A DNA stretch of 64,000 bases from Haliscomenobacter hydrossis DSM 1100 (lineage in GTDB: Bacteria > Bacteroidota > Bacteroidia > Chitinophagales > Saprospiraceae), in assembly GCF_000212735.1 (NCBI RefSeq), contig NC_015510.1, forward strand, positions 7,193,001 through 7,257,000. Direction: 5' to 3'. The translations under genes and the position numbers were made by a program. Below, piece after piece: positions 1-64,000 of this stretch. Each line of letters starts with the position of its first letter. Position 1 is the stretch's first letter. The notes beneath the pieces were generated by a model, which was given only the letters and a program-made list of their open reading frames with translations, had not been told where the DNA came from and made no database searches.

Positions 1-2
1 GG

Positions 3-383
3 AATCGGGCTTACGTGACCCTGCGGGAAGGTACAGTTTGTGAAGGCTTCAACAATCAACTGGACGTGTTGGACATCACCGATGTTACGCAGCCCAAGCT
101 GATCAAAACGTACCCTTTGCATCGTCCCATTGGTTTGTCGATCACCGGAGAAATCCTGATGATTTGTGAAAGTGATCAGGGGCTGAAAGTGTTCAATGCC
201 AAAGATGATCAGGCGATTGATAAAAACTTGTTGCAACACCTCGATGAGTTCGATGCTTTTGACATCATCGCCTTGGAAAAAGAGTCCTTGGCCATCATTA
301 CGGGCAAAAACGGAATTTATCAGTATGATTATTCCAATCCGAAGAAACTACAACGTTTAAGCGTACTGAATATCGCGAAGTAA
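3..383 (+). CDS. LVIVD-repeat-like protein, C-terminal part (5' truncated by window)
   Basis: The frame is open from the first bases of the window, so the gene begins upstream; the internal GTG at 15 is not a credible start because the residues before it (NRAY) continue the same motif. The visible part reads as short beta-propeller-like units of the type 'AYVTLR...LDVLDITDVTQPKLIKTYPL...PIGLSI' followed by 'LKVFNAKD', typical of LVIVD-repeat surface or lipoproteins of Bacteroidota. It ends in LSVLNIAK. Only about 126 residues are visible and no catalytic motif is present. The family call is moderately sure; the biological role is unknown. Confidence 0.7.
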   Translation, partial: NRAYVTLREGTVCEGFNNQLDVLDITDVTQPKLIKTYPLHRPIGLSITGEILMICESDQGLKVFNAKDDQAIDKNLLQHLDEFDAFDIIALEKESLAIITGKNGIYQYDYSNPKKLQRLSVLNIAK

Positions 384-482
384 GTAAGTTCTAAGGTGGT
401 GGCAGGTTTTGGCCTGCCTCCATTTCGCTTCCTATTCCCAAAACTTACCTATATTTATACAAGTGCTTTAACACCAAGGCCT

Positions 483-1283
483 ATGAAATACGCTCTTTAC
501 CTTTGTTTCGTTTTATTCCTGGCTGGTTCAAGCTTGTATGGGCAAGACGCGGCGCTTGAGCCGGCGACTGGTACGAATAATGACCTGGTCATTCTCAAGA
601 CAGGGAAAAGACTCCGGGGGGAGATTCTGAAGTACGAAGTCGGAAAAGAAATGATTTTTCTGACCGATGCCGGGATACGGATGAAAATTCCGGCTGAGGT
701 ATTGGAGCGGTTTGTTGCTGGTGCACGAATGGGGGAAATCAACAACTCGCTTAAACCGGAGAAACCGGAGAAACCCTTTTTGGCAGCCGGAAACTTTTAC
801 AATAACTTTGCGCAGGTCATGCCATTTGGGGCCAAAACTGCGGGAAATAGCAGCACCGGCTTTGGGTTTGAATATAGCTTTGGCATGCAGATGAGCCCAA
901 AATTGGGCCTGGGTGTCGGAACAGGTATGAACTTTATGTTCGGCAGTCTTTCCGATCGATTGATCCCCCTGGTGGCGGAAATTCGTTACTACAACAACCC
1001 GGAGCGCCGGCATCGCGCTTATGCGCTGCTGGATAGTGGGTACAGTATGGGCTGGATGGCAGACAAAACCAGTGAGGCTTACAGCCTAAAAGGTGGCTGG
1101 AGGATCCATCCAGCATTGGGTGTTGCCTGGAACAGCAGAGGCGGTAGCCGCTTCAGCACAGAATTGGGTTTTTTGCACCAACGGGCTACTTTGGTAGAGG
1201 ATTGGTGGGAATCGAGTCGTTGGAAACGAGAAAATGACTACAAAATGAATCGTTGGGTGTTTAAAATGGGTCTACTGTTCTAA
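483..1283 (+). CDS. Secreted protein with C-terminal barrel-like domain, unknown function
   Basis: I chose the ATG at 483 rather than a longer reading because it opens directly onto a signal peptide (MKYALYLCFVLFLAGSSLYGQ). The mature 245 residues start with a stretch about 'LKTGKRLRGEILKY...GKEMIFLTDAG', which resembles the short beta-rich segment many Bacteroidota outer-membrane proteins carry before a barrel. The rest has alternating Gly and aromatic patterns (FGFEYSFGMQMSPKLGLGVGTGMNF) and ends in a hydrophobic beta strand with a terminal phenylalanine, as in outer-membrane beta-barrels. Function cannot be assigned. A hairpin at the stop codon separates it from the downstream sigma factor. 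Confidence 0.75.
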   Translation: MKYALYLCFVLFLAGSSLYGQDAALEPATGTNNDLVILKTGKRLRGEILKYEVGKEMIFLTDAGIRMKIPAEVLERFVAGARMGEINNSLKPEKPEKPFLAAGNFYNNFAQVMPFGAKTAGNSSTGFGFEYSFGMQMSPKLGLGVGTGMNFMFGSLSDRLIPLVAEIRYYNNPERRHRAYALLDSGYSMGWMADKTSEAYSLKGGWRIHPALGVAWNSRGGSRFSTELGFLHQRATLVEDWWESSRWKRENDYKMNRWVFKMGLLF

Positions 1284-1328
1284 CATCCACGGTCACCGAG
1301 CGAAGTCGGGGGGTCGTTGATGTTAGAA
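1278..1328. terminator. Hairpin at 3' end of the 483-1283 gene
   Basis: A 10-base inverted repeat, TTCTAACATC at 1278-1287 with GATGTTAGAA at 1319-1328, encloses a second pairable segment around CCGAGCGAAGTCGG. It overlaps the stop codon. It may act as a terminator or as a palindromic intergenic repeat; there is no T-run. Confidence 0.5.
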
Positions 1329-1354
1329 CGTACTCGACAAGCAACTATCGAACT

Positions 1355-1921
1355 ATGGCGCAAAACCCGCAACAACATACCGAAAAAGAGATCGTAGCCG
1401 GCTGTGCGGCCAACAGCCGTTACTATCAGGAACTCCTTTACCGAAAGTACTTTCCGGTGATGTTGAGGATGTGCATGCGTTATACCGAAGACCGCGACGT
1501 AGCGCTGGAAATCATCAACAATGGTTTTTTGCGGGTTTTCCAAAAGATCGACACCTTTACTTTTAGTGGTTCACTGGAAGGTTGGATACGCCGGGTGGTG
1601 TTCCATTGCTTGTCGGATTATTTCCGGCAAAATACCCGGAAAATCGACTTTTTGGAACTGGACGGAAGGGATGCGCCAACCCGTACTTCGGCCCTCACGG
1701 ACTTGTATCTCGAAGACCTGCTGAGCCTGGTGGAGCGTTTGCCCGATGTGAGCCAACGCGTGTTTCGCCTGTATGCTATTGAAGGATATACCCACGCCGA
1801 AATTGGCGAGATGTTGAGCATGAGTGAAGGTACTTCAAAATGGTACCTGTCTATTGCACGAAAAGAATTGAAAGAGATGATCAATCGTCAACTCAATAAC
1901 CAACGGAACTATGCGGGATAA
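1355..1921 (+). CDS. RNA polymerase sigma-70 factor, ECF subfamily
   Basis: 188 residues, the usual ECF size. Region 2 lies at about 25-90 (ELLYRKYFPVMLRMCMRY, then NGFLRVFQKIDTF and LEGWIRRVVFHCLSDYFR). Region 4 is at about 125-180 (LVERLPDVSQRVFRLYAIEGYTHAEIGEMLSMSEGTSKWYLSIARKELK), with the helix-turn-helix in the last part. It directs RNA polymerase to an unknown regulon. The stop codon overlaps the next gene by 11 bases, so the two are translationally coupled. The next product has a membrane helix near its N-terminus, the usual place for an anti-sigma or sensor partner. No FecR-type anti-sigma gene or TonB receptor follows, so it is not a standard iron or carbohydrate uptake ECF system. 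Confidence 0.92.
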   Translation: MAQNPQQHTEKEIVAGCAANSRYYQELLYRKYFPVMLRMCMRYTEDRDVALEIINNGFLRVFQKIDTFTFSGSLEGWIRRVVFHCLSDYFRQNTRKIDFLELDGRDAPTRTSALTDLYLEDLLSLVERLPDVSQRVFRLYAIEGYTHAEIGEMLSMSEGTSKWYLSIARKELKEMINRQLNNQRNYAG

Positions 1922-3260
1922 TTTACACGACGATTTATTTGCCGATCACGCCTGGCAGGAAATGCACAAGGTTCTGGATCGGGAAATGCCGGAGCACAAG
2001 CGCCGCGGGTTCTTGTTTTGGTTGCTACCGGCCTTAGGCTTTTGTGTGTTGTTGGGGCGTGATACCATGGTGAATACCAAAATTCCAGTCGCTTCAGAAA
2101 AACCAAAACAAAGCACGCGTGCAATTGCCCAAGGAGATGAAACCCGGGTAATAAAAGCAGAGCTGCGCAGCAAAACAAACCCGGAAAAGCCAGCGCTGGA
2201 AACAGCGCAAAATCAATCGGAAACACAAACAACCAATCCAGTGGTCGCTGAGTTGGCTAAAGCCGTGGCTCCAGCGCTACAACGCAACAAAAAAGGTATA
2301 CAAAAACTACCCTTGCTACCCCAGCCAAACCAGCAACAACCCGGATTCCTGGCTGAGCAAAATGCTGAGCTTGCTCCAACGATCTCGATGCCAACGGTAC
2401 CGGACGCTTCGAACAAGGAACAGGAAGCGGTTACCGATGTACTCTCCACCGCAGAAAAAGCGCCGGAATCAACCGCGATACATACAGCGGAGGAAGCTAA
2501 AATCAGCAGCAGTGACCCCATTGCGACCCGACAATTTGATCTGGATACACGCGAGGCAAAAACAGAACACCCTGATATTACTCCCCTTCACGCCAAACAA
2601 AAGCTTGAATGGTGGGCTGAAACCGGCACCCAAATGACAGGTGGCATCAGTGGGTTAAGCGGCTACCGGGCTGGACTACTGATGGGCATACCCATCGGGA
2701 AGTTGCGCCTGCGGGTTGGAGCGGAATACCAAAACACGGAAGTAGACTTTAAAGCTGTTCAACGCGATGTTGCGGGCCGAGAAAGTTTAACGGATGTAAA
2801 ACTGGCTAGCCCCTCCACTCCAGTTACGGCAGGGAATAATGCAGATCAGACTCAAACGGTATCGAGCATCCACCTGCAATTCATTAACCTGAGCCTGTCT
2901 GTGTATCAACCGCTGGGGAAGCGTTTTGGGCTTGCGGCAGGGGGCAGTATGCTCTACCTGGAAGGGATCAGATTGGGGGATCAATACGTAAAAGGACCAT
3001 TCTTTAATACGTCTAATGCGAAGTACGATTTTGCCAATAGCTTAAACAATGGCTTCCTTGGTCAACAAGCAGGGAGTTTATCCAAAAGCAATTTCAAAAC
3101 GTTTGGTTTTGCGCTGCAAGGGGAATTCTCATACCGGATTGCAACACGTTGGGGCGTCAATCTGGGCTACCGCCATTCGTTGCAACATTTTACGAAATCA
3201 GCTGAATTGTTGCTGAAACCAAATTGGGTGGATCTGGGCGTGAGGTATCGGATTCGGTAG
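1911..3260 (+). CDS. Membrane-anchored protein with long linker and barrel-like C-terminus; possible anti-sigma partner
   Basis: 449 residues overlapping the ECF sigma gene by 11 bases. Three parts are visible: a short cytoplasmic N-terminus (residues 1-33, DLFADHAWQEMHKVLDREMP) and a single membrane helix (about 34-50, FLFWLLPALGFCVLLG); a Gln/Thr/Pro/Ala-rich periplasmic linker (about 55-225); and a C-terminal region (about 235-449) with amphipathic beta-strand patterns and Gly/aromatic residues like an outer-membrane beta-barrel. The coupled position and inner-membrane helix suggest it regulates the sigma factor, possibly bridging both membranes. That is inference: no zinc-binding anti-sigma motif or FecR domain is seen. 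Confidence 0.7.
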   Translation: MRDNLHDDLFADHAWQEMHKVLDREMPEHKRRGFLFWLLPALGFCVLLGRDTMVNTKIPVASEKPKQSTRAIAQGDETRVIKAELRSKTNPEKPALETAQNQSETQTTNPVVAELAKAVAPALQRNKKGIQKLPLLPQPNQQQPGFLAEQNAELAPTISMPTVPDASNKEQEAVTDVLSTAEKAPESTAIHTAEEAKISSSDPIATRQFDLDTREAKTEHPDITPLHAKQKLEWWAETGTQMTGGISGLSGYRAGLLMGIPIGKLRLRVGAEYQNTEVDFKAVQRDVAGRESLTDVKLASPSTPVTAGNNADQTQTVSSIHLQFINLSLSVYQPLGKRFGLAAGGSMLYLEGIRLGDQYVKGPFFNTSNAKYDFANSLNNGFLGQQAGSLSKSNFKTFGFALQGEFSYRIATRWGVNLGYRHSLQHFTKSAELLLKPNWVDLGVRYRIR

Positions 3261-3322
3261 GGTAGTTAGAATAACAGAATGACGAATTTTTCGAATGACG
3301 ATTAACGAATAATCGCCAGCGC

Positions 3323-3392
3323 ATGGTTGGTAAACTGAAAAGCCCCTCAATTTCCTTCCAGAAACCGAGGGGCTTTTCAGTTTACCAACCAT
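3323..3392. terminator. Bidirectional terminator hairpin
   Basis: A perfect 26-base inverted repeat (left arm 3323-3348, right arm 3367-3392, 18-base loop) lies between the convergent genes ending at 3260 and 3399. The GC-rich core AGCCCCTC/GAGGGGCT is flanked by A/T-rich arms on both sides, fitting a terminator that works in both directions. Confidence 0.85.
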
Positions 3393-3398
3393 CAACAC

Positions 3399-4715
3399 TT
3401 ACTGCTGATAATAAGCCTTATCATTTTTTCCACCACCCTGAATCACATCCAGGCGGCGCTTGAATTCCTTTGAAGCTTCCAGGTCATTTTTCTTGGCGTG
3501 GATTTCTTTCAAGGCGATCAAGGTGTTGGTATCGTTGGGATCCAGTGCTTCGGCGCGTTTGAAGAAAGGCAGGGCCTTTTCAAATTGGGCGAACACTTCG
3601 TCCTTCATTTCTTTGTACTTTTTCAACCCCTCTTTGGAATAATCGTTTTCCAAAACGTTCATCTTTTGAGTGGTAACGGCTGCTTTGTTGTAATACAAAG
3701 CACCAATGCTGTACACGGCATCCACGTTTTTGGCATCTTTAGAGATGGCCTGGTTGTAATAATCCAGCGCAGCACTGAAGTATTCATCCGCTTTGGCCTT
3801 GTCGCCAGCAGTTTCCATTTTTTGGTACAGGTTGTCATACACACTGCCCAATACGGTATACAAAGAAACGTTGTTTGGTTCTTTGGCAATGGCGGCTTTC
3901 AGTTTTTCGATCAACACATCCAGTTTACCCAGTTTGAGGTGGTGGTTGATGTCGGCAAAAAGCAAGCTGATCTCATCAGGGTAGCGCTTGCGCCCTTCTT
4001 CGAGATATTTGTAAGCTGCATTTACATCACTTGCCGCATTGAGGGTATAAAGGCTCTCGTAGATGGCCGCTTTGTCGTATTTAGCCGCGTACAATTTCTC
4101 CAATAAGGGCTTGGCAACGTCATTCTTTTCCGCCAAAAGCGCCGCAGTAGCAGTCAGGAATACGGCATAGTTGTACGCTTCTTCCGTTTCCAGAATACTT
4201 TTAGTCGCATTCTTTTTCAGGTCTTCGTGAGAGGCCAGGAGGAGGTTGAAGTTGTCGTAAGCCAGTTGGTACTTTTGCTCTTCAAAAGCAACGCGACCAA
4301 AGTTGTCCAGGTTGCCTTGTACAGCTTGCAGACCAGTCAGGATGTCTTTGGTTTCAAATTTTTTGGTCACCAGTGGCAGCGCCTTGGAAAAAGCAGTATA
4401 CGCTTCAACCGCAGGTGCCTCAGCAGCGGGCAGGTCTTCCAGTTTGCCCAGATTCGTGGTTTTGATTTGAATGATCTGCGAGGCAATCTCGTTGTAGATT
4501 TTGCCTTTGGTCAGCCATGCATCCAGGATGGCTTGATTTTCTGCAACCCCCATCGCTTTATCGATGGCATCCTTGGCTTCTTTCAGCTTTGGCTTGTTGT
4601 TGAAAGCGTCGAGCGTGAAAGTATTGTATGCTTTCTTTGCATCTTTATAGTCCTGTGCATTGACTGTCGTAAGGACCAGCAGGAATGACAGAGCCAGGAA
4701 AAACTGTTTTTTCAT
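3399..4715 (-). CDS. Exported TPR-repeat protein
   Basis: The ATG at 4715 was chosen because it starts a clear signal peptide (MKKQFFLALSFLLVLTTVNAQ); the longer reading from 4748 adds a non-signal-like leader. The mature protein of about 417 residues is helical and built of tetratricopeptide-like units, for example PNNVSLYTVLGSVYDNLYQK, AKNVDAVYSIGALYYNKA and PNDTNTLIALKEIHAKK, each with the small-residue and aromatic spacing of TPRs. It probably scaffolds periplasmic protein-protein contacts; the partner is unknown. It sits alone on this strand, separated from gyrA by a GAACC-type palindromic repeat region, and ends at a strong bidirectional terminator. Confidence 0.88.
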   Translation of the reverse strand: MKKQFFLALSFLLVLTTVNAQDYKDAKKAYNTFTLDAFNNKPKLKEAKDAIDKAMGVAENQAILDAWLTKGKIYNEIASQIIQIKTTNLGKLEDLPAAEAPAVEAYTAFSKALPLVTKKFETKDILTGLQAVQGNLDNFGRVAFEEQKYQLAYDNFNLLLASHEDLKKNATKSILETEEAYNYAVFLTATAALLAEKNDVAKPLLEKLYAAKYDKAAIYESLYTLNAASDVNAAYKYLEEGRKRYPDEISLLFADINHHLKLGKLDVLIEKLKAAIAKEPNNVSLYTVLGSVYDNLYQKMETAGDKAKADEYFSAALDYYNQAISKDAKNVDAVYSIGALYYNKAAVTTQKMNVLENDYSKEGLKKYKEMKDEVFAQFEKALPFFKRAEALDPNDTNTLIALKEIHAKKNDLEASKEFKRRLDVIQGGGKNDKAYYQQ

Positions 4716-4825
4716 GTTAAAGATGATTTTTGATTGAATTAAAGTCATTGTTATGACGCCAATGTTCCTTTTTTGGAACAGTTGCTTGAGCTAATGTAGG
4801 GAAATTTAACGAAACCTTAAATTAT

Positions 4826-4950
4826 GAGGGTTCGAAGTTCGGGGGTTCGTAGGTTCGAGGGTTCGAAGTTCGGGGTTTAAAGGTTCGCGACAAAGTTAAC
4901 GTTGAAACGCCAAACCCCCCGAACCCCCGAACTTCGAACCCCCGAACCCT
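4826..4950. repeat. GAACCYYC-family repeat, locus 1 (hairpin form)
   Basis: G-rich units (GGGTTCGAAGTTCGGGGG and variants) at about 4826-4887 face C-rich units (CCCCCCGAACCCCCGAAC, GAACTTC) at about 4912-4950, leaving a short A/T-rich loop. The two sides are reverse complements, so a long hairpin can form just after the gyrA stop codon at 4954. This is the short member of the family also seen at 44019 and 57956. Confidence 0.85.
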
Positions 4951-4953
4951 TTA

Positions 4954-7491
4954 TCATTCCACCACTTCCGTTTCCGTAGATTCGGTAGTTTCCGTGATGT
5001 CTGCAATTTCCGTGCCATCAACTTCTTCCCCTTCTACTTCAGCGATGTGTTTCACTACGGTTACGTCAGCGATATCGTCGTCGTCGTCCAGGCGGATGAC
5101 CCGTACCCCTTGGGTAGCGCGGCCCATCACACGCAGCCCACCGATGGCCATACGGATGATGATGCCAGAACGGTTGGTGATCATGAGGTCATCGTCGTCT
5201 TTCACAGATTTGATGGCCACCAGCATACCGGTTTTGTCGGTAATTTGAATGGTTTTTACCCCTTTTCCTCCCCGTTTGGTGAGGCGGTATTCTTCTACTT
5301 CGGAGCGTTTGCCATTGCCTTTTTCAGACACCACCAGCAGGGTGGATTCCTTGTCGTCTGGTGCGATACACACCATACCGACCACGGCATCTTTGCCGTC
5401 TTCGGCCAAAGTCATTCCCCGGACCCCGGCAGCACTACGCCCCATCGAGCGTACCCCTGCTTCGTTGAAGCGCACCGCGTAACCCCGGCGACTGGCCAGG
5501 AATACCTCGTGGTTGCCACCCGTCAGCCAGGCTTCCAGCAATTGGTCGCCTTCGTTGATGGTAATGGCATTGATGCCCCCGGCACGTGGACGGGAGAAAG
5601 CTTCCACGGGTGTTTTTTTGATGACGCCCTGTTGGGTGCAGAACATGATATAGTGGTTGTCGACAAATTCTCTGTCAACCAAACTTTCGATGACGATGAA
5701 GGCTTTTACCTTGTCTTCTTTAGGGATGGCCAGGATGTTCTGAATGGCCCGTCCCGTAGCGGTTTTGGCTGCTTCCGGAATTTCGTATCCTTTCAACCAG
5801 TAGCATCGTCCTGCGGAAGTAAAGAGCAGCAGGTAATGGTGCGTATTGGTGACGAACATGTGCTCGATGAAATCTTCATCGCGGGTTTTGCTGCCCCTGG
5901 AGCCCCGTCCACCACGGCTTTGTTGGCGGAATTCAGAAACGGGTGTACGTTTGATGTAACCAAGGTGCGAAATGGTAATCACTACCTCTTCTTCCTTGAT
6001 CATGTCCTCCATATTGATTTCCCCGTCGGCAGCTTCGATGACCGTGCGGCGCGCATCCCCAAAATTGGCTTTGATTTCCGCCAATTCGTCCTTGATGATC
6101 GAGCGGCGCAATTCTTCGCTGTTCAGAATGGAATTCAGGTAATCGATCAGTTTTTTGATCTCATTGTATTCGTTGCGTACTTTGTCGCGTTCCAGCCCGG
6201 TCAAACGCTGTAGGCGCATGTCGAGAATGGCTTTGGCCTGTATTTCTGAGAGGCCAAAGTTGCTCATCAAACCTTCTCTGGCTTCGTCCACCGTACGGGA
6301 GGCGCGAATCAGGGCGATGACCTGATCCAGATGATCCAGTGCAATCAACAGACCTTCCAGGATGTGGGCGCGTTCTTCGGCTTTGCGCAAATCAAACTTG
6401 GTGCGGCGGACAACAACTTCCAGACGGAACTTGATGAACTCCTCAATCATGTCCTTGATGTTGAGCGTATACGGACGCCCATCTACCAATGCCACGTTGT
6501 TGATCCCGTAAGAGCTTTGTAGTGGAGAGTATTTGTAGAGTTGGCTCAGCACCACCTTGGCAATGGCATCCCGTTTCACATCCAGTACAACCCGAATGCC
6601 CATGCGGTTCGATTCGTTGGAAATGGCAGAAATGCCATCGATGCGCTTCTCATTGACCAAATCGGCAATTTTTTCTTCCAGGGAAGAAATATTGACCTGG
6701 TAGGGTACTTCGGTGATGATGATTTGCTCCTTGCCGGTTTTGGTGGTTTCAATTTCTACCTTACCACGCAATACTACCCGGCCGCGACCGGTACGGAAAC
6801 CATCGCGGATGCCCGACATACCATAGATAATACCACCCGTGGGAAAATCGGGCGCCAGGATGTATTTCATCAACTCATCGATGGTGATCTCGGGATCGTC
6901 AATGGTCGCGATGACGCCATCGATCACTTCACCCAGGTTGTGGGGCATCATGTTGGTGGCCATCCCCACGGCAATTCCCGTAGCGCCATTCACCAACAAG
7001 TTGGGGAAGCGGGTGGGCATCACGGATGGCTCCGTTAGTGTATCGTCGAAGTTGTTGGTGAAGTTTACGGTGTCCTTTTCCAGGTCGGCCATCAACTCGT
7101 CGGCAATTTTGCGCATCCGGGCTTCGGTATAACGCATGGCCGCAGGGCCGTCACCGTCGATGTTGCCAAAGTTTCCCTGGGGATCGATCAAGGGATAACG
7201 CAAGGACCAATCCTGGGCCATCCGCACCATGGTATCATACACGGAGGTGTCACCATGGGGGTGGTACTTACCCAGTACTTCCCCCACAATACGGGCTGAT
7301 TTTTTGTGCGCTTTGTTGTAGGTAACGCCCAAGTCGGACATCCCGTACATTACCCGGCGTTGAACGGGTTTGAGGCCGTCCCGTACATCCGGCAAAGCAC
7401 GCGAAACAATCACCGACATCGAATAATCGATGTAGGCAGACTTCATTTCGTCTTCGATGTTAACGGGAATAATGCGCTGATCTAGAGGCAT
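4954..7491 (-). CDS. gyrA: DNA gyrase subunit A
   Basis: 845 residues, normal GyrA length. This is the breakage-reunion subunit of DNA gyrase, which with GyrB supercoils DNA in the cytoplasm. The N-terminus (IEDEMKSAYIDYSMSVIVSRALPDVRDGLKPVQRR) is canonical. The quinolone-resistance region reads GKYHPHGDTSVYDTMVRMAQ, so the position equal to E. coli Ser83 is Thr and Asp87 is kept. The catalytic tyrosine is in AAMRYTEARM at about residue 121. The C-terminal DNA-wrapping domain has six-bladed repeats and a GyrA-box-like segment (QQSRGGRGSRG, about residue 520). It ends in an acidic Glu/Thr-rich tail. It is divergent from the 7709 gene, and a palindromic repeat follows its stop. Confidence 0.98.
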   Translation of the reverse strand: MPLDQRIIPVNIEDEMKSAYIDYSMSVIVSRALPDVRDGLKPVQRRVMYGMSDLGVTYNKAHKKSARIVGEVLGKYHPHGDTSVYDTMVRMAQDWSLRYPLIDPQGNFGNIDGDGPAAMRYTEARMRKIADELMADLEKDTVNFTNNFDDTLTEPSVMPTRFPNLLVNGATGIAVGMATNMMPHNLGEVIDGVIATIDDPEITIDELMKYILAPDFPTGGIIYGMSGIRDGFRTGRGRVVLRGKVEIETTKTGKEQIIITEVPYQVNISSLEEKIADLVNEKRIDGISAISNESNRMGIRVVLDVKRDAIAKVVLSQLYKYSPLQSSYGINNVALVDGRPYTLNIKDMIEEFIKFRLEVVVRRTKFDLRKAEERAHILEGLLIALDHLDQVIALIRASRTVDEAREGLMSNFGLSEIQAKAILDMRLQRLTGLERDKVRNEYNEIKKLIDYLNSILNSEELRRSIIKDELAEIKANFGDARRTVIEAADGEINMEDMIKEEEVVITISHLGYIKRTPVSEFRQQSRGGRGSRGSKTRDEDFIEHMFVTNTHHYLLLFTSAGRCYWLKGYEIPEAAKTATGRAIQNILAIPKEDKVKAFIVIESLVDREFVDNHYIMFCTQQGVIKKTPVEAFSRPRAGGINAITINEGDQLLEAWLTGGNHEVFLASRRGYAVRFNEAGVRSMGRSAAGVRGMTLAEDGKDAVVGMVCIAPDDKESTLLVVSEKGNGKRSEVEEYRLTKRGGKGVKTIQITDKTGMLVAIKSVKDDDDLMITNRSGIIIRMAIGGLRVMGRATQGVRVIRLDDDDDIADVTVVKHIAEVEGEEVDGTEIADITETTESTETEVVE

Positions 7492-7708
7492 GCAAAATGT
7501 AATTTTTAAAAATGCTTTTTGAGCAAAAAAAAATGGTAGGCAAAGATACGACTTTTTTTGAGAAGCCCCAAGCGCAGGGGAATGAAATTGTAGTGGGAAA
7601 AATTGCCCGACGCAAGGCTAAAATATTTTTGGTGTTTGGAATGTTATAGAATTGCACTACATGTTGCTGTAAACAGTACCAAAATTCTTTAACTTTAGTA
7701 TTTAGTCA

Positions 7709-8656
7709 ATGAATAACTATTTTAACCTTAGTATATTGACGGTGTCTTTTACACTTTTGTTGAACCTTTTGCCTCATGGGTCAATGGCTCAGATTGCCTT
7801 CTATTCATCTGATCACTTAGAAAAGATAAAAGAAGGTACAACTTACATCGTGGTCAAAGAACCGGATTTTCAGCTTCCTGAAGCTTACATCGATATTGTT
7901 AAAAAATATTGGACTTTTTCCAAAATAGAATTCATCAAATACAACGAAGTTAAAGATCACATTCGGCTGGGTAATTCCTTTTTTATGTTTGGAGGGTATG
8001 TTCTTACAAAGGGGATTAGTACCTACACCTATGTCTATCTCAGCCTTTGGACACCTGATGAAAAATATTTCAAAAAGGAAAAAAAGAAAGCTTTTGAAAC
8101 ATACGATCAACTGGAGTTAGCACGCATTGAACTCTTTACGGATTATCCAACGTTGGAGCATCCAGAAACAGTGTACAAAGATGAATTTGATGAGTATGAA
8201 CACATCCGCAACTGGGGGCCGGGATTTCTGAAAAATTACCTTCAACAATTGATGGATTTATTCAAAAAAGGGGAAGAAAGATTATTGACAAACAGCGTAT
8301 TGGATCAAAACAAACTCAAAACTCTGGCTCAAGAAACGCTTTATGTCCCTGATTATACATTGATCCATTTCAAAAAATGGGGCGGAGATGAATCAACCCG
8401 TACGGAGGAAAAGGCACTATTTAAAGACTATCCATTCAACTACCAACTTATTTCGAATGACGAACTAAATGAAAAAATTTTAAAGGCAGAGCAGCCCTTT
8501 TATTACCTGGTCTACGTCAAAAGCTCCACTGACAAATATATTTCAGTGGTCAATGCTCAAACGGGTGAGCTGATTTACAGCCAACACGATTATGGCTACA
8601 ACTTGGAACCCAAAGATTTAGAAAAACTTGCCGACCTCATCAGAAAGAAAAAATGA
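7709..8656 (+). CDS. Exported protein of unknown function
   Basis: 315 residues with a signal peptide (about 1-28, ending GSMAQ) and no other membrane segment. The mature part is rich in aromatic and charged residues (for example FFMFGGYVLTKGISTYTYVYLSLW, then EKYFKKEKKKAF) and is probably periplasmic or surface-associated. Codon use is more AT-rich than in neighbouring gyrA. No family is recognised. It is transcribed away from gyrA, and the DEAD-box helicase downstream has its own promoter, so it appears to be a single-gene unit. Confidence 0.75.
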   Translation: MNNYFNLSILTVSFTLLLNLLPHGSMAQIAFYSSDHLEKIKEGTTYIVVKEPDFQLPEAYIDIVKKYWTFSKIEFIKYNEVKDHIRLGNSFFMFGGYVLTKGISTYTYVYLSLWTPDEKYFKKEKKKAFETYDQLELARIELFTDYPTLEHPETVYKDEFDEYEHIRNWGPGFLKNYLQQLMDLFKKGEERLLTNSVLDQNKLKTLAQETLYVPDYTLIHFKKWGGDESTRTEEKALFKDYPFNYQLISNDELNEKILKAEQPFYYLVYVKSSTDKYISVVNAQTGELIYSQHDYGYNLEPKDLEKLADLIRKKK

Positions 8657-8742
8657 AGGGGTTTCAACACGGATTCTAGCCCATTTAACCCCAGTAATGG
8701 AACCCAAACAAGGGTAAAAAATGATTTTCCCTGAAAAATAAA

Positions 8743-8772
8743 TTTGGAATTTAAAAAATAGTTGTACTTTTG
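8743..8772 (+). promoter_or_regulatory. Consensus Bacteroidota promoter (-33/-7) of the DEAD-box gene
   Basis: TTTG at 8743-8746 and TACTTTTG (TAnnTTTG) at 8765-8772 are separated by 18 bases, matching the -33/-7 consensus of Bacteroidota housekeeping promoters. The start codon is about 145 bases further on, giving the long structured 5' leader common for cold-shock-type DEAD-box helicase genes. Confidence 0.75.
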
Positions 8773-8917
8773 CACCGCCTTACAGGGCTTACAGTGCAAT
8801 ACTTTCCTACGGACAATTGCCTACCTAGCCTGCATCACAGGCGAAATTATGTCAAAAGGGTCGCGCGACAGCATACAAATTGACGGATAGTGCGCCCCCG
8901 ACATCTAACACAACTTA

Positions 8918-10468
8918 ATGAAACAATTGAATTTTTCTGAACTGGCACTGAGCCAGGAAGTGCAAAGCGCGATCAATGACATGGGCTTTGCTGAGGCTAC
9001 GCCTATTCAATCTGAGGCCATTCCTCATTTGCTCAATGGGAAAGACCTGATTGGTCAAGCTCAAACAGGTACGGGTAAAACCGCAGCCTTTGGTATTCCA
9101 CTTTTGGAATCCATCGATTGTAGCACCCGTGAGGTAGCCGCAATTGTATTGTGTCCTACTCGTGAATTGGCGGTACAAGTAGCTGAAGAGCTGCGCAAAC
9201 TGGCCAAGTACAAAAAAGGATTGTTCATCTCTACGATCTATGGTGGCGATTCCATTCAACGGCAGTTGAAGGAATTGAAAGCCGGCCCACAAGTAGTGGT
9301 GGGTACTCCAGGACGCGTCATGGATCACCTTCAGCGCAAAACCTTGCGTTTGGATCACATCCAAATGGCGGTACTGGATGAAGCGGACGAGATGCTCAAC
9401 ATGGGTTTTCGGGAAGACATCGAAAATGTGTTGAACCAAATGCCCGAAACGCGCCAAACAGTTTTGTTCTCGGCAACCATGCCGCGGCCAATTCTCGAAA
9501 TTGCCAAGCGTTTCCAAAAGAGCCCAATCCACGTTAAAGTGGTGAAGGAAGAATTGACCAACGCCTCGATCGATCAGATCTACTACGATATTCCCGTACA
9601 AGCCAAAGAAGCGGTGATTGCTCGCTTGATCGAATATTATGACCTGCAACGCGTCATCGTGTTCGCCAACATGAAAAAAACCGTTGATGACCTTACCGAG
9701 GGCCTCAATCTTTTGGGCATCAGTGCCAAAGCCATCCACGGTGACTTGAACCAAAACCAACGCAACGCGGTACTCACTGCTTTCCGCGGTGGAGCGGTGA
9801 ATGTGCTGGTGGCTACGGATGTAGCGGCTCGGGGCATCGATGTGAGCTCAGTAGATGGCGTATTCAACTACGACCTGCCTTACGACGCAGAATACTATGT
9901 ACACCGCATTGGCCGCACCGGTCGTGCCGGTAAGTTGGGCAAATCGTTCAGCTTTGTTACCGGAAGAAACGATCGTTACCGCTTGCGCGACATCGAAGAT
10001 TTCAGCAAGGTGCGCATCGACAGACACAATGTACCCACCGTACAAGATCTGGCCAAGCGCCAACAGGCTAAACTTTGGGAGAAAGTTACCGAAACACTGG
10101 CCGAAGGTGGAGACTTGGAACCATACGAAATCCTGGCTCGCGACTTCTGCAAAAACAATGGATTGGACAGCCGCCAACTGGCAGTTGCCCTGGTCAAAAT
10201 GGCCATGCCAGACGTCAATGCAGTAGAAATTCCCAACTTGAACGCCGAGCGTGAAAGACGCCCAGCATCAGTGAGAGAAGGTGGCGAGCGCGAGTTCAGC
10301 CGCAATAGCAATGGCGGTGGCTACAATGGATCGAGAGGCGGAAATAGTGGTGGCGGTGGCTACAAGTCAGGCCCACCTAGAAAAAAAGAATACGGCTCAT
10401 ACAAGGGAGAAGGCTTTGGCGGTAAAAAGCCAGGCGGAAAGAAGAAATTCTCCAAGGCGATAGCTTAA
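8918..10468 (+). CDS. DEAD-box ATP-dependent RNA helicase
   Basis: 516 residues. It unwinds RNA duplexes with ATP in the cytoplasm and probably acts in ribosome assembly or cold adaptation. Visible motifs in order: Q motif region (FSELALSQ...ATPIQSEAIP), Walker A AQTGTGKT (about 47-54), PTRELAVQ, TPGRVMDH, DEAD in VLDEADEM (about 153), SAT (about 184), then the second RecA domain with ATDVAARGID and HRIGRTGRAG (about 329-338). The C-terminus from about residue 430 is basic and Gly/Arg-rich (RGG-like, GGGYNGSRGGNSGGGG), typical of RNA-binding tails. It has a long 5' leader and a hairpin terminator at 10486-10530. The subtype (DeaD/CsdA or RhlE) cannot be fixed by eye. Confidence 0.95.
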   Translation: MKQLNFSELALSQEVQSAINDMGFAEATPIQSEAIPHLLNGKDLIGQAQTGTGKTAAFGIPLLESIDCSTREVAAIVLCPTRELAVQVAEELRKLAKYKKGLFISTIYGGDSIQRQLKELKAGPQVVVGTPGRVMDHLQRKTLRLDHIQMAVLDEADEMLNMGFREDIENVLNQMPETRQTVLFSATMPRPILEIAKRFQKSPIHVKVVKEELTNASIDQIYYDIPVQAKEAVIARLIEYYDLQRVIVFANMKKTVDDLTEGLNLLGISAKAIHGDLNQNQRNAVLTAFRGGAVNVLVATDVAARGIDVSSVDGVFNYDLPYDAEYYVHRIGRTGRAGKLGKSFSFVTGRNDRYRLRDIEDFSKVRIDRHNVPTVQDLAKRQQAKLWEKVTETLAEGGDLEPYEILARDFCKNNGLDSRQLAVALVKMAMPDVNAVEIPNLNAERERRPASVREGGEREFSRNSNGGGYNGSRGGNSGGGGYKSGPPRKKEYGSYKGEGFGGKKPGGKKKFSKAIA

Positions 10469-10485
10469 ACTGGAATTGTAAGAAT

Positions 10486-10530
10486 GACAAAGGCGACATT
10501 TCAACTTTACGTTGGAGTGTCGCCTTTGTC
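10486..10530 (+). terminator. Terminator hairpin after the DEAD-box gene
   Basis: A 13-base perfect inverted repeat, GACAAAGGCGACA at 10486-10498 and TGTCGCCTTTGTC at 10518-10530, lies 18 bases after the stop codon. Confidence 0.8.
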
Positions 10531-10656
10531 GTTTAGATCAAATCAATAGACTCGCTACAACAAAAGACTACCTTATTCACAAAAACAAGTCTCAATTAGG
10601 ATCCCTCCTCTCATTTTAATGATTAGGTGCTTCTATTGCAACGAGTCTATTGACCG

Positions 10657-10812
10657 TTAGACCACTTTTTTTCCACTAATGACCCGCAAAATTATTGCCA
10701 CCACTGCAATCAACAGCAGTACGTGAATAAGGCCTCCGGCGTGGAAACCGATGAATCCAATCGCCCAACCGATGATTAAAATTACCGCAATGGTATAGAG
10801 CAGATTATTCAT
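10657..10812 (-). CDS. lmo0937-family small membrane protein
   Basis: A 51-residue protein too short for ordinary ORF cut-offs. It starts MNNLLYTIAVILIIGWAIGF, continues with IGFHAGGLIHVLLLIAVVAI and ends ILRVISGKKVV. This is the two-helix pattern with the central GFHAGGLIH loop of the lmo0937 family, small membrane proteins often found with stress genes. ATG is at 10812 and TAA at 10657-10659. The upstream region on this strand carries the composite 21-bp direct-repeat promoter element (half-sites at 10905 and 10884, TTTG at 10854), which supports that the gene is expressed and belongs to the stress regulon. The biochemical role is unknown. Confidence 0.88.
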   Translation of the reverse strand: MNNLLYTIAVILIIGWAIGFIGFHAGGLIHVLLLIAVVAIILRVISGKKVV

Positions 10813-10850
10813 GATTTGGTACGTTTAAGTTTTGAATAATTTTTACCCTG

Positions 10851-10915
10851 CAAATATGCAGCCACTAGTTTTCATAAGGCTTACACAAATCCAGAAATAA
10901 TTTACATCATTCACA
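10851..10915 (-). promoter_or_regulatory. Composite stress promoter element, site 1 (for lmo0937-type gene)
   Basis: Reading the minus strand: TGTGAATGATGTAA, with the G of its GTAA core at 10905; TGTGTAAG, with the G of its core at 10884 (21 bp spacing); and TTTG beginning at 10854 (30 bp further). Same geometry as the other eleven sites. Confidence 0.8.
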
Positions 10916-11037
10916 GTTATAGCCAGAGAAATCAATACAATCAGTAACCTGCCAATGGGTAATCCATGCCCATTTTGCCTGGCGGACAGAAAAAATGCCA
11001 TTCCCCACTTTTCCCCAAAACGAGAAAAAAGGTTCCA

Positions 11038-11086
11038 CTATTTGGACACAAGCCCGCGGTACAGCAGCTGGTTTATGTCCAAATAG
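11038..11086. repeat. Inverted repeat between divergent stress promoters
   Basis: CTATTTGGACA at 11038-11048 pairs perfectly with TGTCCAAATAG at 11076-11086 around a 27-base loop. It lies in the 415-base gap between the divergent genes at 10812 and 11228. Apart from this and the two promoter elements I see no gene in the gap; an antisense frame of 81 codons there overlaps the promoter and is not convincing. Confidence 0.5.
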
Positions 11087-11112
11087 GCGACATTCTAAGT
11101 CATCAAAAAATG

Positions 11113-11177
11113 TGGGAATAATGCAATTCATTTTAAAAATTATGTAACACACTTTTCCTCGAATCCCCTGACCTTTG
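11113..11177 (+). promoter_or_regulatory. Composite stress promoter element, site 2
   Basis: TGGGAATAATGCAAT (core at 11123, degenerate: GCAAT instead of GTAAC), TATGTAAC (core at 11144, 21 bp later) and CCTTTG with TTTG at 11174. Transcription should start near 11184, just upstream of a six-codon mini-frame at 11200 and the gene at 11228. Confidence 0.78.
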
Positions 11178-11227
11178 TGCTCACAAACAACAAGTAGAAA
11201 TGGACAAAATTATTGGATAACAAACCA

Positions 11228-11668
11228 ATGCGTATGAAAACTTCTAACACTTCAGTAGAAAAATTATACCACAGCTACGGTACCAAACTTTACAGTATTG
11301 CCCTGGAAATTGCACCCAATCAAGCCGCAGCAGAAAAAATTCTCATCGGTACCTTTGTAAAAATTCACCGACAGCAATCGACCCTCTTAAACACACATTC
11401 CCCACCAATTTACATCACCTTAATCAAATTAATCCTCCAAACCGCCCACGAACAACTCTACACCAGCCAACTGAAATACAATTTTACACTCAAGCAATTT
11501 GCAAATACGCCGCTGTTGAACAAATTGATTTGTGAACAAATAAGTTTGGAAAACTACTGTACAGAAAACCAACTCACCCGCGCTGATGCAGCGAAAAAAA
11601 TTCGTGAAGAACTAATGTCCATCCGCAATTCCAAGCATCAAACTGCCACGCCACTCCCCAAATTTTAA
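11228..11668 (+). CDS. Degenerate sigma-factor-like (region 2 only) protein
   Basis: 146 residues from the ATG at 11228; a TTG at 11213 and an ATG at 11234 are alternatives. The N-terminal half (VEKLYHSYGTKLYSIALEIAPNQAAAEKILIGTFVKIHRQ) follows the pattern of ECF sigma region 2, 'LY..Y...LY.IA..I....A.AE.IL..TF..I', but conserved Asp/Glu residues are replaced. The C-terminal half lacks a clear region 4 helix-turn-helix. It could be a decayed sigma factor or a sigma-mimic that binds an anti-sigma factor; both are inference. It carries the stress promoter element and precedes the AI-2E transporter by 23 bases, so the two are probably co-transcribed. Confidence 0.6.
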   Translation: MRMKTSNTSVEKLYHSYGTKLYSIALEIAPNQAAAEKILIGTFVKIHRQQSTLLNTHSPPIYITLIKLILQTAHEQLYTSQLKYNFTLKQFANTPLLNKLICEQISLENYCTENQLTRADAAKKIREELMSIRNSKHQTATPLPKF

Positions 11669-11691
11669 ACATGCTCTAAGCACCTTCTAAC

Positions 11692-12837
11692 ATGGAAATG
11701 AGCACGTTGATTAAATTGCCTTTTTATGCAAAGACTGCACTCCTGTTGATTGGATTGTATGTGTTTGTTAGTATTCTTTCCATTGGGCAGGATATTATCC
11801 TTCCTCTTGTTTATGCCGCCATCATTGCCATTTCGGTTAGTCCGGTGGTCAGCTTTTTGGTCAAGAAAAAAATCAATCGGGCAATCGCCATTTTTATCGT
11901 ACTTATTTTGGCCCTGATGTTCATTGTGGGACTGATCCTATTATTGGTATCTCAAGCCAGTATGTTCAGCCAGGCTTGGCCCCAGTTGGTGCTTAAGTTT
12001 GATGATTTGTGCGATCAAGCCATTAACTGGGCTTCAGGCTGGTTAGGCGTTAGTATCCGGCAAATCAATACATGGATTACCGATACAAAAGCAGACCTTT
12101 GGAACAACAGCAATGCCGTGATCGGCATTACCTTAACCACCATGAGTGGGGTGCTGGCTGCCATTTTCCTTACCCCAGTGTATATTTTTATGATTTTATT
12201 TTACCAGCCGCATTTGGTAGAGTTCGCCCATCGTTTGTTTGGCGTGGCCAACAACAGCCAGGTAAGTGAAATCCTGACAGAGACGAAGACCATTATTCAG
12301 GGCTACCTCGTCGGGCTATTTGCCGAATTTGCGATTGTAGCGGTACTGAATATTCTGGGACTATTGGTACTTCGGATGGAATACGCCATCCTGCTGGGCA
12401 TTGTAGGTGCTCTCCTCAACGTGATTCCCTATCTTGGTGGAATTATTGCGATGGGGCTCTTCGCCGCGATTGCCCTGGTGACCAAATCACCAATTTATAT
12501 TGCTTATGTCATCGTACTTTACTCGGTCATTCAATTCATCGACAACAATTACATCGTTCCCAAAATTGTGGGCTCAAAAGTGAAGCTTAATGCCCTCATC
12601 TCTATCGTTGCTGTGATTGTGGGTGCCGCCATTTGGGGTATCCCTGGGATGTTTCTTTCCATTCCACTCACGGCGGTCATCAAACTCATTCTCGATCGCA
12701 TTGAACCCTGGAAACCCTGGGGCTTTTTATTGGGGGATACCATGCCTCCACTGGTCAAACTGGATCTGAATTTCAGCGGCATTGTCAAAAAGACAAAGCG
12801 CAAGGAAAAAAGTGTGAAAGATGTAACTCTTCCCTAG
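11692..12837 (+). CDS. AI-2E family transporter (PerM-like)
   Basis: 381 residues of a polytopic inner-membrane protein. Hydrophobic segments appear at about 10-30, 32-52, 60-85, 150-175, 205-225, 230-260, 265-285 and 300-330, with the conserved C-terminal block of the family (LLNVIPYLGGIIAMG, then IQFIDNNYIVPKIVGSKVKLNAL and IPGMFLSIPLTAVIKLI). Family members export small molecules such as AI-2, or act as Na+/H+ exchangers in some bacteria; the substrate here is unknown. It lies 23 bases after the sigma-like gene and probably shares promoter site 2. The last codons overlap the first half-site of promoter site 3. Confidence 0.92.
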   Translation: MEMSTLIKLPFYAKTALLLIGLYVFVSILSIGQDIILPLVYAAIIAISVSPVVSFLVKKKINRAIAIFIVLILALMFIVGLILLLVSQASMFSQAWPQLVLKFDDLCDQAINWASGWLGVSIRQINTWITDTKADLWNNSNAVIGITLTTMSGVLAAIFLTPVYIFMILFYQPHLVEFAHRLFGVANNSQVSEILTETKTIIQGYLVGLFAEFAIVAVLNILGLLVLRMEYAILLGIVGALLNVIPYLGGIIAMGLFAAIALVTKSPIYIAYVIVLYSVIQFIDNNYIVPKIVGSKVKLNALISIVAVIVGAAIWGIPGMFLSIPLTAVIKLILDRIEPWKPWGFLLGDTMPPLVKLDLNFSGIVKKTKRKEKSVKDVTLP

Positions 12838-12877
12838 AATTATGTAATGTATGTTACTTGTAAATCAACGAAATTTG
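12813..12877 (+). promoter_or_regulatory. Composite stress promoter element, site 3
   Basis: TGTGAAAGATGTAAC (core at 12823, inside the end of the AI-2E gene), TATGTAAT (core at 12844) and TTTG at 12874. Spacings are 21 and 30 bp. The position of the -7 box makes the GTG at 12882 too early for a start and favours the ATG at 12909. Confidence 0.82.
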
Positions 12878-12908
12878 TATTGTGAAAATTCATTCACTAT
12901 TAAAGTTT

Positions 12909-13316
12909 ATGAAATTGAAAAAGAGAAAACTACTGGCACTCCTGGCCATCGTATCGGTTTTTTTATTCGTCGGCTGTCAAAAAGACGATTATGTGGAAAT
13001 CGTGGGACTCTGTCCCGTTGTCGTATCCACTAGCCCCGCAAATGGAGCCACCAGTGTACCACTGCTCAATGTCATTACGGTAAGGTTCAATGAGCGGATG
13101 AATCCAGCTACCCTCAATGCTACTTCCTTTAGTTTACAAGCAGCAAGTGCAGTTGCGGGAACGATTTCGTATACCGATACCACGGCAACTTTTACTCCTG
13201 CTATTCCCCTCAGCCCGAATACGACGTATACAGGTAAGCTTACTACGGCAGCAAAGTCTTTAAAAGGCAACGCCCTACAAGCAGATTATGTCTGGAGCTT
13301 CAGCACCTTTCAATAA
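12909..13316 (+). CDS. Lipoprotein with bacterial Ig-like (Big_5) domain
   Basis: 135 residues. The lipoprotein signal peptide (MKLKKRKLLALLAIVSVFLFVGC) ends in a lipobox with Cys at about 23. The mature part is one Ig-like domain of the Big_5/SbsA type: VVVSTSPANGATSVPLLNVITVRFNERMNPATLN, then ISYTDTTATFTPAIPLSPNTTYT and YVWSFSTF. Such domains usually occur in tandem in larger surface proteins; a stand-alone single domain is unusual. It is transcribed from stress promoter site 3. Its role is unknown, perhaps an envelope-anchored binding protein. Confidence 0.88.
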   Translation: MKLKKRKLLALLAIVSVFLFVGCQKDDYVEIVGLCPVVVSTSPANGATSVPLLNVITVRFNERMNPATLNATSFSLQAASAVAGTISYTDTTATFTPAIPLSPNTTYTGKLTTAAKSLKGNALQADYVWSFSTFQ

Positions 13317-13374
13317 TCATTTCGCAAAATCAGGTACTTGATCACTTGATCAAAACACCTTAAATCATAAAAAT

Positions 13375-15429
13375 ATGCATGTCACGACTATGGATAAAAA
13401 AGGACCCCGTATGACCTGGGTTCGTTTTAGCATGAGTACAAAAAGTCTTTTGCTAAGTTTGTTGCTTTGGATGGGTATCCCCCTGTTCCTGCTGGCCCAG
13501 GAAACAACTTACAGCCAATCTTCTTTTCGATTTGGAGTAGCCGCTGGTGCCAATTTTAATTTTTACCGCGGATCGACCCAAATGTTGAATCCAACGTTCA
13601 CCGCTCCTGTTGCTTTCAATTATGCAGATGGTGCAGATTTTTTCATCGCACCCCTGATTGAATATGTCCACCCAACCTCAAACCTGGGTGTATCGCTACA
13701 AGTTGGCTATGATGGCCGTCAAAGTGCTTTCAATCAGGAAATTACCCCTTGTAACTGCCCCGCAGATTTGACCACCAAACTCCGGTACATTACGGTAGAA
13801 CCCACTTTGCGTGTTGCGCCATTTGGATCGGGATTTTATTTGTTCGGCGGGCCACGGATGGCCTTCAATATTGAAAAGTCGTTTACCTATTCTTTGGGCA
13901 TCAATCCTGATTTGCCAGATCAATTGCCCACCCCGGACGTGAAAGGTGATTTGAGCAACGTAACACCTACACTGGTTTCGATGCAAATTGGAGCAGGGTT
14001 TGATATTCCCCTCTCTACGGCTGCATACCCGATGCAAGCCATCTTTTCGCCCTTTGTTTCTTTTCAACCTTATTTTGGTCAGAAACCACGCTCGGTTGAA
14101 ACCTGGAACATTACCACACTGAGAGTTGGCGCAGCTTTGAAGTTTGGCCACGGCAGGAAAAATTCAACTTCGACCACCATTACCGAACCGCTACCCCTTA
14201 CCGAAAATGTTGCAGTGGTCGACCCCCAGGTTCAGTTTTATGTGACGTCTCCCAAAAACATTCCAGTTGAACGTCGGGTAAGGGAAACTTTTCCGCTGCG
14301 GAACTACGTATTTTTTGACTTGGGATCAACGGAGATTCCAGATCGTTATGCGTTGATCACCAGAGATCAGGTTAAAGACTTCAAGGAAGACCAACTGGAG
14401 GTGTTTACGCCTAAAAAATTGTTGGGTCGTTCCGCACGGGGTATGACCGTATATTACAATGTCTTGAACATTCTCGGCGACCGCATGGGTAAAAACCCGG
14501 GCACAGCCATTAATTTGGTAGGATCTTCAGAGAAAGGGCCAGAAGATGGTCGGGTGATGGCGGAATCCGTTCAACGTTATTTGGTGAACGTATTTGGCAT
14601 CAACAATTCCAGGATCAACGTGGAAGGCCGGACCAAACCCAATATTCCATCAGAACAACCCGGAGGTACCCTTGAGCTTGATTTGTTGCGGGCAGGTGAC
14701 CGTCGCGTGTCGATTGAAAGCAGTTCTCCCGCTTTGTTAATGGAATTCCAAACCGGCCCGGAGGTCTTTTTGAAGCCAGTAGAATATACGGCAGTACAAG
14801 AAGCACCTTATGACAGCTATGTCAATTTTTATGTCATGGGAGCGAATGAAGCATTCTCTTCCTGGTCGATGGACATTAAGGATGACAAAGGAATCGTGCA
14901 AGCCTTTGGTCCATACCAGCGGGAATCGGTCAGCTTGCCTGGAAAATCGATTTTGGGTACCCGGCCCGGAGGTCGTTATACCGTAACCATGATCGGTAAG
15001 ACGAAGACTGGGAAAATCGTAAAAAAAGAAGCTGCTGTAGATATGGTACTTTGGACCCCGCCTACCAATGAGGAAGGGATGCGATTCAGTGTGATTTACG
15101 AATTCAATGAATCGAAAGCGATCTCCATCTATGAAAAATACCTTACGGACGTCGTCATCCCCAAAATTCCGCAAGGCGGAACCGTCATTGTCCACGGCCA
15201 TACGGACATCATTGGCGATGAGACTTACAATCAAAAATTGTCGATGGAGCGTGCCAACGATGTCAAACGCATCATGGAAAATGGTTTGTCTAGATTGGGT
15301 AGAAATGACGTTAAATTCCAGGTCTACGGATCTGGAGAAGACGAAAGTATGTCACCCTTTGACAACAATTATCCAGAGGAACGTTTTTACAACCGGACGG
15401 TGATTATTGATATAGTTCCGCGCAACTAA
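13375..15429 (+). CDS. OmpA-family outer-membrane protein
   Basis: Up to 684 residues. In-frame ATGs at 13411 and 13432 also precede the signal peptide, and MSTKSLLLSLLLWMGIPLFLLAQ starting at 13432 is the most compact choice. The N-terminal 200 residues look like a beta-barrel (FRFGVAAGANFNFYRG...). The middle part is soluble and beta-rich. The C-terminal 110 residues are an OmpA-like peptidoglycan-binding domain: IVHGHTDIIGDETYNQKLSMERANDVKRIM, then NRTVIIDIVP. It probably links outer membrane and cell wall. A hairpin follows it. No stress element is seen directly upstream. Confidence 0.87.
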   Translation: MHVTTMDKKGPRMTWVRFSMSTKSLLLSLLLWMGIPLFLLAQETTYSQSSFRFGVAAGANFNFYRGSTQMLNPTFTAPVAFNYADGADFFIAPLIEYVHPTSNLGVSLQVGYDGRQSAFNQEITPCNCPADLTTKLRYITVEPTLRVAPFGSGFYLFGGPRMAFNIEKSFTYSLGINPDLPDQLPTPDVKGDLSNVTPTLVSMQIGAGFDIPLSTAAYPMQAIFSPFVSFQPYFGQKPRSVETWNITTLRVGAALKFGHGRKNSTSTTITEPLPLTENVAVVDPQVQFYVTSPKNIPVERRVRETFPLRNYVFFDLGSTEIPDRYALITRDQVKDFKEDQLEVFTPKKLLGRSARGMTVYYNVLNILGDRMGKNPGTAINLVGSSEKGPEDGRVMAESVQRYLVNVFGINNSRINVEGRTKPNIPSEQPGGTLELDLLRAGDRRVSIESSSPALLMEFQTGPEVFLKPVEYTAVQEAPYDSYVNFYVMGANEAFSSWSMDIKDDKGIVQAFGPYQRESVSLPGKSILGTRPGGRYTVTMIGKTKTGKIVKKEAAVDMVLWTPPTNEEGMRFSVIYEFNESKAISIYEKYLTDVVIPKIPQGGTVIVHGHTDIIGDETYNQKLSMERANDVKRIMENGLSRLGRNDVKFQVYGSGEDESMSPFDNNYPEERFYNRTVIIDIVPRN

Positions 15430-15458
15430 TTGATTTTAACTGTATCTAGTCAAAATAC

Positions 15459-15494
15459 AAGAGGCTGTCTATACAAAAGTATAAGCAGCCTCTT
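15459..15494 (+). terminator. Terminator hairpin after the OmpA-type gene
   Basis: AAGAGGCTG at 15459-15467 pairs with CAGCCTCTT at 15486-15494; the loop contains a further CTATAC/GTATAAG partial pairing. It lies 30 bases after the stop codon. Confidence 0.7.
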
Positions 15495-15523
15495 ACCTGT
15501 TTAACATCATCAAAAACAATCCA

Positions 15524-16357
15524 ATGCGTAGCTTAGGAACAAACATCAATACGAACGTAAATGGGCTGATGGTCAGTTACAACGATGAGGGTCCAGTCGG
15601 AACTCCAGTTGTCCTGTTTATCCATGGATTTCCTTTAAATAAGTCCATGTGGAATGCTCAGTTTGAAGCACTGAAGCCTACTTATCGGGTCATTGCGTAT
15701 GATGTACGAGGGCATGGAAATTCTGAAGCGGGAACCGAGGATTTTTCGATTGAGCTTTTTGTTGAAGACCTGCTTGGATTCATGGATACCCTGCAACTTG
15801 ACCAAGTGATTTTGTGTGGGTTGTCTATGGGCGGATATATTGCCTTAAGCGCTATTGAAAAACACCCGGAACGTTTCATTGGGTTAGTATTAAGCGATAC
15901 GCAATGCCTGGCGGATACCCCCGAAGCAATAGCAAAAAGAATGGCGGCAATTGAAAGCATCCGGGAAAAAGGGGCGGAATTGTATGTTGAGCAAAGCATT
16001 CAAAACCTTTTTGCTGTAGCATCTTTTGACACCAAACCAATGGAAATAGGCAGCGTAAAGGAAATGATGAACAAAACCACGGCACAATCTATGTGCAATA
16101 CCTTGCACGCTTTGGCGGTGCGTAAAGAAACCTGTAGTAAGTTATCGGAGCTAACCATGCCTATTCTAATTTTAGTGGGACAAGAAGATAAAATCACTCC
16201 ACCCAAAGTTGCTCGTTTGATGCTTGACAAAACCCAGCATTCTACTTTGGTCATTGTAGAACATGCTGGCCATTTGGCCAATATAGAAAACCCGCACCAA
16301 TTCAATCAACAACTGATGAATTTTATGGATCGATACTTTCCAATTGACAAGCACTGA
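15524..16357 (+). CDS. Alpha/beta-fold hydrolase
   Basis: 277 residues, no signal peptide, cytoplasmic. The oxyanion segment is FIHGFPLNKSMW (about 32-43). The nucleophile elbow GLSMGG holds the catalytic Ser at about 103; the Asp is probably in GQEDKITP (about 224) and the His in EHAGHLANIENP (about 250). The whole looks like the 3-oxoadipate enol-lactonase/esterase branch (PVVLFIHGFP, YDVRGHGNSE), but the substrate cannot be told and no aromatic-degradation genes are nearby. It precedes the antiporter gene by 12 bases, so they are likely co-transcribed. Confidence 0.93.
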   Translation: MRSLGTNINTNVNGLMVSYNDEGPVGTPVVLFIHGFPLNKSMWNAQFEALKPTYRVIAYDVRGHGNSEAGTEDFSIELFVEDLLGFMDTLQLDQVILCGLSMGGYIALSAIEKHPERFIGLVLSDTQCLADTPEAIAKRMAAIESIREKGAELYVEQSIQNLFAVASFDTKPMEIGSVKEMMNKTTAQSMCNTLHALAVRKETCSKLSELTMPILILVGQEDKITPPKVARLMLDKTQHSTLVIVEHAGHLANIENPHQFNQQLMNFMDRYFPIDKH

Positions 16358-16369
16358 TGATTTTTAGTT

Positions 16370-17962
16370 ATGTTGCTAAATAATTTGTTGCTCATCATTA
16401 TCCTGTTGATGGTTGTTTCCCTTTTTTCGATGTTGAGCGAAAAGTTGCGGATTTCCTATCCGATTTTTTTAGTGATCTGTGGCTTGTTTATCGGGTTTAT
16501 CCCCAACGTATTGGACATCACCCTGAAACCCGATTTGGTATTCCTTATTTTTTTACCCCCACTGCTTTATGCCGCTGCCTGGAATACTTCCTGGAAAGAT
16601 TTTTGGGCACTTCGCCGCTCGATCAGCCTGCTGGCCCTGGGTTTGGTCATTTTTACCTCTTGCGCGGTAGCCATCGTTTCACATATGCTGATTCCCGGGT
16701 TTTCATTGGCCTTGGGCTTTTTGTTGGGTGGAATTATTTCACCACCTGATGCCATTGCCGCTACCTCGGTCTTGCAAAAATTAAAAATCCCCAAACGGGT
16801 AGTCAGCATTTTAGAAGGAGAAAGCCTGGTCAACGATGCCGCGAGTTTAATTGTTTTTCGCTTTGCCCTGGCGGCGGTTTTGACCCATAAATTTGTATTG
16901 CTGGAAGCTGGAATTGATTTTGTTGTCGTGGTCACCGCCGGAATTTTGATCGGCCTGGCCATTGCTTTTTTTATCTATGCCTTTCACCGATTTTTACCCA
17001 CCACGTCAAGCATCGATACCGCCATTACTTTGATTGCGCCCTATCTGATGTATGTGACTGCCGAACATTTTCACTTTTCAGGGGTATTGGCTGTTGTGAG
17101 TGGGGGCCTTTTTTTAAGCTCGCGTTCTACCGAGGTATTTTCATTTAGCACCCGATTGCAATCACAGGGCGTGTGGGATACCCTGGTATTTCTGCTCAAC
17201 GGGGTGGTTTTTGTCTTGATTGGCCTACAACTTCCCCTGATCTTAAAAAGCCTGGATCCTGGAACCATCACCCATGCCATTTATTATGGAGTCATCATCA
17301 GTTTTGTGACCATTTTGGTGCGCATCATCTGGGTTTTCCCGGCAGCGTATTTGCCCAGACTGCTCAGCAAAAAAATCAAAACCAACGAATCTTATCCCGG
17401 CTGGAAGTCGGTTTTGATCATTGCCTGGAGTGGAATGCGCGGCGTAGTGTCGCTGGCTGCAGCGCTATCCATACCCCTCACTTTGAGTTCTGGAGAAGCC
17501 TTTCCGCAGCGGAACCTGATTTTGTTTATTTCCTTTATCGTCATCTTGTGCACGCTGGTGTTGCAGGGGCTGAGTTTACCTTTTTTGGTAAGCAAATTGG
17601 ACTTTGAAATCAAAGACAATGAAACGGAGCAGGAATTGGAAATACAAATGCATCTGGTATCAAGTGTTTTGGCCTACATCAATACCCGTTATGCCCAGGA
17701 AACAGAAACCGACAATGCTTTTCGCATGCTAAAAAAACGCTATGAACATTTGCAGAAGACCCAAAAAAAGCAATTGCACATTGAAGATGATATGCCTTCC
17801 TATATCTCGGCTTACCGTACCGCATTATTGGAATTGGTAGAGGTACGGCGAAAAGCTTTGGAAGAAATGAATGGAGAAAAAAAATACCCCGAGGAACTGA
17901 TCCGCAGGTTGGAAAAAGTCATCGACCACGAGGAAGCGGGTTTGAGTATGCAATTAAAATAA
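16370..17962 (+). CDS. Na+/H+ antiporter, CPA1/NhaP type
   Basis: 530 residues with about 12 membrane segments over the first 415 residues and a cytoplasmic coiled-coil tail (about 420-530). The antiporter core is visible: LLGGIISPPDAIAATSVLQ (about 117-135) and GESLVNDAASLIVFRFALA (about 149-167), where the ND pair is the ion-binding Asp region of CPA1 exchangers. It exchanges Na+ or K+ for protons and serves pH and salt tolerance. It follows the hydrolase by 12 bases. Its last 24 codons and the promoter element behind them are found again in decayed form at 23179-23290. Confidence 0.94.
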   Translation: MLLNNLLLIIILLMVVSLFSMLSEKLRISYPIFLVICGLFIGFIPNVLDITLKPDLVFLIFLPPLLYAAAWNTSWKDFWALRRSISLLALGLVIFTSCAVAIVSHMLIPGFSLALGFLLGGIISPPDAIAATSVLQKLKIPKRVVSILEGESLVNDAASLIVFRFALAAVLTHKFVLLEAGIDFVVVVTAGILIGLAIAFFIYAFHRFLPTTSSIDTAITLIAPYLMYVTAEHFHFSGVLAVVSGGLFLSSRSTEVFSFSTRLQSQGVWDTLVFLLNGVVFVLIGLQLPLILKSLDPGTITHAIYYGVIISFVTILVRIIWVFPAAYLPRLLSKKIKTNESYPGWKSVLIIAWSGMRGVVSLAAALSIPLTLSSGEAFPQRNLILFISFIVILCTLVLQGLSLPFLVSKLDFEIKDNETEQELEIQMHLVSSVLAYINTRYAQETETDNAFRMLKKRYEHLQKTQKKQLHIEDDMPSYISAYRTALLELVEVRRKALEEMNGEKKYPEELIRRLEKVIDHEEAGLSMQLK

Positions 17963-18000
17963 TGTGTGAATTATGTAACTCTTCCTACTGATCGTGTAAC
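17891..18000 (+). repeat. Imperfect direct repeat, left copy (antiporter 3' end plus promoter element)
   Basis: This stretch, made of the last codons of the antiporter gene and the two half-sites of promoter site 4, aligns with 23179-23290. Shared blocks include TGATCCGCAG, TTGGAAAAAGT, CGACCACGA and TATGTAACTC. The two copies flank the glycan cassette. Confidence 0.8.
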
Positions 18001-18029
18001 GCTTTACTTGATTAAGAACACTACCTTTG
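17965..18029 (+). promoter_or_regulatory. Composite stress promoter element, site 4 (glycan cassette)
   Basis: TGTGAATTATGTAAC (core at 17975), CGTGTAAC (core at 17996) and TACCTTTG with TTTG at 18026. Spacings are 21 and 30 bp. It begins two bases after the antiporter stop codon. Confidence 0.85.
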
Positions 18030-18104
18030 CGTTGTAATGTGTAATAATTGAACAATGAAAATTTTACATATTACTCAAGCTCTAAAAATAAATTATTGTA
18101 TACT

Positions 18105-19265
18105 ATGGTCATTGAAAAAAAAACCACGATGCAGCTTGTTTGCTTTTCTCATTTGGCATGGAAATTTGTTTACCAGCGTCCACAGCATCTATTAAGCCGT
18201 TTTACAAAAAAATATGATGTTTATTATATAGAAGAGTTTATCTACAGTACGGAAGAAGATGGCTACTCCATAAACATTACCAATGAAAATGTTACGGTCA
18301 TTGTGCCACATTTGTGCAACAGCATTCAAGAAGTACGGAATGAAACCAAAAGAAAAGAAATTATTCTAAAAAATCTGTTCAAAGAGCACTCCATACAATC
18401 CTATATTTTCTGGTATTACACCCCAATGGCACTTGCTTATACTGTTAATTTTAATCCCTTGGCTACAGTATATGATTGTATGGATGAGTTAAGTGCTTTT
18501 AAATTTGCGCCACCGGAGCTAAAAAAATATGAACAGGAATTATTTAAAAAAGCGAATGTCGTTTTTACCGGTGGCAACAACTTGTATAAGGCCAAGAAGG
18601 CACAGCATCATAATATTCACTCTTTCCCCAGCAGCATTGATAAAGCACATTTTAAAGCAGCCAGAGATAACAAAAAGGAAGTTGCAGACCAGTCCGCTAT
18701 ACCACATCCCCGTCTAGGATTCTATGGGGTAATCGATGAACGTTTTGATATTGATTTAATCAAGCAGGCAGCGGATGCAAAACCTGAGTGGCATTTTGTT
18801 TTAGTAGGGCCGGTGATAAAAATTGATGCTGCCACGTTACCTCAAAATAAAAATATCCATTATCTCGGCGCTAAAACTTATGAAGAGTTACCATCCTACC
18901 TTAGTGGCTGGGATATTGCCATGATTCCATTTGCCATCAATGAATCTACCCGCTATATCAGTCCTACTAAAACACCGGAATACCTTGCCGGTGGAAAGCC
19001 GGTAATTTCTACAGCCATCACCGATGTCATCAACCCTTATCATGAATTGGGCTTAGTGCATATTGTACAAAATGCAGAAGACCTACTACAAATGGCCACA
19101 TCAGAATTAAGTATAACCGACAAGAGTGAATGGCTGTGCAAGGTTGACGAATACCTCAGTACCATATCCTGGGATGCCACCTGGGGAAGGATGGATGAAT
19201 TGATGCAAAATGAAATTGAGGCGAATCCCAATTTACTAACCGACAAAATCAATCAATATGTATGA
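18105..19265 (+). CDS. Glycosyltransferase (TuaH-like, GT4/GT-B fold)
   Basis: 386 residues from the ATG at 18105; a TTG-initiated longer form from 18048 is possible but adds a non-conserved leader. The opening LVCFSHLAWKFVYQRPQHLL is the signature of the TuaH-type family, whose members add sugars in teichuronic-acid-like or exopolysaccharide synthesis. The second Rossmann domain shows RLGFYGVIDERFDIDLI, then WHFVLVGP, and the donor-binding region ISPTKTPEYLAGGKPVIST. The 3' end overlaps the UDP-galactopyranose mutase gene by 8 bases. It is the first gene of the cassette driven by promoter site 4. Base use looks more AT-rich than in the antiporter gene before it. Confidence 0.88.
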   Translation: MVIEKKTTMQLVCFSHLAWKFVYQRPQHLLSRFTKKYDVYYIEEFIYSTEEDGYSINITNENVTVIVPHLCNSIQEVRNETKRKEIILKNLFKEHSIQSYIFWYYTPMALAYTVNFNPLATVYDCMDELSAFKFAPPELKKYEQELFKKANVVFTGGNNLYKAKKAQHHNIHSFPSSIDKAHFKAARDNKKEVADQSAIPHPRLGFYGVIDERFDIDLIKQAADAKPEWHFVLVGPVIKIDAATLPQNKNIHYLGAKTYEELPSYLSGWDIAMIPFAINESTRYISPTKTPEYLAGGKPVISTAITDVINPYHELGLVHIVQNAEDLLQMATSELSITDKSEWLCKVDEYLSTISWDATWGRMDELMQNEIEANPNLLTDKINQYV

Positions 19266-20409
19266 TTATTTAATCGTGGGTGCAGGACTGGCAGGGTCGG
19301 TACTGGCAGAGCGCTTGGCATCAAAAGCCAATAAAAAGATTTTATTGATTGACAAAAGAAATCACATTGGCGGAAACACTTTTGATTATTACAACAGCGA
19401 TGGTATTTTGGTGCATAAATACGGGCCTCATATTTTTCATACCAACAGCAAAGAAATTTTCGATTACCTCGGCAACTTTACGGAATGGCGGCCTTATGAA
19501 CACCACGTTTTGGCAAGTGTGGATGGGCAGTTGGTACCCATACCGATCAATCAAAATACCGTCAATGCCTTGTATGGGTTAAATCTTTCTCAGCTGCAGG
19601 TACAGGATTTTTTTAATTCAAAAGCAGAAAAAAAAGACCAGATACTTACCTCAGAAGATGTGGTGGTCAATGCAGTGGGTAGAGAACTATACGAGAAATT
19701 TTTTAAGCATTATACAGTTAAACAATGGGGGCTGGATCCATCCGAACTGGATGCTTCAGTAACGGCAAGGGTACCCACCCGAACCAATAAAGACAACCGT
19801 TATTTTACGGATAGTTATCAGGCAATGCCTCTGCATGGTTACACCAATATGTTTCACCGCTTATTGGACCATCCCAATATACATATCATGCTCAACACAG
19901 ATTATAAAGATCTGGTTGATGAAATCAAATTTCAGACGCTGATTTATTCCGGACCTATTGATGCCTATTTTGATTTTTGTTTCGGAAAGCTTCCTTACCG
20001 CTCCATCAATTTTAAAAGCCAAACCATCGACAGTGAAAATTACCAGCCAACCGGAACCGTGAATTATCCCATGAGCCAGGCGTATACCCGTATCACAGAA
20101 TTTAAACACCTAACCGGACAAAAGCATGAGAAAACTTCCATTGTATTTGAATACCCTACCGCAGAAGGCGATCCCTATTATCCAATACCCCGTAAAGAAA
20201 ATATGGAGATATACAATCGGTATAAAACATTGGCTGCATCAGAACCCAATACGTTTTTCACAGGGCGTTTGGGTACTTACAAATATTACAATATGGATCA
20301 GGTAATCGCTCAATCACTAGCCTTGTTCAAAAAAATAATGCAGGCGGAACATCTCCATATTGTGCATGACCCAATCAAATCATCAAACGGCACAACGCAG
20401 CTTAGTTAG
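19258..20409 (+). CDS. glf: UDP-galactopyranose mutase
   Basis: 383 residues. This flavoenzyme interconverts UDP-galactopyranose and UDP-galactofuranose in the cytoplasm and supplies Galf for surface glycans. The FAD-binding motif is near the N-terminus (YLIVGAGLAGSVLAERLA, about 4-21), followed by IDKRNHIGGNTFDY and HKYGPHIFHTNSKEIF, all hallmark Glf segments. YSGPIDAYFDFCFGKLPYRS and the C-terminal GRLGTYKYYNMDQVIAQSL complete the family pattern. It overlaps the preceding glycosyltransferase by 8 bases and is followed 14 bases later by the first glycosidase, showing a tight operon. Confidence 0.97.
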   Translation: MYDYLIVGAGLAGSVLAERLASKANKKILLIDKRNHIGGNTFDYYNSDGILVHKYGPHIFHTNSKEIFDYLGNFTEWRPYEHHVLASVDGQLVPIPINQNTVNALYGLNLSQLQVQDFFNSKAEKKDQILTSEDVVVNAVGRELYEKFFKHYTVKQWGLDPSELDASVTARVPTRTNKDNRYFTDSYQAMPLHGYTNMFHRLLDHPNIHIMLNTDYKDLVDEIKFQTLIYSGPIDAYFDFCFGKLPYRSINFKSQTIDSENYQPTGTVNYPMSQAYTRITEFKHLTGQKHEKTSIVFEYPTAEGDPYYPIPRKENMEIYNRYKTLAASEPNTFFTGRLGTYKYYNMDQVIAQSLALFKKIMQAEHLHIVHDPIKSSNGTTQLS

Positions 20410-20423
20410 AACATTGAAAAACC

Positions 20424-21569
20424 ATGAACAATACTAACCCTTTTCATTCTTTTTGGATGGCTGGTTACGAATGTGCCGACCACTTAAATGCTTTTGGTAT
20501 AAGGGTTGACCTGATTAACACGACCGGCCACCTTCATTTAATGGATACCGACTATAAAAACCTTGCTCCATTTAAAATTTCTACCGTACGTGAAGGAATA
20601 AGATGGAGCAAGGTGGAAACAAAACCTTATCAATATGACTGGTCTGTGGTCGGTAATATGATCCAAAGTGGCAAGGCCAACAACATACAACAAGTTTGGG
20701 ATTTATGCCATTTTGGATACCCCGATGATTTAACTCCTTTACACCCTCAATTCACCAATCGGTTTGTAGCCTTGTGTACTGCCTTTGTACAGTTTTATAG
20801 AAGCGTCGATACTAAGTCAACTTTAATTGTTACGCCAATCAATGAAGTAAGCTTTTTATCCTGGTTAGGAGGAGATGTAAAGGGTACCTCACCTTACTGC
20901 ACCAACCAGGGTTGGGAGGTGAAGTACAATTTAATGAAAGCTTACATCAAAGGAATTGATGCCCTAAAAGCCGCTGACCCATCCGTGCGTATTTTAACTA
21001 CTGAACCACTAATCAATATCGTGCCGGGTTATGCTGCAACAAGTGAAGAAATAGAACATGCTGCAGGATTGCATGAAGCCCAATTTCAGGTGACAGAAAT
21101 TTTGTGTGGTAGGATGTGCCCTGAATTAGGGGGTAGCGCAGATTACCTGGATATATTGGGCTATAATTTTTATTACAACAATCAATGGACATCAGCACCA
21201 CATGAATTCTTGGATTGGAAAATAGGCGAGGCAAATCCAAAATTTATTCCACTGCATCAGTTGCTGATGACAGCGTTCAAAAAATACAATCGCCCATTTG
21301 CACTAACCGAAACCAGCCACCCCAAAGAAGACCGGCCACTGTGGATTAAAATGATTGAAGCCGAATCACTAAAATTGTTACAAGCGGAGCTGCCTTTTTG
21401 GGGCATTTGCTGGTATCCGATGGTCAATCGGCCCGATTGGGATTATTTACATGATTGGCATTATGCCGGCATATGGGATGACGTCTACCATACAGATTCG
21501 CCAGTAAGAGCATTGCATGTACCGAGTGCAGAAGCACTGTTGTGGGCACAAAGCATCTTAAATAAATAA
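20424..21569 (+). CDS. GH1-like (clan GH-A) glycosidase or related protein
   Basis: 381 residues, no signal peptide. It has a TIM-barrel glycosidase pattern: ISTVREGIRWSKVE, QVWDLCHFGYPDDL, the acid/base region TPINEVSF (Glu about 140) and the likely nucleophile LTETSHP (Glu about 296), then GICWYPMVNRPDWDY. This spacing fits family 1 or a close GH-A family. It is shorter than usual GH1 enzymes (about 450 residues), so substrate loops are reduced. Lying behind a glycosyltransferase and glf, it may trim or transfer sugars on a stress-related glycan. It is paralogous to the next gene. Confidence 0.82.
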   Translation: MNNTNPFHSFWMAGYECADHLNAFGIRVDLINTTGHLHLMDTDYKNLAPFKISTVREGIRWSKVETKPYQYDWSVVGNMIQSGKANNIQQVWDLCHFGYPDDLTPLHPQFTNRFVALCTAFVQFYRSVDTKSTLIVTPINEVSFLSWLGGDVKGTSPYCTNQGWEVKYNLMKAYIKGIDALKAADPSVRILTTEPLINIVPGYAATSEEIEHAAGLHEAQFQVTEILCGRMCPELGGSADYLDILGYNFYYNNQWTSAPHEFLDWKIGEANPKFIPLHQLLMTAFKKYNRPFALTETSHPKEDRPLWIKMIEAESLKLLQAELPFWGICWYPMVNRPDWDYLHDWHYAGIWDDVYHTDSPVRALHVPSAEALLWAQSILNK

Positions 21570-21573
21570 TCTT

Positions 21574-22782
21574 ATGCACGGAAGTAAATTCATGTTTGCC
21601 ACTGGAATTGAAAATAGTTATCCCAATATTTTGTTGCCGGATGGTACGACCAAACGGGTGGATGAAATGGAGAAGACTGGACATTACCTCCAATGGGAAA
21701 GAGACTTTGATTTAGTGAAAGAAATGGGCATAGAATTTTTGCGCTATGGCCCACCTTATTACAAAACACATACCGCACCGGGTAAATTTGACTGGTCTTT
21801 TACGGATCTTACGTTTAACCGGCTGCAGGAAATGGGCATTACACCCTTGGTTGACCTCTGTCATTTCGGTGTGCCAGACTGGTTAGGGAATTTTCAAAAT
21901 CCAGACTTTCCCTTTTATTTTGCTGAGTATGCAAGTGCTTTTGCCACCAGGTTTCCTCAACTGCAGTTTTATACGCCGATTAATGAAATATTTATAGCTG
22001 CAATGTTTTCTGCACAATATGGCTGGTGGAACGAAAGGCTGAGTTCTGATGAGGCTTTTGTCAACGCTTTAAAAAACCTGTCAAAAGCAAATGTCATGGC
22101 CATGCATGCCATTCTAAAAATCCAACCAGAAGCAACTTTTATCCAAAGTGAATCCACCGAATATTTTCATGCTACCGAGCCAAAAGCATTGCCACTGGCC
22201 CGTTTTCTGAATCAAAAGAGATTTCTCTCACTTGACCTTACCTATGGCTTTCCCCTCAATGTTACCATGTATGAATACTTGCTGCAAAATGGGATGACTA
22301 AAAGCGAATACTTTTGGTTTGCACAAAACCAGGTAAAAGCAAGGTGTATAATGGGCAATGATTATTATGTAACGAATGAACACCTGGTGCATCCCGATGG
22401 ACATACCCAAGCATCGGGCGAGGTATTTGGGTACTATGTGTTAACCAATCAGTATTACAACCGGTACAAATTACCCATCATGCATACTGAAACAAATATA
22501 AAAATGCCAGCGTGTAAAGAGTGGCTGTTGAAACAGTGGGCGAACCTGCACCGGCTTAAGCAAGATGGAGTGCCGATTATAGGCTTTACCTGGTACAGTT
22601 TACTGCATCAGGTTGATTGGGATTCTGCACTGAGGAATGATGCAGGAAACATCAATGAGCTGGGCTTGTACGACTTGGATCGAAACATCATGCCAGTAGG
22701 AGTAGCGTATAAACATTTGATCAAAGAATGGAAAGATATCCTCTTGGAAGAAAGTTATGGACTCCTATTTCAGCACCATTGA
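21574..22782 (+). CDS. GH1-like glycosidase
   Basis: 402 residues, no signal peptide, 4 bases after the preceding paralogue. The N-terminus FATGIENSYP is typical of GH1-type proteins. Barrel motifs are FLRYGPPYYKTH, PLVDLCHFGVPDWLG, TPINEIF (acid/base Glu about 137) and MHTETNI (nucleophile Glu about 305), then GFTWYSLLHQVDWDSAL. A beta-glycosidase activity is expected from the family; the substrate is unknown. The pair of related glycosidases directly behind a glycosyltransferase and a UDP-galactopyranose mutase suggests maturation of a galactofuranose-containing glycan, which is inference. Confidence 0.85.
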   Translation: MHGSKFMFATGIENSYPNILLPDGTTKRVDEMEKTGHYLQWERDFDLVKEMGIEFLRYGPPYYKTHTAPGKFDWSFTDLTFNRLQEMGITPLVDLCHFGVPDWLGNFQNPDFPFYFAEYASAFATRFPQLQFYTPINEIFIAAMFSAQYGWWNERLSSDEAFVNALKNLSKANVMAMHAILKIQPEATFIQSESTEYFHATEPKALPLARFLNQKRFLSLDLTYGFPLNVTMYEYLLQNGMTKSEYFWFAQNQVKARCIMGNDYYVTNEHLVHPDGHTQASGEVFGYYVLTNQYYNRYKLPIMHTETNIKMPACKEWLLKQWANLHRLKQDGVPIIGFTWYSLLHQVDWDSALRNDAGNINELGLYDLDRNIMPVGVAYKHLIKEWKDILLEESYGLLFQHH

Positions 22783-22815
22783 TGAAGTGCCAGGTCATGA
22801 ATGATGAACTGGCAC

Positions 22816-23025
22816 TTACCTGGCGAAAATGGTATCTTCTTTGATGATGTCAGCCGTATAATGTGAAAATAAATCATGAGCGTTAATGCGGTCTGCATTT
22901 TCTTGCCCTGTATTATTTACTGAAGGCACCTCTTTTGCAGGCTGTATATACGCATGTACAGCCTCCTTAATTTGTGCGTTTTTATGTACAGCTCTTCTTC
23001 TCAATCTCATTTTGAAATTTTTCAT
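22816..23025 (-). CDS. Small basic protein of unknown function
   Basis: 69 residues: MKNFKMRLRRRAVHKNAQIK at the start is strongly basic, then a polar segment with EVPSVNNTGQENADRIN and DLFSHYTADIIKEDTIFAR. There is no signal peptide or membrane helix. Length alone would leave it doubtful, but a promoter element with the exact geometry of the stress regulon lies upstream on the same strand (cores at 23143 and 23122, TTTG at 23092), giving a leader of about 57 bases. No family is recognised. Confidence 0.6.
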   Translation of the reverse strand: MKNFKMRLRRRAVHKNAQIKEAVHAYIQPAKEVPSVNNTGQENADRINAHDLFSHYTADIIKEDTIFAR

Positions 23026-23088
23026 TTTCGTGCATTTAAATTTAAATGAAACAATCTTTTTACCAATGTAAGTAACTACTCACTGATA

Positions 23089-23153
23089 CAAAATTAATGT
23101 AACTGGCTTTAAAAAATGTTACATTATTATGCTTTTATTTTACAAGATAATGC
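23089..23153 (-). promoter_or_regulatory. Composite stress promoter element, site 6 (for the 69-residue gene)
   Basis: On the minus strand: CTTGTAAAAT (distal core at 23143, weak match), AATGTAAC (proximal core at 23122, strong) and TTTG at 23092. The 21 and 30 bp spacings are kept although the distal half-site is degenerate. Confidence 0.65.
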
Positions 23154-23178
23154 CCAGGTAACCCCCAAATTATGCACT

Positions 23179-23250
23179 GATGACCTTGATCCGCAGTTGG
23201 AAAAAGTAACCGACCACGAAGAAGCAGATTTAAGTATATCATTTAAATGG
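23179..23250 (+). pseudogene. Remnant of a Na+/H+ antiporter 3' end
   Basis: The bases translate as DPQLEKVTDHEEADLSISFK, clearly matching the antiporter C-terminus IRRLEKVIDHEEAGLSMQLK at 17897-17959. A one-base deletion near 23197 and loss of the stop codon show decay. Nothing upstream of it resembles the antiporter. The duplication continues into promoter site 5. Confidence 0.8.
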
Positions 23251-23253
23251 ATG

Positions 23254-23317
23254 TATGATTTATGTAACTCTTTCCCAGAAGAGTGTAAAGTTTTTGGATA
23301 AAAATAGCTGAATTTTG
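23254..23317 (+). promoter_or_regulatory. Composite stress promoter element, site 5 (giant adhesin-like gene)
   Basis: TATGATTTATGTAAC (core at 23264), GTGTAAAG (core at 23285, 21 bp) and TTTTGG with TTTG at 23314, one base nearer than in the other sites. It is the right-hand duplicate of site 4. Together with site 6 and the antiporter remnant it accounts for the 329-base gap before 23355. Confidence 0.72.
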
Positions 23318-23354
23318 GTTTACTGTATTTATTCACACTGTAAACTGAAGAATT

Positions 23355-26300
23355 TTGAAAACTTTCCTACCCAAGTACTTAATCATCCTTCTCCTAGCGC
23401 TAATTCCGCGCTTAAATTACGGGCAAGCACCCAATTTAGGTTCTGCGGCCAGTTTTGCAGTTTTTACGGCTGCAGGAGAATTTAGCAATGGCGGAGCAAC
23501 ACAAATTACGGGAGATGTTGGCACCAATGTGGGTGCATTTACGGGCTTTCTTCCGGGAATTGTAGTAGGGTCTATCCATGTGGTTAATACGGCTTCAGCA
23601 GAAGCCGCAACAGATGTGGCTACTGCGTATGGGGAATTGAGTAGTCTAGACTGTGGAGCAATGATTGGCACCACCTTAGGCAATGGACAAGTCCTAACCC
23701 CGAACATTTATTGCCTCGGAGCTGCTTCTACCCTAGATGGAGAATTAATTTTAGATGCCCAGGGTGATGCGGGCGCTATCTTTATTTTTAAGATAGATGG
23801 AGCACTCTCTACTACTACACTATCGAAAATTACGCTCATCAATGGAGCTTCTTTGTGCAATGTATACTTTCAAGTAAATGGAGCAGTCAGTTTAGGGGGA
23901 AATTCTAATTCTAGTGGCACTGTTATTGCTGCCGGTGCCATTAGTTTAGCCCAGGGCGCGTCCCTAACTGGTCAGGCCCTGTCAACCCAAGGAGCAATTT
24001 CACTAAACAACAACACAATTACTGGATCGGGCCCAAGTGAATCAACCATTGCGGGCAGTAGCGCCATTACATTTTGCGCAGGTGGGAGTGTGGTACTTTC
24101 CGGAAACGTCGGCGGTACCTGGAGCAATGGTTCATCTGCAGAATCGATCACCGTTACCACGAGTGGTGATTATTTTGTAACCAATACTGCGCCATGTGGT
24201 TCTGTAACTTCAAATCATATTATGGTAACGGTTATCCCGTTGCCGAGTTGCCTCATCACGGGTGATATTGCGATCTGCGCAGGGCAAAGCACGGAGCTTT
24301 GTGTAGCCGCGGGAGCTGCCAGCTACTTATGGAGTACTGGTGGAACGACAAATTGTATCACTGTAAGTGCTGCGGGTACCTATTCTGTTACGGTAACGGA
24401 CGGGAATGGATGTCAAAATACATGTAACACTACAGTGGTTGTCAACCCTCTGCCAAGTTGCCTGATCACGGGCGATGTTACGATCTGTGCAGGCCAAAGC
24501 ACCCAGCTTTGTGCAGCCGCAGGATTTGCCAGCTATTTATGGAGTAATGGTGGAACGACGAATTGTATCAGCGCAAGTGTTGCGGGTACCTATTCCGTTA
24601 CGGTAACGGATGGGAATGGATGTCAGGGAATTTGTAGCACTACAGTAGTTGTCAACCCCTTGCCGAGTTGCCTGATCACGGGCAATCTAGCGATCTGCGC
24701 AGGCCAAAGCACCCAGCTTTGTGTAGCCGCAGGATTGGCTAGTTATTTATGGAGTACCGGTGGAACGACCAATTGTATCAGCACAAGTGTTGCGGGTACT
24801 TATTCCGTTACGGTAACGGATGGGGCTGGATGTCAGAATATTTGTAGCGCGACCGTGGTTGTCAACCCCTTGCCAAGTTGCCTGATCACGGGCAATGTAA
24901 CGATCTGCGCAGGCCTCAGCACCCAGCTTTGTGTAGCCGCTGGATTTGCGAGTTATTTATGGAGTACTGGCGGAACGACCAATTGCATCAGCGCAAGTGT
25001 TGCCGGCACCTATTCTGTTACGGTAACGAATGGGGCTGGCTGTCAGAGTATTTGTAGCACGACAGTGGTTGTCAACCCCTTGCCAAGTTGCCTGATCACG
25101 GGTAATGTCACGATCTGCGCAGGCCAAAGCACGCAGCTTTGTGTAGCCGCAGGATTTGCGAGTTATTTATGGAGCAATGGTGGAACAACCAATTGCATCA
25201 GCGCAAGTGTTGCTGGCACCTATTCTGTTACGGTAACGGATGGGACTGGCTGCCAGAGTATTTGTAGCACGACAGTGGTTGTCAACCCCTTGCCAAGTTG
25301 CCTGATCACGGGCGATATAGCGATCTGCGCAGGCCAAAGCACGCAGCTTTGTGTAGCCGCAGGATTTGCGAGTTATTTATGGAGCAATGGTGGAACGACC
25401 AATTGCATCAGCGCCAGTGTGGCTGGCACCTATTCCGTTACAGTAACGGATGGAGCTGGCTGTCAGAGTATTTGTAGCACGACACTGGTTGTCAGCCCCT
25501 TGCCAACTTGCCTGATCACGGGCAATGTAACGATCTGCGCAGGCCAAAGCACGCAGCTTTGTGTAGCCGCAGGATTTGCGAGTTATTTATGGAGTACTGG
25601 CGAAATGACCAATTGCATCAGCGCAAGTGTTGCTGGCACCTATTCTGTTACGGTAACGGATGGGACTGGCTGTCAGAGTATTTGTAGCGCGACTGTTGTT
25701 GTCAACCCCTTGCCAACTTGCCTGATCACGGGCAATGTTTCGATCTGCTCGGGCCTCAGCACGGAGCTTTGTGTAGCCGCAGGATTTGCCAGTTATTTAT
25801 GGAGCAATGGCGGAACGACCAATTGTATCACTGCAAGTGTTGCTGGCACCTATTCCGTTACGGTAACGGATGGAGCTGGCTGTCAGAGTATTTGTAGCAC
25901 TACAGTAGTTGTCAACCCTCTGCCAAGTTGCCTCATCATCGGCCAAGACGCGATTTGCGCAGGCCTCAGCACCGAGCTTTGTGTACTAGCGGGTGCGACC
26001 AGTTACCTCTGGAGCACAGGAGCAACCACCAATTGCATCACCGTAAATGCTGCGGGCACCTATAGCGTGACCGTGACCGGTGTAGGCGGCTGCACGAGTG
26101 TTTGTAGCAAAACCATCACCATAAGCCAACAGCCGACATGCCTGATTTCGGGCAATGACGCCATTTGTGTCGGCTCAAGCACACAGCTTTGTGTGCCAGC
26201 GGGCGCTTTGAGTTATCTATGGAGCACGGGAGCGACCACGAATTGCATCACGGTAAATGCCGTGGGTACCTATAGCGTGACCGTCACCAATACGGGTGGC

Positions 26301-29300
26301 TGCATCAGTATTTGTAGCAAAATAATTACCATCAGCCCTCCGATCATTTGTCTGATCACGGGCGATGTTTCGATCTGCACAGGGCAAAGCACGGAGCTTT
26401 GTGTAGCCGCGGGATTTGCCAGTTATTTATGGAGTAATGGTGGAACGACCAATTGCATCACCGCCAGTGCTGCGGGCACCTATTCCGTTACGGTAACGGA
26501 TGGGGCTGGCTGTCAGAGTGTTTGTAGCACCACAGTGGTTGTCAACCCTTTGCCAAGCTGCCTCATTACGGGCGATGTAACGATCTGTGTTGGCCTCAGC
26601 ACGGAGCTTTGTGTCGCTCCAGGGTTTGCGAGTTATTTATGGAGTAATGGTGGAACGACCAATTGCATCACCGCAAGTGTTGCTGGCACCTATTCCGTTA
26701 CAGTAACGGATGGAGCTGGCTGTCAGAGTGTTTGTAGCACCACGTTGGTTGTCAATCCTTTACCAAGTTGCCTCATCACCGGTGAAGATGCGATTTGCGC
26801 CGGCCAAAGCACGGAGCTTTGTGTTCCAGCGGGGGCAATGGGTTATCTGTGGAGCACAGGAGCGACTACGAATTGCATCACCGTCAACGCCGCGGGCACC
26901 TATAGCGTGACCGTGACCAATGCAGCTGGTTGCACCAGTGTTTGTAGCAAAATAATTACCATTAATCAACAGACGACTTGCCTGATTACGGGCAATGACG
27001 CTATTTGTGCCGGACAAAGCACCGAGCTTTGTGTCTCAGCGGGGGCAATGGGTTATCTATGGAGCACAGGAGCGACCACGAATTGCATCACCGTCAACGC
27101 TGCGGGAACGTATAGTGTGACGGTGACCAATGCGGCTGGTTGCACCAGTGTATGTAGCAAAACCATCACCATCAGCCAACAGGGCACTTGTCTGATCACC
27201 GGCAATGTTGGGCTCTGTGTTGGCTTAAGCACTGATCTTTGTGTACCCGCTGGATATGCTAGCTATTTGTGGAGTACAGGTGGAACGACCAATTGTATCA
27301 CCGCAAGTGTTGCTGGCACCTATTCCGTTACGGTAACGGATGGGTCTGGATGTCAAAGTATTTGTAGCACTATAGTAGTTGTCAACCCTCTGCCAAGTTG
27401 CCTCATCACCGGTGTAGACGCGATTTGCGCCGGCCAAAGTACCGAGCTTTGTGTTGAAGCGGGCGCGATGAGTTATCTGTGGAGCACAGGAGCGACCACG
27501 AATTGCATCACCGTCAACGCTGCGGGCATCTATAGTGTGACGGTGACGAATGCGGCTGGCTGCACCAGTGTTTGTAGCAAAATAATTGCCATCAGCCAGC
27601 AGACGACCTGCCTGATCACGGGCAATGACGCCATCTGTGCCGGACAAAGCACGCAGCTTTGTGTTCCAGCAGGTGCGATTAGTTATCTGTGGAGTACCGG
27701 AGCGACCACGAATTGCATCACCGTCAACGCTGCGGGCACCTATAGTGTGACCGTCACCGATGCTGATGGTTGCATCAGCATTTGTAGCGAAACCGTCACC
27801 ATCAGCCAGCAGAGCACTTGCCTGATCACGGGCAATGACGCAATTTGCGCCGGACAAAGCACCCAGCTTTGTGTTCCAGCAGGCGCAATGAGTTATCTGT
27901 GGAGCACAGGAGCGACCACGAATTGCATCACCGTCAACGCCGCAGGCACTTACAGTGTGACCGTCACCGATGCGGCTGGTTGTACCAGTGTTTGTAGCGA
28001 AACCGTCACCATCAGCCAGCAGACGACTTGCCTGATCACGGGCAATGACGCAATTTGCGCCGGACAAAGCACCCAGCTTTGTGTTCCAGCAGGCGCAATG
28101 AGTTACCTGTGGAGCACGGGAGCGACCACGAATTGCATCACCGTCAACGCCGCAGGCACTTACAGTGTGACCGTCACCGATGCGGCTGGTTGTAGCAGTG
28201 TTTGTAGCGAAACCGTCACCATCAGCCAGCAGGGCTCTTGCTTGATCACGGGCAACAACACGACTTGTCTAAACCAAAGTACCTTGCTTTGTGCGCCAGC
28301 CGGTGCCCTGAGCTACCTCTGGAGTACAGGAGCGACCACGAATTGTATCATCGTCAATGCTCCAGGTACCTATGGTGTGACGGTGACCGATGTGGGCGGC
28401 TGTACCAGTGTTTGTAGCAAAACCATCAGCCTAAACCAGCAAAACACTTGTTTGATCACTGGTGAAGACGCGATCTGCATTGGCCAAAGCACCCAGCTTT
28501 GTGTGCCAGCGGGCGAAGCAAGTTATCTCTGGAGTACGGGAGCGACCACGAATTGTATTACCGTCAATGCCACAGGCACCTATAGGGTGACCGTAACCGA
28601 TGAATTTGGTTGCACCAGCGTTTGCAGCAAAACCATTCGGACAAGCCAGGAAAGCACTTGCCTCATCTCGGGCTATGACCAGGTCTGCGTTGGACAAAGC
28701 ACCGAGCTTTGTGTGCCAACAGGTGCGCTGAGTTATCTCTGGAGTACGGGAGCAACTACGAATTGCATCACCGTAAATGCTGCGGGAACGTATAGCGTGA
28801 CCGTTACCTTTGAGGGCGGCTGTATCAGTACATGCAGTAAAACAATTAAGCTTAGTGCAGCTGTTAGCTGCCTGATTTCGGGCAATTCATTCATTTGTGA
28901 GGGGCGTTTGGCTCAGCTTTGTGCACCTGCTCTTGCTGATGCCTATTTATGGAGTAATGGCGCCACAACCAGATGTATCCATGTAAGTACACCTGGTACG
29001 TATTCAGTTACCGTGACTTATGTTGGGGGCTGTGTAAGTACTTGTAGCAAAACCATTACTTTAAGCGAAGAAACCGCTTGTGAAATCACGGGCAATACGG
29101 TCATTTGTGAAGGACAAACGACCCGACTCTGTGCAGTTGGAGGAGCAGTGGACTATTGGTGGAGCACAGGAGAGCAAACCCAATGTATCAACGTAACTGC
29201 TCCCGGTACCTATTCGCTTACCCTTACCACTTCGGGCGGCTGTGTGACTTATTGTAGTAAAACCGTTACGCTTAGTCCGGCAACTTGTGACATCATCACC

Positions 29301-31505
29301 GGCAATGACGCCATGTGCATTGGACAAAGTACCGAGCTTTGTGTGCCAACCGGTGCGTTGAGTTACCGCTGGAATACGGGAGCGACGACGAATTGCATCA
29401 CGGTAAATACTGCGGGCACCTATTCCGTAACCGTTACCTATGCACCTGGCTGTACCAGCATTTGTAGCAAAACGGTGACCATAGGCCGAGTAGATACCTG
29501 CCTGATCACCGGCAATACCAACATTTGCCCAGGTCAAACCACCCGACTTTGTGTACCCCTGGCGGGCGCGACTGACTATTGGTGGATCACCGGAGCACAA
29601 ACCCAGTGTATCGACGTCACCACGGCGGGCACCTATTCGGTGACCGTAACCGAGGCCAATGGCTGTAAGAGTGAATGCAGTGTGATCGTGACAGAGGGTG
29701 AAGCAGATACCTGCCTGATCACTGGCAATACCACCATCTGCCCAGGCCAAACCACCCGGCTTTGTGTACCCCTTTCGGGTGCGACTGACTATTGGTGGAT
29801 CACCGGGGCACAAACCCAGTGCATTGACGTCACCACGGCGGGCCTCTATTCGGTGACCGTGACTGAGGCCAATGGCTGTAAGAGTGAATGCAGCGTGGTC
29901 GTGACGATGGGTGAAACAGATACCTGCCTGATCACTGAAACCGTCATCTGTCCAGGCCAAAGCACCCGGCTTTGTGTACCACTGGCAGGCGCTAGTGACT
30001 ATTGGTGGATCACCGGCGCACAAACCCAGTGCATTGACGTCACCACGGCGGGCCTCTATTCGGTAACCGTGACCGATGCCAATGGCTGTAAGAGTGAATG
30101 CAGCGTGATCGTAACGATGGGTGAAACAGATACCTGCCTGATCACCGGCAATACCAACATCTGCCCAGGCCAAAGCACCCGGCTTTGTGTACCGCTAGCG
30201 GGCGCGATTGACTATTGGTGGATCACGGGCGCACAAACCCAGTGCATCGACGTCACCACGGCGGGCACTTATTCGGTGACCGTTACCGACGCCAATGGCT
30301 GCAAGAGTGAATGCAGCGTGGTTGTGACAGAGGGTGAAGCAGATACTTGCCTGATTACCGGAAATACCAACATTTGTCCAGGCCAAACCACCCGGCTTTG
30401 TGTACCGCTTTCGGGTGCGACTGACTATTGGTGGATCACCGGCGCACAAACCCAGTGCATCGACGTCACCACGGCGGGTACCTATTCGGTGACCGTGACC
30501 GAGGCCAATGGCTGCAAGAGTGAATGCAGCGTGGTCGTAACGATGAGTGAAGGAGCTACTTGTCTCATCACCGGCAGTGACATCATTCGCCCAGGTCAAA
30601 GCACTCAACTTTGTGTATCAAGCGGGGCTTTATCTTATCTCTGGAGTACAGGCGCTACTACGAATTGTATCACCGCAAATGCGGCAGGAACGTACAGCGT
30701 GACCGTTACCTATGCAGGTGGCTGCACCAGCGTTTGTAGCAAGACGATTGCGATGGTTTCCGAGGTTAACTGCATCATTACGGGCAATTCATCCATTTGT
30801 CCAGGGCGATTGGCTCAGCTTTGTGCACCTGCTCTTGCTGAAGCTTATTTGTGGAGCACTGGCGACACGACCAGATGTATCCATGTAAGTTCAGCTGGTA
30901 CGTATGCGGTGACCGTCACTTATGTTGGAGGTATTGTTCGCACTTGTTCCAAAACAATTGGTGTAAACGAAGATACCACTTGTGAGATCACCGGTGATAC
31001 CGTCCTTTGCCCGGGCAAAACTACCCGACTATGTGCTCCTGAGGGCGCGATTGACTATTGGTGGAGCACCGGAGAACAAACCCGTTGTATTAACGTGACT
31101 TCTCCTGGTACCTATGCACTTACCCTGACTACTTCGGGGGGCTGTATGAGCTTCTGTAGTAAAACGGTTACCCGTTGTCCCGATACAGTAAATTATACCG
31201 GAAGATCCATTGCGAAGAAAGTTATTCAAAGTGATGGCAACGTTGAGGTAAGAATTTACCCTAACCCACTTTATGCCAAAACGATGATTGAATTTCAAAA
31301 CACGCTGTCAGATTCCCATGTCCTGATTGAGATTTTCAGCTCGACAGGGAGTAAAGTCGCCACTTTGTACAATGGAAATGTTGAGAAAAATGTACTGTAC
31401 AATACCGAATTGAATGCAGAAAGCCTGGCCGGTGGAGTTTACTATTGCCGAATTGTACATGGCCGCCAGACGATCACCAGAAAACTCATACTACTCAAAA
31501 ACTAG
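23355..31505 (+). CDS. Giant secreted ice-binding/adhesin-like protein with 33 six-cysteine repeats and T9SS signal
   Basis: 2,716 residues starting at a TTG, the only credible start before the signal peptide (about 1-24). Residues about 26-228 are a DUF3494-type ice-binding domain (NLGSAASFAVFTAAGE, GTNVGAFTGFLPGIVVGSIH, LDAQGDAGAIFIFKIDGAL, VYFQVNGAVSLGG). A degenerate linker repeat follows. From about 299 to 2,610 there are 33 tandem units of 70 residues (210 bp) of the type CLITGNDAICAGQSTQLC...SYLWSTGATTNCITVN.AGTYSVTVT...GC...C, Ig/PKD-like with six cysteines each. The last about 85 residues (VRIYPNPLYAKTMIEF...GGVYYCRIVHGRQTITRKLI) are a type-A T9SS sorting domain. It should be a very long disulfide-rod on the cell surface binding ice, glycan or cells. 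The 72-residue gene starts 3 bases after its stop. Confidence 0.93.
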   Translation: MKTFLPKYLIILLLALIPRLNYGQAPNLGSAASFAVFTAAGEFSNGGATQITGDVGTNVGAFTGFLPGIVVGSIHVVNTASAEAATDVATAYGELSSLDCGAMIGTTLGNGQVLTPNIYCLGAASTLDGELILDAQGDAGAIFIFKIDGALSTTTLSKITLINGASLCNVYFQVNGAVSLGGNSNSSGTVIAAGAISLAQGASLTGQALSTQGAISLNNNTITGSGPSESTIAGSSAITFCAGGSVVLSGNVGGTWSNGSSAESITVTTSGDYFVTNTAPCGSVTSNHIMVTVIPLPSCLITGDIAICAGQSTELCVAAGAASYLWSTGGTTNCITVSAAGTYSVTVTDGNGCQNTCNTTVVVNPLPSCLITGDVTICAGQSTQLCAAAGFASYLWSNGGTTNCISASVAGTYSVTVTDGNGCQGICSTTVVVNPLPSCLITGNLAICAGQSTQLCVAAGLASYLWSTGGTTNCISTSVAGTYSVTVTDGAGCQNICSATVVVNPLPSCLITGNVTICAGLSTQLCVAAGFASYLWSTGGTTNCISASVAGTYSVTVTNGAGCQSICSTTVVVNPLPSCLITGNVTICAGQSTQLCVAAGFASYLWSNGGTTNCISASVAGTYSVTVTDGTGCQSICSTTVVVNPLPSCLITGDIAICAGQSTQLCVAAGFASYLWSNGGTTNCISASVAGTYSVTVTDGAGCQSICSTTLVVSPLPTCLITGNVTICAGQSTQLCVAAGFASYLWSTGEMTNCISASVAGTYSVTVTDGTGCQSICSATVVVNPLPTCLITGNVSICSGLSTELCVAAGFASYLWSNGGTTNCITASVAGTYSVTVTDGAGCQSICSTTVVVNPLPSCLIIGQDAICAGLSTELCVLAGATSYLWSTGATTNCITVNAAGTYSVTVTGVGGCTSVCSKTITISQQPTCLISGNDAICVGSSTQLCVPAGALSYLWSTGATTNCITVNAVGTYSVTVTNTGGCISICSKIITISPPIICLITGDVSICTGQSTELCVAAGFASYLWSNGGTTNCITASAAGTYSVTVTDGAGCQSVCSTTVVVNPLPSCLITGDVTICVGLSTELCVAPGFASYLWSNGGTTNCITASVAGTYSVTVTDGAGCQSVCSTTLVVNPLPSCLITGEDAICAGQSTELCVPAGAMGYLWSTGATTNCITVNAAGTYSVTVTNAAGCTSVCSKIITINQQTTCLITGNDAICAGQSTELCVSAGAMGYLWSTGATTNCITVNAAGTYSVTVTNAAGCTSVCSKTITISQQGTCLITGNVGLCVGLSTDLCVPAGYASYLWSTGGTTNCITASVAGTYSVTVTDGSGCQSICSTIVVVNPLPSCLITGVDAICAGQSTELCVEAGAMSYLWSTGATTNCITVNAAGIYSVTVTNAAGCTSVCSKIIAISQQTTCLITGNDAICAGQSTQLCVPAGAISYLWSTGATTNCITVNAAGTYSVTVTDADGCISICSETVTISQQSTCLITGNDAICAGQSTQLCVPAGAMSYLWSTGATTNCITVNAAGTYSVTVTDAAGCTSVCSETVTISQQTTCLITGNDAICAGQSTQLCVPAGAMSYLWSTGATTNCITVNAAGTYSVTVTDAAGCSSVCSETVTISQQGSCLITGNNTTCLNQSTLLCAPAGALSYLWSTGATTNCIIVNAPGTYGVTVTDVGGCTSVCSKTISLNQQNTCLITGEDAICIGQSTQLCVPAGEASYLWSTGATTNCITVNATGTYRVTVTDEFGCTSVCSKTIRTSQESTCLISGYDQVCVGQSTELCVPTGALSYLWSTGATTNCITVNAAGTYSVTVTFEGGCISTCSKTIKLSAAVSCLISGNSFICEGRLAQLCAPALADAYLWSNGATTRCIHVSTPGTYSVTVTYVGGCVSTCSKTITLSEETACEITGNTVICEGQTTRLCAVGGAVDYWWSTGEQTQCINVTAPGTYSLTLTTSGGCVTYCSKTVTLSPATCDIITGNDAMCIGQSTELCVPTGALSYRWNTGATTNCITVNTAGTYSVTVTYAPGCTSICSKTVTIGRVDTCLITGNTNICPGQTTRLCVPLAGATDYWWITGAQTQCIDVTTAGTYSVTVTEANGCKSECSVIVTEGEADTCLITGNTTICPGQTTRLCVPLSGATDYWWITGAQTQCIDVTTAGLYSVTVTEANGCKSECSVVVTMGETDTCLITETVICPGQSTRLCVPLAGASDYWWITGAQTQCIDVTTAGLYSVTVTDANGCKSECSVIVTMGETDTCLITGNTNICPGQSTRLCVPLAGAIDYWWITGAQTQCIDVTTAGTYSVTVTDANGCKSECSVVVTEGEADTCLITGNTNICPGQTTRLCVPLSGATDYWWITGAQTQCIDVTTAGTYSVTVTEANGCKSECSVVVTMSEGATCLITGSDIIRPGQSTQLCVSSGALSYLWSTGATTNCITANAAGTYSVTVTYAGGCTSVCSKTIAMVSEVNCIITGNSSICPGRLAQLCAPALAEAYLWSTGDTTRCIHVSSAGTYAVTVTYVGGIVRTCSKTIGVNEDTTCEITGDTVLCPGKTTRLCAPEGAIDYWWSTGEQTRCINVTSPGTYALTLTTSGGCMSFCSKTVTRCPDTVNYTGRSIAKKVIQSDGNVEVRIYPNPLYAKTMIEFQNTLSDSHVLIEIFSSTGSKVATLYNGNVEKNVLYNTELNAESLAGGVYYCRIVHGRQTITRKLILLKN
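24249..31195 (+). repeat. 33 tandem 210-bp coding repeats
   Basis: The period is 210 bp across the array (for example units beginning near 24249, 24459, 24669). Units fall into blocks: an early type joined by NPLP, a middle type joined by ISQQ, and a late type with DYWWITGAQTQC. Units near 27811 and 28021 are almost identical, showing recent duplication. One late unit (near 29921) lacks two residues; two late units have each lost one cysteine. Confidence 0.95.
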
Positions 31506-31508
31506 AAC

Positions 31509-31727
31509 ATGCAAAAATCCTTGGGTTTCATCCTGATTATCATTGGCATAATCATGATTGCATACACTGGATTCACCTATGTCACTACCGAAAAGGTAGT
31601 TGACATAGGTCCAATTCAGATCGAAAAAAAGAAGAACAACCCCATTCGTTGGTCACCTATTCTGGGGGTAGTACTACTCGCAGGAGGCTTAGTGGTGATT
31701 GCGACTGGAAAAAAGACAAATGTGTGA
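31509..31727 (+). CDS. Small two-helix membrane protein
   Basis: 72 residues with two hydrophobic helices (about 5-24, LGFILIIIGIIMIAYTGF, and about 50-66, ILGVVLLAGGLVVIATG), separated by a polar segment (TTEKVVDIGPIQIEKKKNNP). This pattern recurs in small stress-associated membrane proteins of Bacteroidota; I cannot give a family with certainty. It starts 3 bases after the giant gene and is probably co-transcribed with it. Its last codons, AAT GTG TGA, are part of promoter site 7. Confidence 0.8.
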   Translation: MQKSLGFILIIIGIIMIAYTGFTYVTTEKVVDIGPIQIEKKKNNPIRWSPILGVVLLAGGLVVIATGKKTNV

Positions 31728-31787
31728 AAGATGTAACTCTTAGGCGGAATTGTGTAACGCTTAACCGTACTGAAATTCGCAACTTTG
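31723..31787 (+). promoter_or_regulatory. Composite stress promoter element, site 7 (YtxH operon)
   Basis: TGTGAAAGATGTAAC (core at 31733), TGTGTAAC (core at 31754) and ACTTTG with TTTG at 31784. Spacings 21 and 30 bp. One of the best matches to the consensus. Confidence 0.86.
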
Positions 31788-31828
31788 CGACAGTTATTTT
31801 TTAACATTTAACCTTAAAAAAGAAAACC

Positions 31829-32122
31829 ATGGGTATAGGAAAAGTATTGACAGGCATATTGGCTGGAGTTGCCGTAGGCACTACGATTGGGATCTTGTAT
31901 GCTCCCGATAAAGGTACCGCTACTCGGAAGAAAATTTCACAGAAAAGCAATAAGTATGTGGAAGATCTGAGCCAAAAATTCAATGATTTTGTTGACAGCA
32001 TCAATAAAAAAATTGAAACCGTAAGTGACGAAGTTAGCCGCATGGCCCACAACGGGAAAGCAAAAGTGGAAGAAGTCGAAAAGGAATTGACGAGTACCGC
32101 CAATAGCTTCAAAACGCGATAA
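31829..32122 (+). CDS. YtxH domain-containing protein
   Basis: 97 residues. It has an N-terminal glycine-rich membrane helix (GKVLTGILAGVAVGTTIGILYAPDKG) followed by the KGTATRKKISQKS motif and a long amphipathic helix (about 40-97), exactly the YtxH pattern. YtxH-type proteins are general-stress membrane proteins whose molecular role is unclear. It is the first gene of a probable operon (holin-like protein, 132-residue protein, dehydrogenase) under promoter site 7; the order resembles the enterobacterial yqjD-yqjE-yqjK arrangement. Confidence 0.92.
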   Translation: MGIGKVLTGILAGVAVGTTIGILYAPDKGTATRKKISQKSNKYVEDLSQKFNDFVDSINKKIETVSDEVSRMAHNGKAKVEEVEKELTSTANSFKTR

Positions 32123-32213
32123 CCAAACACGATCGGCAATCAACAAAAGGCAATAAATTCGTTACGACGAGTTTATTGCTTCTTGTTGATAATGCGGTAC
32201 AAAATGTAAAAAA

Positions 32214-32555
32214 ATGGAAGAACCAGCGAGCGCCACAGAGCTATTGTTCGAAAGGATAGAAGCTTACGGCAAAACGACTATTGAGCTTACCAAGCTCAGA
32301 GCCCTTGATACGTTCAGCAGTATTTTGACCTCGCTGGTAGCACGATTGAGTGTTATTGTGATGTTTTCCCTATTTGTAATTGTGTTGAATATCGGTGTCG
32401 CATTGATGCTGGGAGAGTGGCTGGGGAAAACTTATTATGGTTTTTTTATTGTAGCGGGGTTTTACCTGGTGATCGGAATTGTATCCCATTTTTTTCTGCA
32501 CAAATGGATTAAGGCACCCGTAAGCAACCTAATCATTCCTCACTCACTTCAATAG
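32214..32555 (+). CDS. Phage-holin-like (YqjE/DUF1469-type) membrane protein
   Basis: 113 residues: a short N-terminal amphipathic helix (ERIEAYGKTTIELTKLRALD) and two membrane helices (about 40-62 and 72-95) in the pattern of the putative Actinobacterial holin/YqjE family. These are not lysis proteins but small stress-linked membrane proteins, usually encoded next to YtxH or DUF883 genes, as here. Function unknown. It lies 91 bases after the YtxH gene and 8 bases before the next. Confidence 0.82.
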   Translation: MEEPASATELLFERIEAYGKTTIELTKLRALDTFSSILTSLVARLSVIVMFSLFVIVLNIGVALMLGEWLGKTYYGFFIVAGFYLVIGIVSHFFLHKWIKAPVSNLIIPHSLQ

Positions 32556-32563
32556 CGTCGATC

Positions 32564-32962
32564 ATGGAAAAGAAACATGTTGAAACCGAACTTACTGCGG
32601 TCATCCTTGAATTAGAAGCCAGACAGGCGGAGGAAGGGTTGATGCTTAAGGAGCAATTTCATGAAGTGTACGAAAGTGTCAAGCCCATCAACCTCATCAA
32701 AAGTACGTTTAAAGAGGCCGTTGCATCACAGGACTTAAGGGAGGACATCGTCAACCTATCGATTGGTTTGGTAGCAGGTTACGTCACCAAAAAATTATTT
32801 CAAGGCGTGTCGGACAGCCCAACAAAAAAACTCCTGGGTACCGTCTTGCAATTTGGCATTACCACCCTAATTGCCAACAACCCCGAAGCCATTAAATCAT
32901 TGGGAAAAGGCTTATTTAAACTCTTCAACAGAGATCGTGATCCCGAAGCTAACATAGAATGA
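32564..32962 (+). CDS. Hypothetical protein of the YtxH/holin operon
   Basis: 132 residues. The N-terminal half is helical and charged (ELTAVILELEARQAEEGLMLKE, VYESVKPINLIKSTFKEAV). The C-terminal half has two weakly hydrophobic glycine-bearing segments (VNLSIGLVAGYVTKKLF and KLLGTVLQFGITTLIANNP). This matches the third protein usually found in YtxH-holin triads of Bacteroidota, by position more than by sequence. It overlaps the dehydrogenase gene by 4 bases (ATGA). Confidence 0.75.
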   Translation: MEKKHVETELTAVILELEARQAEEGLMLKEQFHEVYESVKPINLIKSTFKEAVASQDLREDIVNLSIGLVAGYVTKKLFQGVSDSPTKKLLGTVLQFGITTLIANNPEAIKSLGKGLFKLFNRDRDPEANIE

Positions 32963-33957
32963 AAGTTGCTGTATTTAGTGCAAAACCCTATGAACTGGAA
33001 TACCTCGACAAGTTCAACCAGGACCACAAACACCAACTGGTCTATTTTGATGCTTCCCTGAATATAGATACCACCAATCTGGCCTTGGGATTCACGGCCG
33101 TATGTGTATTTGTAAACGACAAAATCGACCGCCCCACCATTGAAAAACTGGCAAAAAATGGGGTAAAACTCATCGATTTGCGCAGTGCAGGTTTTAACAA
33201 CGTGGACCTTGAAGCGGCGGCTGAACAACAAATCAAAGTCCTGCGGGTGCCTGCCTACTCACCCCAAGCCGTAGCCGAGCACGCGGTTGCCCTCATCATG
33301 ACCCTGAACCGAAAAACCCATAAAGCCTACAATCGAGTCAGGGAAGGCAATTTTTCCCTGGAAAACCTGACCGGGTTCAACCTGTATAAAAAAACCGTGG
33401 GTGTCATCGGCACGGGACAAATTGGTGCCGCCTTTTGCAGGATCATGTTGGGTTTTGGCTGTAAAGTCATTGCCCATGATCTCATCCGGTCCGAAACATT
33501 AATCGGACTGGGGGTTGAATACCAGTCAATGGATGCACTGTTGAGCCAATCAGACATCATTTCCCTGCATTGTCCGCTCAATCCCGCTACCCATTATTTG
33601 CTGAATGACCTCACTTTTTCCAAAATGAAAAAAGGGGTCATGCTCATCAATACGAGTAGGGGAGCGCTCATCAATACGACCGATGCCATTGAGGCATTAA
33701 AGTCCGGAAAATTAGGCTACCTTGGGATCGACGTTTACGAACAGGAAGAAAATTTATTTTTCAAAGACCTCTCCGAAAGCCTCGTACAAGATGATGTAAT
33801 CGAAAGATTAATGGCCTTTCACAATGTACTGATTACCCCCCATCAAGGATTTTTTACCCAGGAAGCACTAGACGAAATCGCTACGGTCACGTTGAAAAAC
33901 TTTACCGATTTTGAAGAAGGACTTGCCCTGGAAAATGAAGTAAAATTGGGAAAATGA
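32959..33957 (+). CDS. D-2-hydroxyacid dehydrogenase (D-lactate dehydrogenase-like)
   Basis: 332 residues, cytoplasmic. It reduces a 2-oxoacid such as pyruvate with NADH. The NAD-binding motif VGVIGTGQIGAAF is at about 147-159. The catalytic Arg is probably in LINTSRGALINT (about 236), the Glu in DVYEQEENLFF (about 264) and the His in TPHQGFFT (about 297). The EQEENLFF segment is typical of fermentative D-lactate dehydrogenases (LdhA type). The start overlaps the previous stop (ATGA), so it is translationally coupled to a stress operon, suggesting a redox function under stress. Confidence 0.92.
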   Translation: MKVAVFSAKPYELEYLDKFNQDHKHQLVYFDASLNIDTTNLALGFTAVCVFVNDKIDRPTIEKLAKNGVKLIDLRSAGFNNVDLEAAAEQQIKVLRVPAYSPQAVAEHAVALIMTLNRKTHKAYNRVREGNFSLENLTGFNLYKKTVGVIGTGQIGAAFCRIMLGFGCKVIAHDLIRSETLIGLGVEYQSMDALLSQSDIISLHCPLNPATHYLLNDLTFSKMKKGVMLINTSRGALINTTDAIEALKSGKLGYLGIDVYEQEENLFFKDLSESLVQDDVIERLMAFHNVLITPHQGFFTQEALDEIATVTLKNFTDFEEGLALENEVKLGK

Positions 33958-33995
33958 CCACACTACTAGACATTTTACTAGGAGGACATGAATAG

Positions 33996-34124
33996 CCCCA
34001 GGCTTCAGCCTGGGGACGATGGAAATCCCTCTTTAATGGGGCTTTAGCCCTGGCTTGAAAATTAAGACTTGGGCTAAAGCCCAATCAAGAGTGCAATCCC
34101 AATCCACGAGCTAAAGCACGTGGC
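33996..34124. repeat. Palindromic intergenic repeat cluster
   Basis: Several palindromes follow each other: CCCCAGGCT/AGCCTGGGG at 33996-34015, GGGGCTTTAGCCC at 34038-34050 with its inverse GGGCTAAAGCCC at 34071-34082, and CCACG...CGTGG at 34105-34124. It fills the gap between the dehydrogenase and the AraC-type gene and looks like a REP-type interspersed repeat. It may also end the upstream operon. Confidence 0.75.
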
Positions 34125-34211
34125 AATTCATGACCTCCGCTTTTAGAAAACAAAAATGTCCAGTAGAATGGAAACTAACTCATTAAAAAAGCGCTAAAAA
34201 AGCCAATTCAT

Positions 34212-34796
34212 TTGAAGCTATACATCAAGTACATGTTGAGCAACCGCTGCAAAATGGCGGTAAAAGAAGAGTTGAAAAAACTGGGGCTGCACTTTGTCGT
34301 GGTTGACTTGGGTGAAGTTGAGATCATGGAAGAGCTCTCCGCTGAACAGCACAGGCAGCTGCGTGCGGGGCTACTTGGCATCGGACTGGAACTGATGGAG
34401 GATAAAAAAGGCGTCCTGATCGAGAAAATAAAAAAGGCCATTTCTGACATGCTGAATCAGAGCGAGGAGACTGACAAAGTGAATTTTTCGGATTTTTTAA
34501 GCGAAAAATTAGATCAGGAATACACTTTTCTGGCCAATCTTTTTTCGGAAGTACAGGGCATTACCATCGCACAATACATCATTGCCCGCAAAGTTGAACT
34601 GATCAAAGATTTGATCCTGTTTGATCAGCTCAGTATTACTGAAATTGCCTGGAAAATGAATTACAGCAGTGTGGCTCATTTGTCCAACCAGTTTAAAAAA
34701 GTTACCGGACTAACTCCTTCTCAGTTTAAACAATTGAAGAACAAAAAGCGAAACCCGGTTGAAGAAATTGAAACCTTAAACGACATCCGCCAATAA
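34212..34796 (+). CDS. AraC-type regulator with HMA-like N-terminal domain, paralogue 1
   Basis: 194 residues. The TTG at 34212 is supported by the paralogue ending at 54191, which begins with the same MKLYIKYM from an ATG. Residues 1-65 follow the beta-alpha-beta pattern of heavy-metal-associated domains, but the CxxC is SxxC (YMLSNRCKMAVKEELKKLG). Residues about 95-185 are an AraC DNA-binding domain with two helix-turn-helices (SITEIAWKMNYSSVAHLSNQFKKVTGLTPSQFK). It likely binds directly repeated half-sites. It lies 1 base before the hybrid kinase gene, so the two are co-expressed. Candidate activator of the stress promoter element. Confidence 0.88.
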   Translation: MKLYIKYMLSNRCKMAVKEELKKLGLHFVVVDLGEVEIMEELSAEQHRQLRAGLLGIGLELMEDKKGVLIEKIKKAISDMLNQSEETDKVNFSDFLSEKLDQEYTFLANLFSEVQGITIAQYIIARKVELIKDLILFDQLSITEIAWKMNYSSVAHLSNQFKKVTGLTPSQFKQLKNKKRNPVEEIETLNDIRQ

Positions 34797-34797
34797 C

Positions 34798-37383
34798 ATG
34801 GAAATAGAAATGAAAGAGCCCCTGGACAAAACGACTGCTGAAAACCCTGGATCAAACCAGTGGGCGATTACCCGCAAAACTATGGAGGCTCAGGCGCTGA
34901 TGGTGCAAAACATGCTCATGACGCTTCCGGCATTTGTCTGTATCCTGCGGGGCGCTGACTATGTTTTTGATTTTGTCAATCCCCATTATCAACAATTGTT
35001 TGGCAAGCGGGAATTGTTGGGCAAGCCCCTGCTCGTAGCACTTCCCGAATTGGCCGGGCAGGGCATTGAGCAGATATTGGAAGAGGTGTACCGTACGGGT
35101 GAACCATATATTGGTGTAGATCTGCCATTTTTATTGGCCCGCGATGAAAACATGGAGCCTGAATTGCGGTATTTCAATTTTTGCTACCAGCCCATGCGCG
35201 ATGAGCACAACCAGATTTTTGCCGTTTTAGACTACGGGTATGAAGTGACCGAGCAGGTCAATGCCAAAACATCCAACCAGAAAAACGAGCAGCAAAACGC
35301 GCTGGAGCTGGAAGAAAAGGTCCAACAACGCACCTTTGACCTCAGCGCAGCCAATGGGGTACTGCGCAAGAAAAATCAGGAAATTGAAGAAACCCGCGGA
35401 AAATTATTGTCAGAATACGCACGGAGCCTGATTGAAGCAAGTCTTGACCCTTTGATCACCATCAGCACCAAGGGAAAAATTACGGACCACAACGAGGCTT
35501 TGGCGAATATTACTGGCAAAACCCGTCAGCAATTGATTGGCAGTGACTTCAGTCTTTATTTCACTGAACCAGAAAAAGCCAGTGAAGTATACGAGGAAGT
35601 TTTTGAAAAAGGCTTTGTGACCAATTATCCGCTCACCATTATTGATGGAGAGCTCACCAACGTGTTGTTCAACGGTTCGGTGTACAAAGATGAAAAAGGA
35701 AATGTGCTGGGAGCGGTGGTCGTAGCCCGAGACATCACCGCGCAAAAAAGAATCGAATCGGAATTGATCGAAGCCAAAGTCTTTGCCGAACTGGCCAAGG
35801 GCATTGCTGAAACAGCACAAAGCAGTGCCGAAAGTGCCACGCAGATCGCCGTAGACGCGGTTAAAGCCAAACAACAGTTTTTGTCCAACATGAGCCACGA
35901 GATCCGTACACCCATGAACGCGATCATCGGGTTCACCAAAGTGGTACTAAAAACGGAACTCAGCGCCAAACAAAAGGAATATTTAACCGCCATCAAGATG
36001 AGCGGCGATGCCTTGATCGTACTCATCAACGACATTCTCGATCTGGCGAAGGTGGATGCAGGAAAAATGGATTTTGAAGAAACCCCTTTCCGCCTGGCTT
36101 TTTCGATCACAGCCATGCTGCATTTGTTTGAAACCAAAATTCAAGAGAAAAATTTGGCATTGGTTAAAGTATACGACGAGGAAATTCCCGAGGTGTTGGT
36201 GGGTGACCCCGTGCGCCTGCACCAAATCATCTTAAACCTGGTCAGCAATGCGGTGAAATTCACCAACAAAGGCCAGATCACCGTAAGTGTGCGCATGCTG
36301 CACGCCGATGCGGATAAAGTGACCATTGAATTTGCCGTGGCGGACACTGGAATTGGTATCACCAAGGATAAAATACCCACTATTTTTGAAAATTTTCAAC
36401 AGGCCTCCAGCGGCACCTCCCGGTTGTATGGTGGAACGGGACTGGGGCTGGCCATTGCCAAACAATTGGTAGAAAAACAGGGTGGAACCATTCGCGTAGA
36501 AAGTGTGGTGGAGCAGGGTTCAACCTTCAGTTTTATCCTGGATTTTAGAAAAACCAATGCCGAAGCACAATTTGAAACCGAGATCATCGAGCTGGATGCG
36601 GAAATCAAAAACATTAACGTATTGGTGGTAGAAGACATGGCCCTCAATCAACTGCTGATGAAAACGGTACTGGATGATTTTGGGTTCGAATGCGACATTA
36701 CGGCGAATGGAAAATTGGCCATCGAAAAACTGGAAACCAAATCGTACGACATCATTTTGATGGACTTACAAATGCCCGAAATGAACGGGTTTGAAGCCAC
36801 GGAATACATCCGCAATACCCTGCATTCTGCGATTCCCATCATCGCCTTGACCGCCGATGTCACCACTGTTGATTTGGCAAAATGTAAAGCCGTAGGCATG
36901 AACGATTACATCGCCAAACCCGTTGATGAGCGGGTGTTGTACACTAAAATAGTGGGGCTGGTGAAAAAACCGTTCCTCGATAGCAAGCTTGCGCACAGAA
37001 ACCATGAGCAAATCAACAAAATAAAATACACCGATTTAGACTATCTGGTGCAACGCACCAAGAACAATGCCGAGATGATCACGGCCATGATTATGGCTTA
37101 TCTGGAACAAACTCCCCCTTTGATCAGCACCATGAAGCAGAGCCTGTTGAAACAGGATTGGAAAGCATTACAGGCCGCAGTACACAAAATGATTCCCTCT
37201 TTTTCCATTATGGGCATCAGCGCCGATTTTGAAAGTATGGCCAAAAAGGTGCAGGAATTTGCTCGTACCCAACAACAAACCGATGAAATTCAGAGCATGG
37301 TCTTGCAACTGGAAAACGTGTGCCAACAAGCCTGCCGTGAATTAGAGGAAGAACTCAAGCGGATCAAAAAAATCAACCCATGA
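34798..37383 (+). CDS. Hybrid sensor histidine kinase (PAS-PAS-HisKA-HATPase-REC-Hpt)
   Basis: 861 residues without membrane helices, so a cytoplasmic sensor. PAS 1 about 35-150 (LPAFVCILRGADYVFDFVNP), coiled coil about 155-205, PAS 2 about 208-320 (SLDPLITISTKGKITDHNEAL), HisKA with H-box NMSHEIRTPMN (His about 367), ATPase domain with NLVSNAVKF, ADTGIGI and GGTGLGLA (about 475-590), receiver domain (VLVVEDMALN, phospho-acceptor Asp in ILMDLQMPEMNG about 654), and a C-terminal Hpt-like domain (AAVHKMIPSFS, His about 796). A phosphorelay to the downstream single-domain regulator is likely, as their genes overlap by 4 bases. Confidence 0.95.
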   Translation: MEIEMKEPLDKTTAENPGSNQWAITRKTMEAQALMVQNMLMTLPAFVCILRGADYVFDFVNPHYQQLFGKRELLGKPLLVALPELAGQGIEQILEEVYRTGEPYIGVDLPFLLARDENMEPELRYFNFCYQPMRDEHNQIFAVLDYGYEVTEQVNAKTSNQKNEQQNALELEEKVQQRTFDLSAANGVLRKKNQEIEETRGKLLSEYARSLIEASLDPLITISTKGKITDHNEALANITGKTRQQLIGSDFSLYFTEPEKASEVYEEVFEKGFVTNYPLTIIDGELTNVLFNGSVYKDEKGNVLGAVVVARDITAQKRIESELIEAKVFAELAKGIAETAQSSAESATQIAVDAVKAKQQFLSNMSHEIRTPMNAIIGFTKVVLKTELSAKQKEYLTAIKMSGDALIVLINDILDLAKVDAGKMDFEETPFRLAFSITAMLHLFETKIQEKNLALVKVYDEEIPEVLVGDPVRLHQIILNLVSNAVKFTNKGQITVSVRMLHADADKVTIEFAVADTGIGITKDKIPTIFENFQQASSGTSRLYGGTGLGLAIAKQLVEKQGGTIRVESVVEQGSTFSFILDFRKTNAEAQFETEIIELDAEIKNINVLVVEDMALNQLLMKTVLDDFGFECDITANGKLAIEKLETKSYDIILMDLQMPEMNGFEATEYIRNTLHSAIPIIALTADVTTVDLAKCKAVGMNDYIAKPVDERVLYTKIVGLVKKPFLDSKLAHRNHEQINKIKYTDLDYLVQRTKNNAEMITAMIMAYLEQTPPLISTMKQSLLKQDWKALQAAVHKMIPSFSIMGISADFESMAKKVQEFARTQQQTDEIQSMVLQLENVCQQACRELEEELKRIKKINP

Positions 37384-37814
37384 AAAAAGAAACAAAAATC
37401 AAAATTTTTTTGGTAGACGACGATGCCGTTTTCCTGAAGCTCTTGGAAATTGAATTCCTCCAGCATGCGGATTATGTCATCAAGACTTTTGCGACTGGTG
37501 AACTTTGCCTGGCAAATTTGTCCTTCAACCCGGATATTGTCATTCTGGATTACCACCTCGATGGGATCGATAAAAATGCCATCAATGGAATCCAGACCCT
37601 CGACAAGATCAAAGCATACAATCCCGATATTGCCGTGGTGATGTTGTCTTCTCAAGACAAGATTGACGTAGCGGTAAATTGTATGCACCACCTGGCTTTT
37701 GACTACGTGGTGAAAAGTGAAACGGCCTTCTTCCGCTTACAAAAAAACATCACCACCATTTTCAGATTCAAAAAAATCGAGAAGGAATTGAGTTGGTACA
37801 TGGAGCGGATGTAG
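37380..37814 (+). CDS. Single-domain response regulator
   Basis: 144 residues: a receiver domain with the acidic pocket FLVDDD, phospho-acceptor Asp in IVILDYHLDG (about 58), Ser/Thr switch in VMLSSQD and Lys in DYVVKSE. There is no DNA-binding output domain; the C-terminus is a short helix (FRFKKIEKELSWYM). It overlaps the hybrid kinase by 4 bases and probably receives phosphate from its Hpt domain, passing the signal by protein contact, perhaps to the AraC-type protein of the same operon (inference). Confidence 0.93.
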   Translation: MKKETKIKIFLVDDDAVFLKLLEIEFLQHADYVIKTFATGELCLANLSFNPDIVILDYHLDGIDKNAINGIQTLDKIKAYNPDIAVVMLSSQDKIDVAVNCMHHLAFDYVVKSETAFFRLQKNITTIFRFKKIEKELSWYMERM

Positions 37815-37834
37815 TCATCCTTTTTTCACGTGAC

Positions 37835-37879
37835 GTAAAAGTTTAGCACCCCGATGAAGTCGGGGTGCTAAACTTTTAC
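37835..37879. terminator. Bidirectional terminator hairpin
   Basis: A perfect 20-base inverted repeat (37835-37854 and 37860-37879) with a 5-base loop. The right arm contains the stop codon of the convergent YihY gene. GC core CACCCCGA/TCGGGGTG with A/T-rich outer arms on both sides. Confidence 0.88.
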
Positions 37880-38842
37880 CTCGTCGGAGATGAATACAGG
37901 CTTTTCGACGACAATTTCTTTTATTTCTACAAAAACAGCAAATGGATTGGGGCGGATCTTCCCCCCATGTTCATTGGCATAAATCTTGGTGAATTCCGCG
38001 CCGAAATAGAGGATGAAGGCTGAATAATACACCCACAGGATGATCAGTACCACGGCGCCAGCGCCGCCGTAAACCGATAGAGTAGTGGACTGACTGAGGT
38101 ACAGATTGATCACATATTTCCCTAGCAAGAACAATACGGCAGTAAAAGCCGAACCCACCAAAACATCTTTCCATTTCAATTGGGCATCGGGCAATACTTT
38201 GAAAATTACCGCAAACAGCAGCAGTACAATACTCAGGGTCAATATATTGCTGATGATGTAGGCCAGCCAGGCAAAAGAGATGACGTTGGTGCTGATCCAG
38301 TTGTCGAGCAAACTCAAGGTGGCACTCAAGACCAATGAAACCAACAACAAAAAACCAATGCCCACCACCATCGAAAAAGAAACCAGGCGGGTTGTGATGA
38401 AGCGCAGCCAACTCCGTTTTGGCTTGGCCCGGATGGACCAGATGATGTTGATGGAATCCTGGATTTCAATAAAAACCCCGGTTGCGCCCAGAAAAAAAGT
38501 AAGGATTCCGACGGCCGTCACCCAGGGCGTGTCGCCAGAGATGCGGACATTGTTGATCAGTTCCTGCAATTGGATCGCACCGGTTGTCCCCATCAGCCCC
38601 TCGAACTGTAGATAGAGGTAGCCCTCCGCCGCTTCTTTTCCCAGCAAAATACTGCCAATCGCAATCACGATCAGCAACATGGGCGCCATCGAAAAGAGGG
38701 TGTAGTAGGCCAGCGATGCACTCAATTTGGGTCCATTGTCGCCAAGGAACTCCCATGCGGCCAGGCGCAGCAAGCGCCCGAAAGCGAGGAAACCTAGCCA
38801 AAGGTTTTTAGGGGAAAGTCGGGAAAGCAAAGACATTTTCAT
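37868..38842 (-). CDS. YihY/BrkB-family membrane protein
   Basis: 324 residues with about six membrane segments. The N-terminal LGDNGPKLSASLAYYTLFSMAPMLLIVIAI is the hallmark of the YihY/BrkB family, once mis-named ribonuclease BN. A WVYYSAFILYFGAEFTKIYA segment near the C-terminus is also conserved. The function is unknown; a transport role is suspected. The expected transcription start from promoter site 8 falls almost on the first ATG, so the message is nearly leaderless; the second ATG at 38836 is an alternative start. Divergent from catalase. Confidence 0.93.
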   Translation of the reverse strand: MKMSLLSRLSPKNLWLGFLAFGRLLRLAAWEFLGDNGPKLSASLAYYTLFSMAPMLLIVIAIGSILLGKEAAEGYLYLQFEGLMGTTGAIQLQELINNVRISGDTPWVTAVGILTFFLGATGVFIEIQDSINIIWSIRAKPKRSWLRFITTRLVSFSMVVGIGFLLLVSLVLSATLSLLDNWISTNVISFAWLAYIISNILTLSIVLLLFAVIFKVLPDAQLKWKDVLVGSAFTAVLFLLGKYVINLYLSQSTTLSVYGGAGAVVLIILWVYYSAFILYFGAEFTKIYANEHGGKIRPNPFAVFVEIKEIVVEKPVFISDEVKV

Positions 38843-38848
38843 AGTCTA

Positions 38849-38913
38849 CAAAGATGTTCGCAATTGGTGGTAAAGCCCTTACACAATTCCATAAAAAAGT
38901 TACATTATTCACG
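38849..38913 (-). promoter_or_regulatory. Composite stress promoter element, site 8 (YihY gene)
   Basis: Minus strand: CGTGAATAATGTAAC (core at 38903), TGTGTAAG (core at 38882) and TCTTTG with TTTG at 38852. Spacings 21 and 30 bp. It lies back to back with site 9. Confidence 0.85.
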
Positions 38914-38923
38914 CTTAAAAATC

Positions 38924-38988
38924 TGTGAATTATGTAACTTTTTTTTAAAAACATGTAATACCTTACGACTGCAAAATCTTCAACTTTG
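38924..38988 (+). promoter_or_regulatory. Composite stress promoter element, site 9 (catalase)
   Basis: TGTGAATTATGTAAC (core at 38934), CATGTAAT (core at 38955) and ACTTTG with TTTG at 38985. Only 10 bases separate it from site 8, so one regulatory region serves both strands. Confidence 0.85.
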
Positions 38989-39025
38989 TACCATTCATAT
39001 TCCTCCACGTTCAAATTCCACCAAG

Positions 39026-41197
39026 TTGAAAGACTCCAATCCATCCATAAAAGATTCCAATACAGCAAAAATTGACGACCTGGCTCAAAACACGGAGAAC
39101 GGGCAGGGTGAATTCCTTACGACCAATCATGGACTGCGGATTAATGATGATCAAAACTCCTTAAAAGCCGGAGAGCGGGGGGCAACCCTGCTGGAGGACT
39201 TCCAATTGCGGGAAAAAATAACTCATTTTGATCATGAGCGCATTCCGGAACGCATCGTACATGCCCGGGGAAGTGGAGCGCACGGATACTTCGAGCTGCA
39301 TGAATCCATGACCCCATACACCAAAGCTAAATTCTTGCAAACTCCCGGTACACAAACCCCGGTATTTGTTCGATTCAGTACAGTAGCAGGTTCACGTGGC
39401 TCAACCGATTTGGCGCGGGATGTCAGGGGCTTTTCCGTTAAGTTTTATACCGAAGAAGGCAACTACGATTTGGTGGGGAACAACGTACCCGTGTTCTTTA
39501 TCCAGGACGCCATGAAGTTTCCCGATCTTATCCACGCCGTCAAGCCGGAGCCGCACCACGAAATGCCGCAAGCCGGATCGGCGCACGATACTTTTTGGGA
39601 TTTTGTTTCGCTGATGCCCGAGAGCATGCACATGATCATGTGGGCCATGAGTGACCGTGCCCTACCGCGCAGTTTGCGCATGATGGAAGGCTTTGGGGTA
39701 CACACCTTCCGCCTGGTCAATGAAAACAATGAATCCGTTTTTGTAAAATTTCACTGGAAACCCGTATTGGGCGTACACGCGGTGTCCTGGGACGAAGCCC
39801 AAAAAATATCCGGGAAGGATTCCGATTTTCACCGCAGAGATTTATGGGAAGCCATTGATTCGGGTAATTTTCCGGAATGGAATTTTGGGGTACAGATTGT
39901 ACCGGAAAGTGACGAGCATAAATTTGAATTCGACTTGCTTGATCCCACCAAACTCATTCCCGAGGAACTTGTTCCGGTACAAATCATTGGCAAAATGGTC
40001 TTGAACCGCAACCCCGACAACTTCTTTGCCGAAACCGAGCAGGTGGCTTTTCACCCGGGGCACATTGTGTCGGGCATTGATTTCAGCAACGATCCCTTGT
40101 TGCAAGGACGTTTGTTTTCTTACACCGACACCCAACTGAGCCGCTTGGGAAGCCCTAATTTTCACGAAATACCCATCAACCGTCCCATTGCCCCGGTACA
40201 CAACAACCAACGCGACGGCCACATGCGCCAAACCATCAACACCGGTCAATCCAGCTACCATCCGAATAAGGTAGGAAATGGCTGCCCCTTTCAGGCCAAG
40301 GCCAGTGAAGGCGGATTTGTTGCCTACAATAAACGGATTGATGCCCGAAAAATCCGCGCACGCAGCCCCAGCTTTTTTGACCATTTCAGCCAGGCCACCT
40401 TGTTTTTCAACAGCCAAAGCGAGGTGGAGAAAAACCACATTGTTGCCGCATTACAGTTTGAATTGGGCAAACTGGAAACCGAGGCAATCCGACTACGCAT
40501 CGTATACATGCTGACGCAGGTGGATGAATCCCTGGCGGCAAGGGTGGCCAAGGGATTGGGTATCGCAGTACCCCCCGCGCCAGAACTGCCCCTCAACCAG
40601 AGTATTCCCGCCGATGGAGACCCCGAAAAATTTCAACCTACACCAATGGTTTCTTCCATAAAAATGTCCAAGGCACTGAGCATGGCGGGCACAGTAAAGG
40701 ACAACATCAAAACCCGGCAGATCGCCATACTGGCTACCGATGGTGTTGACAAAGTTTCTTTGCTTACCATGAAACAAGTGCTGGAAGATGCCGGTGCCCA
40801 AACCAAAATCATCGCGCCCCACTTGGGTTTTATTACCCCCAATAACGGCAACCCGATCAAAGTAGATCAAAGTTTTTTGACGGCAGCCTCGGTTTTATTT
40901 GACGCGGTATACGTACCAGATGGTCAACAGAGCAGTGCGGCACTGGCGCAAGAACAAGATGCCATCCATTTTATCAACGAAGCGTACAAGCACTGTAAAG
41001 CAATCGCTGCGGATGGAGCAGGGGTAAAATTGATCGATGCTACTGCTGCTGGAGTAAAAATACACAGCGCTGGCAAAGCGGATAAAAGTTCGCTTGCACT
41101 GGGCGTAGTGCTGAATGGCGAAGCCACTGAATTTGTCAGTGCCATCGCGCAACACCGTTTCTGGGAACGCGAAAAATCAGGTAAAGTTCCAGCGTAA
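39026..41197 (+). CDS. katE: Large-subunit catalase with C-terminal DJ-1/PfpI-like domain
   Basis: I set the start at the TTG at 39026 because the -7 box is at 38985 and longer readings would begin before transcription; the protein is then 723 residues, normal for clade-2 (HPII) catalases. It breaks down hydrogen peroxide with heme. Active-site His is in RIVHARGSGAHGYF (about 78), Asn in LVGNNVPVFFIQDAMKFPD, and the proximal heme Tyr in RLFSYTDTQLSRLG (about 365). From about 560 a DJ-1/PfpI-like flavodoxin-fold domain follows (IAILATDGVDKVSLLTMKQ). The gene belongs to the stress regulon by promoter site 9. Confidence 0.96.
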   Translation: MKDSNPSIKDSNTAKIDDLAQNTENGQGEFLTTNHGLRINDDQNSLKAGERGATLLEDFQLREKITHFDHERIPERIVHARGSGAHGYFELHESMTPYTKAKFLQTPGTQTPVFVRFSTVAGSRGSTDLARDVRGFSVKFYTEEGNYDLVGNNVPVFFIQDAMKFPDLIHAVKPEPHHEMPQAGSAHDTFWDFVSLMPESMHMIMWAMSDRALPRSLRMMEGFGVHTFRLVNENNESVFVKFHWKPVLGVHAVSWDEAQKISGKDSDFHRRDLWEAIDSGNFPEWNFGVQIVPESDEHKFEFDLLDPTKLIPEELVPVQIIGKMVLNRNPDNFFAETEQVAFHPGHIVSGIDFSNDPLLQGRLFSYTDTQLSRLGSPNFHEIPINRPIAPVHNNQRDGHMRQTINTGQSSYHPNKVGNGCPFQAKASEGGFVAYNKRIDARKIRARSPSFFDHFSQATLFFNSQSEVEKNHIVAALQFELGKLETEAIRLRIVYMLTQVDESLAARVAKGLGIAVPPAPELPLNQSIPADGDPEKFQPTPMVSSIKMSKALSMAGTVKDNIKTRQIAILATDGVDKVSLLTMKQVLEDAGAQTKIIAPHLGFITPNNGNPIKVDQSFLTAASVLFDAVYVPDGQQSSAALAQEQDAIHFINEAYKHCKAIAADGAGVKLIDATAAGVKIHSAGKADKSSLALGVVLNGEATEFVSAIAQHRFWEREKSGKVPA

Positions 41198-41227
41198 ATT
41201 GATTACACAACAACAAAAACAAAAGCT

Positions 41228-41347
41228 ATGAACAATTTATTCAAGGGACTCATTGCGGGTTACGGTGCCATGAAATTGGGCGGCGGATGCCTGGGCACTA
41301 TCGTAGTATTTGTCATCATCTGGGTCATACTCGGACAGTGCAGTTGA
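41228..41347 (+). CDS. Very small membrane protein
   Basis: A 39-residue ORF below usual cut-offs: MNNLFKGLIAGYGAMKLGGG, then one membrane helix (CLGTIVVFVIIWVILGQCS). ATG at 41228, TGA at 41345-41347. It lies 30 bases after catalase and 22 bases before the DUF305 gene, with an A-rich leader (ACAACAACAAAAACAAAAGCT) like true Bacteroidota starts. The coherent gene spacing and hydrophobic helix support it; no function is known. Confidence 0.68.
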   Translation: MNNLFKGLIAGYGAMKLGGGCLGTIVVFVIIWVILGQCS

Positions 41348-41369
41348 TTAAACGAATAAAATTAAAATC

Positions 41370-42053
41370 ATGCAAAAGAACATAGTAATCGCAGCAGCAG
41401 CGCCGCTCAGTGTGTGTTTCCTGCAATCTTGCGGAAACACCGACAACCATCCCAATGCCAGTGAATTGGATACCACGATGCACCCCAAAGCGCCAAAAGA
41501 TTCAGCGGGCAAAGCTAAAATGATCATCGACAATGACTTGATGTACGCGATGAGCAGTACGATGGCCAAAATGAAGATCATCATGATGAGTGGGGACTTT
41601 GATCTTGATTTTGCCAATATGATGATCCTGCACCACCAGGCCGCCATTGACATGAGCAGGGTGGAAATAGCCCAGGGCAGAGACGAACAAATTAAAGCAA
41701 TGGCATTAGACATCATCACCCTGCAGAATGCCCAGATCGTACAAATGCAGGAGTTTGTGTTGAACTACAATACGCCAGCAATTAAAGTAGCACAAATAAC
41801 CGAAAAGCCCAATCCATTGGGGGCGACCATGAAAACCATGATGGATAAAATGAACAACATGCCCATGACTGGCAATACCGATCAGGACTTTGTAGCCATG
41901 ATGATCCCCCACCACCGCGCTGCCGTAAAGATGGCCGAAGATGAATTGAAACATGGAAAAAGCCTGGAGTTGAAAAAATTGGCCAAGCAAATGATTGTGG
42001 ATCAAAATGAAGAAATCGAAGAATTTAAAGCCTGGATCATCAACCATAAATAG
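41370..42053 (+). CDS. DUF305-family lipoprotein
   Basis: 227 residues. The signal peptide with lipobox (LQSC, Cys about 21) suggests membrane anchoring. Two copies of the DUF305 ferritin-like motif are seen: MMILHHQAAIDMSRVEIAQG (about 88-107) and MMIPHHRAAVKMAEDELKHG (about 178-197). The HH and Met residues suggest metal binding; DUF305 proteins are often linked to copper or stress, but the role is unproven. It sits in the catalase transcription unit. One base separates its stop from the next start. Confidence 0.92.
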   Translation: MQKNIVIAAAAPLSVCFLQSCGNTDNHPNASELDTTMHPKAPKDSAGKAKMIIDNDLMYAMSSTMAKMKIIMMSGDFDLDFANMMILHHQAAIDMSRVEIAQGRDEQIKAMALDIITLQNAQIVQMQEFVLNYNTPAIKVAQITEKPNPLGATMKTMMDKMNNMPMTGNTDQDFVAMMIPHHRAAVKMAEDELKHGKSLELKKLAKQMIVDQNEEIEEFKAWIINHK

Positions 42054-42054
42054 C

Positions 42055-42291
42055 ATGAAAAAGGCCATAAATGACTCGCCGCGCAAGAATACTGAGCGCA
42101 TGTTGAATCAAAAAACAAACGAAGACCACAACCAGCAAAAACCAGACCCTGAGGATCCCAACGAAACAGAAAACGATGCGAATGGCGAGGTTCAACTACC
42201 TTCTGCAAAGACATCCAAACGGCGATGGAAAAAACCATCCATTCCCACGATGGACAATATCAATGAAGCAAAGAGTAAAGGTCGTGTTTGA
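42055..42291 (+). CDS. Small hydrophilic protein
   Basis: 78 residues: MKKAINDSPRKNTERMLNQK, an acidic Asn/Asp/Pro/Glu-rich middle (DPEDPNETENDANGE) and a basic end (SKRRWKKPSIPTMDNINEAK). Low complexity and no hydrophobic core suggest an unstructured protein. The start is one base after the DUF305 stop, so it is likely translated from the same message. No family recognised; similar small charged proteins are common in stress operons. Confidence 0.65.
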   Translation: MKKAINDSPRKNTERMLNQKTNEDHNQQKPDPEDPNETENDANGEVQLPSAKTSKRRWKKPSIPTMDNINEAKSKGRV

Positions 42292-42301
42292 AAGTGCGAT
42301 A

Positions 42302-42366
42302 TGTGAATGATGTAACATTTCAACAGAACTGTGTAACACATGACAGAACCACTAGGCCTACCTTTG
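42302..42366 (+). promoter_or_regulatory. Composite stress promoter element, site 10
   Basis: TGTGAATGATGTAAC (core at 42312), TGTGTAAC (core at 42333) and TACCTTTG with TTTG at 42363. Spacings 21 and 30 bp. Confidence 0.86.
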
Positions 42367-42391
42367 TGTACATCATCACAAAATCTTAATC

Positions 42392-42574
42392 ATGACTATT
42401 CTGAATGTATTAATTGTCTTAGTTGTAGTTGGCCTGGTGCTTTGGTTGATCAACAACTATATCCCAATGGACGCCAAAATCAAAAGTATCCTCAACGTGG
42501 TGGTTTTGATCGTCGTTGTGCTTTGGTTATTGCGTGCATTTGGACTTTTGAACGCCTTGAATGTGCCCATCTAA
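42392..42574 (+). CDS. Thivi_2564-family small membrane protein
   Basis: 60 residues with two membrane helices (MTILNVLIVLVVVGLVLWLI and ILNVVVLIVVVLWLLRAFGL) around NNYIPMDAKIKS, the characteristic layout of the Thivi_2564 family. A frame-shifted longer reading (42340-42585) is a shadow. It has its own stress promoter (site 10) and is followed 69 bases later by an OmpA-type lipoprotein gene. Molecular role unknown. Confidence 0.9.
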   Translation: MTILNVLIVLVVVGLVLWLINNYIPMDAKIKSILNVVVLIVVVLWLLRAFGLLNALNVPI

Positions 42575-42643
42575 CCCCCATCTAAGGCCCATTGAACCGA
42601 CACAGATCGGGACTTCCTATTCCACATTTAAACAATCTTTGTA

Positions 42644-43363
42644 ATGAAAAAAATACTCTTTTTTTTACTGATATCCGGCATGTTATTCGTCGGATGCAAA
42701 AGTGCCCAGAAAACCCAAACATCCACTGGACAACGCTCCGATAAACCAAAATCAGCTAAGGACAAAACCACCAAAGGAGCCGTTATTGGTGCCGCAGGTG
42801 GCGCCGTTATTGGCGGCATCATTGGCAACAAAGGCAACAACACCGTAATCGGTGCCATCATCGGTGCCGCCGCTGGAGGTGCTGTTGGAGCTGTCATTGG
42901 CAGCAAAATGGACAAGCAAGCCAAAAAAATGGAAGAAGACCTGGGCAATACCGCAACCGTAGAACGGGTAGGGGAGGGCATTAAAGTGACCTTCAATAGC
43001 CAGTTGCTGTTCGACTTTGGCAAGTCCAGTCTGATGGAATCCAACAAACAAACCCTCGAAAGTTTCGCCGAAACCCTGAAGCAAAACCCCGATACGGATT
43101 TGCTGATCGTTGGGCATACCGACAATGTAGGTTCCGATGCATTCAATCAATCACTATCCGAAAATCGCGCCGCCGCAGTATCCAATCACCTGTCCACTTT
43201 TGGCGTGAGCAGCAGCCGCCTGAAAATTCAGGGAATGGGTGAAAAACAACCTCTGGTTGCAAACACTACGGAAAGCGAGCGGGCACAAAACCGTCGGGTT
43301 GAAATCGCCATCATTGCCAATGAAGCCATGAAAGCGGAAGCCAAGAAGGAAGTAGGTCAATAA
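42644..43363 (+). CDS. OmpA-family lipoprotein with glycine zipper
   Basis: 239 residues. Lipobox signal (ISGMLFVGC, Cys about 18), a lysine-rich linker, a glycine-zipper membrane segment (about 45-85, GAVIGAAGGAVIGGIIG and repeats), then an OmpA-like domain (about 110-225: LLFDFGKSSLMESNKQTLES, LLIVGHTDNVGSDAFNQSLSENRA, NRRVEIAI). This is the YiaD/OmpA lipoprotein type that binds peptidoglycan and steadies the outer membrane. It could be read through from the Thivi_2564 gene; a TTTG near 42635 is too close to the start to be sure of a separate promoter. Confidence 0.94.
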   Translation: MKKILFFLLISGMLFVGCKSAQKTQTSTGQRSDKPKSAKDKTTKGAVIGAAGGAVIGGIIGNKGNNTVIGAIIGAAAGGAVGAVIGSKMDKQAKKMEEDLGNTATVERVGEGIKVTFNSQLLFDFGKSSLMESNKQTLESFAETLKQNPDTDLLIVGHTDNVGSDAFNQSLSENRAAAVSNHLSTFGVSSSRLKIQGMGEKQPLVANTTESERAQNRRVEIAIIANEAMKAEAKKEVGQ

Positions 43364-43409
43364 ATTGTAAAAAATAACCCCTGGTTATCACCACTAAAAT
43401 TTGAATTTT

Positions 43410-44006
43410 ATGAAACTGAGAAAACTAAAAATCGCCATTTTTTTGGGTTTGGGATGCATCATGATGATCCCATCAATTGCCCAGGCACAAGCTTCGTTTG
43501 GCATCCGGGCGGGTTTGAACGCCACCAACATATCCTTTGATAATTTGGACAATCGCAGTGAACGCCTCGGATACCACGCCGGTATTTTTGCCGACTTACC
43601 ACTCGGGGGCGAATTCATCTCCGTACAGCCCGAATTGAGCTACTCGGTGAAAGGAACAGCTTACAAGCCCTTAACCGAAAAGAGAACTTTGAGCTTTGAT
43701 TACGTTGATTTCCTGTTGCCTTTTGCCTTCAAGTTGGGTCCAGTTGACCTGCAAGTAGGTCCCTTTGCCTCGTATTTGATCTCCGACCGGGATTACATCG
43801 TCATTGAAAACAATCAGGTCATTACCGATGCTTTCAAAAAATTTGACGGAGGCCTTACTGCGGGCATCAGCTTCAATTTTAATAAAGTATTCTTAGGCAT
43901 CAGATACAACCAGGGCTTTTCCGATTTGACCAGAGACAATGTCCGGGAATTCCTGGGCAGTGGAAAAAATGGAGTAGGCCAGGTTTCACTGGGCTTTAAG
44001 TTCTAA
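43410..44006 (+). CDS. Outer-membrane beta-barrel (porin-like) protein
   Basis: 198 residues from the ATG at 43410; a TTG nine bases earlier is less likely. The signal peptide (about 1-25, ending AQA) is followed by ASFGIRAGLNATNISFDN and an eight-stranded barrel pattern ending VGQVSLGFKF with C-terminal Phe. This is the small 'outer membrane protein beta-barrel' family of Bacteroidota. It probably functions with the OmpA lipoprotein 46 bases upstream in envelope stability. The GAACCYYC array follows 13 bases after its stop. Confidence 0.88.
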   Translation: MKLRKLKIAIFLGLGCIMMIPSIAQAQASFGIRAGLNATNISFDNLDNRSERLGYHAGIFADLPLGGEFISVQPELSYSVKGTAYKPLTEKRTLSFDYVDFLLPFAFKLGPVDLQVGPFASYLISDRDYIVIENNQVITDAFKKFDGGLTAGISFNFNKVFLGIRYNQGFSDLTRDNVREFLGSGKNGVGQVSLGFKF

Positions 44007-44018
44007 GCAAAGTTGAGC

Positions 44019-44250
44019 AGGTTCGGGGGTTCGAGAGATCGAAGATTATCGGAGCCCCCGAACCCTCGAACCCCCGAACCTCCGAACCCCGAACCCTCGA
44101 ACCCCGAACCCCGAACCTCCGAACCCCCGAACCCCGAACCCCGAACCTCCGAACCCCGAACCCCGAACCCTCGAACCCCCGAACCTCCGAACCTCCCGAA
44201 CCTCCGAACCCCCGAACCTCCGAACCCCCGAACCCCCTCAACATCGAACC
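44019..44250 (+). repeat. GAACCYYC array, locus 2
   Basis: A short G-rich left part (GGTTCGGGGGTTCGAG at about 44020) is followed by roughly 25 C-rich units of 7 or 8 bases (GAACCCCC, GAACCCTC, GAACCTCC, GAACCCC). The array runs to one base before the universal stress protein start codon. No gene is encoded here; Arg/Thr/Pro/Glu-rich frames across it are artefacts of the repeat. Confidence 0.92.
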
Positions 44251-44251
44251 A

Positions 44252-45106
44252 ATGAGAAAGATAAAAAACATTATCGTTCCAACTGATTTTTCAGTGACGG
44301 CACGCAATGCTTATCAATACGCCCAGGGCTTAGCCCAAGTCCTGGGCGCCTCTATCACGGTTGTACACGTCAAAGAGCACTTTATCCCCGTTTCAGAACT
44401 CAATATTGCCCCGTTTTTTGAAAACGAAGAAATCCAGCTGGCTGAAGCCATGGTCATGTTTGTAGCTGAAGAACAAGCCGCCAATGATGGAACAATTGTA
44501 AAAAGTAAAATCAAAACCCAAATCCTTCGGGGGGACCCCACAGGTAGCTTGATAGAGCTATCTGCGGACCCTGATACCGATTTGATGGTCATCGGCACTA
44601 CGGGTTTGCAAGATGTGATTTCGAAAGCCATGGGTTCCATTTCCGGTACAGTGGCCAGCAAGGCCAGTTGCCCAGTCATACTCGTCCCACCGCTTGCAGA
44701 ATGGGTGCCCATTGAACGGATGCTCTACGCCAGCAATTACGAATCGATGGCGCCCGGCCTGATTGGAGAGGCAACCGATTTTGCCCGCTTTTTTCTTGCG
44801 GACACCCATTTTGTGCATGTAGACGATACGGTCTTTGAGGAAAAAAGTAAAACCGATGGAGTCAGTTGGGATAAACTTTTTTCCATGATCGACCCCAAAT
44901 TAAGCTACCAAACGCACGCCATTTATGGCAGCAATACCATTGAGGAACTGAAAAAATACGCAGAAAAGCACCACATCGATCTGATGGTTTTTGTCAGTAA
45001 ACACCGCAGTTTTTGGGAGAATTTGTTCCACCAGAGCACTACCCAAAACATGGCTGTTTCTACCGATATACCCATGATGGTGCTGCATTTGGATGATAAA
45101 TCGTAA
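44252..45106 (+). CDS. Universal stress protein (two Usp domains)
   Basis: 284 residues made of two UspA-like domains. The first begins KNIIVPTDFSVTARNAYQYA and has the GTTGLQDVISKAMGSISGTVASKASCPVILVP loop with Gly/Ser ATP-binding signature. The second is divergent (about 150-284) and ends in AVSTDIPMMVLHL. Usp proteins help survival during growth arrest and oxidative stress. The 5' side is the GAACCYYC array, so its promoter must lie within or before the repeat. Downstream are DUF892 and PA2169-type stress genes on the same strand. Confidence 0.93.
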   Translation: MRKIKNIIVPTDFSVTARNAYQYAQGLAQVLGASITVVHVKEHFIPVSELNIAPFFENEEIQLAEAMVMFVAEEQAANDGTIVKSKIKTQILRGDPTGSLIELSADPDTDLMVIGTTGLQDVISKAMGSISGTVASKASCPVILVPPLAEWVPIERMLYASNYESMAPGLIGEATDFARFFLADTHFVHVDDTVFEEKSKTDGVSWDKLFSMIDPKLSYQTHAIYGSNTIEELKKYAEKHHIDLMVFVSKHRSFWENLFHQSTTQNMAVSTDIPMMVLHLDDKS

Positions 45107-45147
45107 CGAGTAGGAGTAACCTTAACATACAATTTAAAATCAAAAAA

Positions 45148-45666
45148 ATGCACAACTCAGAAAAAGGAGTAGCGCACGGTTTGCGCGCTTTGTTGGTCAA
45201 TGAACTCAAAGACATTTATTGGGCAGAACAAGCGCTGGTCAAGGCGATCCCTAAAATGATCAAGCATGCCAGCGCGGTGGAATTGATTGAGGCACTTACC
45301 ATGCACCATAAAGTGACGGAAGAGCATGTAAGCAGACTGGAAGCAGTTTTTTCATCCCTGGGTGAAAAACCGGAATCAAAAAAATGCGAAGCCATTGCCG
45401 GCCTGATCATGGAAGCTGAAGGAATCATGGAAAAAACCGAAGCAGGAATGGTTCGGGATGCTGGAATTATTCTGGCGACGCAAAAAATTGAACATTACGA
45501 AATCGCCACCTACGGTACCCTCCGAACTTTTGCCAGAACCCTGGGAGAGCAGAAAGCAACTGCTTTGTTGCAAGAAACACTAGACCAGGAAAAAGAAGTC
45601 GATGTCAAACTGACCCAAATCGCTGAATCCTTTGTCAATGAGGAAGCAGTGACAGGTGTTGCGTAA
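45148..45666 (+). CDS. DUF892 (YciE/YciF-type) ferritin-like protein
   Basis: 172 residues, all helical. Hallmarks: LRALLVNELKDIYWAEQALVKAIPKM at the N-terminus, then TMHHKVTEEHVSRLEAVF, KIEHYEIATYGTLRTFA and LLQETLDQEKEVDVKL. The Glu and His residues spaced along the four-helix bundle suggest a di-metal centre as in YciF. Family members are induced by osmotic and general stress. It follows the universal stress gene by 41 bases. Confidence 0.95.
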   Translation: MHNSEKGVAHGLRALLVNELKDIYWAEQALVKAIPKMIKHASAVELIEALTMHHKVTEEHVSRLEAVFSSLGEKPESKKCEAIAGLIMEAEGIMEKTEAGMVRDAGIILATQKIEHYEIATYGTLRTFARTLGEQKATALLQETLDQEKEVDVKLTQIAESFVNEEAVTGVA

Positions 45667-45760
45667 GCATTAAAACGGCTTAGTTCAACGATTGGTGAAA
45701 TTTAATAAAACCAAGTACCAGACCACATGTTGCGGTCGGGTTTACTTCAATCTTAAAAAC

Positions 45761-46222
45761 ATGAGTCAGGAAAAAGCAATCGGAGTGTTGAACACACTCA
45801 TCGAAATCAATAACGATAGAATTGAAGGGTATGATACGGCTTCTAAAGAAACCGAAGAAGCAGATTTGAAAACCCTGTTTTTCCACCTTTCACAGGCCAG
45901 CCTCAAATGTAAAAGAGAACTGGTGTATGAAATCCGCAAATTGGGGGGAACCCCCATGGAAGAAACTACCTCTACCACGGGTAAGTTTTACCGGGTTTGG
46001 ATGGACATTAAAGCGGCTTTTACTGGCAATGACCGCAAAACCATCCTCAATTCCTGCGAGTACGGCGAAGACGTTGCCGCAGATACGTACAATGAGGCTT
46101 TGAACAACAACCTTGAGTACCTCAGCCCCGACCAACAAACCCTGTTGACCAAACAATACCTGCTGATCAAAGCGGGCCATGATAAAATCAAGGCCTTGCG
46201 GGATGCATTGGTAGAAGCATAG
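45761..46222 (+). CDS. PA2169-family (DUF2383) four-helix-bundle protein
   Basis: 153 residues from the ATG at 45761; the open frame extends further upstream but lacks conservation. It begins MSQEKAIGVLNTLIEINNDR and shows IEGYDTASKETEEADLK, then TTSTTGKFYRVWMDIKAAFTGNDRKTILNSCEYGEDVAADTY, the well-conserved pattern of the PA2169/DUF2383 family. Such proteins resemble ferritin-like bundles and go with stress genes. Exact role unknown. It lies 94 bases after DUF892. Confidence 0.94.
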   Translation: MSQEKAIGVLNTLIEINNDRIEGYDTASKETEEADLKTLFFHLSQASLKCKRELVYEIRKLGGTPMEETTSTTGKFYRVWMDIKAAFTGNDRKTILNSCEYGEDVAADTYNEALNNNLEYLSPDQQTLLTKQYLLIKAGHDKIKALRDALVEA

Positions 46223-46292
46223 CGCGGGAGTTTTCGAACCCCCTGACAACTTGTGAGGCAGGGTCAATTGGTTTTAACGTGAGCTCTGTTTC

Positions 46293-46473
46293 AACCCCGA
46301 AGGGGTGACAGGATTATAGCAAAATAACCGTGTTTATTCCATTAAGAGAAACCCCGAAGGGGTGGCATTATGAAATAAAACGGCGAGGGTGTGGTCAAAT
46401 AATGTCACCCCTTCGGGGTTCAAATACATCCTCATGCCATTTTTGCTATAATCCTGTCACCCCCTTCGGGGTT
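46293..46473. repeat. Nested long inverted repeat, ACCCCGAAGGGGT family
   Basis: The outer arms are 46293-46324 and 46441-46473, 32 bases complementary with one extra C. Inside lies a second pair, 46350-46370 and 46400-46420, with one mismatch. Each arm contains the small palindrome ACCCCGAAGGGGT. It accounts for the 362-base gap before the AraC-type gene; no gene is seen in it and a frame reading through it is only an extension of the next gene. Confidence 0.85.
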
Positions 46474-46584
46474 AAATATTGCGCTAAATTTAGAACCAAT
46501 CGCCCTTGCCATCCTGGGGGCGGGTTTTTTAACCCCTGCAATTCTAAGTGCTGGAACCTTATCTGCAATAAATCAAAAAACACC

Positions 46585-47148
46585 ATGACCATTTACATCC
46601 AATACATGGTTTCGTTTCGATGCAAATTGTTGGTGAAAGCTGAACTCGATAAGCTCGGGTTGCTCTATACGGCCGTAGAGCTGGGTGAAGTGCAACTCAA
46701 GGACAGCCTGAGCGCTGCTCAGCACGCCCAGCTGAGCACTGCCCTCTTAAAATCCGGCCTTGAGTTGATGAGCAACAAAAAAACCATTCTGATTGAAAAA
46801 ATAAAGCACATTGTGATTGAAATGGTGCACCACCAGGGTGATACACCGGTGATCAATGCTTCGGCGTTCATCAGTGAAAAATTAAACTACGATTTTAATT
46901 ACCTCTCCAAGCTTTTTTCGGAAGTAAAAGGCACGACCATTGAGCACTACATCATCGCCCACAAAATTGAACGAGTCAAGGAACTGTTGTTGTATGATGA
47001 ACTCAATCTTACCGAAATATCCTATCAACTGAATTACAGCAGTGTGGCACACCTTTCCGGCCAATTCAAAAAAATCACGGGCTTGACGCCTACGCATTTC
47101 AAAAAAATGAAGGCGTACAAAAAACGCATCACCCATGAAAATGTGTGA
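46585..47148 (+). CDS. AraC-type regulator with HMA-like N-terminal domain, paralogue 2
   Basis: 187 residues from the ATG at 46585, which matches the paralogues (MTIYIQYMVSFRCK). The N-terminal domain (1-65) again has YMxSxRCKxxVKxELxxLG and ends SGLELMSNKK. The AraC domain occupies about 95-180 (NLTEISYQLNYSSVAHLSGQFKKITGLTPTHFK). The last codons (AAT GTG TGA) belong to stress promoter site 11. It probably activates target genes by binding direct repeats; the N-terminal domain may sense a metal or small ligand, or mediate dimerisation (inference). Confidence 0.9.
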   Translation: MTIYIQYMVSFRCKLLVKAELDKLGLLYTAVELGEVQLKDSLSAAQHAQLSTALLKSGLELMSNKKTILIEKIKHIVIEMVHHQGDTPVINASAFISEKLNYDFNYLSKLFSEVKGTTIEHYIIAHKIERVKELLLYDELNLTEISYQLNYSSVAHLSGQFKKITGLTPTHFKKMKAYKKRITHENV

Positions 47149-47208
47149 ATAATGTAACTCTATTCACGAATTGTGTAACGCTTTTTGCATAGAATACCCT
47201 CACCTTTG
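47144..47208 (+). promoter_or_regulatory. Composite stress promoter element, site 11
   Basis: TGTGAATAATGTAAC (core at 47154), TGTGTAAC (core at 47175) and ACCTTTG with TTTG at 47205. Spacings 21 and 30 bp. Confidence 0.86.
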
Positions 47209-47245
47209 TAGGGTGATAAAATTTAAATCACAACAACAACATACT

Positions 47246-47710
47246 ATGAGAAAACCAATTTTTATCCTGGCCGTAGCCATGCTTACGGCAGGATCGTTTT
47301 TTACCAGTTGCCAGACACCCGCTGAAAAAGTAGATACTGCCGAAACCAATGTGGATGAGGCCCAGCAAGATTTGAAGGACGCGAAGCAAGAAGAAATTAC
47401 TGCCGAGCAAAGAGCGGCTGATGCAGAGGAATGGACGCTGTTTCAGACGGATACCGAAGTAAAAATCAAAGCCAACGAAACCCGTATTGCCGAACTTAGG
47501 GCGAAAAAGAGAACTTCCGGGACCAAAATGGATGTAACCTATTCCCAACGTATTGATACCCTGGAACAAAGAAATGTAGCCATGCGTACCTGGTTGAATG
47601 ATTACGATAAATCAGGCACCGATTGGGCAATATTCAAGCGTGAATTCAACCGCGACATGGACGAGCTCGGTCAAGCCTTGAAGAATTTAACCGTTGACAA
47701 CAAGAATTAG
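47246..47710 (+). CDS. Coiled-coil lipoprotein
   Basis: 154 residues from the ATG at 47246. The signal peptide with lipobox (AGSFFTSC, Cys about 22) is followed by a long charged helix likely to form a coiled coil (VDTAETNVDEAQQDLKDAKQ, EEITAEQRAADAEEW) and a second helical part (KIKANETRIAELRAKK). It is thus a periplasmic or outer-membrane-anchored helical rod. It is expressed from stress promoter site 11 and followed by a hairpin, so it is a single-gene unit. No family name is certain. Confidence 0.87.
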   Translation: MRKPIFILAVAMLTAGSFFTSCQTPAEKVDTAETNVDEAQQDLKDAKQEEITAEQRAADAEEWTLFQTDTEVKIKANETRIAELRAKKRTSGTKMDVTYSQRIDTLEQRNVAMRTWLNDYDKSGTDWAIFKREFNRDMDELGQALKNLTVDNKN

Positions 47711-47712
47711 AC

Positions 47713-47766
47713 TTGTTGTAACGGGAGCGCTTGAGATCAAAAACATGCAGTCTCCCGTTACAACAA
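47713..47766 (+). terminator. Terminator hairpin after the coiled-coil lipoprotein gene
   Basis: TTGTTGTAACGGGAG at 47713-47727 pairs perfectly with CTCCCGTTACAACAA at 47752-47766, starting 3 bases after the stop codon. Confidence 0.8.
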
Positions 47767-47794
47767 ATCTATCGAACAAAAAACCAAGTGAACA

Positions 47795-47817
47795 AAGGCG
47801 GGTTCCCCACCCGCCTT
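47795..47817 (+). terminator. Short GC-rich hairpin
   Basis: AAGGCGGGT at 47795-47803 pairs with ACCCGCCTT at 47809-47817 around a 5-base loop and is followed by CTTTATTTT, as in an intrinsic terminator. It lies just before the 47848 gene, so it may end the upstream transcript or attenuate the next gene. Confidence 0.65.
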
Positions 47818-47847
47818 CTTTATTTTAACGTGCTAAAGACCACAAAC

Positions 47848-48228
47848 ATGATTGCAGGAAAAAAAATGGGCATTTGGTTGGATCACTCCAGTGCACACAT
47901 CACCATATTTGAAGCCGAACCCGCCGCAACACAAGATCTTGAATCAACCAAGATCAACCATAGCAATGATCATGGGTCTAGTGGGAATGAAAACATCACC
48001 AACAACAAAGACCAGAGCAAACAAGCTGAATACTACAAAAAACTGGCCGAGCTGATTAAAAACTATGATGAGGTGCTCCTGTTTGGACCTACGGATGCCA
48101 AGCTTGAATTGTGCAATGTATTAAAAGCAGATCATCATTTTGACAACATAAAAATTGATGTACTGTCAACGGATAAAATGACTGAAAATCAGGAACATGC
48201 ATTCGTTGCGGCGCATTTTTCAAAGTGA
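47848..48228 (+). CDS. Small protein resembling bacterial eRF1-like (baeRF) N-terminus
   Basis: 126 residues from the ATG at 47848. The start MIAGKKMGIWLDHSSAHITIFE recalls the 'xxWLDHxxAxI' opening of stress-linked eRF1-like or 'translational machinery' proteins. A polar Asn/Asp-rich linker follows, then YYKKLAELIKNYDEVLLFGPTDAKLEL and HAFVAAHFSK, like the eRF1 domain-3-like part that carries the FGPxxAK motif. It may therefore bind the ribosome under stress. The assignment rests on these two motifs only. Confidence 0.7.
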   Translation: MIAGKKMGIWLDHSSAHITIFEAEPAATQDLESTKINHSNDHGSSGNENITNNKDQSKQAEYYKKLAELIKNYDEVLLFGPTDAKLELCNVLKADHHFDNIKIDVLSTDKMTENQEHAFVAAHFSK

Positions 48229-48254
48229 AGAATGTAGGCTGTTGAAAATATTCA

Positions 48255-49010
48255 ATGTCACCCAAAATGAACTTTAAGACTGTGAAAAAACTAATTACTT
48301 CCTTGGCATTCTCCATACTTGCCTTCGCCGCAATGGCCCAGGAATTTGGCCTGCAACACACCCAGCGGGGCAATTTTGTCATAGGCTCCCGGATCGGGTT
48401 TTCTACTTCCAAATCATCCATAGATGTGCAATCAAACGCAGGTTCGATAAATGGAGACGGCGGCAGTTCTTCTCAATTCAATTTGTCGCCAGGGATTGGC
48501 TATTTCTTCGCCAGACACTTCGTGATGGGCATCAGCATGGACTGGCTCAGAACCAGTAGCAGGAGCGGCGTTGACCTCAGTGGAGGGACCGATCCTGCCC
48601 AGGAATCGGAAAACAACAATATCCTTTTTGGCCCATTTATCCGTTATTTTATTCCTTTTGGGGAGGACAAAGCCTTCTTCTTGGGGACAACCGTTGGTTT
48701 CGGAGATTCCAAAAACCGATTCATCGACGGCAATCAAGCCCAAACCATCGACAATAGCCTCTTGTCGATCGGAGCAGGTCCAGGCTTGACCATTTTTTCC
48801 AGCAACGGCCTCGCCCTTGAAGCACTAGCCAAATACAATTTCGCCAGAAGCATCAGCGAAATTAACATTCAGGACATCCAAAGAACTTCCAAAACCTGGA
48901 CCAATGCCGTAGATTTTTCGGTAGGGCTCCACTATTATTTCGGGGGAATTAGAGCCACAAATGACGCCAGGCTTGCACCAACGGAAACCAAAAAACCAGG
49001 ATTTTACTAG
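48255..49010 (+). CDS. Outer-membrane beta-barrel protein
   Basis: 251 residues; the ATG at 48267 (MNFKTVKKLITSLAFSILAF) is an equally good start. After the signal peptide (ending AMAQ) come strands typical of a small porin-like barrel: GNFVIGSRIGFSTSKSS, FNLSPGIGYFFARHFVMGI, NNILFGPFIRYFIPFG and DFSVGLHYYFGG. It ends in a short polar tail (TETKKPGFY). Likely an outer-membrane protein of unknown ligand. It follows the eRF1-like gene by 26 bases. Confidence 0.88.
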   Translation: MSPKMNFKTVKKLITSLAFSILAFAAMAQEFGLQHTQRGNFVIGSRIGFSTSKSSIDVQSNAGSINGDGGSSSQFNLSPGIGYFFARHFVMGISMDWLRTSSRSGVDLSGGTDPAQESENNNILFGPFIRYFIPFGEDKAFFLGTTVGFGDSKNRFIDGNQAQTIDNSLLSIGAGPGLTIFSSNGLALEALAKYNFARSISEINIQDIQRTSKTWTNAVDFSVGLHYYFGGIRATNDARLAPTETKKPGFY

Positions 49011-49121
49011 ATTTTCAGGTTAATGCAATAACGTGTAAACATAATTGGCTTATATACTCAATTTTTGAATGCGGGAGAGATGACAATCTCTTCCGCTTTT
49101 CATTTTAAAAGAAGTGAAATG

Positions 49122-49186
49122 TGGGAATAATGTAACTTTTTATTAAAACTATGTAACACATCCCCAACTCAATATACTTAAATTTG
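49122..49186 (+). promoter_or_regulatory. Composite stress promoter element, site 12
   Basis: TGGGAATAATGTAAC (core at 49132), TATGTAAC (core at 49153) and TAAATTTG with TTTG at 49183. Spacings 21 and 30 bp. The distal half-site has the same TGGGAATAAT variant as site 2. Confidence 0.85.
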
Positions 49187-49247
49187 TAATACCCCAACAG
49201 CTAATCAAAGAACCCCGGCATTCAAATACCAACAAAAACTAAAAAAC

Positions 49248-49421
49248 ATGAGTAAAGATAAAGGCAGTAAAAACCATAAAAAAGCTCCGGCAGACAAGTC
49301 TTCGGGTAAAACCAAAGCAGTATCGGACTACAAGTCCGAAGGAAAAAAGGGCAAAGACCCAGCTCTTGATGTATTTGTTCCCAAACCCAATCCGAAGACT
49401 GGGGGAAGCCCAAAGTCTTAA
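49248..49421 (+). CDS. Small lysine-rich protein
   Basis: 57 residues below common ORF cut-offs: MSKDKGSKNHKKAPADKSSG, then KTKAVSDYKSEGKKGKDPAL and a proline-rich end (VFVPKPNPKTGGSPKS). It is strongly basic, without hydrophobic core, so probably unstructured, perhaps nucleic-acid- or membrane-binding. Its reality is supported by promoter site 12, whose -7 box lies 62 bases before the ATG, and by an A-rich leader. No family recognised. Confidence 0.75.
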   Translation: MSKDKGSKNHKKAPADKSSGKTKAVSDYKSEGKKGKDPALDVFVPKPNPKTGGSPKS

Positions 49422-49803
49422 ATCTTGTTAGGTGTTTGTATTCTAAGGCGAAAATGTGTCAGATGCCTTGATCAAATGAACTTGAAAAATGGAGTGTGGC
49501 TGCACTGCATGAATATTTTTAAAGTAAAGGAGATCAAGGTCTGACCATTTTCCGCCTTCCTTTAGCGCAGGTTTAAAACATGCGCTGAAATGCGGAAAGC
49601 CCTCAAGAACGTGAGATACTGTATTCATTGTTTGTTTCCGAATCTGTTAGAGTTTGCTTTAAAACACTTTGGCCTACCAAAGTGCCATTAATGATTGTAA
49701 TCCCAATAAACACAACACTCGACCTGACTATTTTTACTTCCTATTCCGTAAGTCAGGATCGAGTGTTGATTTAGTTTTACTTCTTCCTAGTTCAACAAAG
49801 CCA
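49422..49803. other. Intergenic stretch with inverted repeat
   Basis: In these 382 bases I see an inverted repeat (CAACACTCGA at 49713 with TCGAGTGTTG at 49759-49768, extended by CTGAC/GTCAG) that could end the upstream message or structure the GH130 leader. A 61-codon frame on the minus strand (49443-49628) has plausible composition but no promoter or family and is not called. The GH130 frame is open upstream to 49669, but without conservation. Confidence 0.5.
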
Positions 49804-50847
49804 ATGGTAAATGTTACAAAGCATGGTGTGATCCTGAGAAAAACCGAGCTTGGCTTTGAAAATGAAGGAGTGCTCAATCCTGCTGCCATTCGCGAAGGAG
49901 ATTTTGTACACCTCTTTTACCGTGCCGTGAGCAAAGGCAATCATTCCAGCGTTGGTTATTGCAAATTGAAAGGGCCCTTGACTGTTCAAGATCGCTCAAC
50001 CACGCCCTTGCTGGTTCCTGAATTTGATTATGAATTGCAAGGTATGGAGGACCCTCGTATTGTAAAGATCGACGATCTGTATTACCTCTCCTATACCGCC
50101 TATGACGGCTTAAACGCGCTGGGCGCACTGGCAATTTCTACCGATTTGCAACATTTTGAAAAGCAGGGATTGATCGTGCCCCAAATTACGTACGAGGATT
50201 TCAACAGACTTGCCGAAATCAAGGGATTGATCAATGAGAAATACCTGCGCTACAATGAGCACAAACGAGATTTTGAACCACCGGGTAAAAAAGCCTACCT
50301 CTGGGATAAAAATTTGATTTTTTTTCCAAGGAGAATAAACAGCAAATTGTGCTTCTTACATCGGATCAAGCCTGATATTCAGATTCTTGTCTCCATTGAT
50401 CATCTACAAGAGTTAAACCCTGAGTTTTGGCAAAATTATTTTCTTCATTTTGACGAATGTATTGTTCTTGCACCCAAATATGCACACGAAGTAAGTTACA
50501 TCGGCGGCGGATGCCCACCCATTGAAACCGAAAAAGGCTGGATATTGATTTATCATGGGGTATGTGATACCCTGAAAGGTTATGTCTACTCTGCTTGTGC
50601 TGCCTTACTGGATTTGGAGGATCCCCGCAAAGAAATCGCCCGACTGCCTTACCCGCTATTCAAACCAGAATTCGAATGGGAATTGAAAGGAGAAGTCAAC
50701 AACGTGTGTTTTCCCACTGGAGCTGCCTTGTTTGACGACCGCTTGTACATTTATTACGGAGCTGCCGATGAGCGCATTGCCTGCGCTTCGGTGTCTTTAC
50801 CCGAACTCTTAGCGGAGTTGACCCAAAACACAACCAAACATGAATAA
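49804..50847 (+). CDS. Glycoside hydrolase family 130-type protein (mannoside phosphorylase-like)
   Basis: 347 residues from the ATG at 49804. Five-bladed beta-propeller motifs of GH130 are visible: NPAAIREGDFVHLFYRAV, the GMEDPRIVKIDDLYYLSYTAYDG block with the proposed acid Asp, ILIYHGV and CFPTGAALFDDRLYIYYGAAD. GH130 enzymes phosphorolyse or hydrolyse beta-mannosides; the exact substrate is open. There is no signal peptide, so it is cytoplasmic. It overlaps the next gene, a glycosyltransferase, by 8 bases, suggesting synthesis and turnover of the same intracellular or surface mannoside. Confidence 0.93.
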   Translation: MVNVTKHGVILRKTELGFENEGVLNPAAIREGDFVHLFYRAVSKGNHSSVGYCKLKGPLTVQDRSTTPLLVPEFDYELQGMEDPRIVKIDDLYYLSYTAYDGLNALGALAISTDLQHFEKQGLIVPQITYEDFNRLAEIKGLINEKYLRYNEHKRDFEPPGKKAYLWDKNLIFFPRRINSKLCFLHRIKPDIQILVSIDHLQELNPEFWQNYFLHFDECIVLAPKYAHEVSYIGGGCPPIETEKGWILIYHGVCDTLKGYVYSACAALLDLEDPRKEIARLPYPLFKPEFEWELKGEVNNVCFPTGAALFDDRLYIYYGAADERIACASVSLPELLAELTQNTTKHE

Positions 50848-53218
50848 TGAACTCGTTTTTGATGTCCCACAAAATGCCATACATCCCTCATTTCCAGAAG
50901 TCATTCCCAAGAAGCTGGTGGGAATGCGCCAAATCTTCAGGAACCAATTACCCGAAATCTTATTCATCACCTCTTATCCACCCCGGGAATGTGGGATAGC
51001 CACCTACTCACAGGACTTACTCAAGGCGCTTAAAAATCAATACCGCAATTCCTTCTCGCTCAAAGTTTGTGCCCTGGAAGCAGGAACAAACGATTATACT
51101 TACCCCAAAGAAGTAAAATACCAGCTCAATACGCAGGATTTATCTCAATATCCGGAGATGGCGCATCTCATCAATGTTGACATGAGGATTGAGCTGGTCT
51201 TGATTCAACACGAATTCGGGTTCTTTCAAGGTAAAGCAGAGGGGGCATTTCTCCAGTTTTTATCCTGGATGACCAAACCTGTCGTCATTGTTTTTCATAC
51301 TGTACTTCCCAATCCAGACGCCGCATTAAAGGAAAAAGTGCAGAAAATTGCGGCAGCCTGTGCCTCAATTGTGGTCATGACTCAAAATTCCGCACAAGTG
51401 CTGATCGACGATTATGGCGTATTACCACAAAACATTGAAGTTATCCCGCATGGTACACACCTGGTGCCTCATCTGGACAAAACCACGCTCAAAGAGAAGT
51501 ATGGATTGAGCAACCGCAAAGTGCTTTCTACTTTTGGATTGCTCAATTCAGGCAAAGGTATCGAAACGACCCTGATTGCATTACCAGCCATCATTGCGCT
51601 CAATCCAGAGGTTTTGTTTCTGATCATTGGCAAAACCCACCCCGGTGTAATCAAATCGGAAGGGGAAAAATACCGCATGATGCTGCTGCAAAAAGTACAG
51701 GAATTAAAATTGCAGCAACACGTCATTTTTATCAATAGCTACCTTCCCCTGCAAGATTTGTTGGAGTATTTGCAGCTCACCGATGTGTACCTGTTTACCT
51801 CCCAGGATCCCAACCAGGCCGTAAGTGGAACGTTCTCCTATGCCATGAGTTGTGGTTGCCCGATTATCTCTACACCCATTCCGCACGCGCGGGAAGTGCT
51901 GCGGGAAGATTCGGGCATCATTGTTGATTTTCAACATGTAGCACAGTTGGCCAATGGAGTCAACCGCATCTTGGGCGACGAGTCTTTAAGCGCAGCGTTC
52001 CGATCCAATACCTTGCAACGCATTGTTCCAAGCGCCTGGGAAAACTCGGCCATTGCCCACGCTTTGTTGTTGCAGAAAGTAGCTGGCTCCCGGATTGGCC
52101 TGGATATTTTTTCGCAAGAACCCTCATCCATTCGCCACAAAGCTGAAAAAATTGCCTTGCAAAACCGCTTACCTGAAGTCAACCTGGAACACGTCAAAAA
52201 AATGACCACCGATTTTGGCATGATCCAGTTTGCAAAAATCAATCAACCCGATATCGATTCCGGCTACACCCTCGACGACAATGCCCGCGCATTGATTGCG
52301 ATGTGTATGCATTACGAGTCAAGCGGAGACATCAACGATCTGGAATACCTGCGCATTTATCTCGATTTTATCCAGTTTTGCCAGCAACCCGCTGGTGATT
52401 TTTTGAATTATGTAGACAAAGCTTACCTATTTACGGCACAGAATAGCGCGACCAATCTGGCTGATTCCAATGGCCGCGCCATTTGGGCCCTGGGTTATTT
52501 GATTTCCAGACGGGCTTTGTTGCCCACGGCACTGGTCACGATGGCACAGGGCATCTTGCACCGGGCGCTGCTGCAGGTAGAAGGTATGCACTCCACCCGC
52601 GCGATGGCTTTTGTCATCAAGGGATTGTATTACGCTAACCTCGAAAAAAAATCGCTCCACTATGTCCAATTGATCAAAACCCTGGCCAATCGTTTGGTGC
52701 AGATGTATCGGCATGAATCGGAGCAGCATTGGCAATGGTACGAAGGGTACCTGACCTATGCCAATAGCATTTTACCCGAAGCACTGTTGTGCGCCTGGTT
52801 GGAAACGGGTGCGGAAGTCTACAAAGAAACCGCCGAAGCCTCCTTCAATTTTTTGCTGTCGCGCACGTTTGACAAAACCAGAATTAAGGTCATTTCCAAC
52901 CAGAGCTGGTTGCACAAAGGCCAGGAATCCGCCGTTTATGGCGAACAACCCATCGATGTAGCCTATACCATTTTTACCCTCAGTAAATTTTATGATGTTT
53001 TTGAGGACGAAAACCATTTGCACAAAATGGAAACGGCCTTCAATTGGTTTTTGGGCAACAACCACCTGCACCAAATCATTTACAACCCCTGTACGGGTGG
53101 CTGTTATGATGGTCTGGAAGAAAAGCAGGTGAACCTCAACCAGGGTGCTGAATCTACGCTGAGTTACCTGATGGCGAGACTAACCATGGAAAAATACCTC
53201 AAAACTCAAGCCAAATGA
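50840..53218 (+). CDS. Two-domain glycosyltransferase (GT4) with C-terminal glycosidase-like helical domain
   Basis: 792 residues. The N-terminal half (about 35-400) is a GT4 transferase: FITSYPPRECGIATYSQDLL, VIPHGTH, STFGLLNSGKGIETTLIAL and the donor site SGTFSYAMSCGCPIISTP. The C-terminal half (about 440-792) is all-helical with DDNARALIAMCMHYE, ADSNGRAIWALGYLISR and WQWYEGYLTYANSILPEALL, like an (alpha/alpha)6 barrel of glycosidases or epimerases. The fusion suggests that a sugar is transferred and then processed by one protein. It overlaps GH130 by 8 bases and the next gene by 4 bases. Confidence 0.9.
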   Translation: MNNELVFDVPQNAIHPSFPEVIPKKLVGMRQIFRNQLPEILFITSYPPRECGIATYSQDLLKALKNQYRNSFSLKVCALEAGTNDYTYPKEVKYQLNTQDLSQYPEMAHLINVDMRIELVLIQHEFGFFQGKAEGAFLQFLSWMTKPVVIVFHTVLPNPDAALKEKVQKIAAACASIVVMTQNSAQVLIDDYGVLPQNIEVIPHGTHLVPHLDKTTLKEKYGLSNRKVLSTFGLLNSGKGIETTLIALPAIIALNPEVLFLIIGKTHPGVIKSEGEKYRMMLLQKVQELKLQQHVIFINSYLPLQDLLEYLQLTDVYLFTSQDPNQAVSGTFSYAMSCGCPIISTPIPHAREVLREDSGIIVDFQHVAQLANGVNRILGDESLSAAFRSNTLQRIVPSAWENSAIAHALLLQKVAGSRIGLDIFSQEPSSIRHKAEKIALQNRLPEVNLEHVKKMTTDFGMIQFAKINQPDIDSGYTLDDNARALIAMCMHYESSGDINDLEYLRIYLDFIQFCQQPAGDFLNYVDKAYLFTAQNSATNLADSNGRAIWALGYLISRRALLPTALVTMAQGILHRALLQVEGMHSTRAMAFVIKGLYYANLEKKSLHYVQLIKTLANRLVQMYRHESEQHWQWYEGYLTYANSILPEALLCAWLETGAEVYKETAEASFNFLLSRTFDKTRIKVISNQSWLHKGQESAVYGEQPIDVAYTIFTLSKFYDVFEDENHLHKMETAFNWFLGNNHLHQIIYNPCTGGCYDGLEEKQVNLNQGAESTLSYLMARLTMEKYLKTQAK

Positions 53219-53634
53219 CCCATCTAAAAGACAACCGCACGGTTCGGTTCGAAGAAATCGAATCCGATCGTTTAAGAGAGGAAAGTGACCTGGAAGAAAA
53301 TTCTCCAGGCATTGAGAACCCTCCGACTGGAAAATTCTTTTCCTCGGCTACCCGCTACCATTCGGACGCCATGCTGCATTTTGAAGCGGGAAAACAACTT
53401 AAATCGCGAGAACAAATCGATTTAGCACAACAGGAACTCATCCATGAAATCATGGAGGTTACCTCGGCCATCCGCGAAGCTTTTGCTGAATTCTACCAGG
53501 TGTTGAGTGAAACGCCGTTGTTCATTGCCAGACAAGATAAAGCCATCAGTACGGCAAATTTTGAACAGTACCTCGAATCGCTTAAAACCCAATTGGCGGT
53601 ATTTGAGCAACATCAGGAAAAGGTACGCACCTAG
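53215..53634 (+). CDS. Hypothetical helical protein of the GH130 operon
   Basis: 139 residues coupled to the glycosyltransferase by an ATGA overlap. The N-terminal third is acidic and probably disordered (FEEIESDRLREESDLEENSP). The remainder is helical (IDLAQQELIHEIMEVTSAIREAFAEFYQVL and FEQYLESLKTQLAVFEQHQ). No family is recognised. Its stop codon overlaps that of the convergent AraC-type gene in the sequence CTAG. Confidence 0.72.
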   Translation: MTHLKDNRTVRFEEIESDRLREESDLEENSPGIENPPTGKFFSSATRYHSDAMLHFEAGKQLKSREQIDLAQQELIHEIMEVTSAIREAFAEFYQVLSETPLFIARQDKAISTANFEQYLESLKTQLAVFEQHQEKVRT

Positions 53635-54191
53635 ATATTTTCCAAATTGCCTTGGCGCTTTTGTTTCATCCGCTTATAAAAGGATGGAGAGAGGCCCGTA
53701 ATTTTTTTGAACTGGTTCGACAAATGGGCTACGCTGCTGTAATGAAGTCTGTACGAAATTTCAGTCAGGTTGAGTTCGTCGTATAGCAGCAATTCCTTGG
53801 CCTTCTCAATTTTATGGATGATGATGAATTGTTGGATCGTGATGCCTTTTACTTCCGAAAAAATATTGGACAAATAAGTATAATCGTATTGTAATTTTTC
53901 GCTGATGTATTCTGAATAATTCGTGGTCGGCAGCTCCTCTGCATAATGGACCATCTCAATAATCACATTTTTAATTTTGTCAATCAGGATGGATCGTTTA
54001 TCGTCCAGCAATTCCAATCCGGATTTGAGCAGATTTATTTTCAGTTGATCGTGCTGTTCCTGGGTAATGTTTTCCATGATTTCCACCATGCCTAAGTCAA
54101 CCACCACATAGTGCAGTCCCAATCTTGTCAACTCTTCTTTGACCATCATTTTGCAACGCAAACTGACCATATATTTGATGTAAAGTTTCAT
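53631..54191 (-). CDS. AraC-type regulator with HMA-like N-terminal domain, paralogue 3
   Basis: 186 residues. N-terminal MKLYIKYMVSLRCKMMVKEE continues with LTRLGLHYVVVDLGMVEIME and SGLELLDDKRS, matching the other two paralogues and the heavy-metal-domain pattern with SxxC instead of CxxC. The AraC DNA-binding part is at about 95-178 (NLTEISYRLHYSSVAHLSNQFKKITGLSPSFYK). It is convergent with the GH130 operon; the stop codons overlap. I see no stress promoter element upstream of it. Confidence 0.9.
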   Translation of the reverse strand: MKLYIKYMVSLRCKMMVKEELTRLGLHYVVVDLGMVEIMENITQEQHDQLKINLLKSGLELLDDKRSILIDKIKNVIIEMVHYAEELPTTNYSEYISEKLQYDYTYLSNIFSEVKGITIQQFIIIHKIEKAKELLLYDELNLTEISYRLHYSSVAHLSNQFKKITGLSPSFYKRMKQKRQGNLENI

Positions 54192-54251
54192 GTGATTACC
54201 TTTTAGGTTTACAGTGAAACTTTGTATAACTGCACTTTATACAAAGTTTTT

Positions 54252-55133
54252 TCAAATATCAATGATCATCGTAGCTATTGATTTTCCTTTTCCACCCGCC
54301 ATTATTTTGGTGATTTTTTCATCTTTGAACGTTAAATCTACCAAAATCAAACTTGGTGAAGGTGTACGCATAAACCAGCCTTGTTGAATCAAAAACCTTT
54401 GTTTTTTGATTTGGAGCAAATCATAAAAATAAGCAGCTAAAGGGCCAGCGGCCATTCCGGTACCTGCTTCTTCCAATATGCCATACCTTGGAGCGAACAT
54501 TCGTGTACTTGCATCTCTTTCTTCATCATCGACTTCGGTGGTAAAAACATAATAGCCGATTAGATCATAGATTTCGCTCACCTGCTCAATCAAATCAAAA
54601 TCCGGTTGAATGTTTTTTAAAATTTCGGCATTTGCTACCGGGACGATGATGAAAGAATTGCCCGTGTTTACCAAGGAAATAGGTGCGTTTGGTAAAAGAT
54701 TTTCTTTCTTTAGCCCCAAAGATTGTAGGATGAGGTGCTGCTTTGTCGATACATCGGAGTATGTTGGTGCTTTCTGCTCCATAAAAGCCAAATCGCCCTG
54801 TATCAAAATTTCCCTACGCCCATCAATGGTTTCCTTGGAGCTGTTTGTTTTCGCAAGCACTCCCAATTGACTAAGGTACGAAAAAGCTGCGATGGTTGCA
54901 TGTCCACAATGTGCTATTTGTCGATTTGGGGTGAAAAAATCGAGTTTGTAATCTGCAATAGTGGAATTTGACACAAAAGCGGTTTCAGATAAGCCCACAC
55001 CAGCGGCAACTTTTAATTTTTGAGTATTCGTCAGTTCATCGGCATGGAGCACAACTCCAGCAGGATTTCCACCTTGCCCATTGTCTACAAAAGCATTTAA
55101 AATTTGTACTTCAACTTTAATGGCCTGGTTCAT
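54252..55133 (-). CDS. PhzF-family protein (phenazine-biosynthesis-like epimerase fold)
   Basis: 293 residues. Visible hallmarks are VQILNAFVDNGQGGNPAGVVL at the N-terminus, the catalytic Glu in GLSETAFV (about 51), FFTPNRQIAHCGHATIAAFSYL and EEAGTGMAAGPLAAYF. PhzF-fold enzymes isomerise small acids; the real substrate in this organism is unknown and no phenazine genes are near. Cytoplasmic. Downstream of the SigZ-like gene on the same strand with a 76-base gap. Confidence 0.94.
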   Translation of the reverse strand: MNQAIKVEVQILNAFVDNGQGGNPAGVVLHADELTNTQKLKVAAGVGLSETAFVSNSTIADYKLDFFTPNRQIAHCGHATIAAFSYLSQLGVLAKTNSSKETIDGRREILIQGDLAFMEQKAPTYSDVSTKQHLILQSLGLKKENLLPNAPISLVNTGNSFIIVPVANAEILKNIQPDFDLIEQVSEIYDLIGYYVFTTEVDDEERDASTRMFAPRYGILEEAGTGMAAGPLAAYFYDLLQIKKQRFLIQQGWFMRTPSPSLILVDLTFKDEKITKIMAGGKGKSIATMIIDI

Positions 55134-55209
55134 CGTTGATTGTTTTTAGTTGTTAAAAAATGTTCAAACGATGGACGGACAAACTTGAAAAAAGACGCAA
55201 AAAAAATAA

Positions 55210-55734
55210 TTACACTTTCGGATCGTAGTCAATAATGTTTCCGGCAGCATCCAGTTCTACATTTTTGCAATCGGCTACCAAGGCTTTCAGGCGATCTTTG
55301 GCCCGCTGCACCCTGGATTTTGTGCCCGAATAAGAAATGCCCAAGTAAGCCGCCAATTCTACTTGGGTATAATCTTTGAGCGCGGTCAACAACATTACTT
55401 CTTGATAGTGCTTGGGTAAATGCTCAATTTTGCCGTTGATACAATTGGCAAGCCCCTGAAAATCCGGTTCAATTTCTTCGGGCAAATCGAGCTGCTCAAA
55501 CGCGACATATGGCTTTTGACTTCGAAAATAATCGGCTATGGTATTGCGGGTGATTTGATACGTCCAGGAAGTGAGTTTGTTGTAATCTTTAAGCTTATGT
55601 ACGTTTAAATGAATCTTAATGAACACTTCTTGCAGGATATCGGCACTGGCATCCTCATCTTTTACCTTCCGCATAATGAATTTTGTCAACTCCTGATGCA
55701 AATCGGTCCAAATTTCTTGAATGGCTATACGCAT
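55210..55734 (-). CDS. sigZ: ECF sigma factor, SigZ-like
   Basis: 174 residues. Region 2: IWTDLHQELTKFIMRKVKDEDASADILQEVFIKIH and LTSWTYQITRNTIADYFR. Region 4: HLPKHYQEVMLLTALKDYTQVELAAYLGISYSGTKSRVQRAKDRLK. The C-terminal tail CKNVELDAAGNIIDYDP is the distinguishing mark of SigZ-type sigma factors. No anti-sigma gene is adjacent. It is divergent from the prolyl oligopeptidase gene with only 65 bases between the starts. Confidence 0.92.
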   Translation of the reverse strand: MRIAIQEIWTDLHQELTKFIMRKVKDEDASADILQEVFIKIHLNVHKLKDYNKLTSWTYQITRNTIADYFRSQKPYVAFEQLDLPEEIEPDFQGLANCINGKIEHLPKHYQEVMLLTALKDYTQVELAAYLGISYSGTKSRVQRAKDRLKALVADCKNVELDAAGNIIDYDPKV

Positions 55735-55799
55735 ATTGGCGGATGTTTTTCCAAAAAATGATTATTTTCGAAATCAAATTTACAAAAATCACCACGACT

Positions 55800-57947
55800 A
55801 TGAAACCAATTTCATTTCTAGCCATTTTATTACTGTTCCTTAGCGCCTGTAGCGCCAAAAAAGAAGAATCTACCATGGATGAACAGCTCAAAGTCAGCTA
55901 CCCAACCACCGATACGGTTGAGCATGTTGACGATTACCACGGAAACAAAGTAGCCGATCCTTACCGTTGGTTGGAAGCCGACACTGCCGAAAATGTGCAG
56001 AAATGGGTGAAATCCCAAAATGCCGTTACTACGGATTACCTGGAAAAAATTCCCTACCGCAAAGCCATTGCCGACCGTTATACCGAGCTGTACAATTTCC
56101 CCAAAGTGAGTTCACCCACCAAAGTAGGCGAGTATTACTTTTTTTACAAAAACGATGGCCTGCAAAACCAGGCGGTCATTTATGTCCAAAAGGGCTTGAA
56201 TGGTGATCCTGAAGTATTCATCGACCCCAATAAATTGTCCAAAGACGGCACCATCACCGTGGGCCTGCTGGAAGCCGATCCCAGCCACAAATACATGGCC
56301 ATCGCCCGCAACCAGGCGGGTTCCGACTGGCAGGAAATCCGCGTAGTGGACATTGCGACCAAAAAAGAAATGCCGGATTTGCTCAAGTGGGTGAAGTTTT
56401 CCGGCGCGTCCTGGTACAAAGACGGCTTCTTTTACAGCCGGTATCCCGAACCCGCCAAAGGAGAGGAGCTGTCTGGCAACAACCAATACCACTCCGTCTA
56501 CTACCACAAGTTGGGTGAGGACCAGTCCAAAGACAAACTGATTTACGAAGACCGCAAAAACCCCAACATTTACCACTATGGTGGGGTAACCGAAGATTAC
56601 AAGTACTTCGTCATGTACGCCGCACCAGGCACCGACGGATACGCCACCTACATCAAAGACCTGGACAAAGACGGGCCATTTCAAGCCATTTTTCCAGGCT
56701 ACAAAAATAAAAGTAGCATCATTCAGCACGTCGGCAATGGGCGCTTTTTGGCCCTGACCGATATTGATGCGCCCAACTACCGGGTGATCGAAATTGACGC
56801 CGCCAATCCCGGCCCCAAAAACTGGAAAGAGATCATTCCCGAATCGGAAAACTTGTTGCAAAGCGCCAGCACCGTGGGCAAAAAACTCTTTGCCGATTAC
56901 CTCCAAAATGCCACCACGCGCTACTACCAAATGGACTACACGGGCCAAAACAAAAAGGAAATCAAACTTCCCGGGGTAGGCTCGGCGGGTGGTTTTTATG
57001 GCAAAGAAGAAGAAAACATCACCTTTTATACCTTCACTTCCTTCATCTACCCCAGTGTCATCTTTAAGTATGACCTGAAGACGGGCAAATCGGAACAATT
57101 TTTCAAAACACCCCTGAAATTCAATCCTGAGGAATACGAAGAAAAGCAGGTTTTTTACCCCAGCAAAGATGGCACTAAGGTCTCCATGTTTGTGGTACAC
57201 AAAAAAGGCTTGAAGCTGGATGGCAAAAACCCCTGTTACCTGTACGGGTACGGCGGGTTCAACGTCAGCCTGACGCCTTATTTCAGTACTTCCAATCTGA
57301 TTTTGTTGGAAAACGGGGGCATATTTGCCATGCCGAACCTGCGTGGTGGTGGTGAATACGGCGAAAAATGGCACCAGGCGGGCATGTTGCTCAAAAAGCA
57401 GAACGTGTTCGATGATTTCATCGCTGCGGGAGAATACCTGATCAAAGAAGGTTACACGTCCAAGGAAAAACTGGCCATCGCCGGTGGCTCCAACGGGGGC
57501 TTGTTGGTGGGTGCGGCCATGACCCAACGGCCCGATTTGTTTGCAGTCGCTTTCCCGGCTGTAGGTGTAATGGACATGCTGCGCTACCACAAATTTACGG
57601 TGGGCAAAGGCTGGATTCCCGAATATGGCTCGGCCGATGATCCCAAGTATTTCAAGTACTTGAAATCATACTCGCCGTTGCACAACCTCAAACCAGGCGT
57701 GAAATACCCCGCCACCATGATCACCACGGCTGATCACGACGATCGAGTAGTGCCTGCACACTCCTTCAAGTTCGCTGCGCAATTGCAAAAAAGCCACGCT
57801 GGAGACAATCCAGTCCTGATTCGCATCGAAACCGATGCGGGCCACGGGGCAGGCAAACCTACTTCGAAAATCATTGAAGAACAGGCGGATATGTGGTCTT
57901 TCTTTTTTTATAACACCAAATCGCCGGTCAAGTACTTCAAGAACTAA
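55800..57947 (+). CDS. Prolyl oligopeptidase family serine peptidase (S9A), lipoprotein
   Basis: 715 residues from the ATG at 55800, which opens a lipoprotein signal (MKPISFLAILLLFLSACSAK, Cys about 17). It cleaves peptides after proline, here probably in the periplasm. The N-terminal beta-propeller begins after DPYRWLEADTAENVQKWV. The C-terminal alpha/beta-hydrolase holds the catalytic Ser in GGSNGGLLVG (about 565), Asp in TADHDDRVVP (about 645) and His in DAGHGAGKP (about 680). Full length for the family. The GAACCYYC array starts a few bases after its stop. Confidence 0.96.
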   Translation: MKPISFLAILLLFLSACSAKKEESTMDEQLKVSYPTTDTVEHVDDYHGNKVADPYRWLEADTAENVQKWVKSQNAVTTDYLEKIPYRKAIADRYTELYNFPKVSSPTKVGEYYFFYKNDGLQNQAVIYVQKGLNGDPEVFIDPNKLSKDGTITVGLLEADPSHKYMAIARNQAGSDWQEIRVVDIATKKEMPDLLKWVKFSGASWYKDGFFYSRYPEPAKGEELSGNNQYHSVYYHKLGEDQSKDKLIYEDRKNPNIYHYGGVTEDYKYFVMYAAPGTDGYATYIKDLDKDGPFQAIFPGYKNKSSIIQHVGNGRFLALTDIDAPNYRVIEIDAANPGPKNWKEIIPESENLLQSASTVGKKLFADYLQNATTRYYQMDYTGQNKKEIKLPGVGSAGGFYGKEEENITFYTFTSFIYPSVIFKYDLKTGKSEQFFKTPLKFNPEEYEEKQVFYPSKDGTKVSMFVVHKKGLKLDGKNPCYLYGYGGFNVSLTPYFSTSNLILLENGGIFAMPNLRGGGEYGEKWHQAGMLLKKQNVFDDFIAAGEYLIKEGYTSKEKLAIAGGSNGGLLVGAAMTQRPDLFAVAFPAVGVMDMLRYHKFTVGKGWIPEYGSADDPKYFKYLKSYSPLHNLKPGVKYPATMITTADHDDRVVPAHSFKFAAQLQKSHAGDNPVLIRIETDAGHGAGKPTSKIIEEQADMWSFFFYNTKSPVKYFKN

Positions 57948-57955
57948 GGGTTTGA

Positions 57956-58278
57956 GGGTTCGGGAGTTCGGGGGTTCGAGGGTTGTTCGGTTGCAGCATA
58001 AAATTACAGGCAAATCGAACCCCCGAACCCCCGAACCCCCGAACCCTCGAACCTCCGAACCCTCGAACCTCCGAACCCTCGAACCCCCGAACCCCCGAAC
58101 CCCCGAACCCTCGAACCCCCGAACCCCCGAACCCCCGAACCCCCGAACCCTCGAACCCCCGAACCCTCGAACCTCCGAACCCCCGAACCCCCGAACCCTC
58201 GAACCCCCGAACCTCCGAACCTCCGAACCCTCGAACCCCCGAACCCTCGAACCCCCGAACCCTCGAACCTCCGAACCT
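57956..58278 (+). repeat. GAACCYYC array, locus 3: 32 exact octamers
   Basis: A G-rich left arm (GGGTTCGGGAGTTCGGGGG, about 57956-57987) and an unrelated spacer precede 32 uninterrupted 8-bp units at 58017-58272, plus a partial unit. Only three variants occur: GAACCCCC, GAACCCTC and GAACCTCC. The array ends directly at the folA start codon at 58279. It contains no gene; the long Pro/Glu/Arg/Thr frames through it are artefacts. The complementary strand has G-runs spaced by TTC, fit for G-quadruplexes. Confidence 0.95.
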
Positions 58279-58779
58279 ATGAAAAAAACCATCATCGCCG
58301 CAAAATCCGACAACAACGCCATCGGAATCAAGCAAACCCTGCCTTGGCACATGCCTGCTGACATCAAGTTTTTTTTGGCCCAAATCCAAAATGGCTACTT
58401 GTTGACGGGACGCAACTCTTACCTTACCCCGGAAGGTTTAGGGCTTTTTGCAAAGCGTAAAGACGTGATAGTGGTCACCCGTCAAAAGGATTACCAGGCT
58501 GCCAATGCCAACGTGGTGCATTCCGTGGAAGAGGCTTTTGCCCTGGCGGAAACCTTAGGCGTGCAACAACTGAATATTCTCGGTGGAGCCGAAATATACG
58601 CCCAAACCATTCATCTGGCGGATGAAATGATCATCACCGAAATCCACGCTATTTGTGAGGGTGATACTTTTTTTCCGGAAATTGATCTTTCATTTTGGAA
58701 AGAAACCAAACGGGAAGATCATCCCGCTGATGAGGAGAATCCACATCCTTATTCCTTTGTGTGGTACCAGCCGATTTAA
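58279..58779 (+). CDS. folA: Dihydrofolate reductase
   Basis: 166 residues from the ATG at 58279, the first codon after the octamer array. It reduces dihydrofolate with NADPH. Motifs: KTIIAAKSDNNAIGIKQTLPWHMPADIKFF (substrate and cofactor binding, acidic residue in PADIKFF), LLTGRNSYLT (in place of the usual MGRxT) and LNILGGAEIYAQTI. The C-terminal strand ends FVWYQPI. The usual GRKTWES motif is altered to GRNSYLT, an unusual but readable variant. There is no room for a normal promoter other than inside or before the array. Confidence 0.94.
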   Translation: MKKTIIAAKSDNNAIGIKQTLPWHMPADIKFFLAQIQNGYLLTGRNSYLTPEGLGLFAKRKDVIVVTRQKDYQAANANVVHSVEEAFALAETLGVQQLNILGGAEIYAQTIHLADEMIITEIHAICEGDTFFPEIDLSFWKETKREDHPADEENPHPYSFVWYQPI

Positions 58780-58938
58780 ACAAGCTCTTGATCTTAAAAA
58801 TTTTAACACTCAGCGAATAAACCGCGACGTTGGTCGGGTAAGCCCATTTGGGCTGTAACTTCTGATGAGGGGCTGCTCGTCTTTCCGGCATCAAGCTTAT
58901 AGATTAAGCAATTAAAAATCACCGGAAAAAAAGCTGTT

Positions 58939-61377
58939 ATGAAAAAGCCGACGTACACCTTCTTACTATTGTTGTTTTTTTGCATCGGAATTTCTTCCAC
59001 ACTATCCGCCCAAACCCTGCTCAAAGGCCGGGTGTTAGATGAACAACAAAAACCATTGTCCTACGCCAATGTGTTGCTCTTGCACGCCAAAGACTCGTCA
59101 CTGGTCAAAGGGGCCGTCACCGACGATACGGGCATATTTGCCATTGAAGCCGTACCTGAGGGCCTTTATTTGATTTCCGGCAGTATGCTCGGCTACGCTG
59201 CTTATTTTTCCAAGTCCTTGCAGTTGAATGCCCAACAACCTGAAATGAACCTTGGCGACCTGCACCTGCAGTCCGCCGCCGTTAAATTGGGCGAGGTCAC
59301 CGTTAAAGGCCAAAAACCTTTCATTGAACTGCAACAGGATAAAATGATCATCAACGTCGACGCCAGTCCGGTTGCTGCGGGCAACAATGCCCTCGAACTC
59401 CTGGCCAAAAGCCCCGGTGTGATGGTCGACCACAACAGCACGATCTCCCTCAAAGGACGTTCGGGCGTTTTGGTCATGATCAACGGCAAACAAACCTATA
59501 TGTCGGCGGAAGAGGTGACCCGTATGCTGGAAAACACGCCAGCCAGCAGCATTGAAGCCATTGAAATCATCAGCAATCCCTCCGCCAAATACGATGCTGC
59601 CGGTACTTCGGGCATCATCAACATCCGCATGAAAAAAGAAAAAGGCCTGGGCACCAACGGCAACCTGACCCTGGGGGCCGGGTACGGCGAAAACCCCCGC
59701 GGAAGTGCTGAGTTGCGCATGAACCACCGCACCAAAGACTTCAACGTATTTGGGTCTTACGGCAATTTTTACAACAAGCGTTTCCAGGACATCGATATCT
59801 TCCGACGCATCCCTTTTGAAAATACCTTCACCGAAATGAAGCAATACGACCGCAAACTGATGTGGTCGGACAACAACCGCATCAACGTGGGGGCCGATTG
59901 GTTTTTGAGTAAAAAAACCACCTTGGGGATCTTGGCCAATGGTTCATTGGGGGAATGGGTGCCTCAATCCAGTGGGCGCAACCTCCTGAGCGGCGCCTTG
60001 CCCGGTGCCTTCAATGAAGTGCGCAGTGACAACACCGGCGGGGATACCTGGCGCGATTACACCACCAACCTCAACCTCAAGCACGCTTTTGACACCAAAG
60101 GGCACGAGCTGAGTTTTGATGCCGACTACTCCAACAACAACGCGGATAAGTTACAAACCAACACCAACCGCTTCTTCAACACCGCTGGAACCGAGGTGGA
60201 TATTCCCAATATTGTGCGTACCGATGCCGCGCTGGAGGTAGACATTGTGGCCTTTAAAATGGACTATACTCGTCCACTGGGTGAAAAATCGCGGCTGGAA
60301 GCGGGCTGGAAAAGCAGTTTTGTGGATACCAACAACGACTTAGTGGTCGAGACCTTTACCGAAGACATCTGGCAAAACGACCCCCTGCGTTCCAATCGCT
60401 TCATGTACACCGAAAACATTCACGCCGGATACCTCAACTTCAGCACCCAACTCAAAAAAATCAGTGTACAAATGGGCTTGCGTGGCGAATTGACCGATGC
60501 TTTGGGCCAGTCACCTACACTATCGGAGCGTTTTACCCGCAATTATTTCAATTTGTTCCCCAGTTTGAGCATTTCGCACCCTGCGGGTAAAGACAACAGC
60601 TTGAGTTACAACTACAGCCGCCGCATCAATCGGCCCTCGTACGATGACCTCAACCCCTTTGTGTTTTTCATCGATCAGTACACGTTCGGCAAAGGTAATC
60701 CTTACCTGACCCCGGAATTTACCAATACAGTAGGGCTTAATTTTTCTTTCAAAAACAAATACGTCCTCAGCCTGAATTACAACCATACCACCGATAAAAT
60801 CACCCAAATTCTGGAGCAAGACGATGCCCTGCGCCAAACGTACCAAACTACCGCCAACCTGAGCACTTTTAAAAACTACAGCGCAACCGTTTCCGCACCT
60901 TTTGAATGGGCCAAGTGGTGGAGCACCCGGGTGAACATCGTGGGTTACATCAACGACCTCGATTCACCATTCAACAACGGAACCATCAACCAAAGCCAGT
61001 TTACGGCGCAGTTTATGGCCATGAACACCTTCAACCTGCCCGGCAAAGTGCGCGGCGAAATGACGGTATTTTACCAAACCAAAACGCTGGAAGGGATTTT
61101 TGAAATCGATCCAATGTGGGGTATGGACATCGGCGCTTCTACACCCATCTGGAAGGGCAAAGGCAACCTGAAGCTCAACCTTAGCGACGTGTTTTTCACT
61201 CGCCAGCCCCACATCATCGTGAAACAGGGTACGGTTGACGTCATCGTTGATCCCCGCAATGAATCTCGCCGTTTGAACCTGACTTTGTCGTACAAATTTG
61301 GCAAAAACGACGTCAAACCTTCGCGCCGCCGCAGTACGGCTACGGAGGATGAATTGGAGCGGGTATCCAGGCAGTAG
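58939..61377 (+). CDS. TonB-dependent receptor-like outer-membrane beta-barrel protein
   Basis: 812 residues. After the signal peptide (about 1-25, ending LSAQ) comes a carboxypeptidase-regulatory-like domain (LLKGRVLDEQQKPLSYANVLLLHAKDSSL, about 27-110), then a plug-like domain (ELLAKSPGVMVDHNSTISLKGRSGVLVMINGKQTYM, about 150-190, and IEAIEIISNPSAKYDAAGTSGIINIRMKK), then a large barrel with NRPSYDDLNPFVFFIDQYTFGKGNPYLTPEF. This is the 'outer membrane beta-barrel family' of CarboxypepD-regulated receptors in Bacteroidota, not a SusC partner, since no SusD gene follows. Ligand unknown. Confidence 0.94.
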   Translation: MKKPTYTFLLLLFFCIGISSTLSAQTLLKGRVLDEQQKPLSYANVLLLHAKDSSLVKGAVTDDTGIFAIEAVPEGLYLISGSMLGYAAYFSKSLQLNAQQPEMNLGDLHLQSAAVKLGEVTVKGQKPFIELQQDKMIINVDASPVAAGNNALELLAKSPGVMVDHNSTISLKGRSGVLVMINGKQTYMSAEEVTRMLENTPASSIEAIEIISNPSAKYDAAGTSGIINIRMKKEKGLGTNGNLTLGAGYGENPRGSAELRMNHRTKDFNVFGSYGNFYNKRFQDIDIFRRIPFENTFTEMKQYDRKLMWSDNNRINVGADWFLSKKTTLGILANGSLGEWVPQSSGRNLLSGALPGAFNEVRSDNTGGDTWRDYTTNLNLKHAFDTKGHELSFDADYSNNNADKLQTNTNRFFNTAGTEVDIPNIVRTDAALEVDIVAFKMDYTRPLGEKSRLEAGWKSSFVDTNNDLVVETFTEDIWQNDPLRSNRFMYTENIHAGYLNFSTQLKKISVQMGLRGELTDALGQSPTLSERFTRNYFNLFPSLSISHPAGKDNSLSYNYSRRINRPSYDDLNPFVFFIDQYTFGKGNPYLTPEFTNTVGLNFSFKNKYVLSLNYNHTTDKITQILEQDDALRQTYQTTANLSTFKNYSATVSAPFEWAKWWSTRVNIVGYINDLDSPFNNGTINQSQFTAQFMAMNTFNLPGKVRGEMTVFYQTKTLEGIFEIDPMWGMDIGASTPIWKGKGNLKLNLSDVFFTRQPHIIVKQGTVDVIVDPRNESRRLNLTLSYKFGKNDVKPSRRRSTATEDELERVSRQ

Positions 61378-61476
61378 GGGTACCCCTATGTGGGTACCCC
61401 TACCAGGGCAACCACATAGGGGCAACCACATAGGGGCAACCACATAGGGGCAACCACATAGGGTTGCCCCTACCGG
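61376..61476. repeat. 14-bp tandem repeat with palindromic flanks
   Basis: Four tandem copies of RGGGCAACCACATA at 61405-61460 are framed by GGGGTACCCC palindromes on the left and GGGTTGCCCC on the right, which is complementary to the unit's GGGGCAAC. It starts in the stop codon of the receptor gene and supplies the stop codon (61470-61472) of the convergent methyltransferase gene. Confidence 0.85.
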
Positions 61477-62006
61477 GTCAACTTTATAAACAGCTCCCAC
61501 ACCACAATCCCCACACACACCGCAATATTCAACGAGTGTTTGGTACCGTATTGGGGGATTTCGAGGGCGCCATCCACGATGTCCATAACTTCGTCTGATA
61601 CGCCACTGACCTCATTGCCGAAAACTACAGCAAGTTTAGCATTCGGGGGTGGGGTGTATTGTTCCAGAGAAGTACTGTTTTCAGCTTGTTCAACGGCCAG
61701 TACCTGCCAGCCTGCGGCTTGTAGCGCTTGCACTGCGGCACATGGATCTTCAACATATTCCCAATCCACCGATTCGGTGGCACCGATGGCCGTTTTGAGG
61801 ATTTCTTTGTGTGGAGGCTGGGCCGTTATGCCGCAAAGGTATATTTTGGTCAAGGCAAAACCATCGGCAGTGCGGAATGCCGAGCCTACATTGAGGGCAG
61901 AGCGCACATTGTCGAGGATCAGGATGAGGGGCGTTTTCTCCTGCGTTTTATAGTCGTTTACGCTGCTGCGTTCCAGTTCAAGGATGTTTTTTTTGCGAAA
62001 AGCCAT
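61470..62006 (-). CDS. TrmH/SpoU-family RNA methyltransferase
   Basis: 178 residues. A 2'-O-methyltransferase of the SPOUT class with a knotted fold using S-adenosylmethionine. Motif 1: LILILDNVRSALNVGSAFRTADGF. Motif 2: AVVFGNEVSGVSDEVMDIVDGALEIPQYG. Motif 3: KHSLNIAVCVGIVVWEL. The stand-alone catalytic domain without an L30e-like N-terminal part fits TrmL/TrmH-like tRNA methyltransferases; the target nucleotide cannot be told. It is convergent with the receptor gene and ends inside the repeat. Confidence 0.95.
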   Translation of the reverse strand: MAFRKKNILELERSSVNDYKTQEKTPLILILDNVRSALNVGSAFRTADGFALTKIYLCGITAQPPHKEILKTAIGATESVDWEYVEDPCAAVQALQAAGWQVLAVEQAENSTSLEQYTPPPNAKLAVVFGNEVSGVSDEVMDIVDGALEIPQYGTKHSLNIAVCVGIVVWELFIKLTR

Positions 62007-62014
62007 AACGATTG

Positions 62015-63445
62015 CTACTGCGGTTTTTTAAATAAAATGGTTTCCAATCCAGCCTGTTTTACTTCCAAAATCCGGGGCCATTTTTGAAACAAAACCTCAA
62101 GCTGTTCATCCGAAAAATCGTTCATCGCACTGGAGTAATACACGTATTGATTCTGCTCCAAATCCAGCGGACTAAATCCATCTTGCCGCCCATTCAAATC
62201 TCGCCAGTGCAAGGGCCCAATTTCTGGGAAAACGGTTCCTACTTCCGACAAAGGTATTTTTTGCTGATCAAGATACTGAATCAGTTCCTTGCGCAAAGTA
62301 AAATGGGGCCAATGCGCGGGTGTACTGTCCCAACCCTGGGCAATACCCCGAGGGTAAATCCATAAATTTCCACTGGCCAAACCCAATAGGGCCGTGGCCA
62401 ACAAGACGGATTTGGCTTTACTCCGCAGCTCACTTTGGTTCAATAAACCCAGGAACAACAAATGTAGGGCCAGAAATACGGGTAACAAATAGCGGTGGGC
62501 ACTCACGCCTTGCAACAGCAAAAAATGGGGCAACTGCAGCAATAAGGCAATAACCAGTAGCGGTAAAAATCGATTGCTAAGCAGCAATTTTTTTTGGGTA
62601 AAAATCAAAACCAAAGCACCTAAAACGACAAAAACACGCCCATAATCCAGTAAGCGCCAGATCAGAATGACCATATTTTTCAACATCCCTTTGAAACCCA
62701 CCAGATTGAAACTTTCCCGCCAGGGTGAATCTTCGTGAAACCCAATCCAGGTTTTTTCATAAGTATGGTAAAGCAAAAAGGCCAGGGCAAAAATGCCTGA
62801 GGGCACATAAGGTAATGCCGAACGTAGCCAATGTCGTGGTTTGCGCCAAGCCTGATCGGGAGTAGAAAATACCTGGTACAAATAGAGAACTACTACGGCC
62901 ATCATACCCCGTAAACTGATCAGGGCAAGTCCCAAACAGCAAAAGACCAGCAATATGCGGCGTTGACCCATTATACCAATCAAGCCCCACATGAACAAGG
63001 CCATCAACACCACATCCGGACTGACCAAAGAGCACTGCCCCAACACCACCGGATCAAGTACCATCAGCAGAGGCAAAAACTTTCCCCAGGGCTGGTCAAC
63101 GATTCGACCCAGCCGAAACAAACCCGCCAGGAGTAAACCCAGCCAGGGCAACATGGCCACATGACTGACCAATAGATTTTGCCCAAAAACTTGCCAACAC
63201 AGCGCCAAGTACATGCCAAAACCGCTGGGGTGGCCACTGTCGATGACATCGGGCAACAAAAGATAGTGGAAATTTTGATCGTAATACCACTGCGCCTGGC
63301 GAGAGGCCAGCTGAACGGTATCCCAAAAAAATGGATGCTGGCAGGAATAACTCCACGTGCCCAGCAGCAAAAATACGGGAGCAATGCGCAAGAGCATTGC
63401 TCCTGTAGCCGACTTAAACTGGATTGCCGGATTTGTTTTTTTCAT
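62015..63445 (-). CDS. Membrane glycosyltransferase-like protein (GT39/PMT-type fold)
   Basis: 476 residues from the ATG at 63445. About ten membrane helices; the N-terminal loop carries [23 protein letters not shown] and [17 protein letters not shown], where the Asp and the SGHPSG motif resemble the first periplasmic loop of GT-C enzymes that use lipid-linked sugars. The C-terminal 110 residues are soluble ([22 protein letters not shown]). The substrate is unknown. The start overlaps the pyrG 3' end by 32 bases; the methyltransferase gene follows 8 bases after its stop on the same strand, so the three form an operon. Confidence 0.85.
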
Positions 63446-64000
63446 GCCCTTTTTGGTAGCCCATTGCCGCCTTGACGAAATGGACAAACAATGGATGTGG
63501 GTTTTCCACGGTACTCTTCAGCTCAGGGTGAAACTGTACCCCGACAAACCAGGGATGGTCTTTAAGCTCAACGATTTCCACCAGGTTTGATTCCGGGTTG
63601 ATCCCCGAAGCGATCAATCCCGCTTGTTCAATTTGCTCCCGGTACTCGTTGTTGAACTCATAACGGTGGCGGTGACGCTCGCTGATTTTTAGATTGCCAT
63701 AAGCTTGTGCGGCCTTGGATTTGCGTTTCAATTCGCATTCAAAAGCCCCCAGGCGCATGGTTCCTCCTTTGTTGGTAATTTTCTTTTGTTCTTCCATCAT
63801 GTTGATGACGGGGTAGGGCCCATCGGGGTTGACTTCTGTGGAAGCAGCGCCCGTCAAGCCCAGGATGTGTTGGGCAAATTCTACCACAGCACATTGCATG
63901 CCCAGGCAAATCCCAAAGAAGGGGATGTTGTTTTGACGCACGTATTTGATCGCCGCAATTTTGCCGTTGATGCCGCGCTCGCCGAAACCTGGGGCAACCA
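63414..64000 (-). CDS. pyrG: CTP synthase, C-terminal (glutaminase) part, 5' end outside window
   Basis: The frame is open to the window edge and reads [24 protein letters not shown] before the internal methionine, so the gene continues outside. It turns UTP into CTP with glutamine. The glutamine amidotransferase domain shows the nucleophile Cys in [12 protein letters not shown], and the His-Glu pair in [14 protein letters not shown]. It ends [14 protein letters not shown]. The last 32 bases overlap the start of the following membrane glycosyltransferase gene. Confidence 0.97.

Follow-up and report, generated by a model that had tools for sequence, protein, structure and literature searches.

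Promoter elements and regulator genes of the window

The window, by which we mean the whole 64-kb stretch of DNA analysed, carries a series of putative promoter elements, three paralogous AraC-type genes and a kinase-receiver gene pair. Two of the AraC-type genes, araC_A and araC_B, lie inside the island of elements and the third, araC_C, just past the last site. The elements are given below with the genes that they precede and their leave-one-out weight-matrix scores.

10851..10915 (-): element before the DUF5670 (lmo0937-type) gene 10660-10812(-); 42 bits; orthologous sites in loci L104, L107 and L109
11113..11177 (+): element before sigma-like and AI-2E transporter genes; 47.5 bits
12813..12877 (+): element before a Big_5 lipoprotein gene; 53 bits; used in footprinting
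17965..18029 (+): element before a glycosyltransferase gene and the next three genes (18105-22782); 46 bits
23089..23153 (-): doubtful element before a 69-residue ORF; 5.3 bits
23254..23317 (+): element with 29-bp spacing, before the giant Ice_binding-domain adhesin gene 23355-31505; 41 bits; used in footprinting
31723..31787 (+): element before a YtxH gene and two small genes; 51 bits; used in footprinting
38849..38913 (-): element before the BrkB/YihY-type gene 37868-38842(-); 42.5 bits
38924..38988 (+): element before catalase and DUF305 genes; 54 bits
42302..42366 (+): element before a 60-residue membrane protein gene; 53 bits; used in footprinting
47144..47208 (+): element fused to the araC_B stop codon, before a coiled-coil lipoprotein gene; 70 bits
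49122..49186 (+): element before a 57-residue lysine-rich protein gene; 53.5 bits; used in footprinting

The regulator genes and their candidate signalling partners are as follows.

34212..34796 (+): araC_A, HMA-like N-terminal domain (SxxC) and AraC DNA-binding domain; TTG start
34798..37383 (+): hybrid histidine kinase with PAS-PAS-HisKA-HATPase-REC domains, a partner conserved with araC_A
37380..37814 (+): single-domain receiver protein, likewise a conserved partner
46585..47148 (+): araC_B, start placed at the residue homologous to its paralogs
53631..54191 (-): araC_C, AlphaFold2 model with a mean pLDDT of 92

The 60-residue membrane protein gene behind the 42302 site is followed by glycine-zipper OmpA, Usp, DUF892 and DUF2383 genes. 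The sigma-like gene at 11213-11668(+) encodes a 151-residue product that only weakly resembles the ECF factors of Bacteroidetes and may be a degenerate sigma factor.

Architecture of the element

Column counts over the twelve sites revealed a repeat unit, GAATNRTGTAACNCTT, which occurs twice, 21 bp apart, and is followed by a TTTG -7 box. The core TGTAA is present in 11/12 or 12/12 sites at each position of the distal copy and in 12/12 sites in the proximal copy; TTTG is found in all twelve sites, as is an A located three bases 5' of it. The rigid spacing claimed in the initial annotation was recovered: the two cores are 21 bp apart in 12/12 sites, and the second core is separated from TTTG by 30 bp in 11 sites and by 29 bp in the 23254 site. 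A TAnnTTTG -7 consensus with a less visible -33 box is described for Bacteroidota in PMC9723704 and PMC7366714. The element matches the -7 box of this housekeeping promoter, although the full TA of TAnnTTTG occurs in just 4/12 sites, and does not match the -33 box: no TTG was found in any of the twelve sites at columns 32-38, where a -33 box would fit, as had also been noted from the sequence.

All twelve elements described in the initial annotation were found at their positions. Eleven of them scored 41 to 70 bits and are unmistakable. The twelfth, 23089(-), is doubtful, both by its score and because a weight-matrix scan around the orthologous position in L109 gave no minus-strand match. We also varied the two gaps in the weight-matrix search at a threshold of 20 bits. 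Altering the 21-bp gap alone kept 0 to 7 of 46 matches, and altering the -7 gap alone kept 18 to 40 of 46; the latter result says little on the 30-bp gap, since the half-sites alone exceed 20 bits.

Conservation of the element in the home genome and in relatives

The home genome was scanned by pattern only, so that the site count is a lower bound. With up to 3 mismatches 26 matches were obtained, against 4 for the reversed pattern, and with up to 2 mismatches 17 against 0. The weight matrix, trained on the window sites alone, was used to scan fetched regions elsewhere. In the fetched home-genome stretches outside the window it detected nine sites of the window type (43-54 bits), five of them in a second cluster, and one site of the metal type (36 bits). 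The ORFs behind the five sites of the second cluster (L093, chromosome positions 2222000-2241999) encode, by translation, a P-type ATPase (confirmed by Pfam) and acetate-kinase-like, membrane, Dps-like and hydrolase proteins.

The initial annotation had named shuffled and coding sequence as the comparison for such scans. Simulated Markov sequence (2.85 Mb, both strands) gave no weight-matrix score of at least 10 bits. Among the 112 sites scoring at least 35 bits outside the window, only 3 fell within a stop-free frame of at least 150 codons, versus 285 of 400 random positions in the same loci. Footprinting, carried out on 19 orthologous pairs between the window and three genomes of the same genus plus one locus of a fourth, gave identities of 81% for the half-site columns and 95% for the -7 columns; outside these columns, identity was 49% in the spacer, 39% in the linker, 37% in the upstream flank and 56% in the downstream flank. 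In sum, the element lies largely between genes, is shared across species and does not turn up in simulated DNA. One genome of the same genus, G003, had no match at up to 2 mismatches and a single weaker site (39.9 bits), located before the orthologous lysine-rich protein gene.

A search with the N-terminal domain of the AraC-type proteins retrieved matches in 24 of 60 relatives. Sites at up to 2 mismatches were detected in 15 of the 24 genomes with araC and in 7 of the 36 without (p 0.001). This co-presence is positive but weak, because single matches arise by chance, the reversed pattern matching in 12 of the 60 genomes. When 296 genomes were compared, with genome counts made by eye from the tables, the araC family was present in 20 of the 25 genomes with at least 4 matches versus 119 of the 271 others (p 6e-4); the reversed pattern reached at least 4 matches in 1 of the 296. 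Two genomes, G252 and G296, showed 13 and 15 matches by pattern scan, which in the fetched regions preceded the same kinds of genes. No araC-family member was found in either; in both genomes the two AraC-type genes detected (E ≤1e-8) fall outside this family. Either the gene is absent from these assemblies, or the site can be used by a different protein. The corresponding loci, L240-L243, carry rich window-type sets before stress genes.

Predicted target genes

In the window, the predicted targets encode DUF5670, AI-2E and Big_5 proteins, an Ice_binding adhesin, YtxH and BrkB proteins, a catalase together with DUF305, and one small membrane protein. Elsewhere in the home genome and in the clade loci, they include Dps-like (by translation), BON, cupin, KaiC-type ATPase and nitric oxide reductase genes, among others. 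For other families of the class, 67 sites were considered, 7 of which were dropped for a low score or lack of an ORF. The first ORFs behind the remaining 60 most often encoded Ice_binding (9), CsbD (5), receiver (3), OmpA (3) and AraC (3) proteins, followed by YceI (2), YtxH (2) and BrkB, BON and ferritin (1 each); the downstream ORFs were picked by script, some of them wrongly. From such ORFs, the median distance between TTTG and the start codon was 39 bases (51 class-wide sites). Pfam tallies over the alignments cover the first 25 families and apply per set rather than per protein.

The recurrence of the same target types in distant genomes is the main reason for calling this set a stress regulon. 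It supports the view that window-type sites precede a recurring set of stress genes (YtxH, CsbD, Dps, DUF5670, BON, BrkB, catalase and ice-binding protein), and the initial proposal of a stress regulon gains credit from these targets in other families of the class.

We also noticed in L096, at 10160-12403(-), a quinol-type nitric oxide reductase-like gene behind a window-type site, with a divergent araC carrying an ACESC motif nearby.

AraC-type proteins with an HMA-like N-terminal domain

Compared with araC_C, the araC_A and araC_B proteins show 58 and 61% identity. An AraC-type double helix-turn-helix DNA-binding domain is present according to both Pfam (HTH_18) and the fold. The N-terminal domain has a ferredoxin-like beta-alpha-beta-beta-alpha-beta fold, for which ACT domains, a look-alike fold, score equally. 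Similarity to Pfam HMA was detected in 31 of 73 family members at E ≤1 (best value 1.6e-5), araC_C being without an HMA match. The three window proteins carry SxxC in place of the CxxC metal site. Among 112 family rows, 89 have CxRC-type and 8 have CIRC/CVRC-type motifs, and one cysteine is invariant in all 73 aligned members. The regulator, which occurs in many Bacteroidota, looks like an AraC DNA-binding domain joined to a ferredoxin-like domain that resembles a copper chaperone. In the open-licence papers that we searched, no description of the element or of the regulator family was found.

In 11 of the 37 araC copies examined, araC was followed by the conserved hybrid kinase and receiver genes (15 class-wide rows of this survey stood outside the tree). 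The conserved pair, new here, is a candidate partner of the regulator.

Element fused to the araC stop codon

In the 47144 site, the araC_B stop codon TGA (47146-47148) forms columns 3-5 of the distal half. When fetched regions were scanned with the window-trained matrix, 9 of the 34 rows had the araC stop codon at these same columns, and the alignment of elements on the stop codon is plain to the eye. We then turned to the best 80 of at least 588 confirmed loci, taken from 80 named genomes in one scan (one labelled Ignavibacteria, not Bacteroidota); one incomplete locus was left out. A generic element was located within 100 bases of the araC end in 39 of the 79 loci, 24 times at the identical base, versus 12 among the 1144 other ORF ends in these loci. 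For the other 40 of these 79 regulators, no close match was present right after the stop. Ten Flavobacterium CxxC-type regulators (L133, L134, L138, L143, L145, L146, L150, L153, L155 and L159) had no element at up to 2 mismatches after their stop.

Such a fusion is expected of a regulator and its own operator. It is unusual, and it points to the regulator without experiments. The identification of the candidate regulator family through its operator-stop fusion is new here.

Putative metal-type majority and stress-type clade

Behind CxxC-type regulators, the ORF following the element encoded an HMA domain in 40 of 40 elements and a P-type ATPase in 25; this tally started from 46 loci yielding 45 downstream ORFs (L142 had none), left out L189, L196, L197, L199, L200, L201 and L210, and added L094 and L116 from the relatives that were scanned. 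Judging from gene order, the family would be mainly of a metal type, most members having CxxC and preceding HMA or P-type ATPase genes where the element follows.

The window proteins belong to a clade of 25 rows (support 98/99, in a tree whose bootstrap did not converge), comprising all 14 rows with SxxC, 8 rows of CIRC type, 2 further CxxC rows and a single long-branch row. Still among the best 80 of at least 588 loci, with the clade list read by eye from the tree, window-type sites (at least 38 bits) occurred in 9 of 10 named clade loci, with 18 sites over 178 kb; outside the clade, 1 of 70 named loci had one, the single site in 1.25 Mb. Being nearly confined to the clade of the window proteins, window-type sites indicate that the site type follows the regulator clade. 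The separation of a putative metal-type majority from a stress-type clade is new here, and the metal type looks like the origin of the stress version.

In four clade members (L189, L199, L200 and L201), the element near the araC stop is followed by an ORF that, by translation, encodes a small cupin-like protein and not a metal ATPase. Pfam Cupin_2 was found in 3 proteins of the clade and home-genome target set.

Proposed mechanism and alternatives

We propose that the element combines an activator site with a housekeeping -7 box. A protein of the HMA-like/AraC family is predicted to bind it as two monomers, one per 21-bp direct repeat, with the proximal monomer in the place of the -33 box, and to recruit RNA polymerase as a class II activator. 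In the larger part of the family, the N-terminal domain with its CxxC would sense copper or a similar metal and, as gene order suggests, switch on the next gene, encoding a metal ATPase or HMA protein. In the clade of the window paralogs, where the first cysteine is often a serine, the regulator may have gained a large set of stress targets; the hybrid kinase and the receiver, often encoded with it, probably supply the signal. As a whole, this model of an HMA-like/AraC-family class II activator, of a metal-sensor type recruited for stress, is in our judgement very probable. The initial annotation had already read the geometry as class II activation by an AraC-type protein acting on one shared element. 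Both ideas are supported by comparison, the AraC-type activator strongly: footprinting, the fusion to the stop codon of a single araC family and the clade-specific site type all argue for them. The covariation of HTH and operator, significant in Mantel tests, has no value as proof, being almost as strong against the unconserved spacer.

Another possibility is that the AraC family does regulate these genes while the clade still answers a metal or redox cue, the stress genes being part of a metal response. The metal type suggested elsewhere in the family by gene order, the invariant cysteine and the P-type ATPase among the window-type targets would agree with this, but the first cysteine is a serine in 14 of the 25 clade rows, the targets are broad and the regulator has kinase-receiver partners. 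We consider a retained metal response unlikely.

It is clearly less probable that another direct-repeat activator, such as a LytTR response regulator, binds the element and that the araC genes are mere neighbours. LytTR sites are also about 21 bp apart, the same period as in the element, and G252 and G296, which have sites and no araC family, have LytTR genes (16 and 2). However, on the home chromosome, to which this proximity test was confined with 23089(-) left out, none of the 42 LytTR genes lies within 10 kb of a site versus 6 of 6 family araC genes; moreover, fusions of the element to araC stop codons recur across many genera and the site type tracks the araC clade. With none near the sites in the home genome, LytTR was rejected as the main candidate.

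A reading of the element as a promoter for an alternative (ECF) sigma factor is highly improbable and was rejected on geometry: TGTAAC resembles a known ECF -35 box, the weak sigma-like protein is among the targets and an ECF gene lies at 55210-55734, but two copies 21 bp apart with a housekeeping-type TTTG 30 bp further on misfit a -35/-10 pair, the spacer is unconserved and the araC link would be unexplained.

Returning to the AraC-type activator, a wider reading would be that Bacteroidota have a general stress response of their own, in which a kinase-receiver relay acts via an AraC-type activator, a former metal sensor that lost CxxC and whose stop-fused operator spread to dozens of stress promoters. 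We find this plausible and stop just short of calling it probable.

Relation to known systems

The candidate regulator resembles the AraC/XylS class II activators (AraC at araI1-I2, SoxS, MarA) in its HTH_18 DNA-binding domain and fold and, as judged from the sequence repeats, shares with AraC direct repeats one monomer long, of which the proximal copy falls on the -35 region. Class II activation by AraC-type proteins is a known kind of control, and the HMA-like N-terminal domain is the new twist that we propose: AraC has a cupin arm, whereas here the N-terminal domain is ferredoxin-like and HMA-like. Unlike in AraC/XylS systems, the putative operator here often incorporates the stop codon of the regulator's own gene, and the core promoter is a Bacteroidota -7 box with no -33 box. 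CueR is a MerR-family metal-responsive activator of copA. Control of a metal ATPase would be shared with it, as gene order suggests, but its DNA-binding domain is unrelated and its promoter geometry differs from that of the family described here.

Members of the Bacteroidota abound in guts, soils and sewage sludge, yet we know of no established master stress regulator in this phylum comparable to RpoS or sigma-B. The analysis yields a regulator family, a precise operator, predicted targets across many genera and a probable signalling pair, which can be tested in culturable species, and offers an example of how a metal-type regulator may become a global one. The general stress regulons of sigma-B, RpoS and PhyR-EcfG include YtxH, CsbD, Dps, catalase and DUF5670/lmo0937 types, overlapping the target types of the regulon described here. 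They follow an alternative sigma logic, whereas here an AraC-type activator would act with a housekeeping -7 box. Finally, the Bacteroides thetaiotaomicron promoter motif PM2 is linked to oxidative-stress genes; it is near-palindromic with centres at -10 and -30, and PMC7366714 ascribes it to a possible alternative sigma factor. PM2 is a stress-linked promoter motif of the same phylum, and its description there sets it apart from the element reported here.
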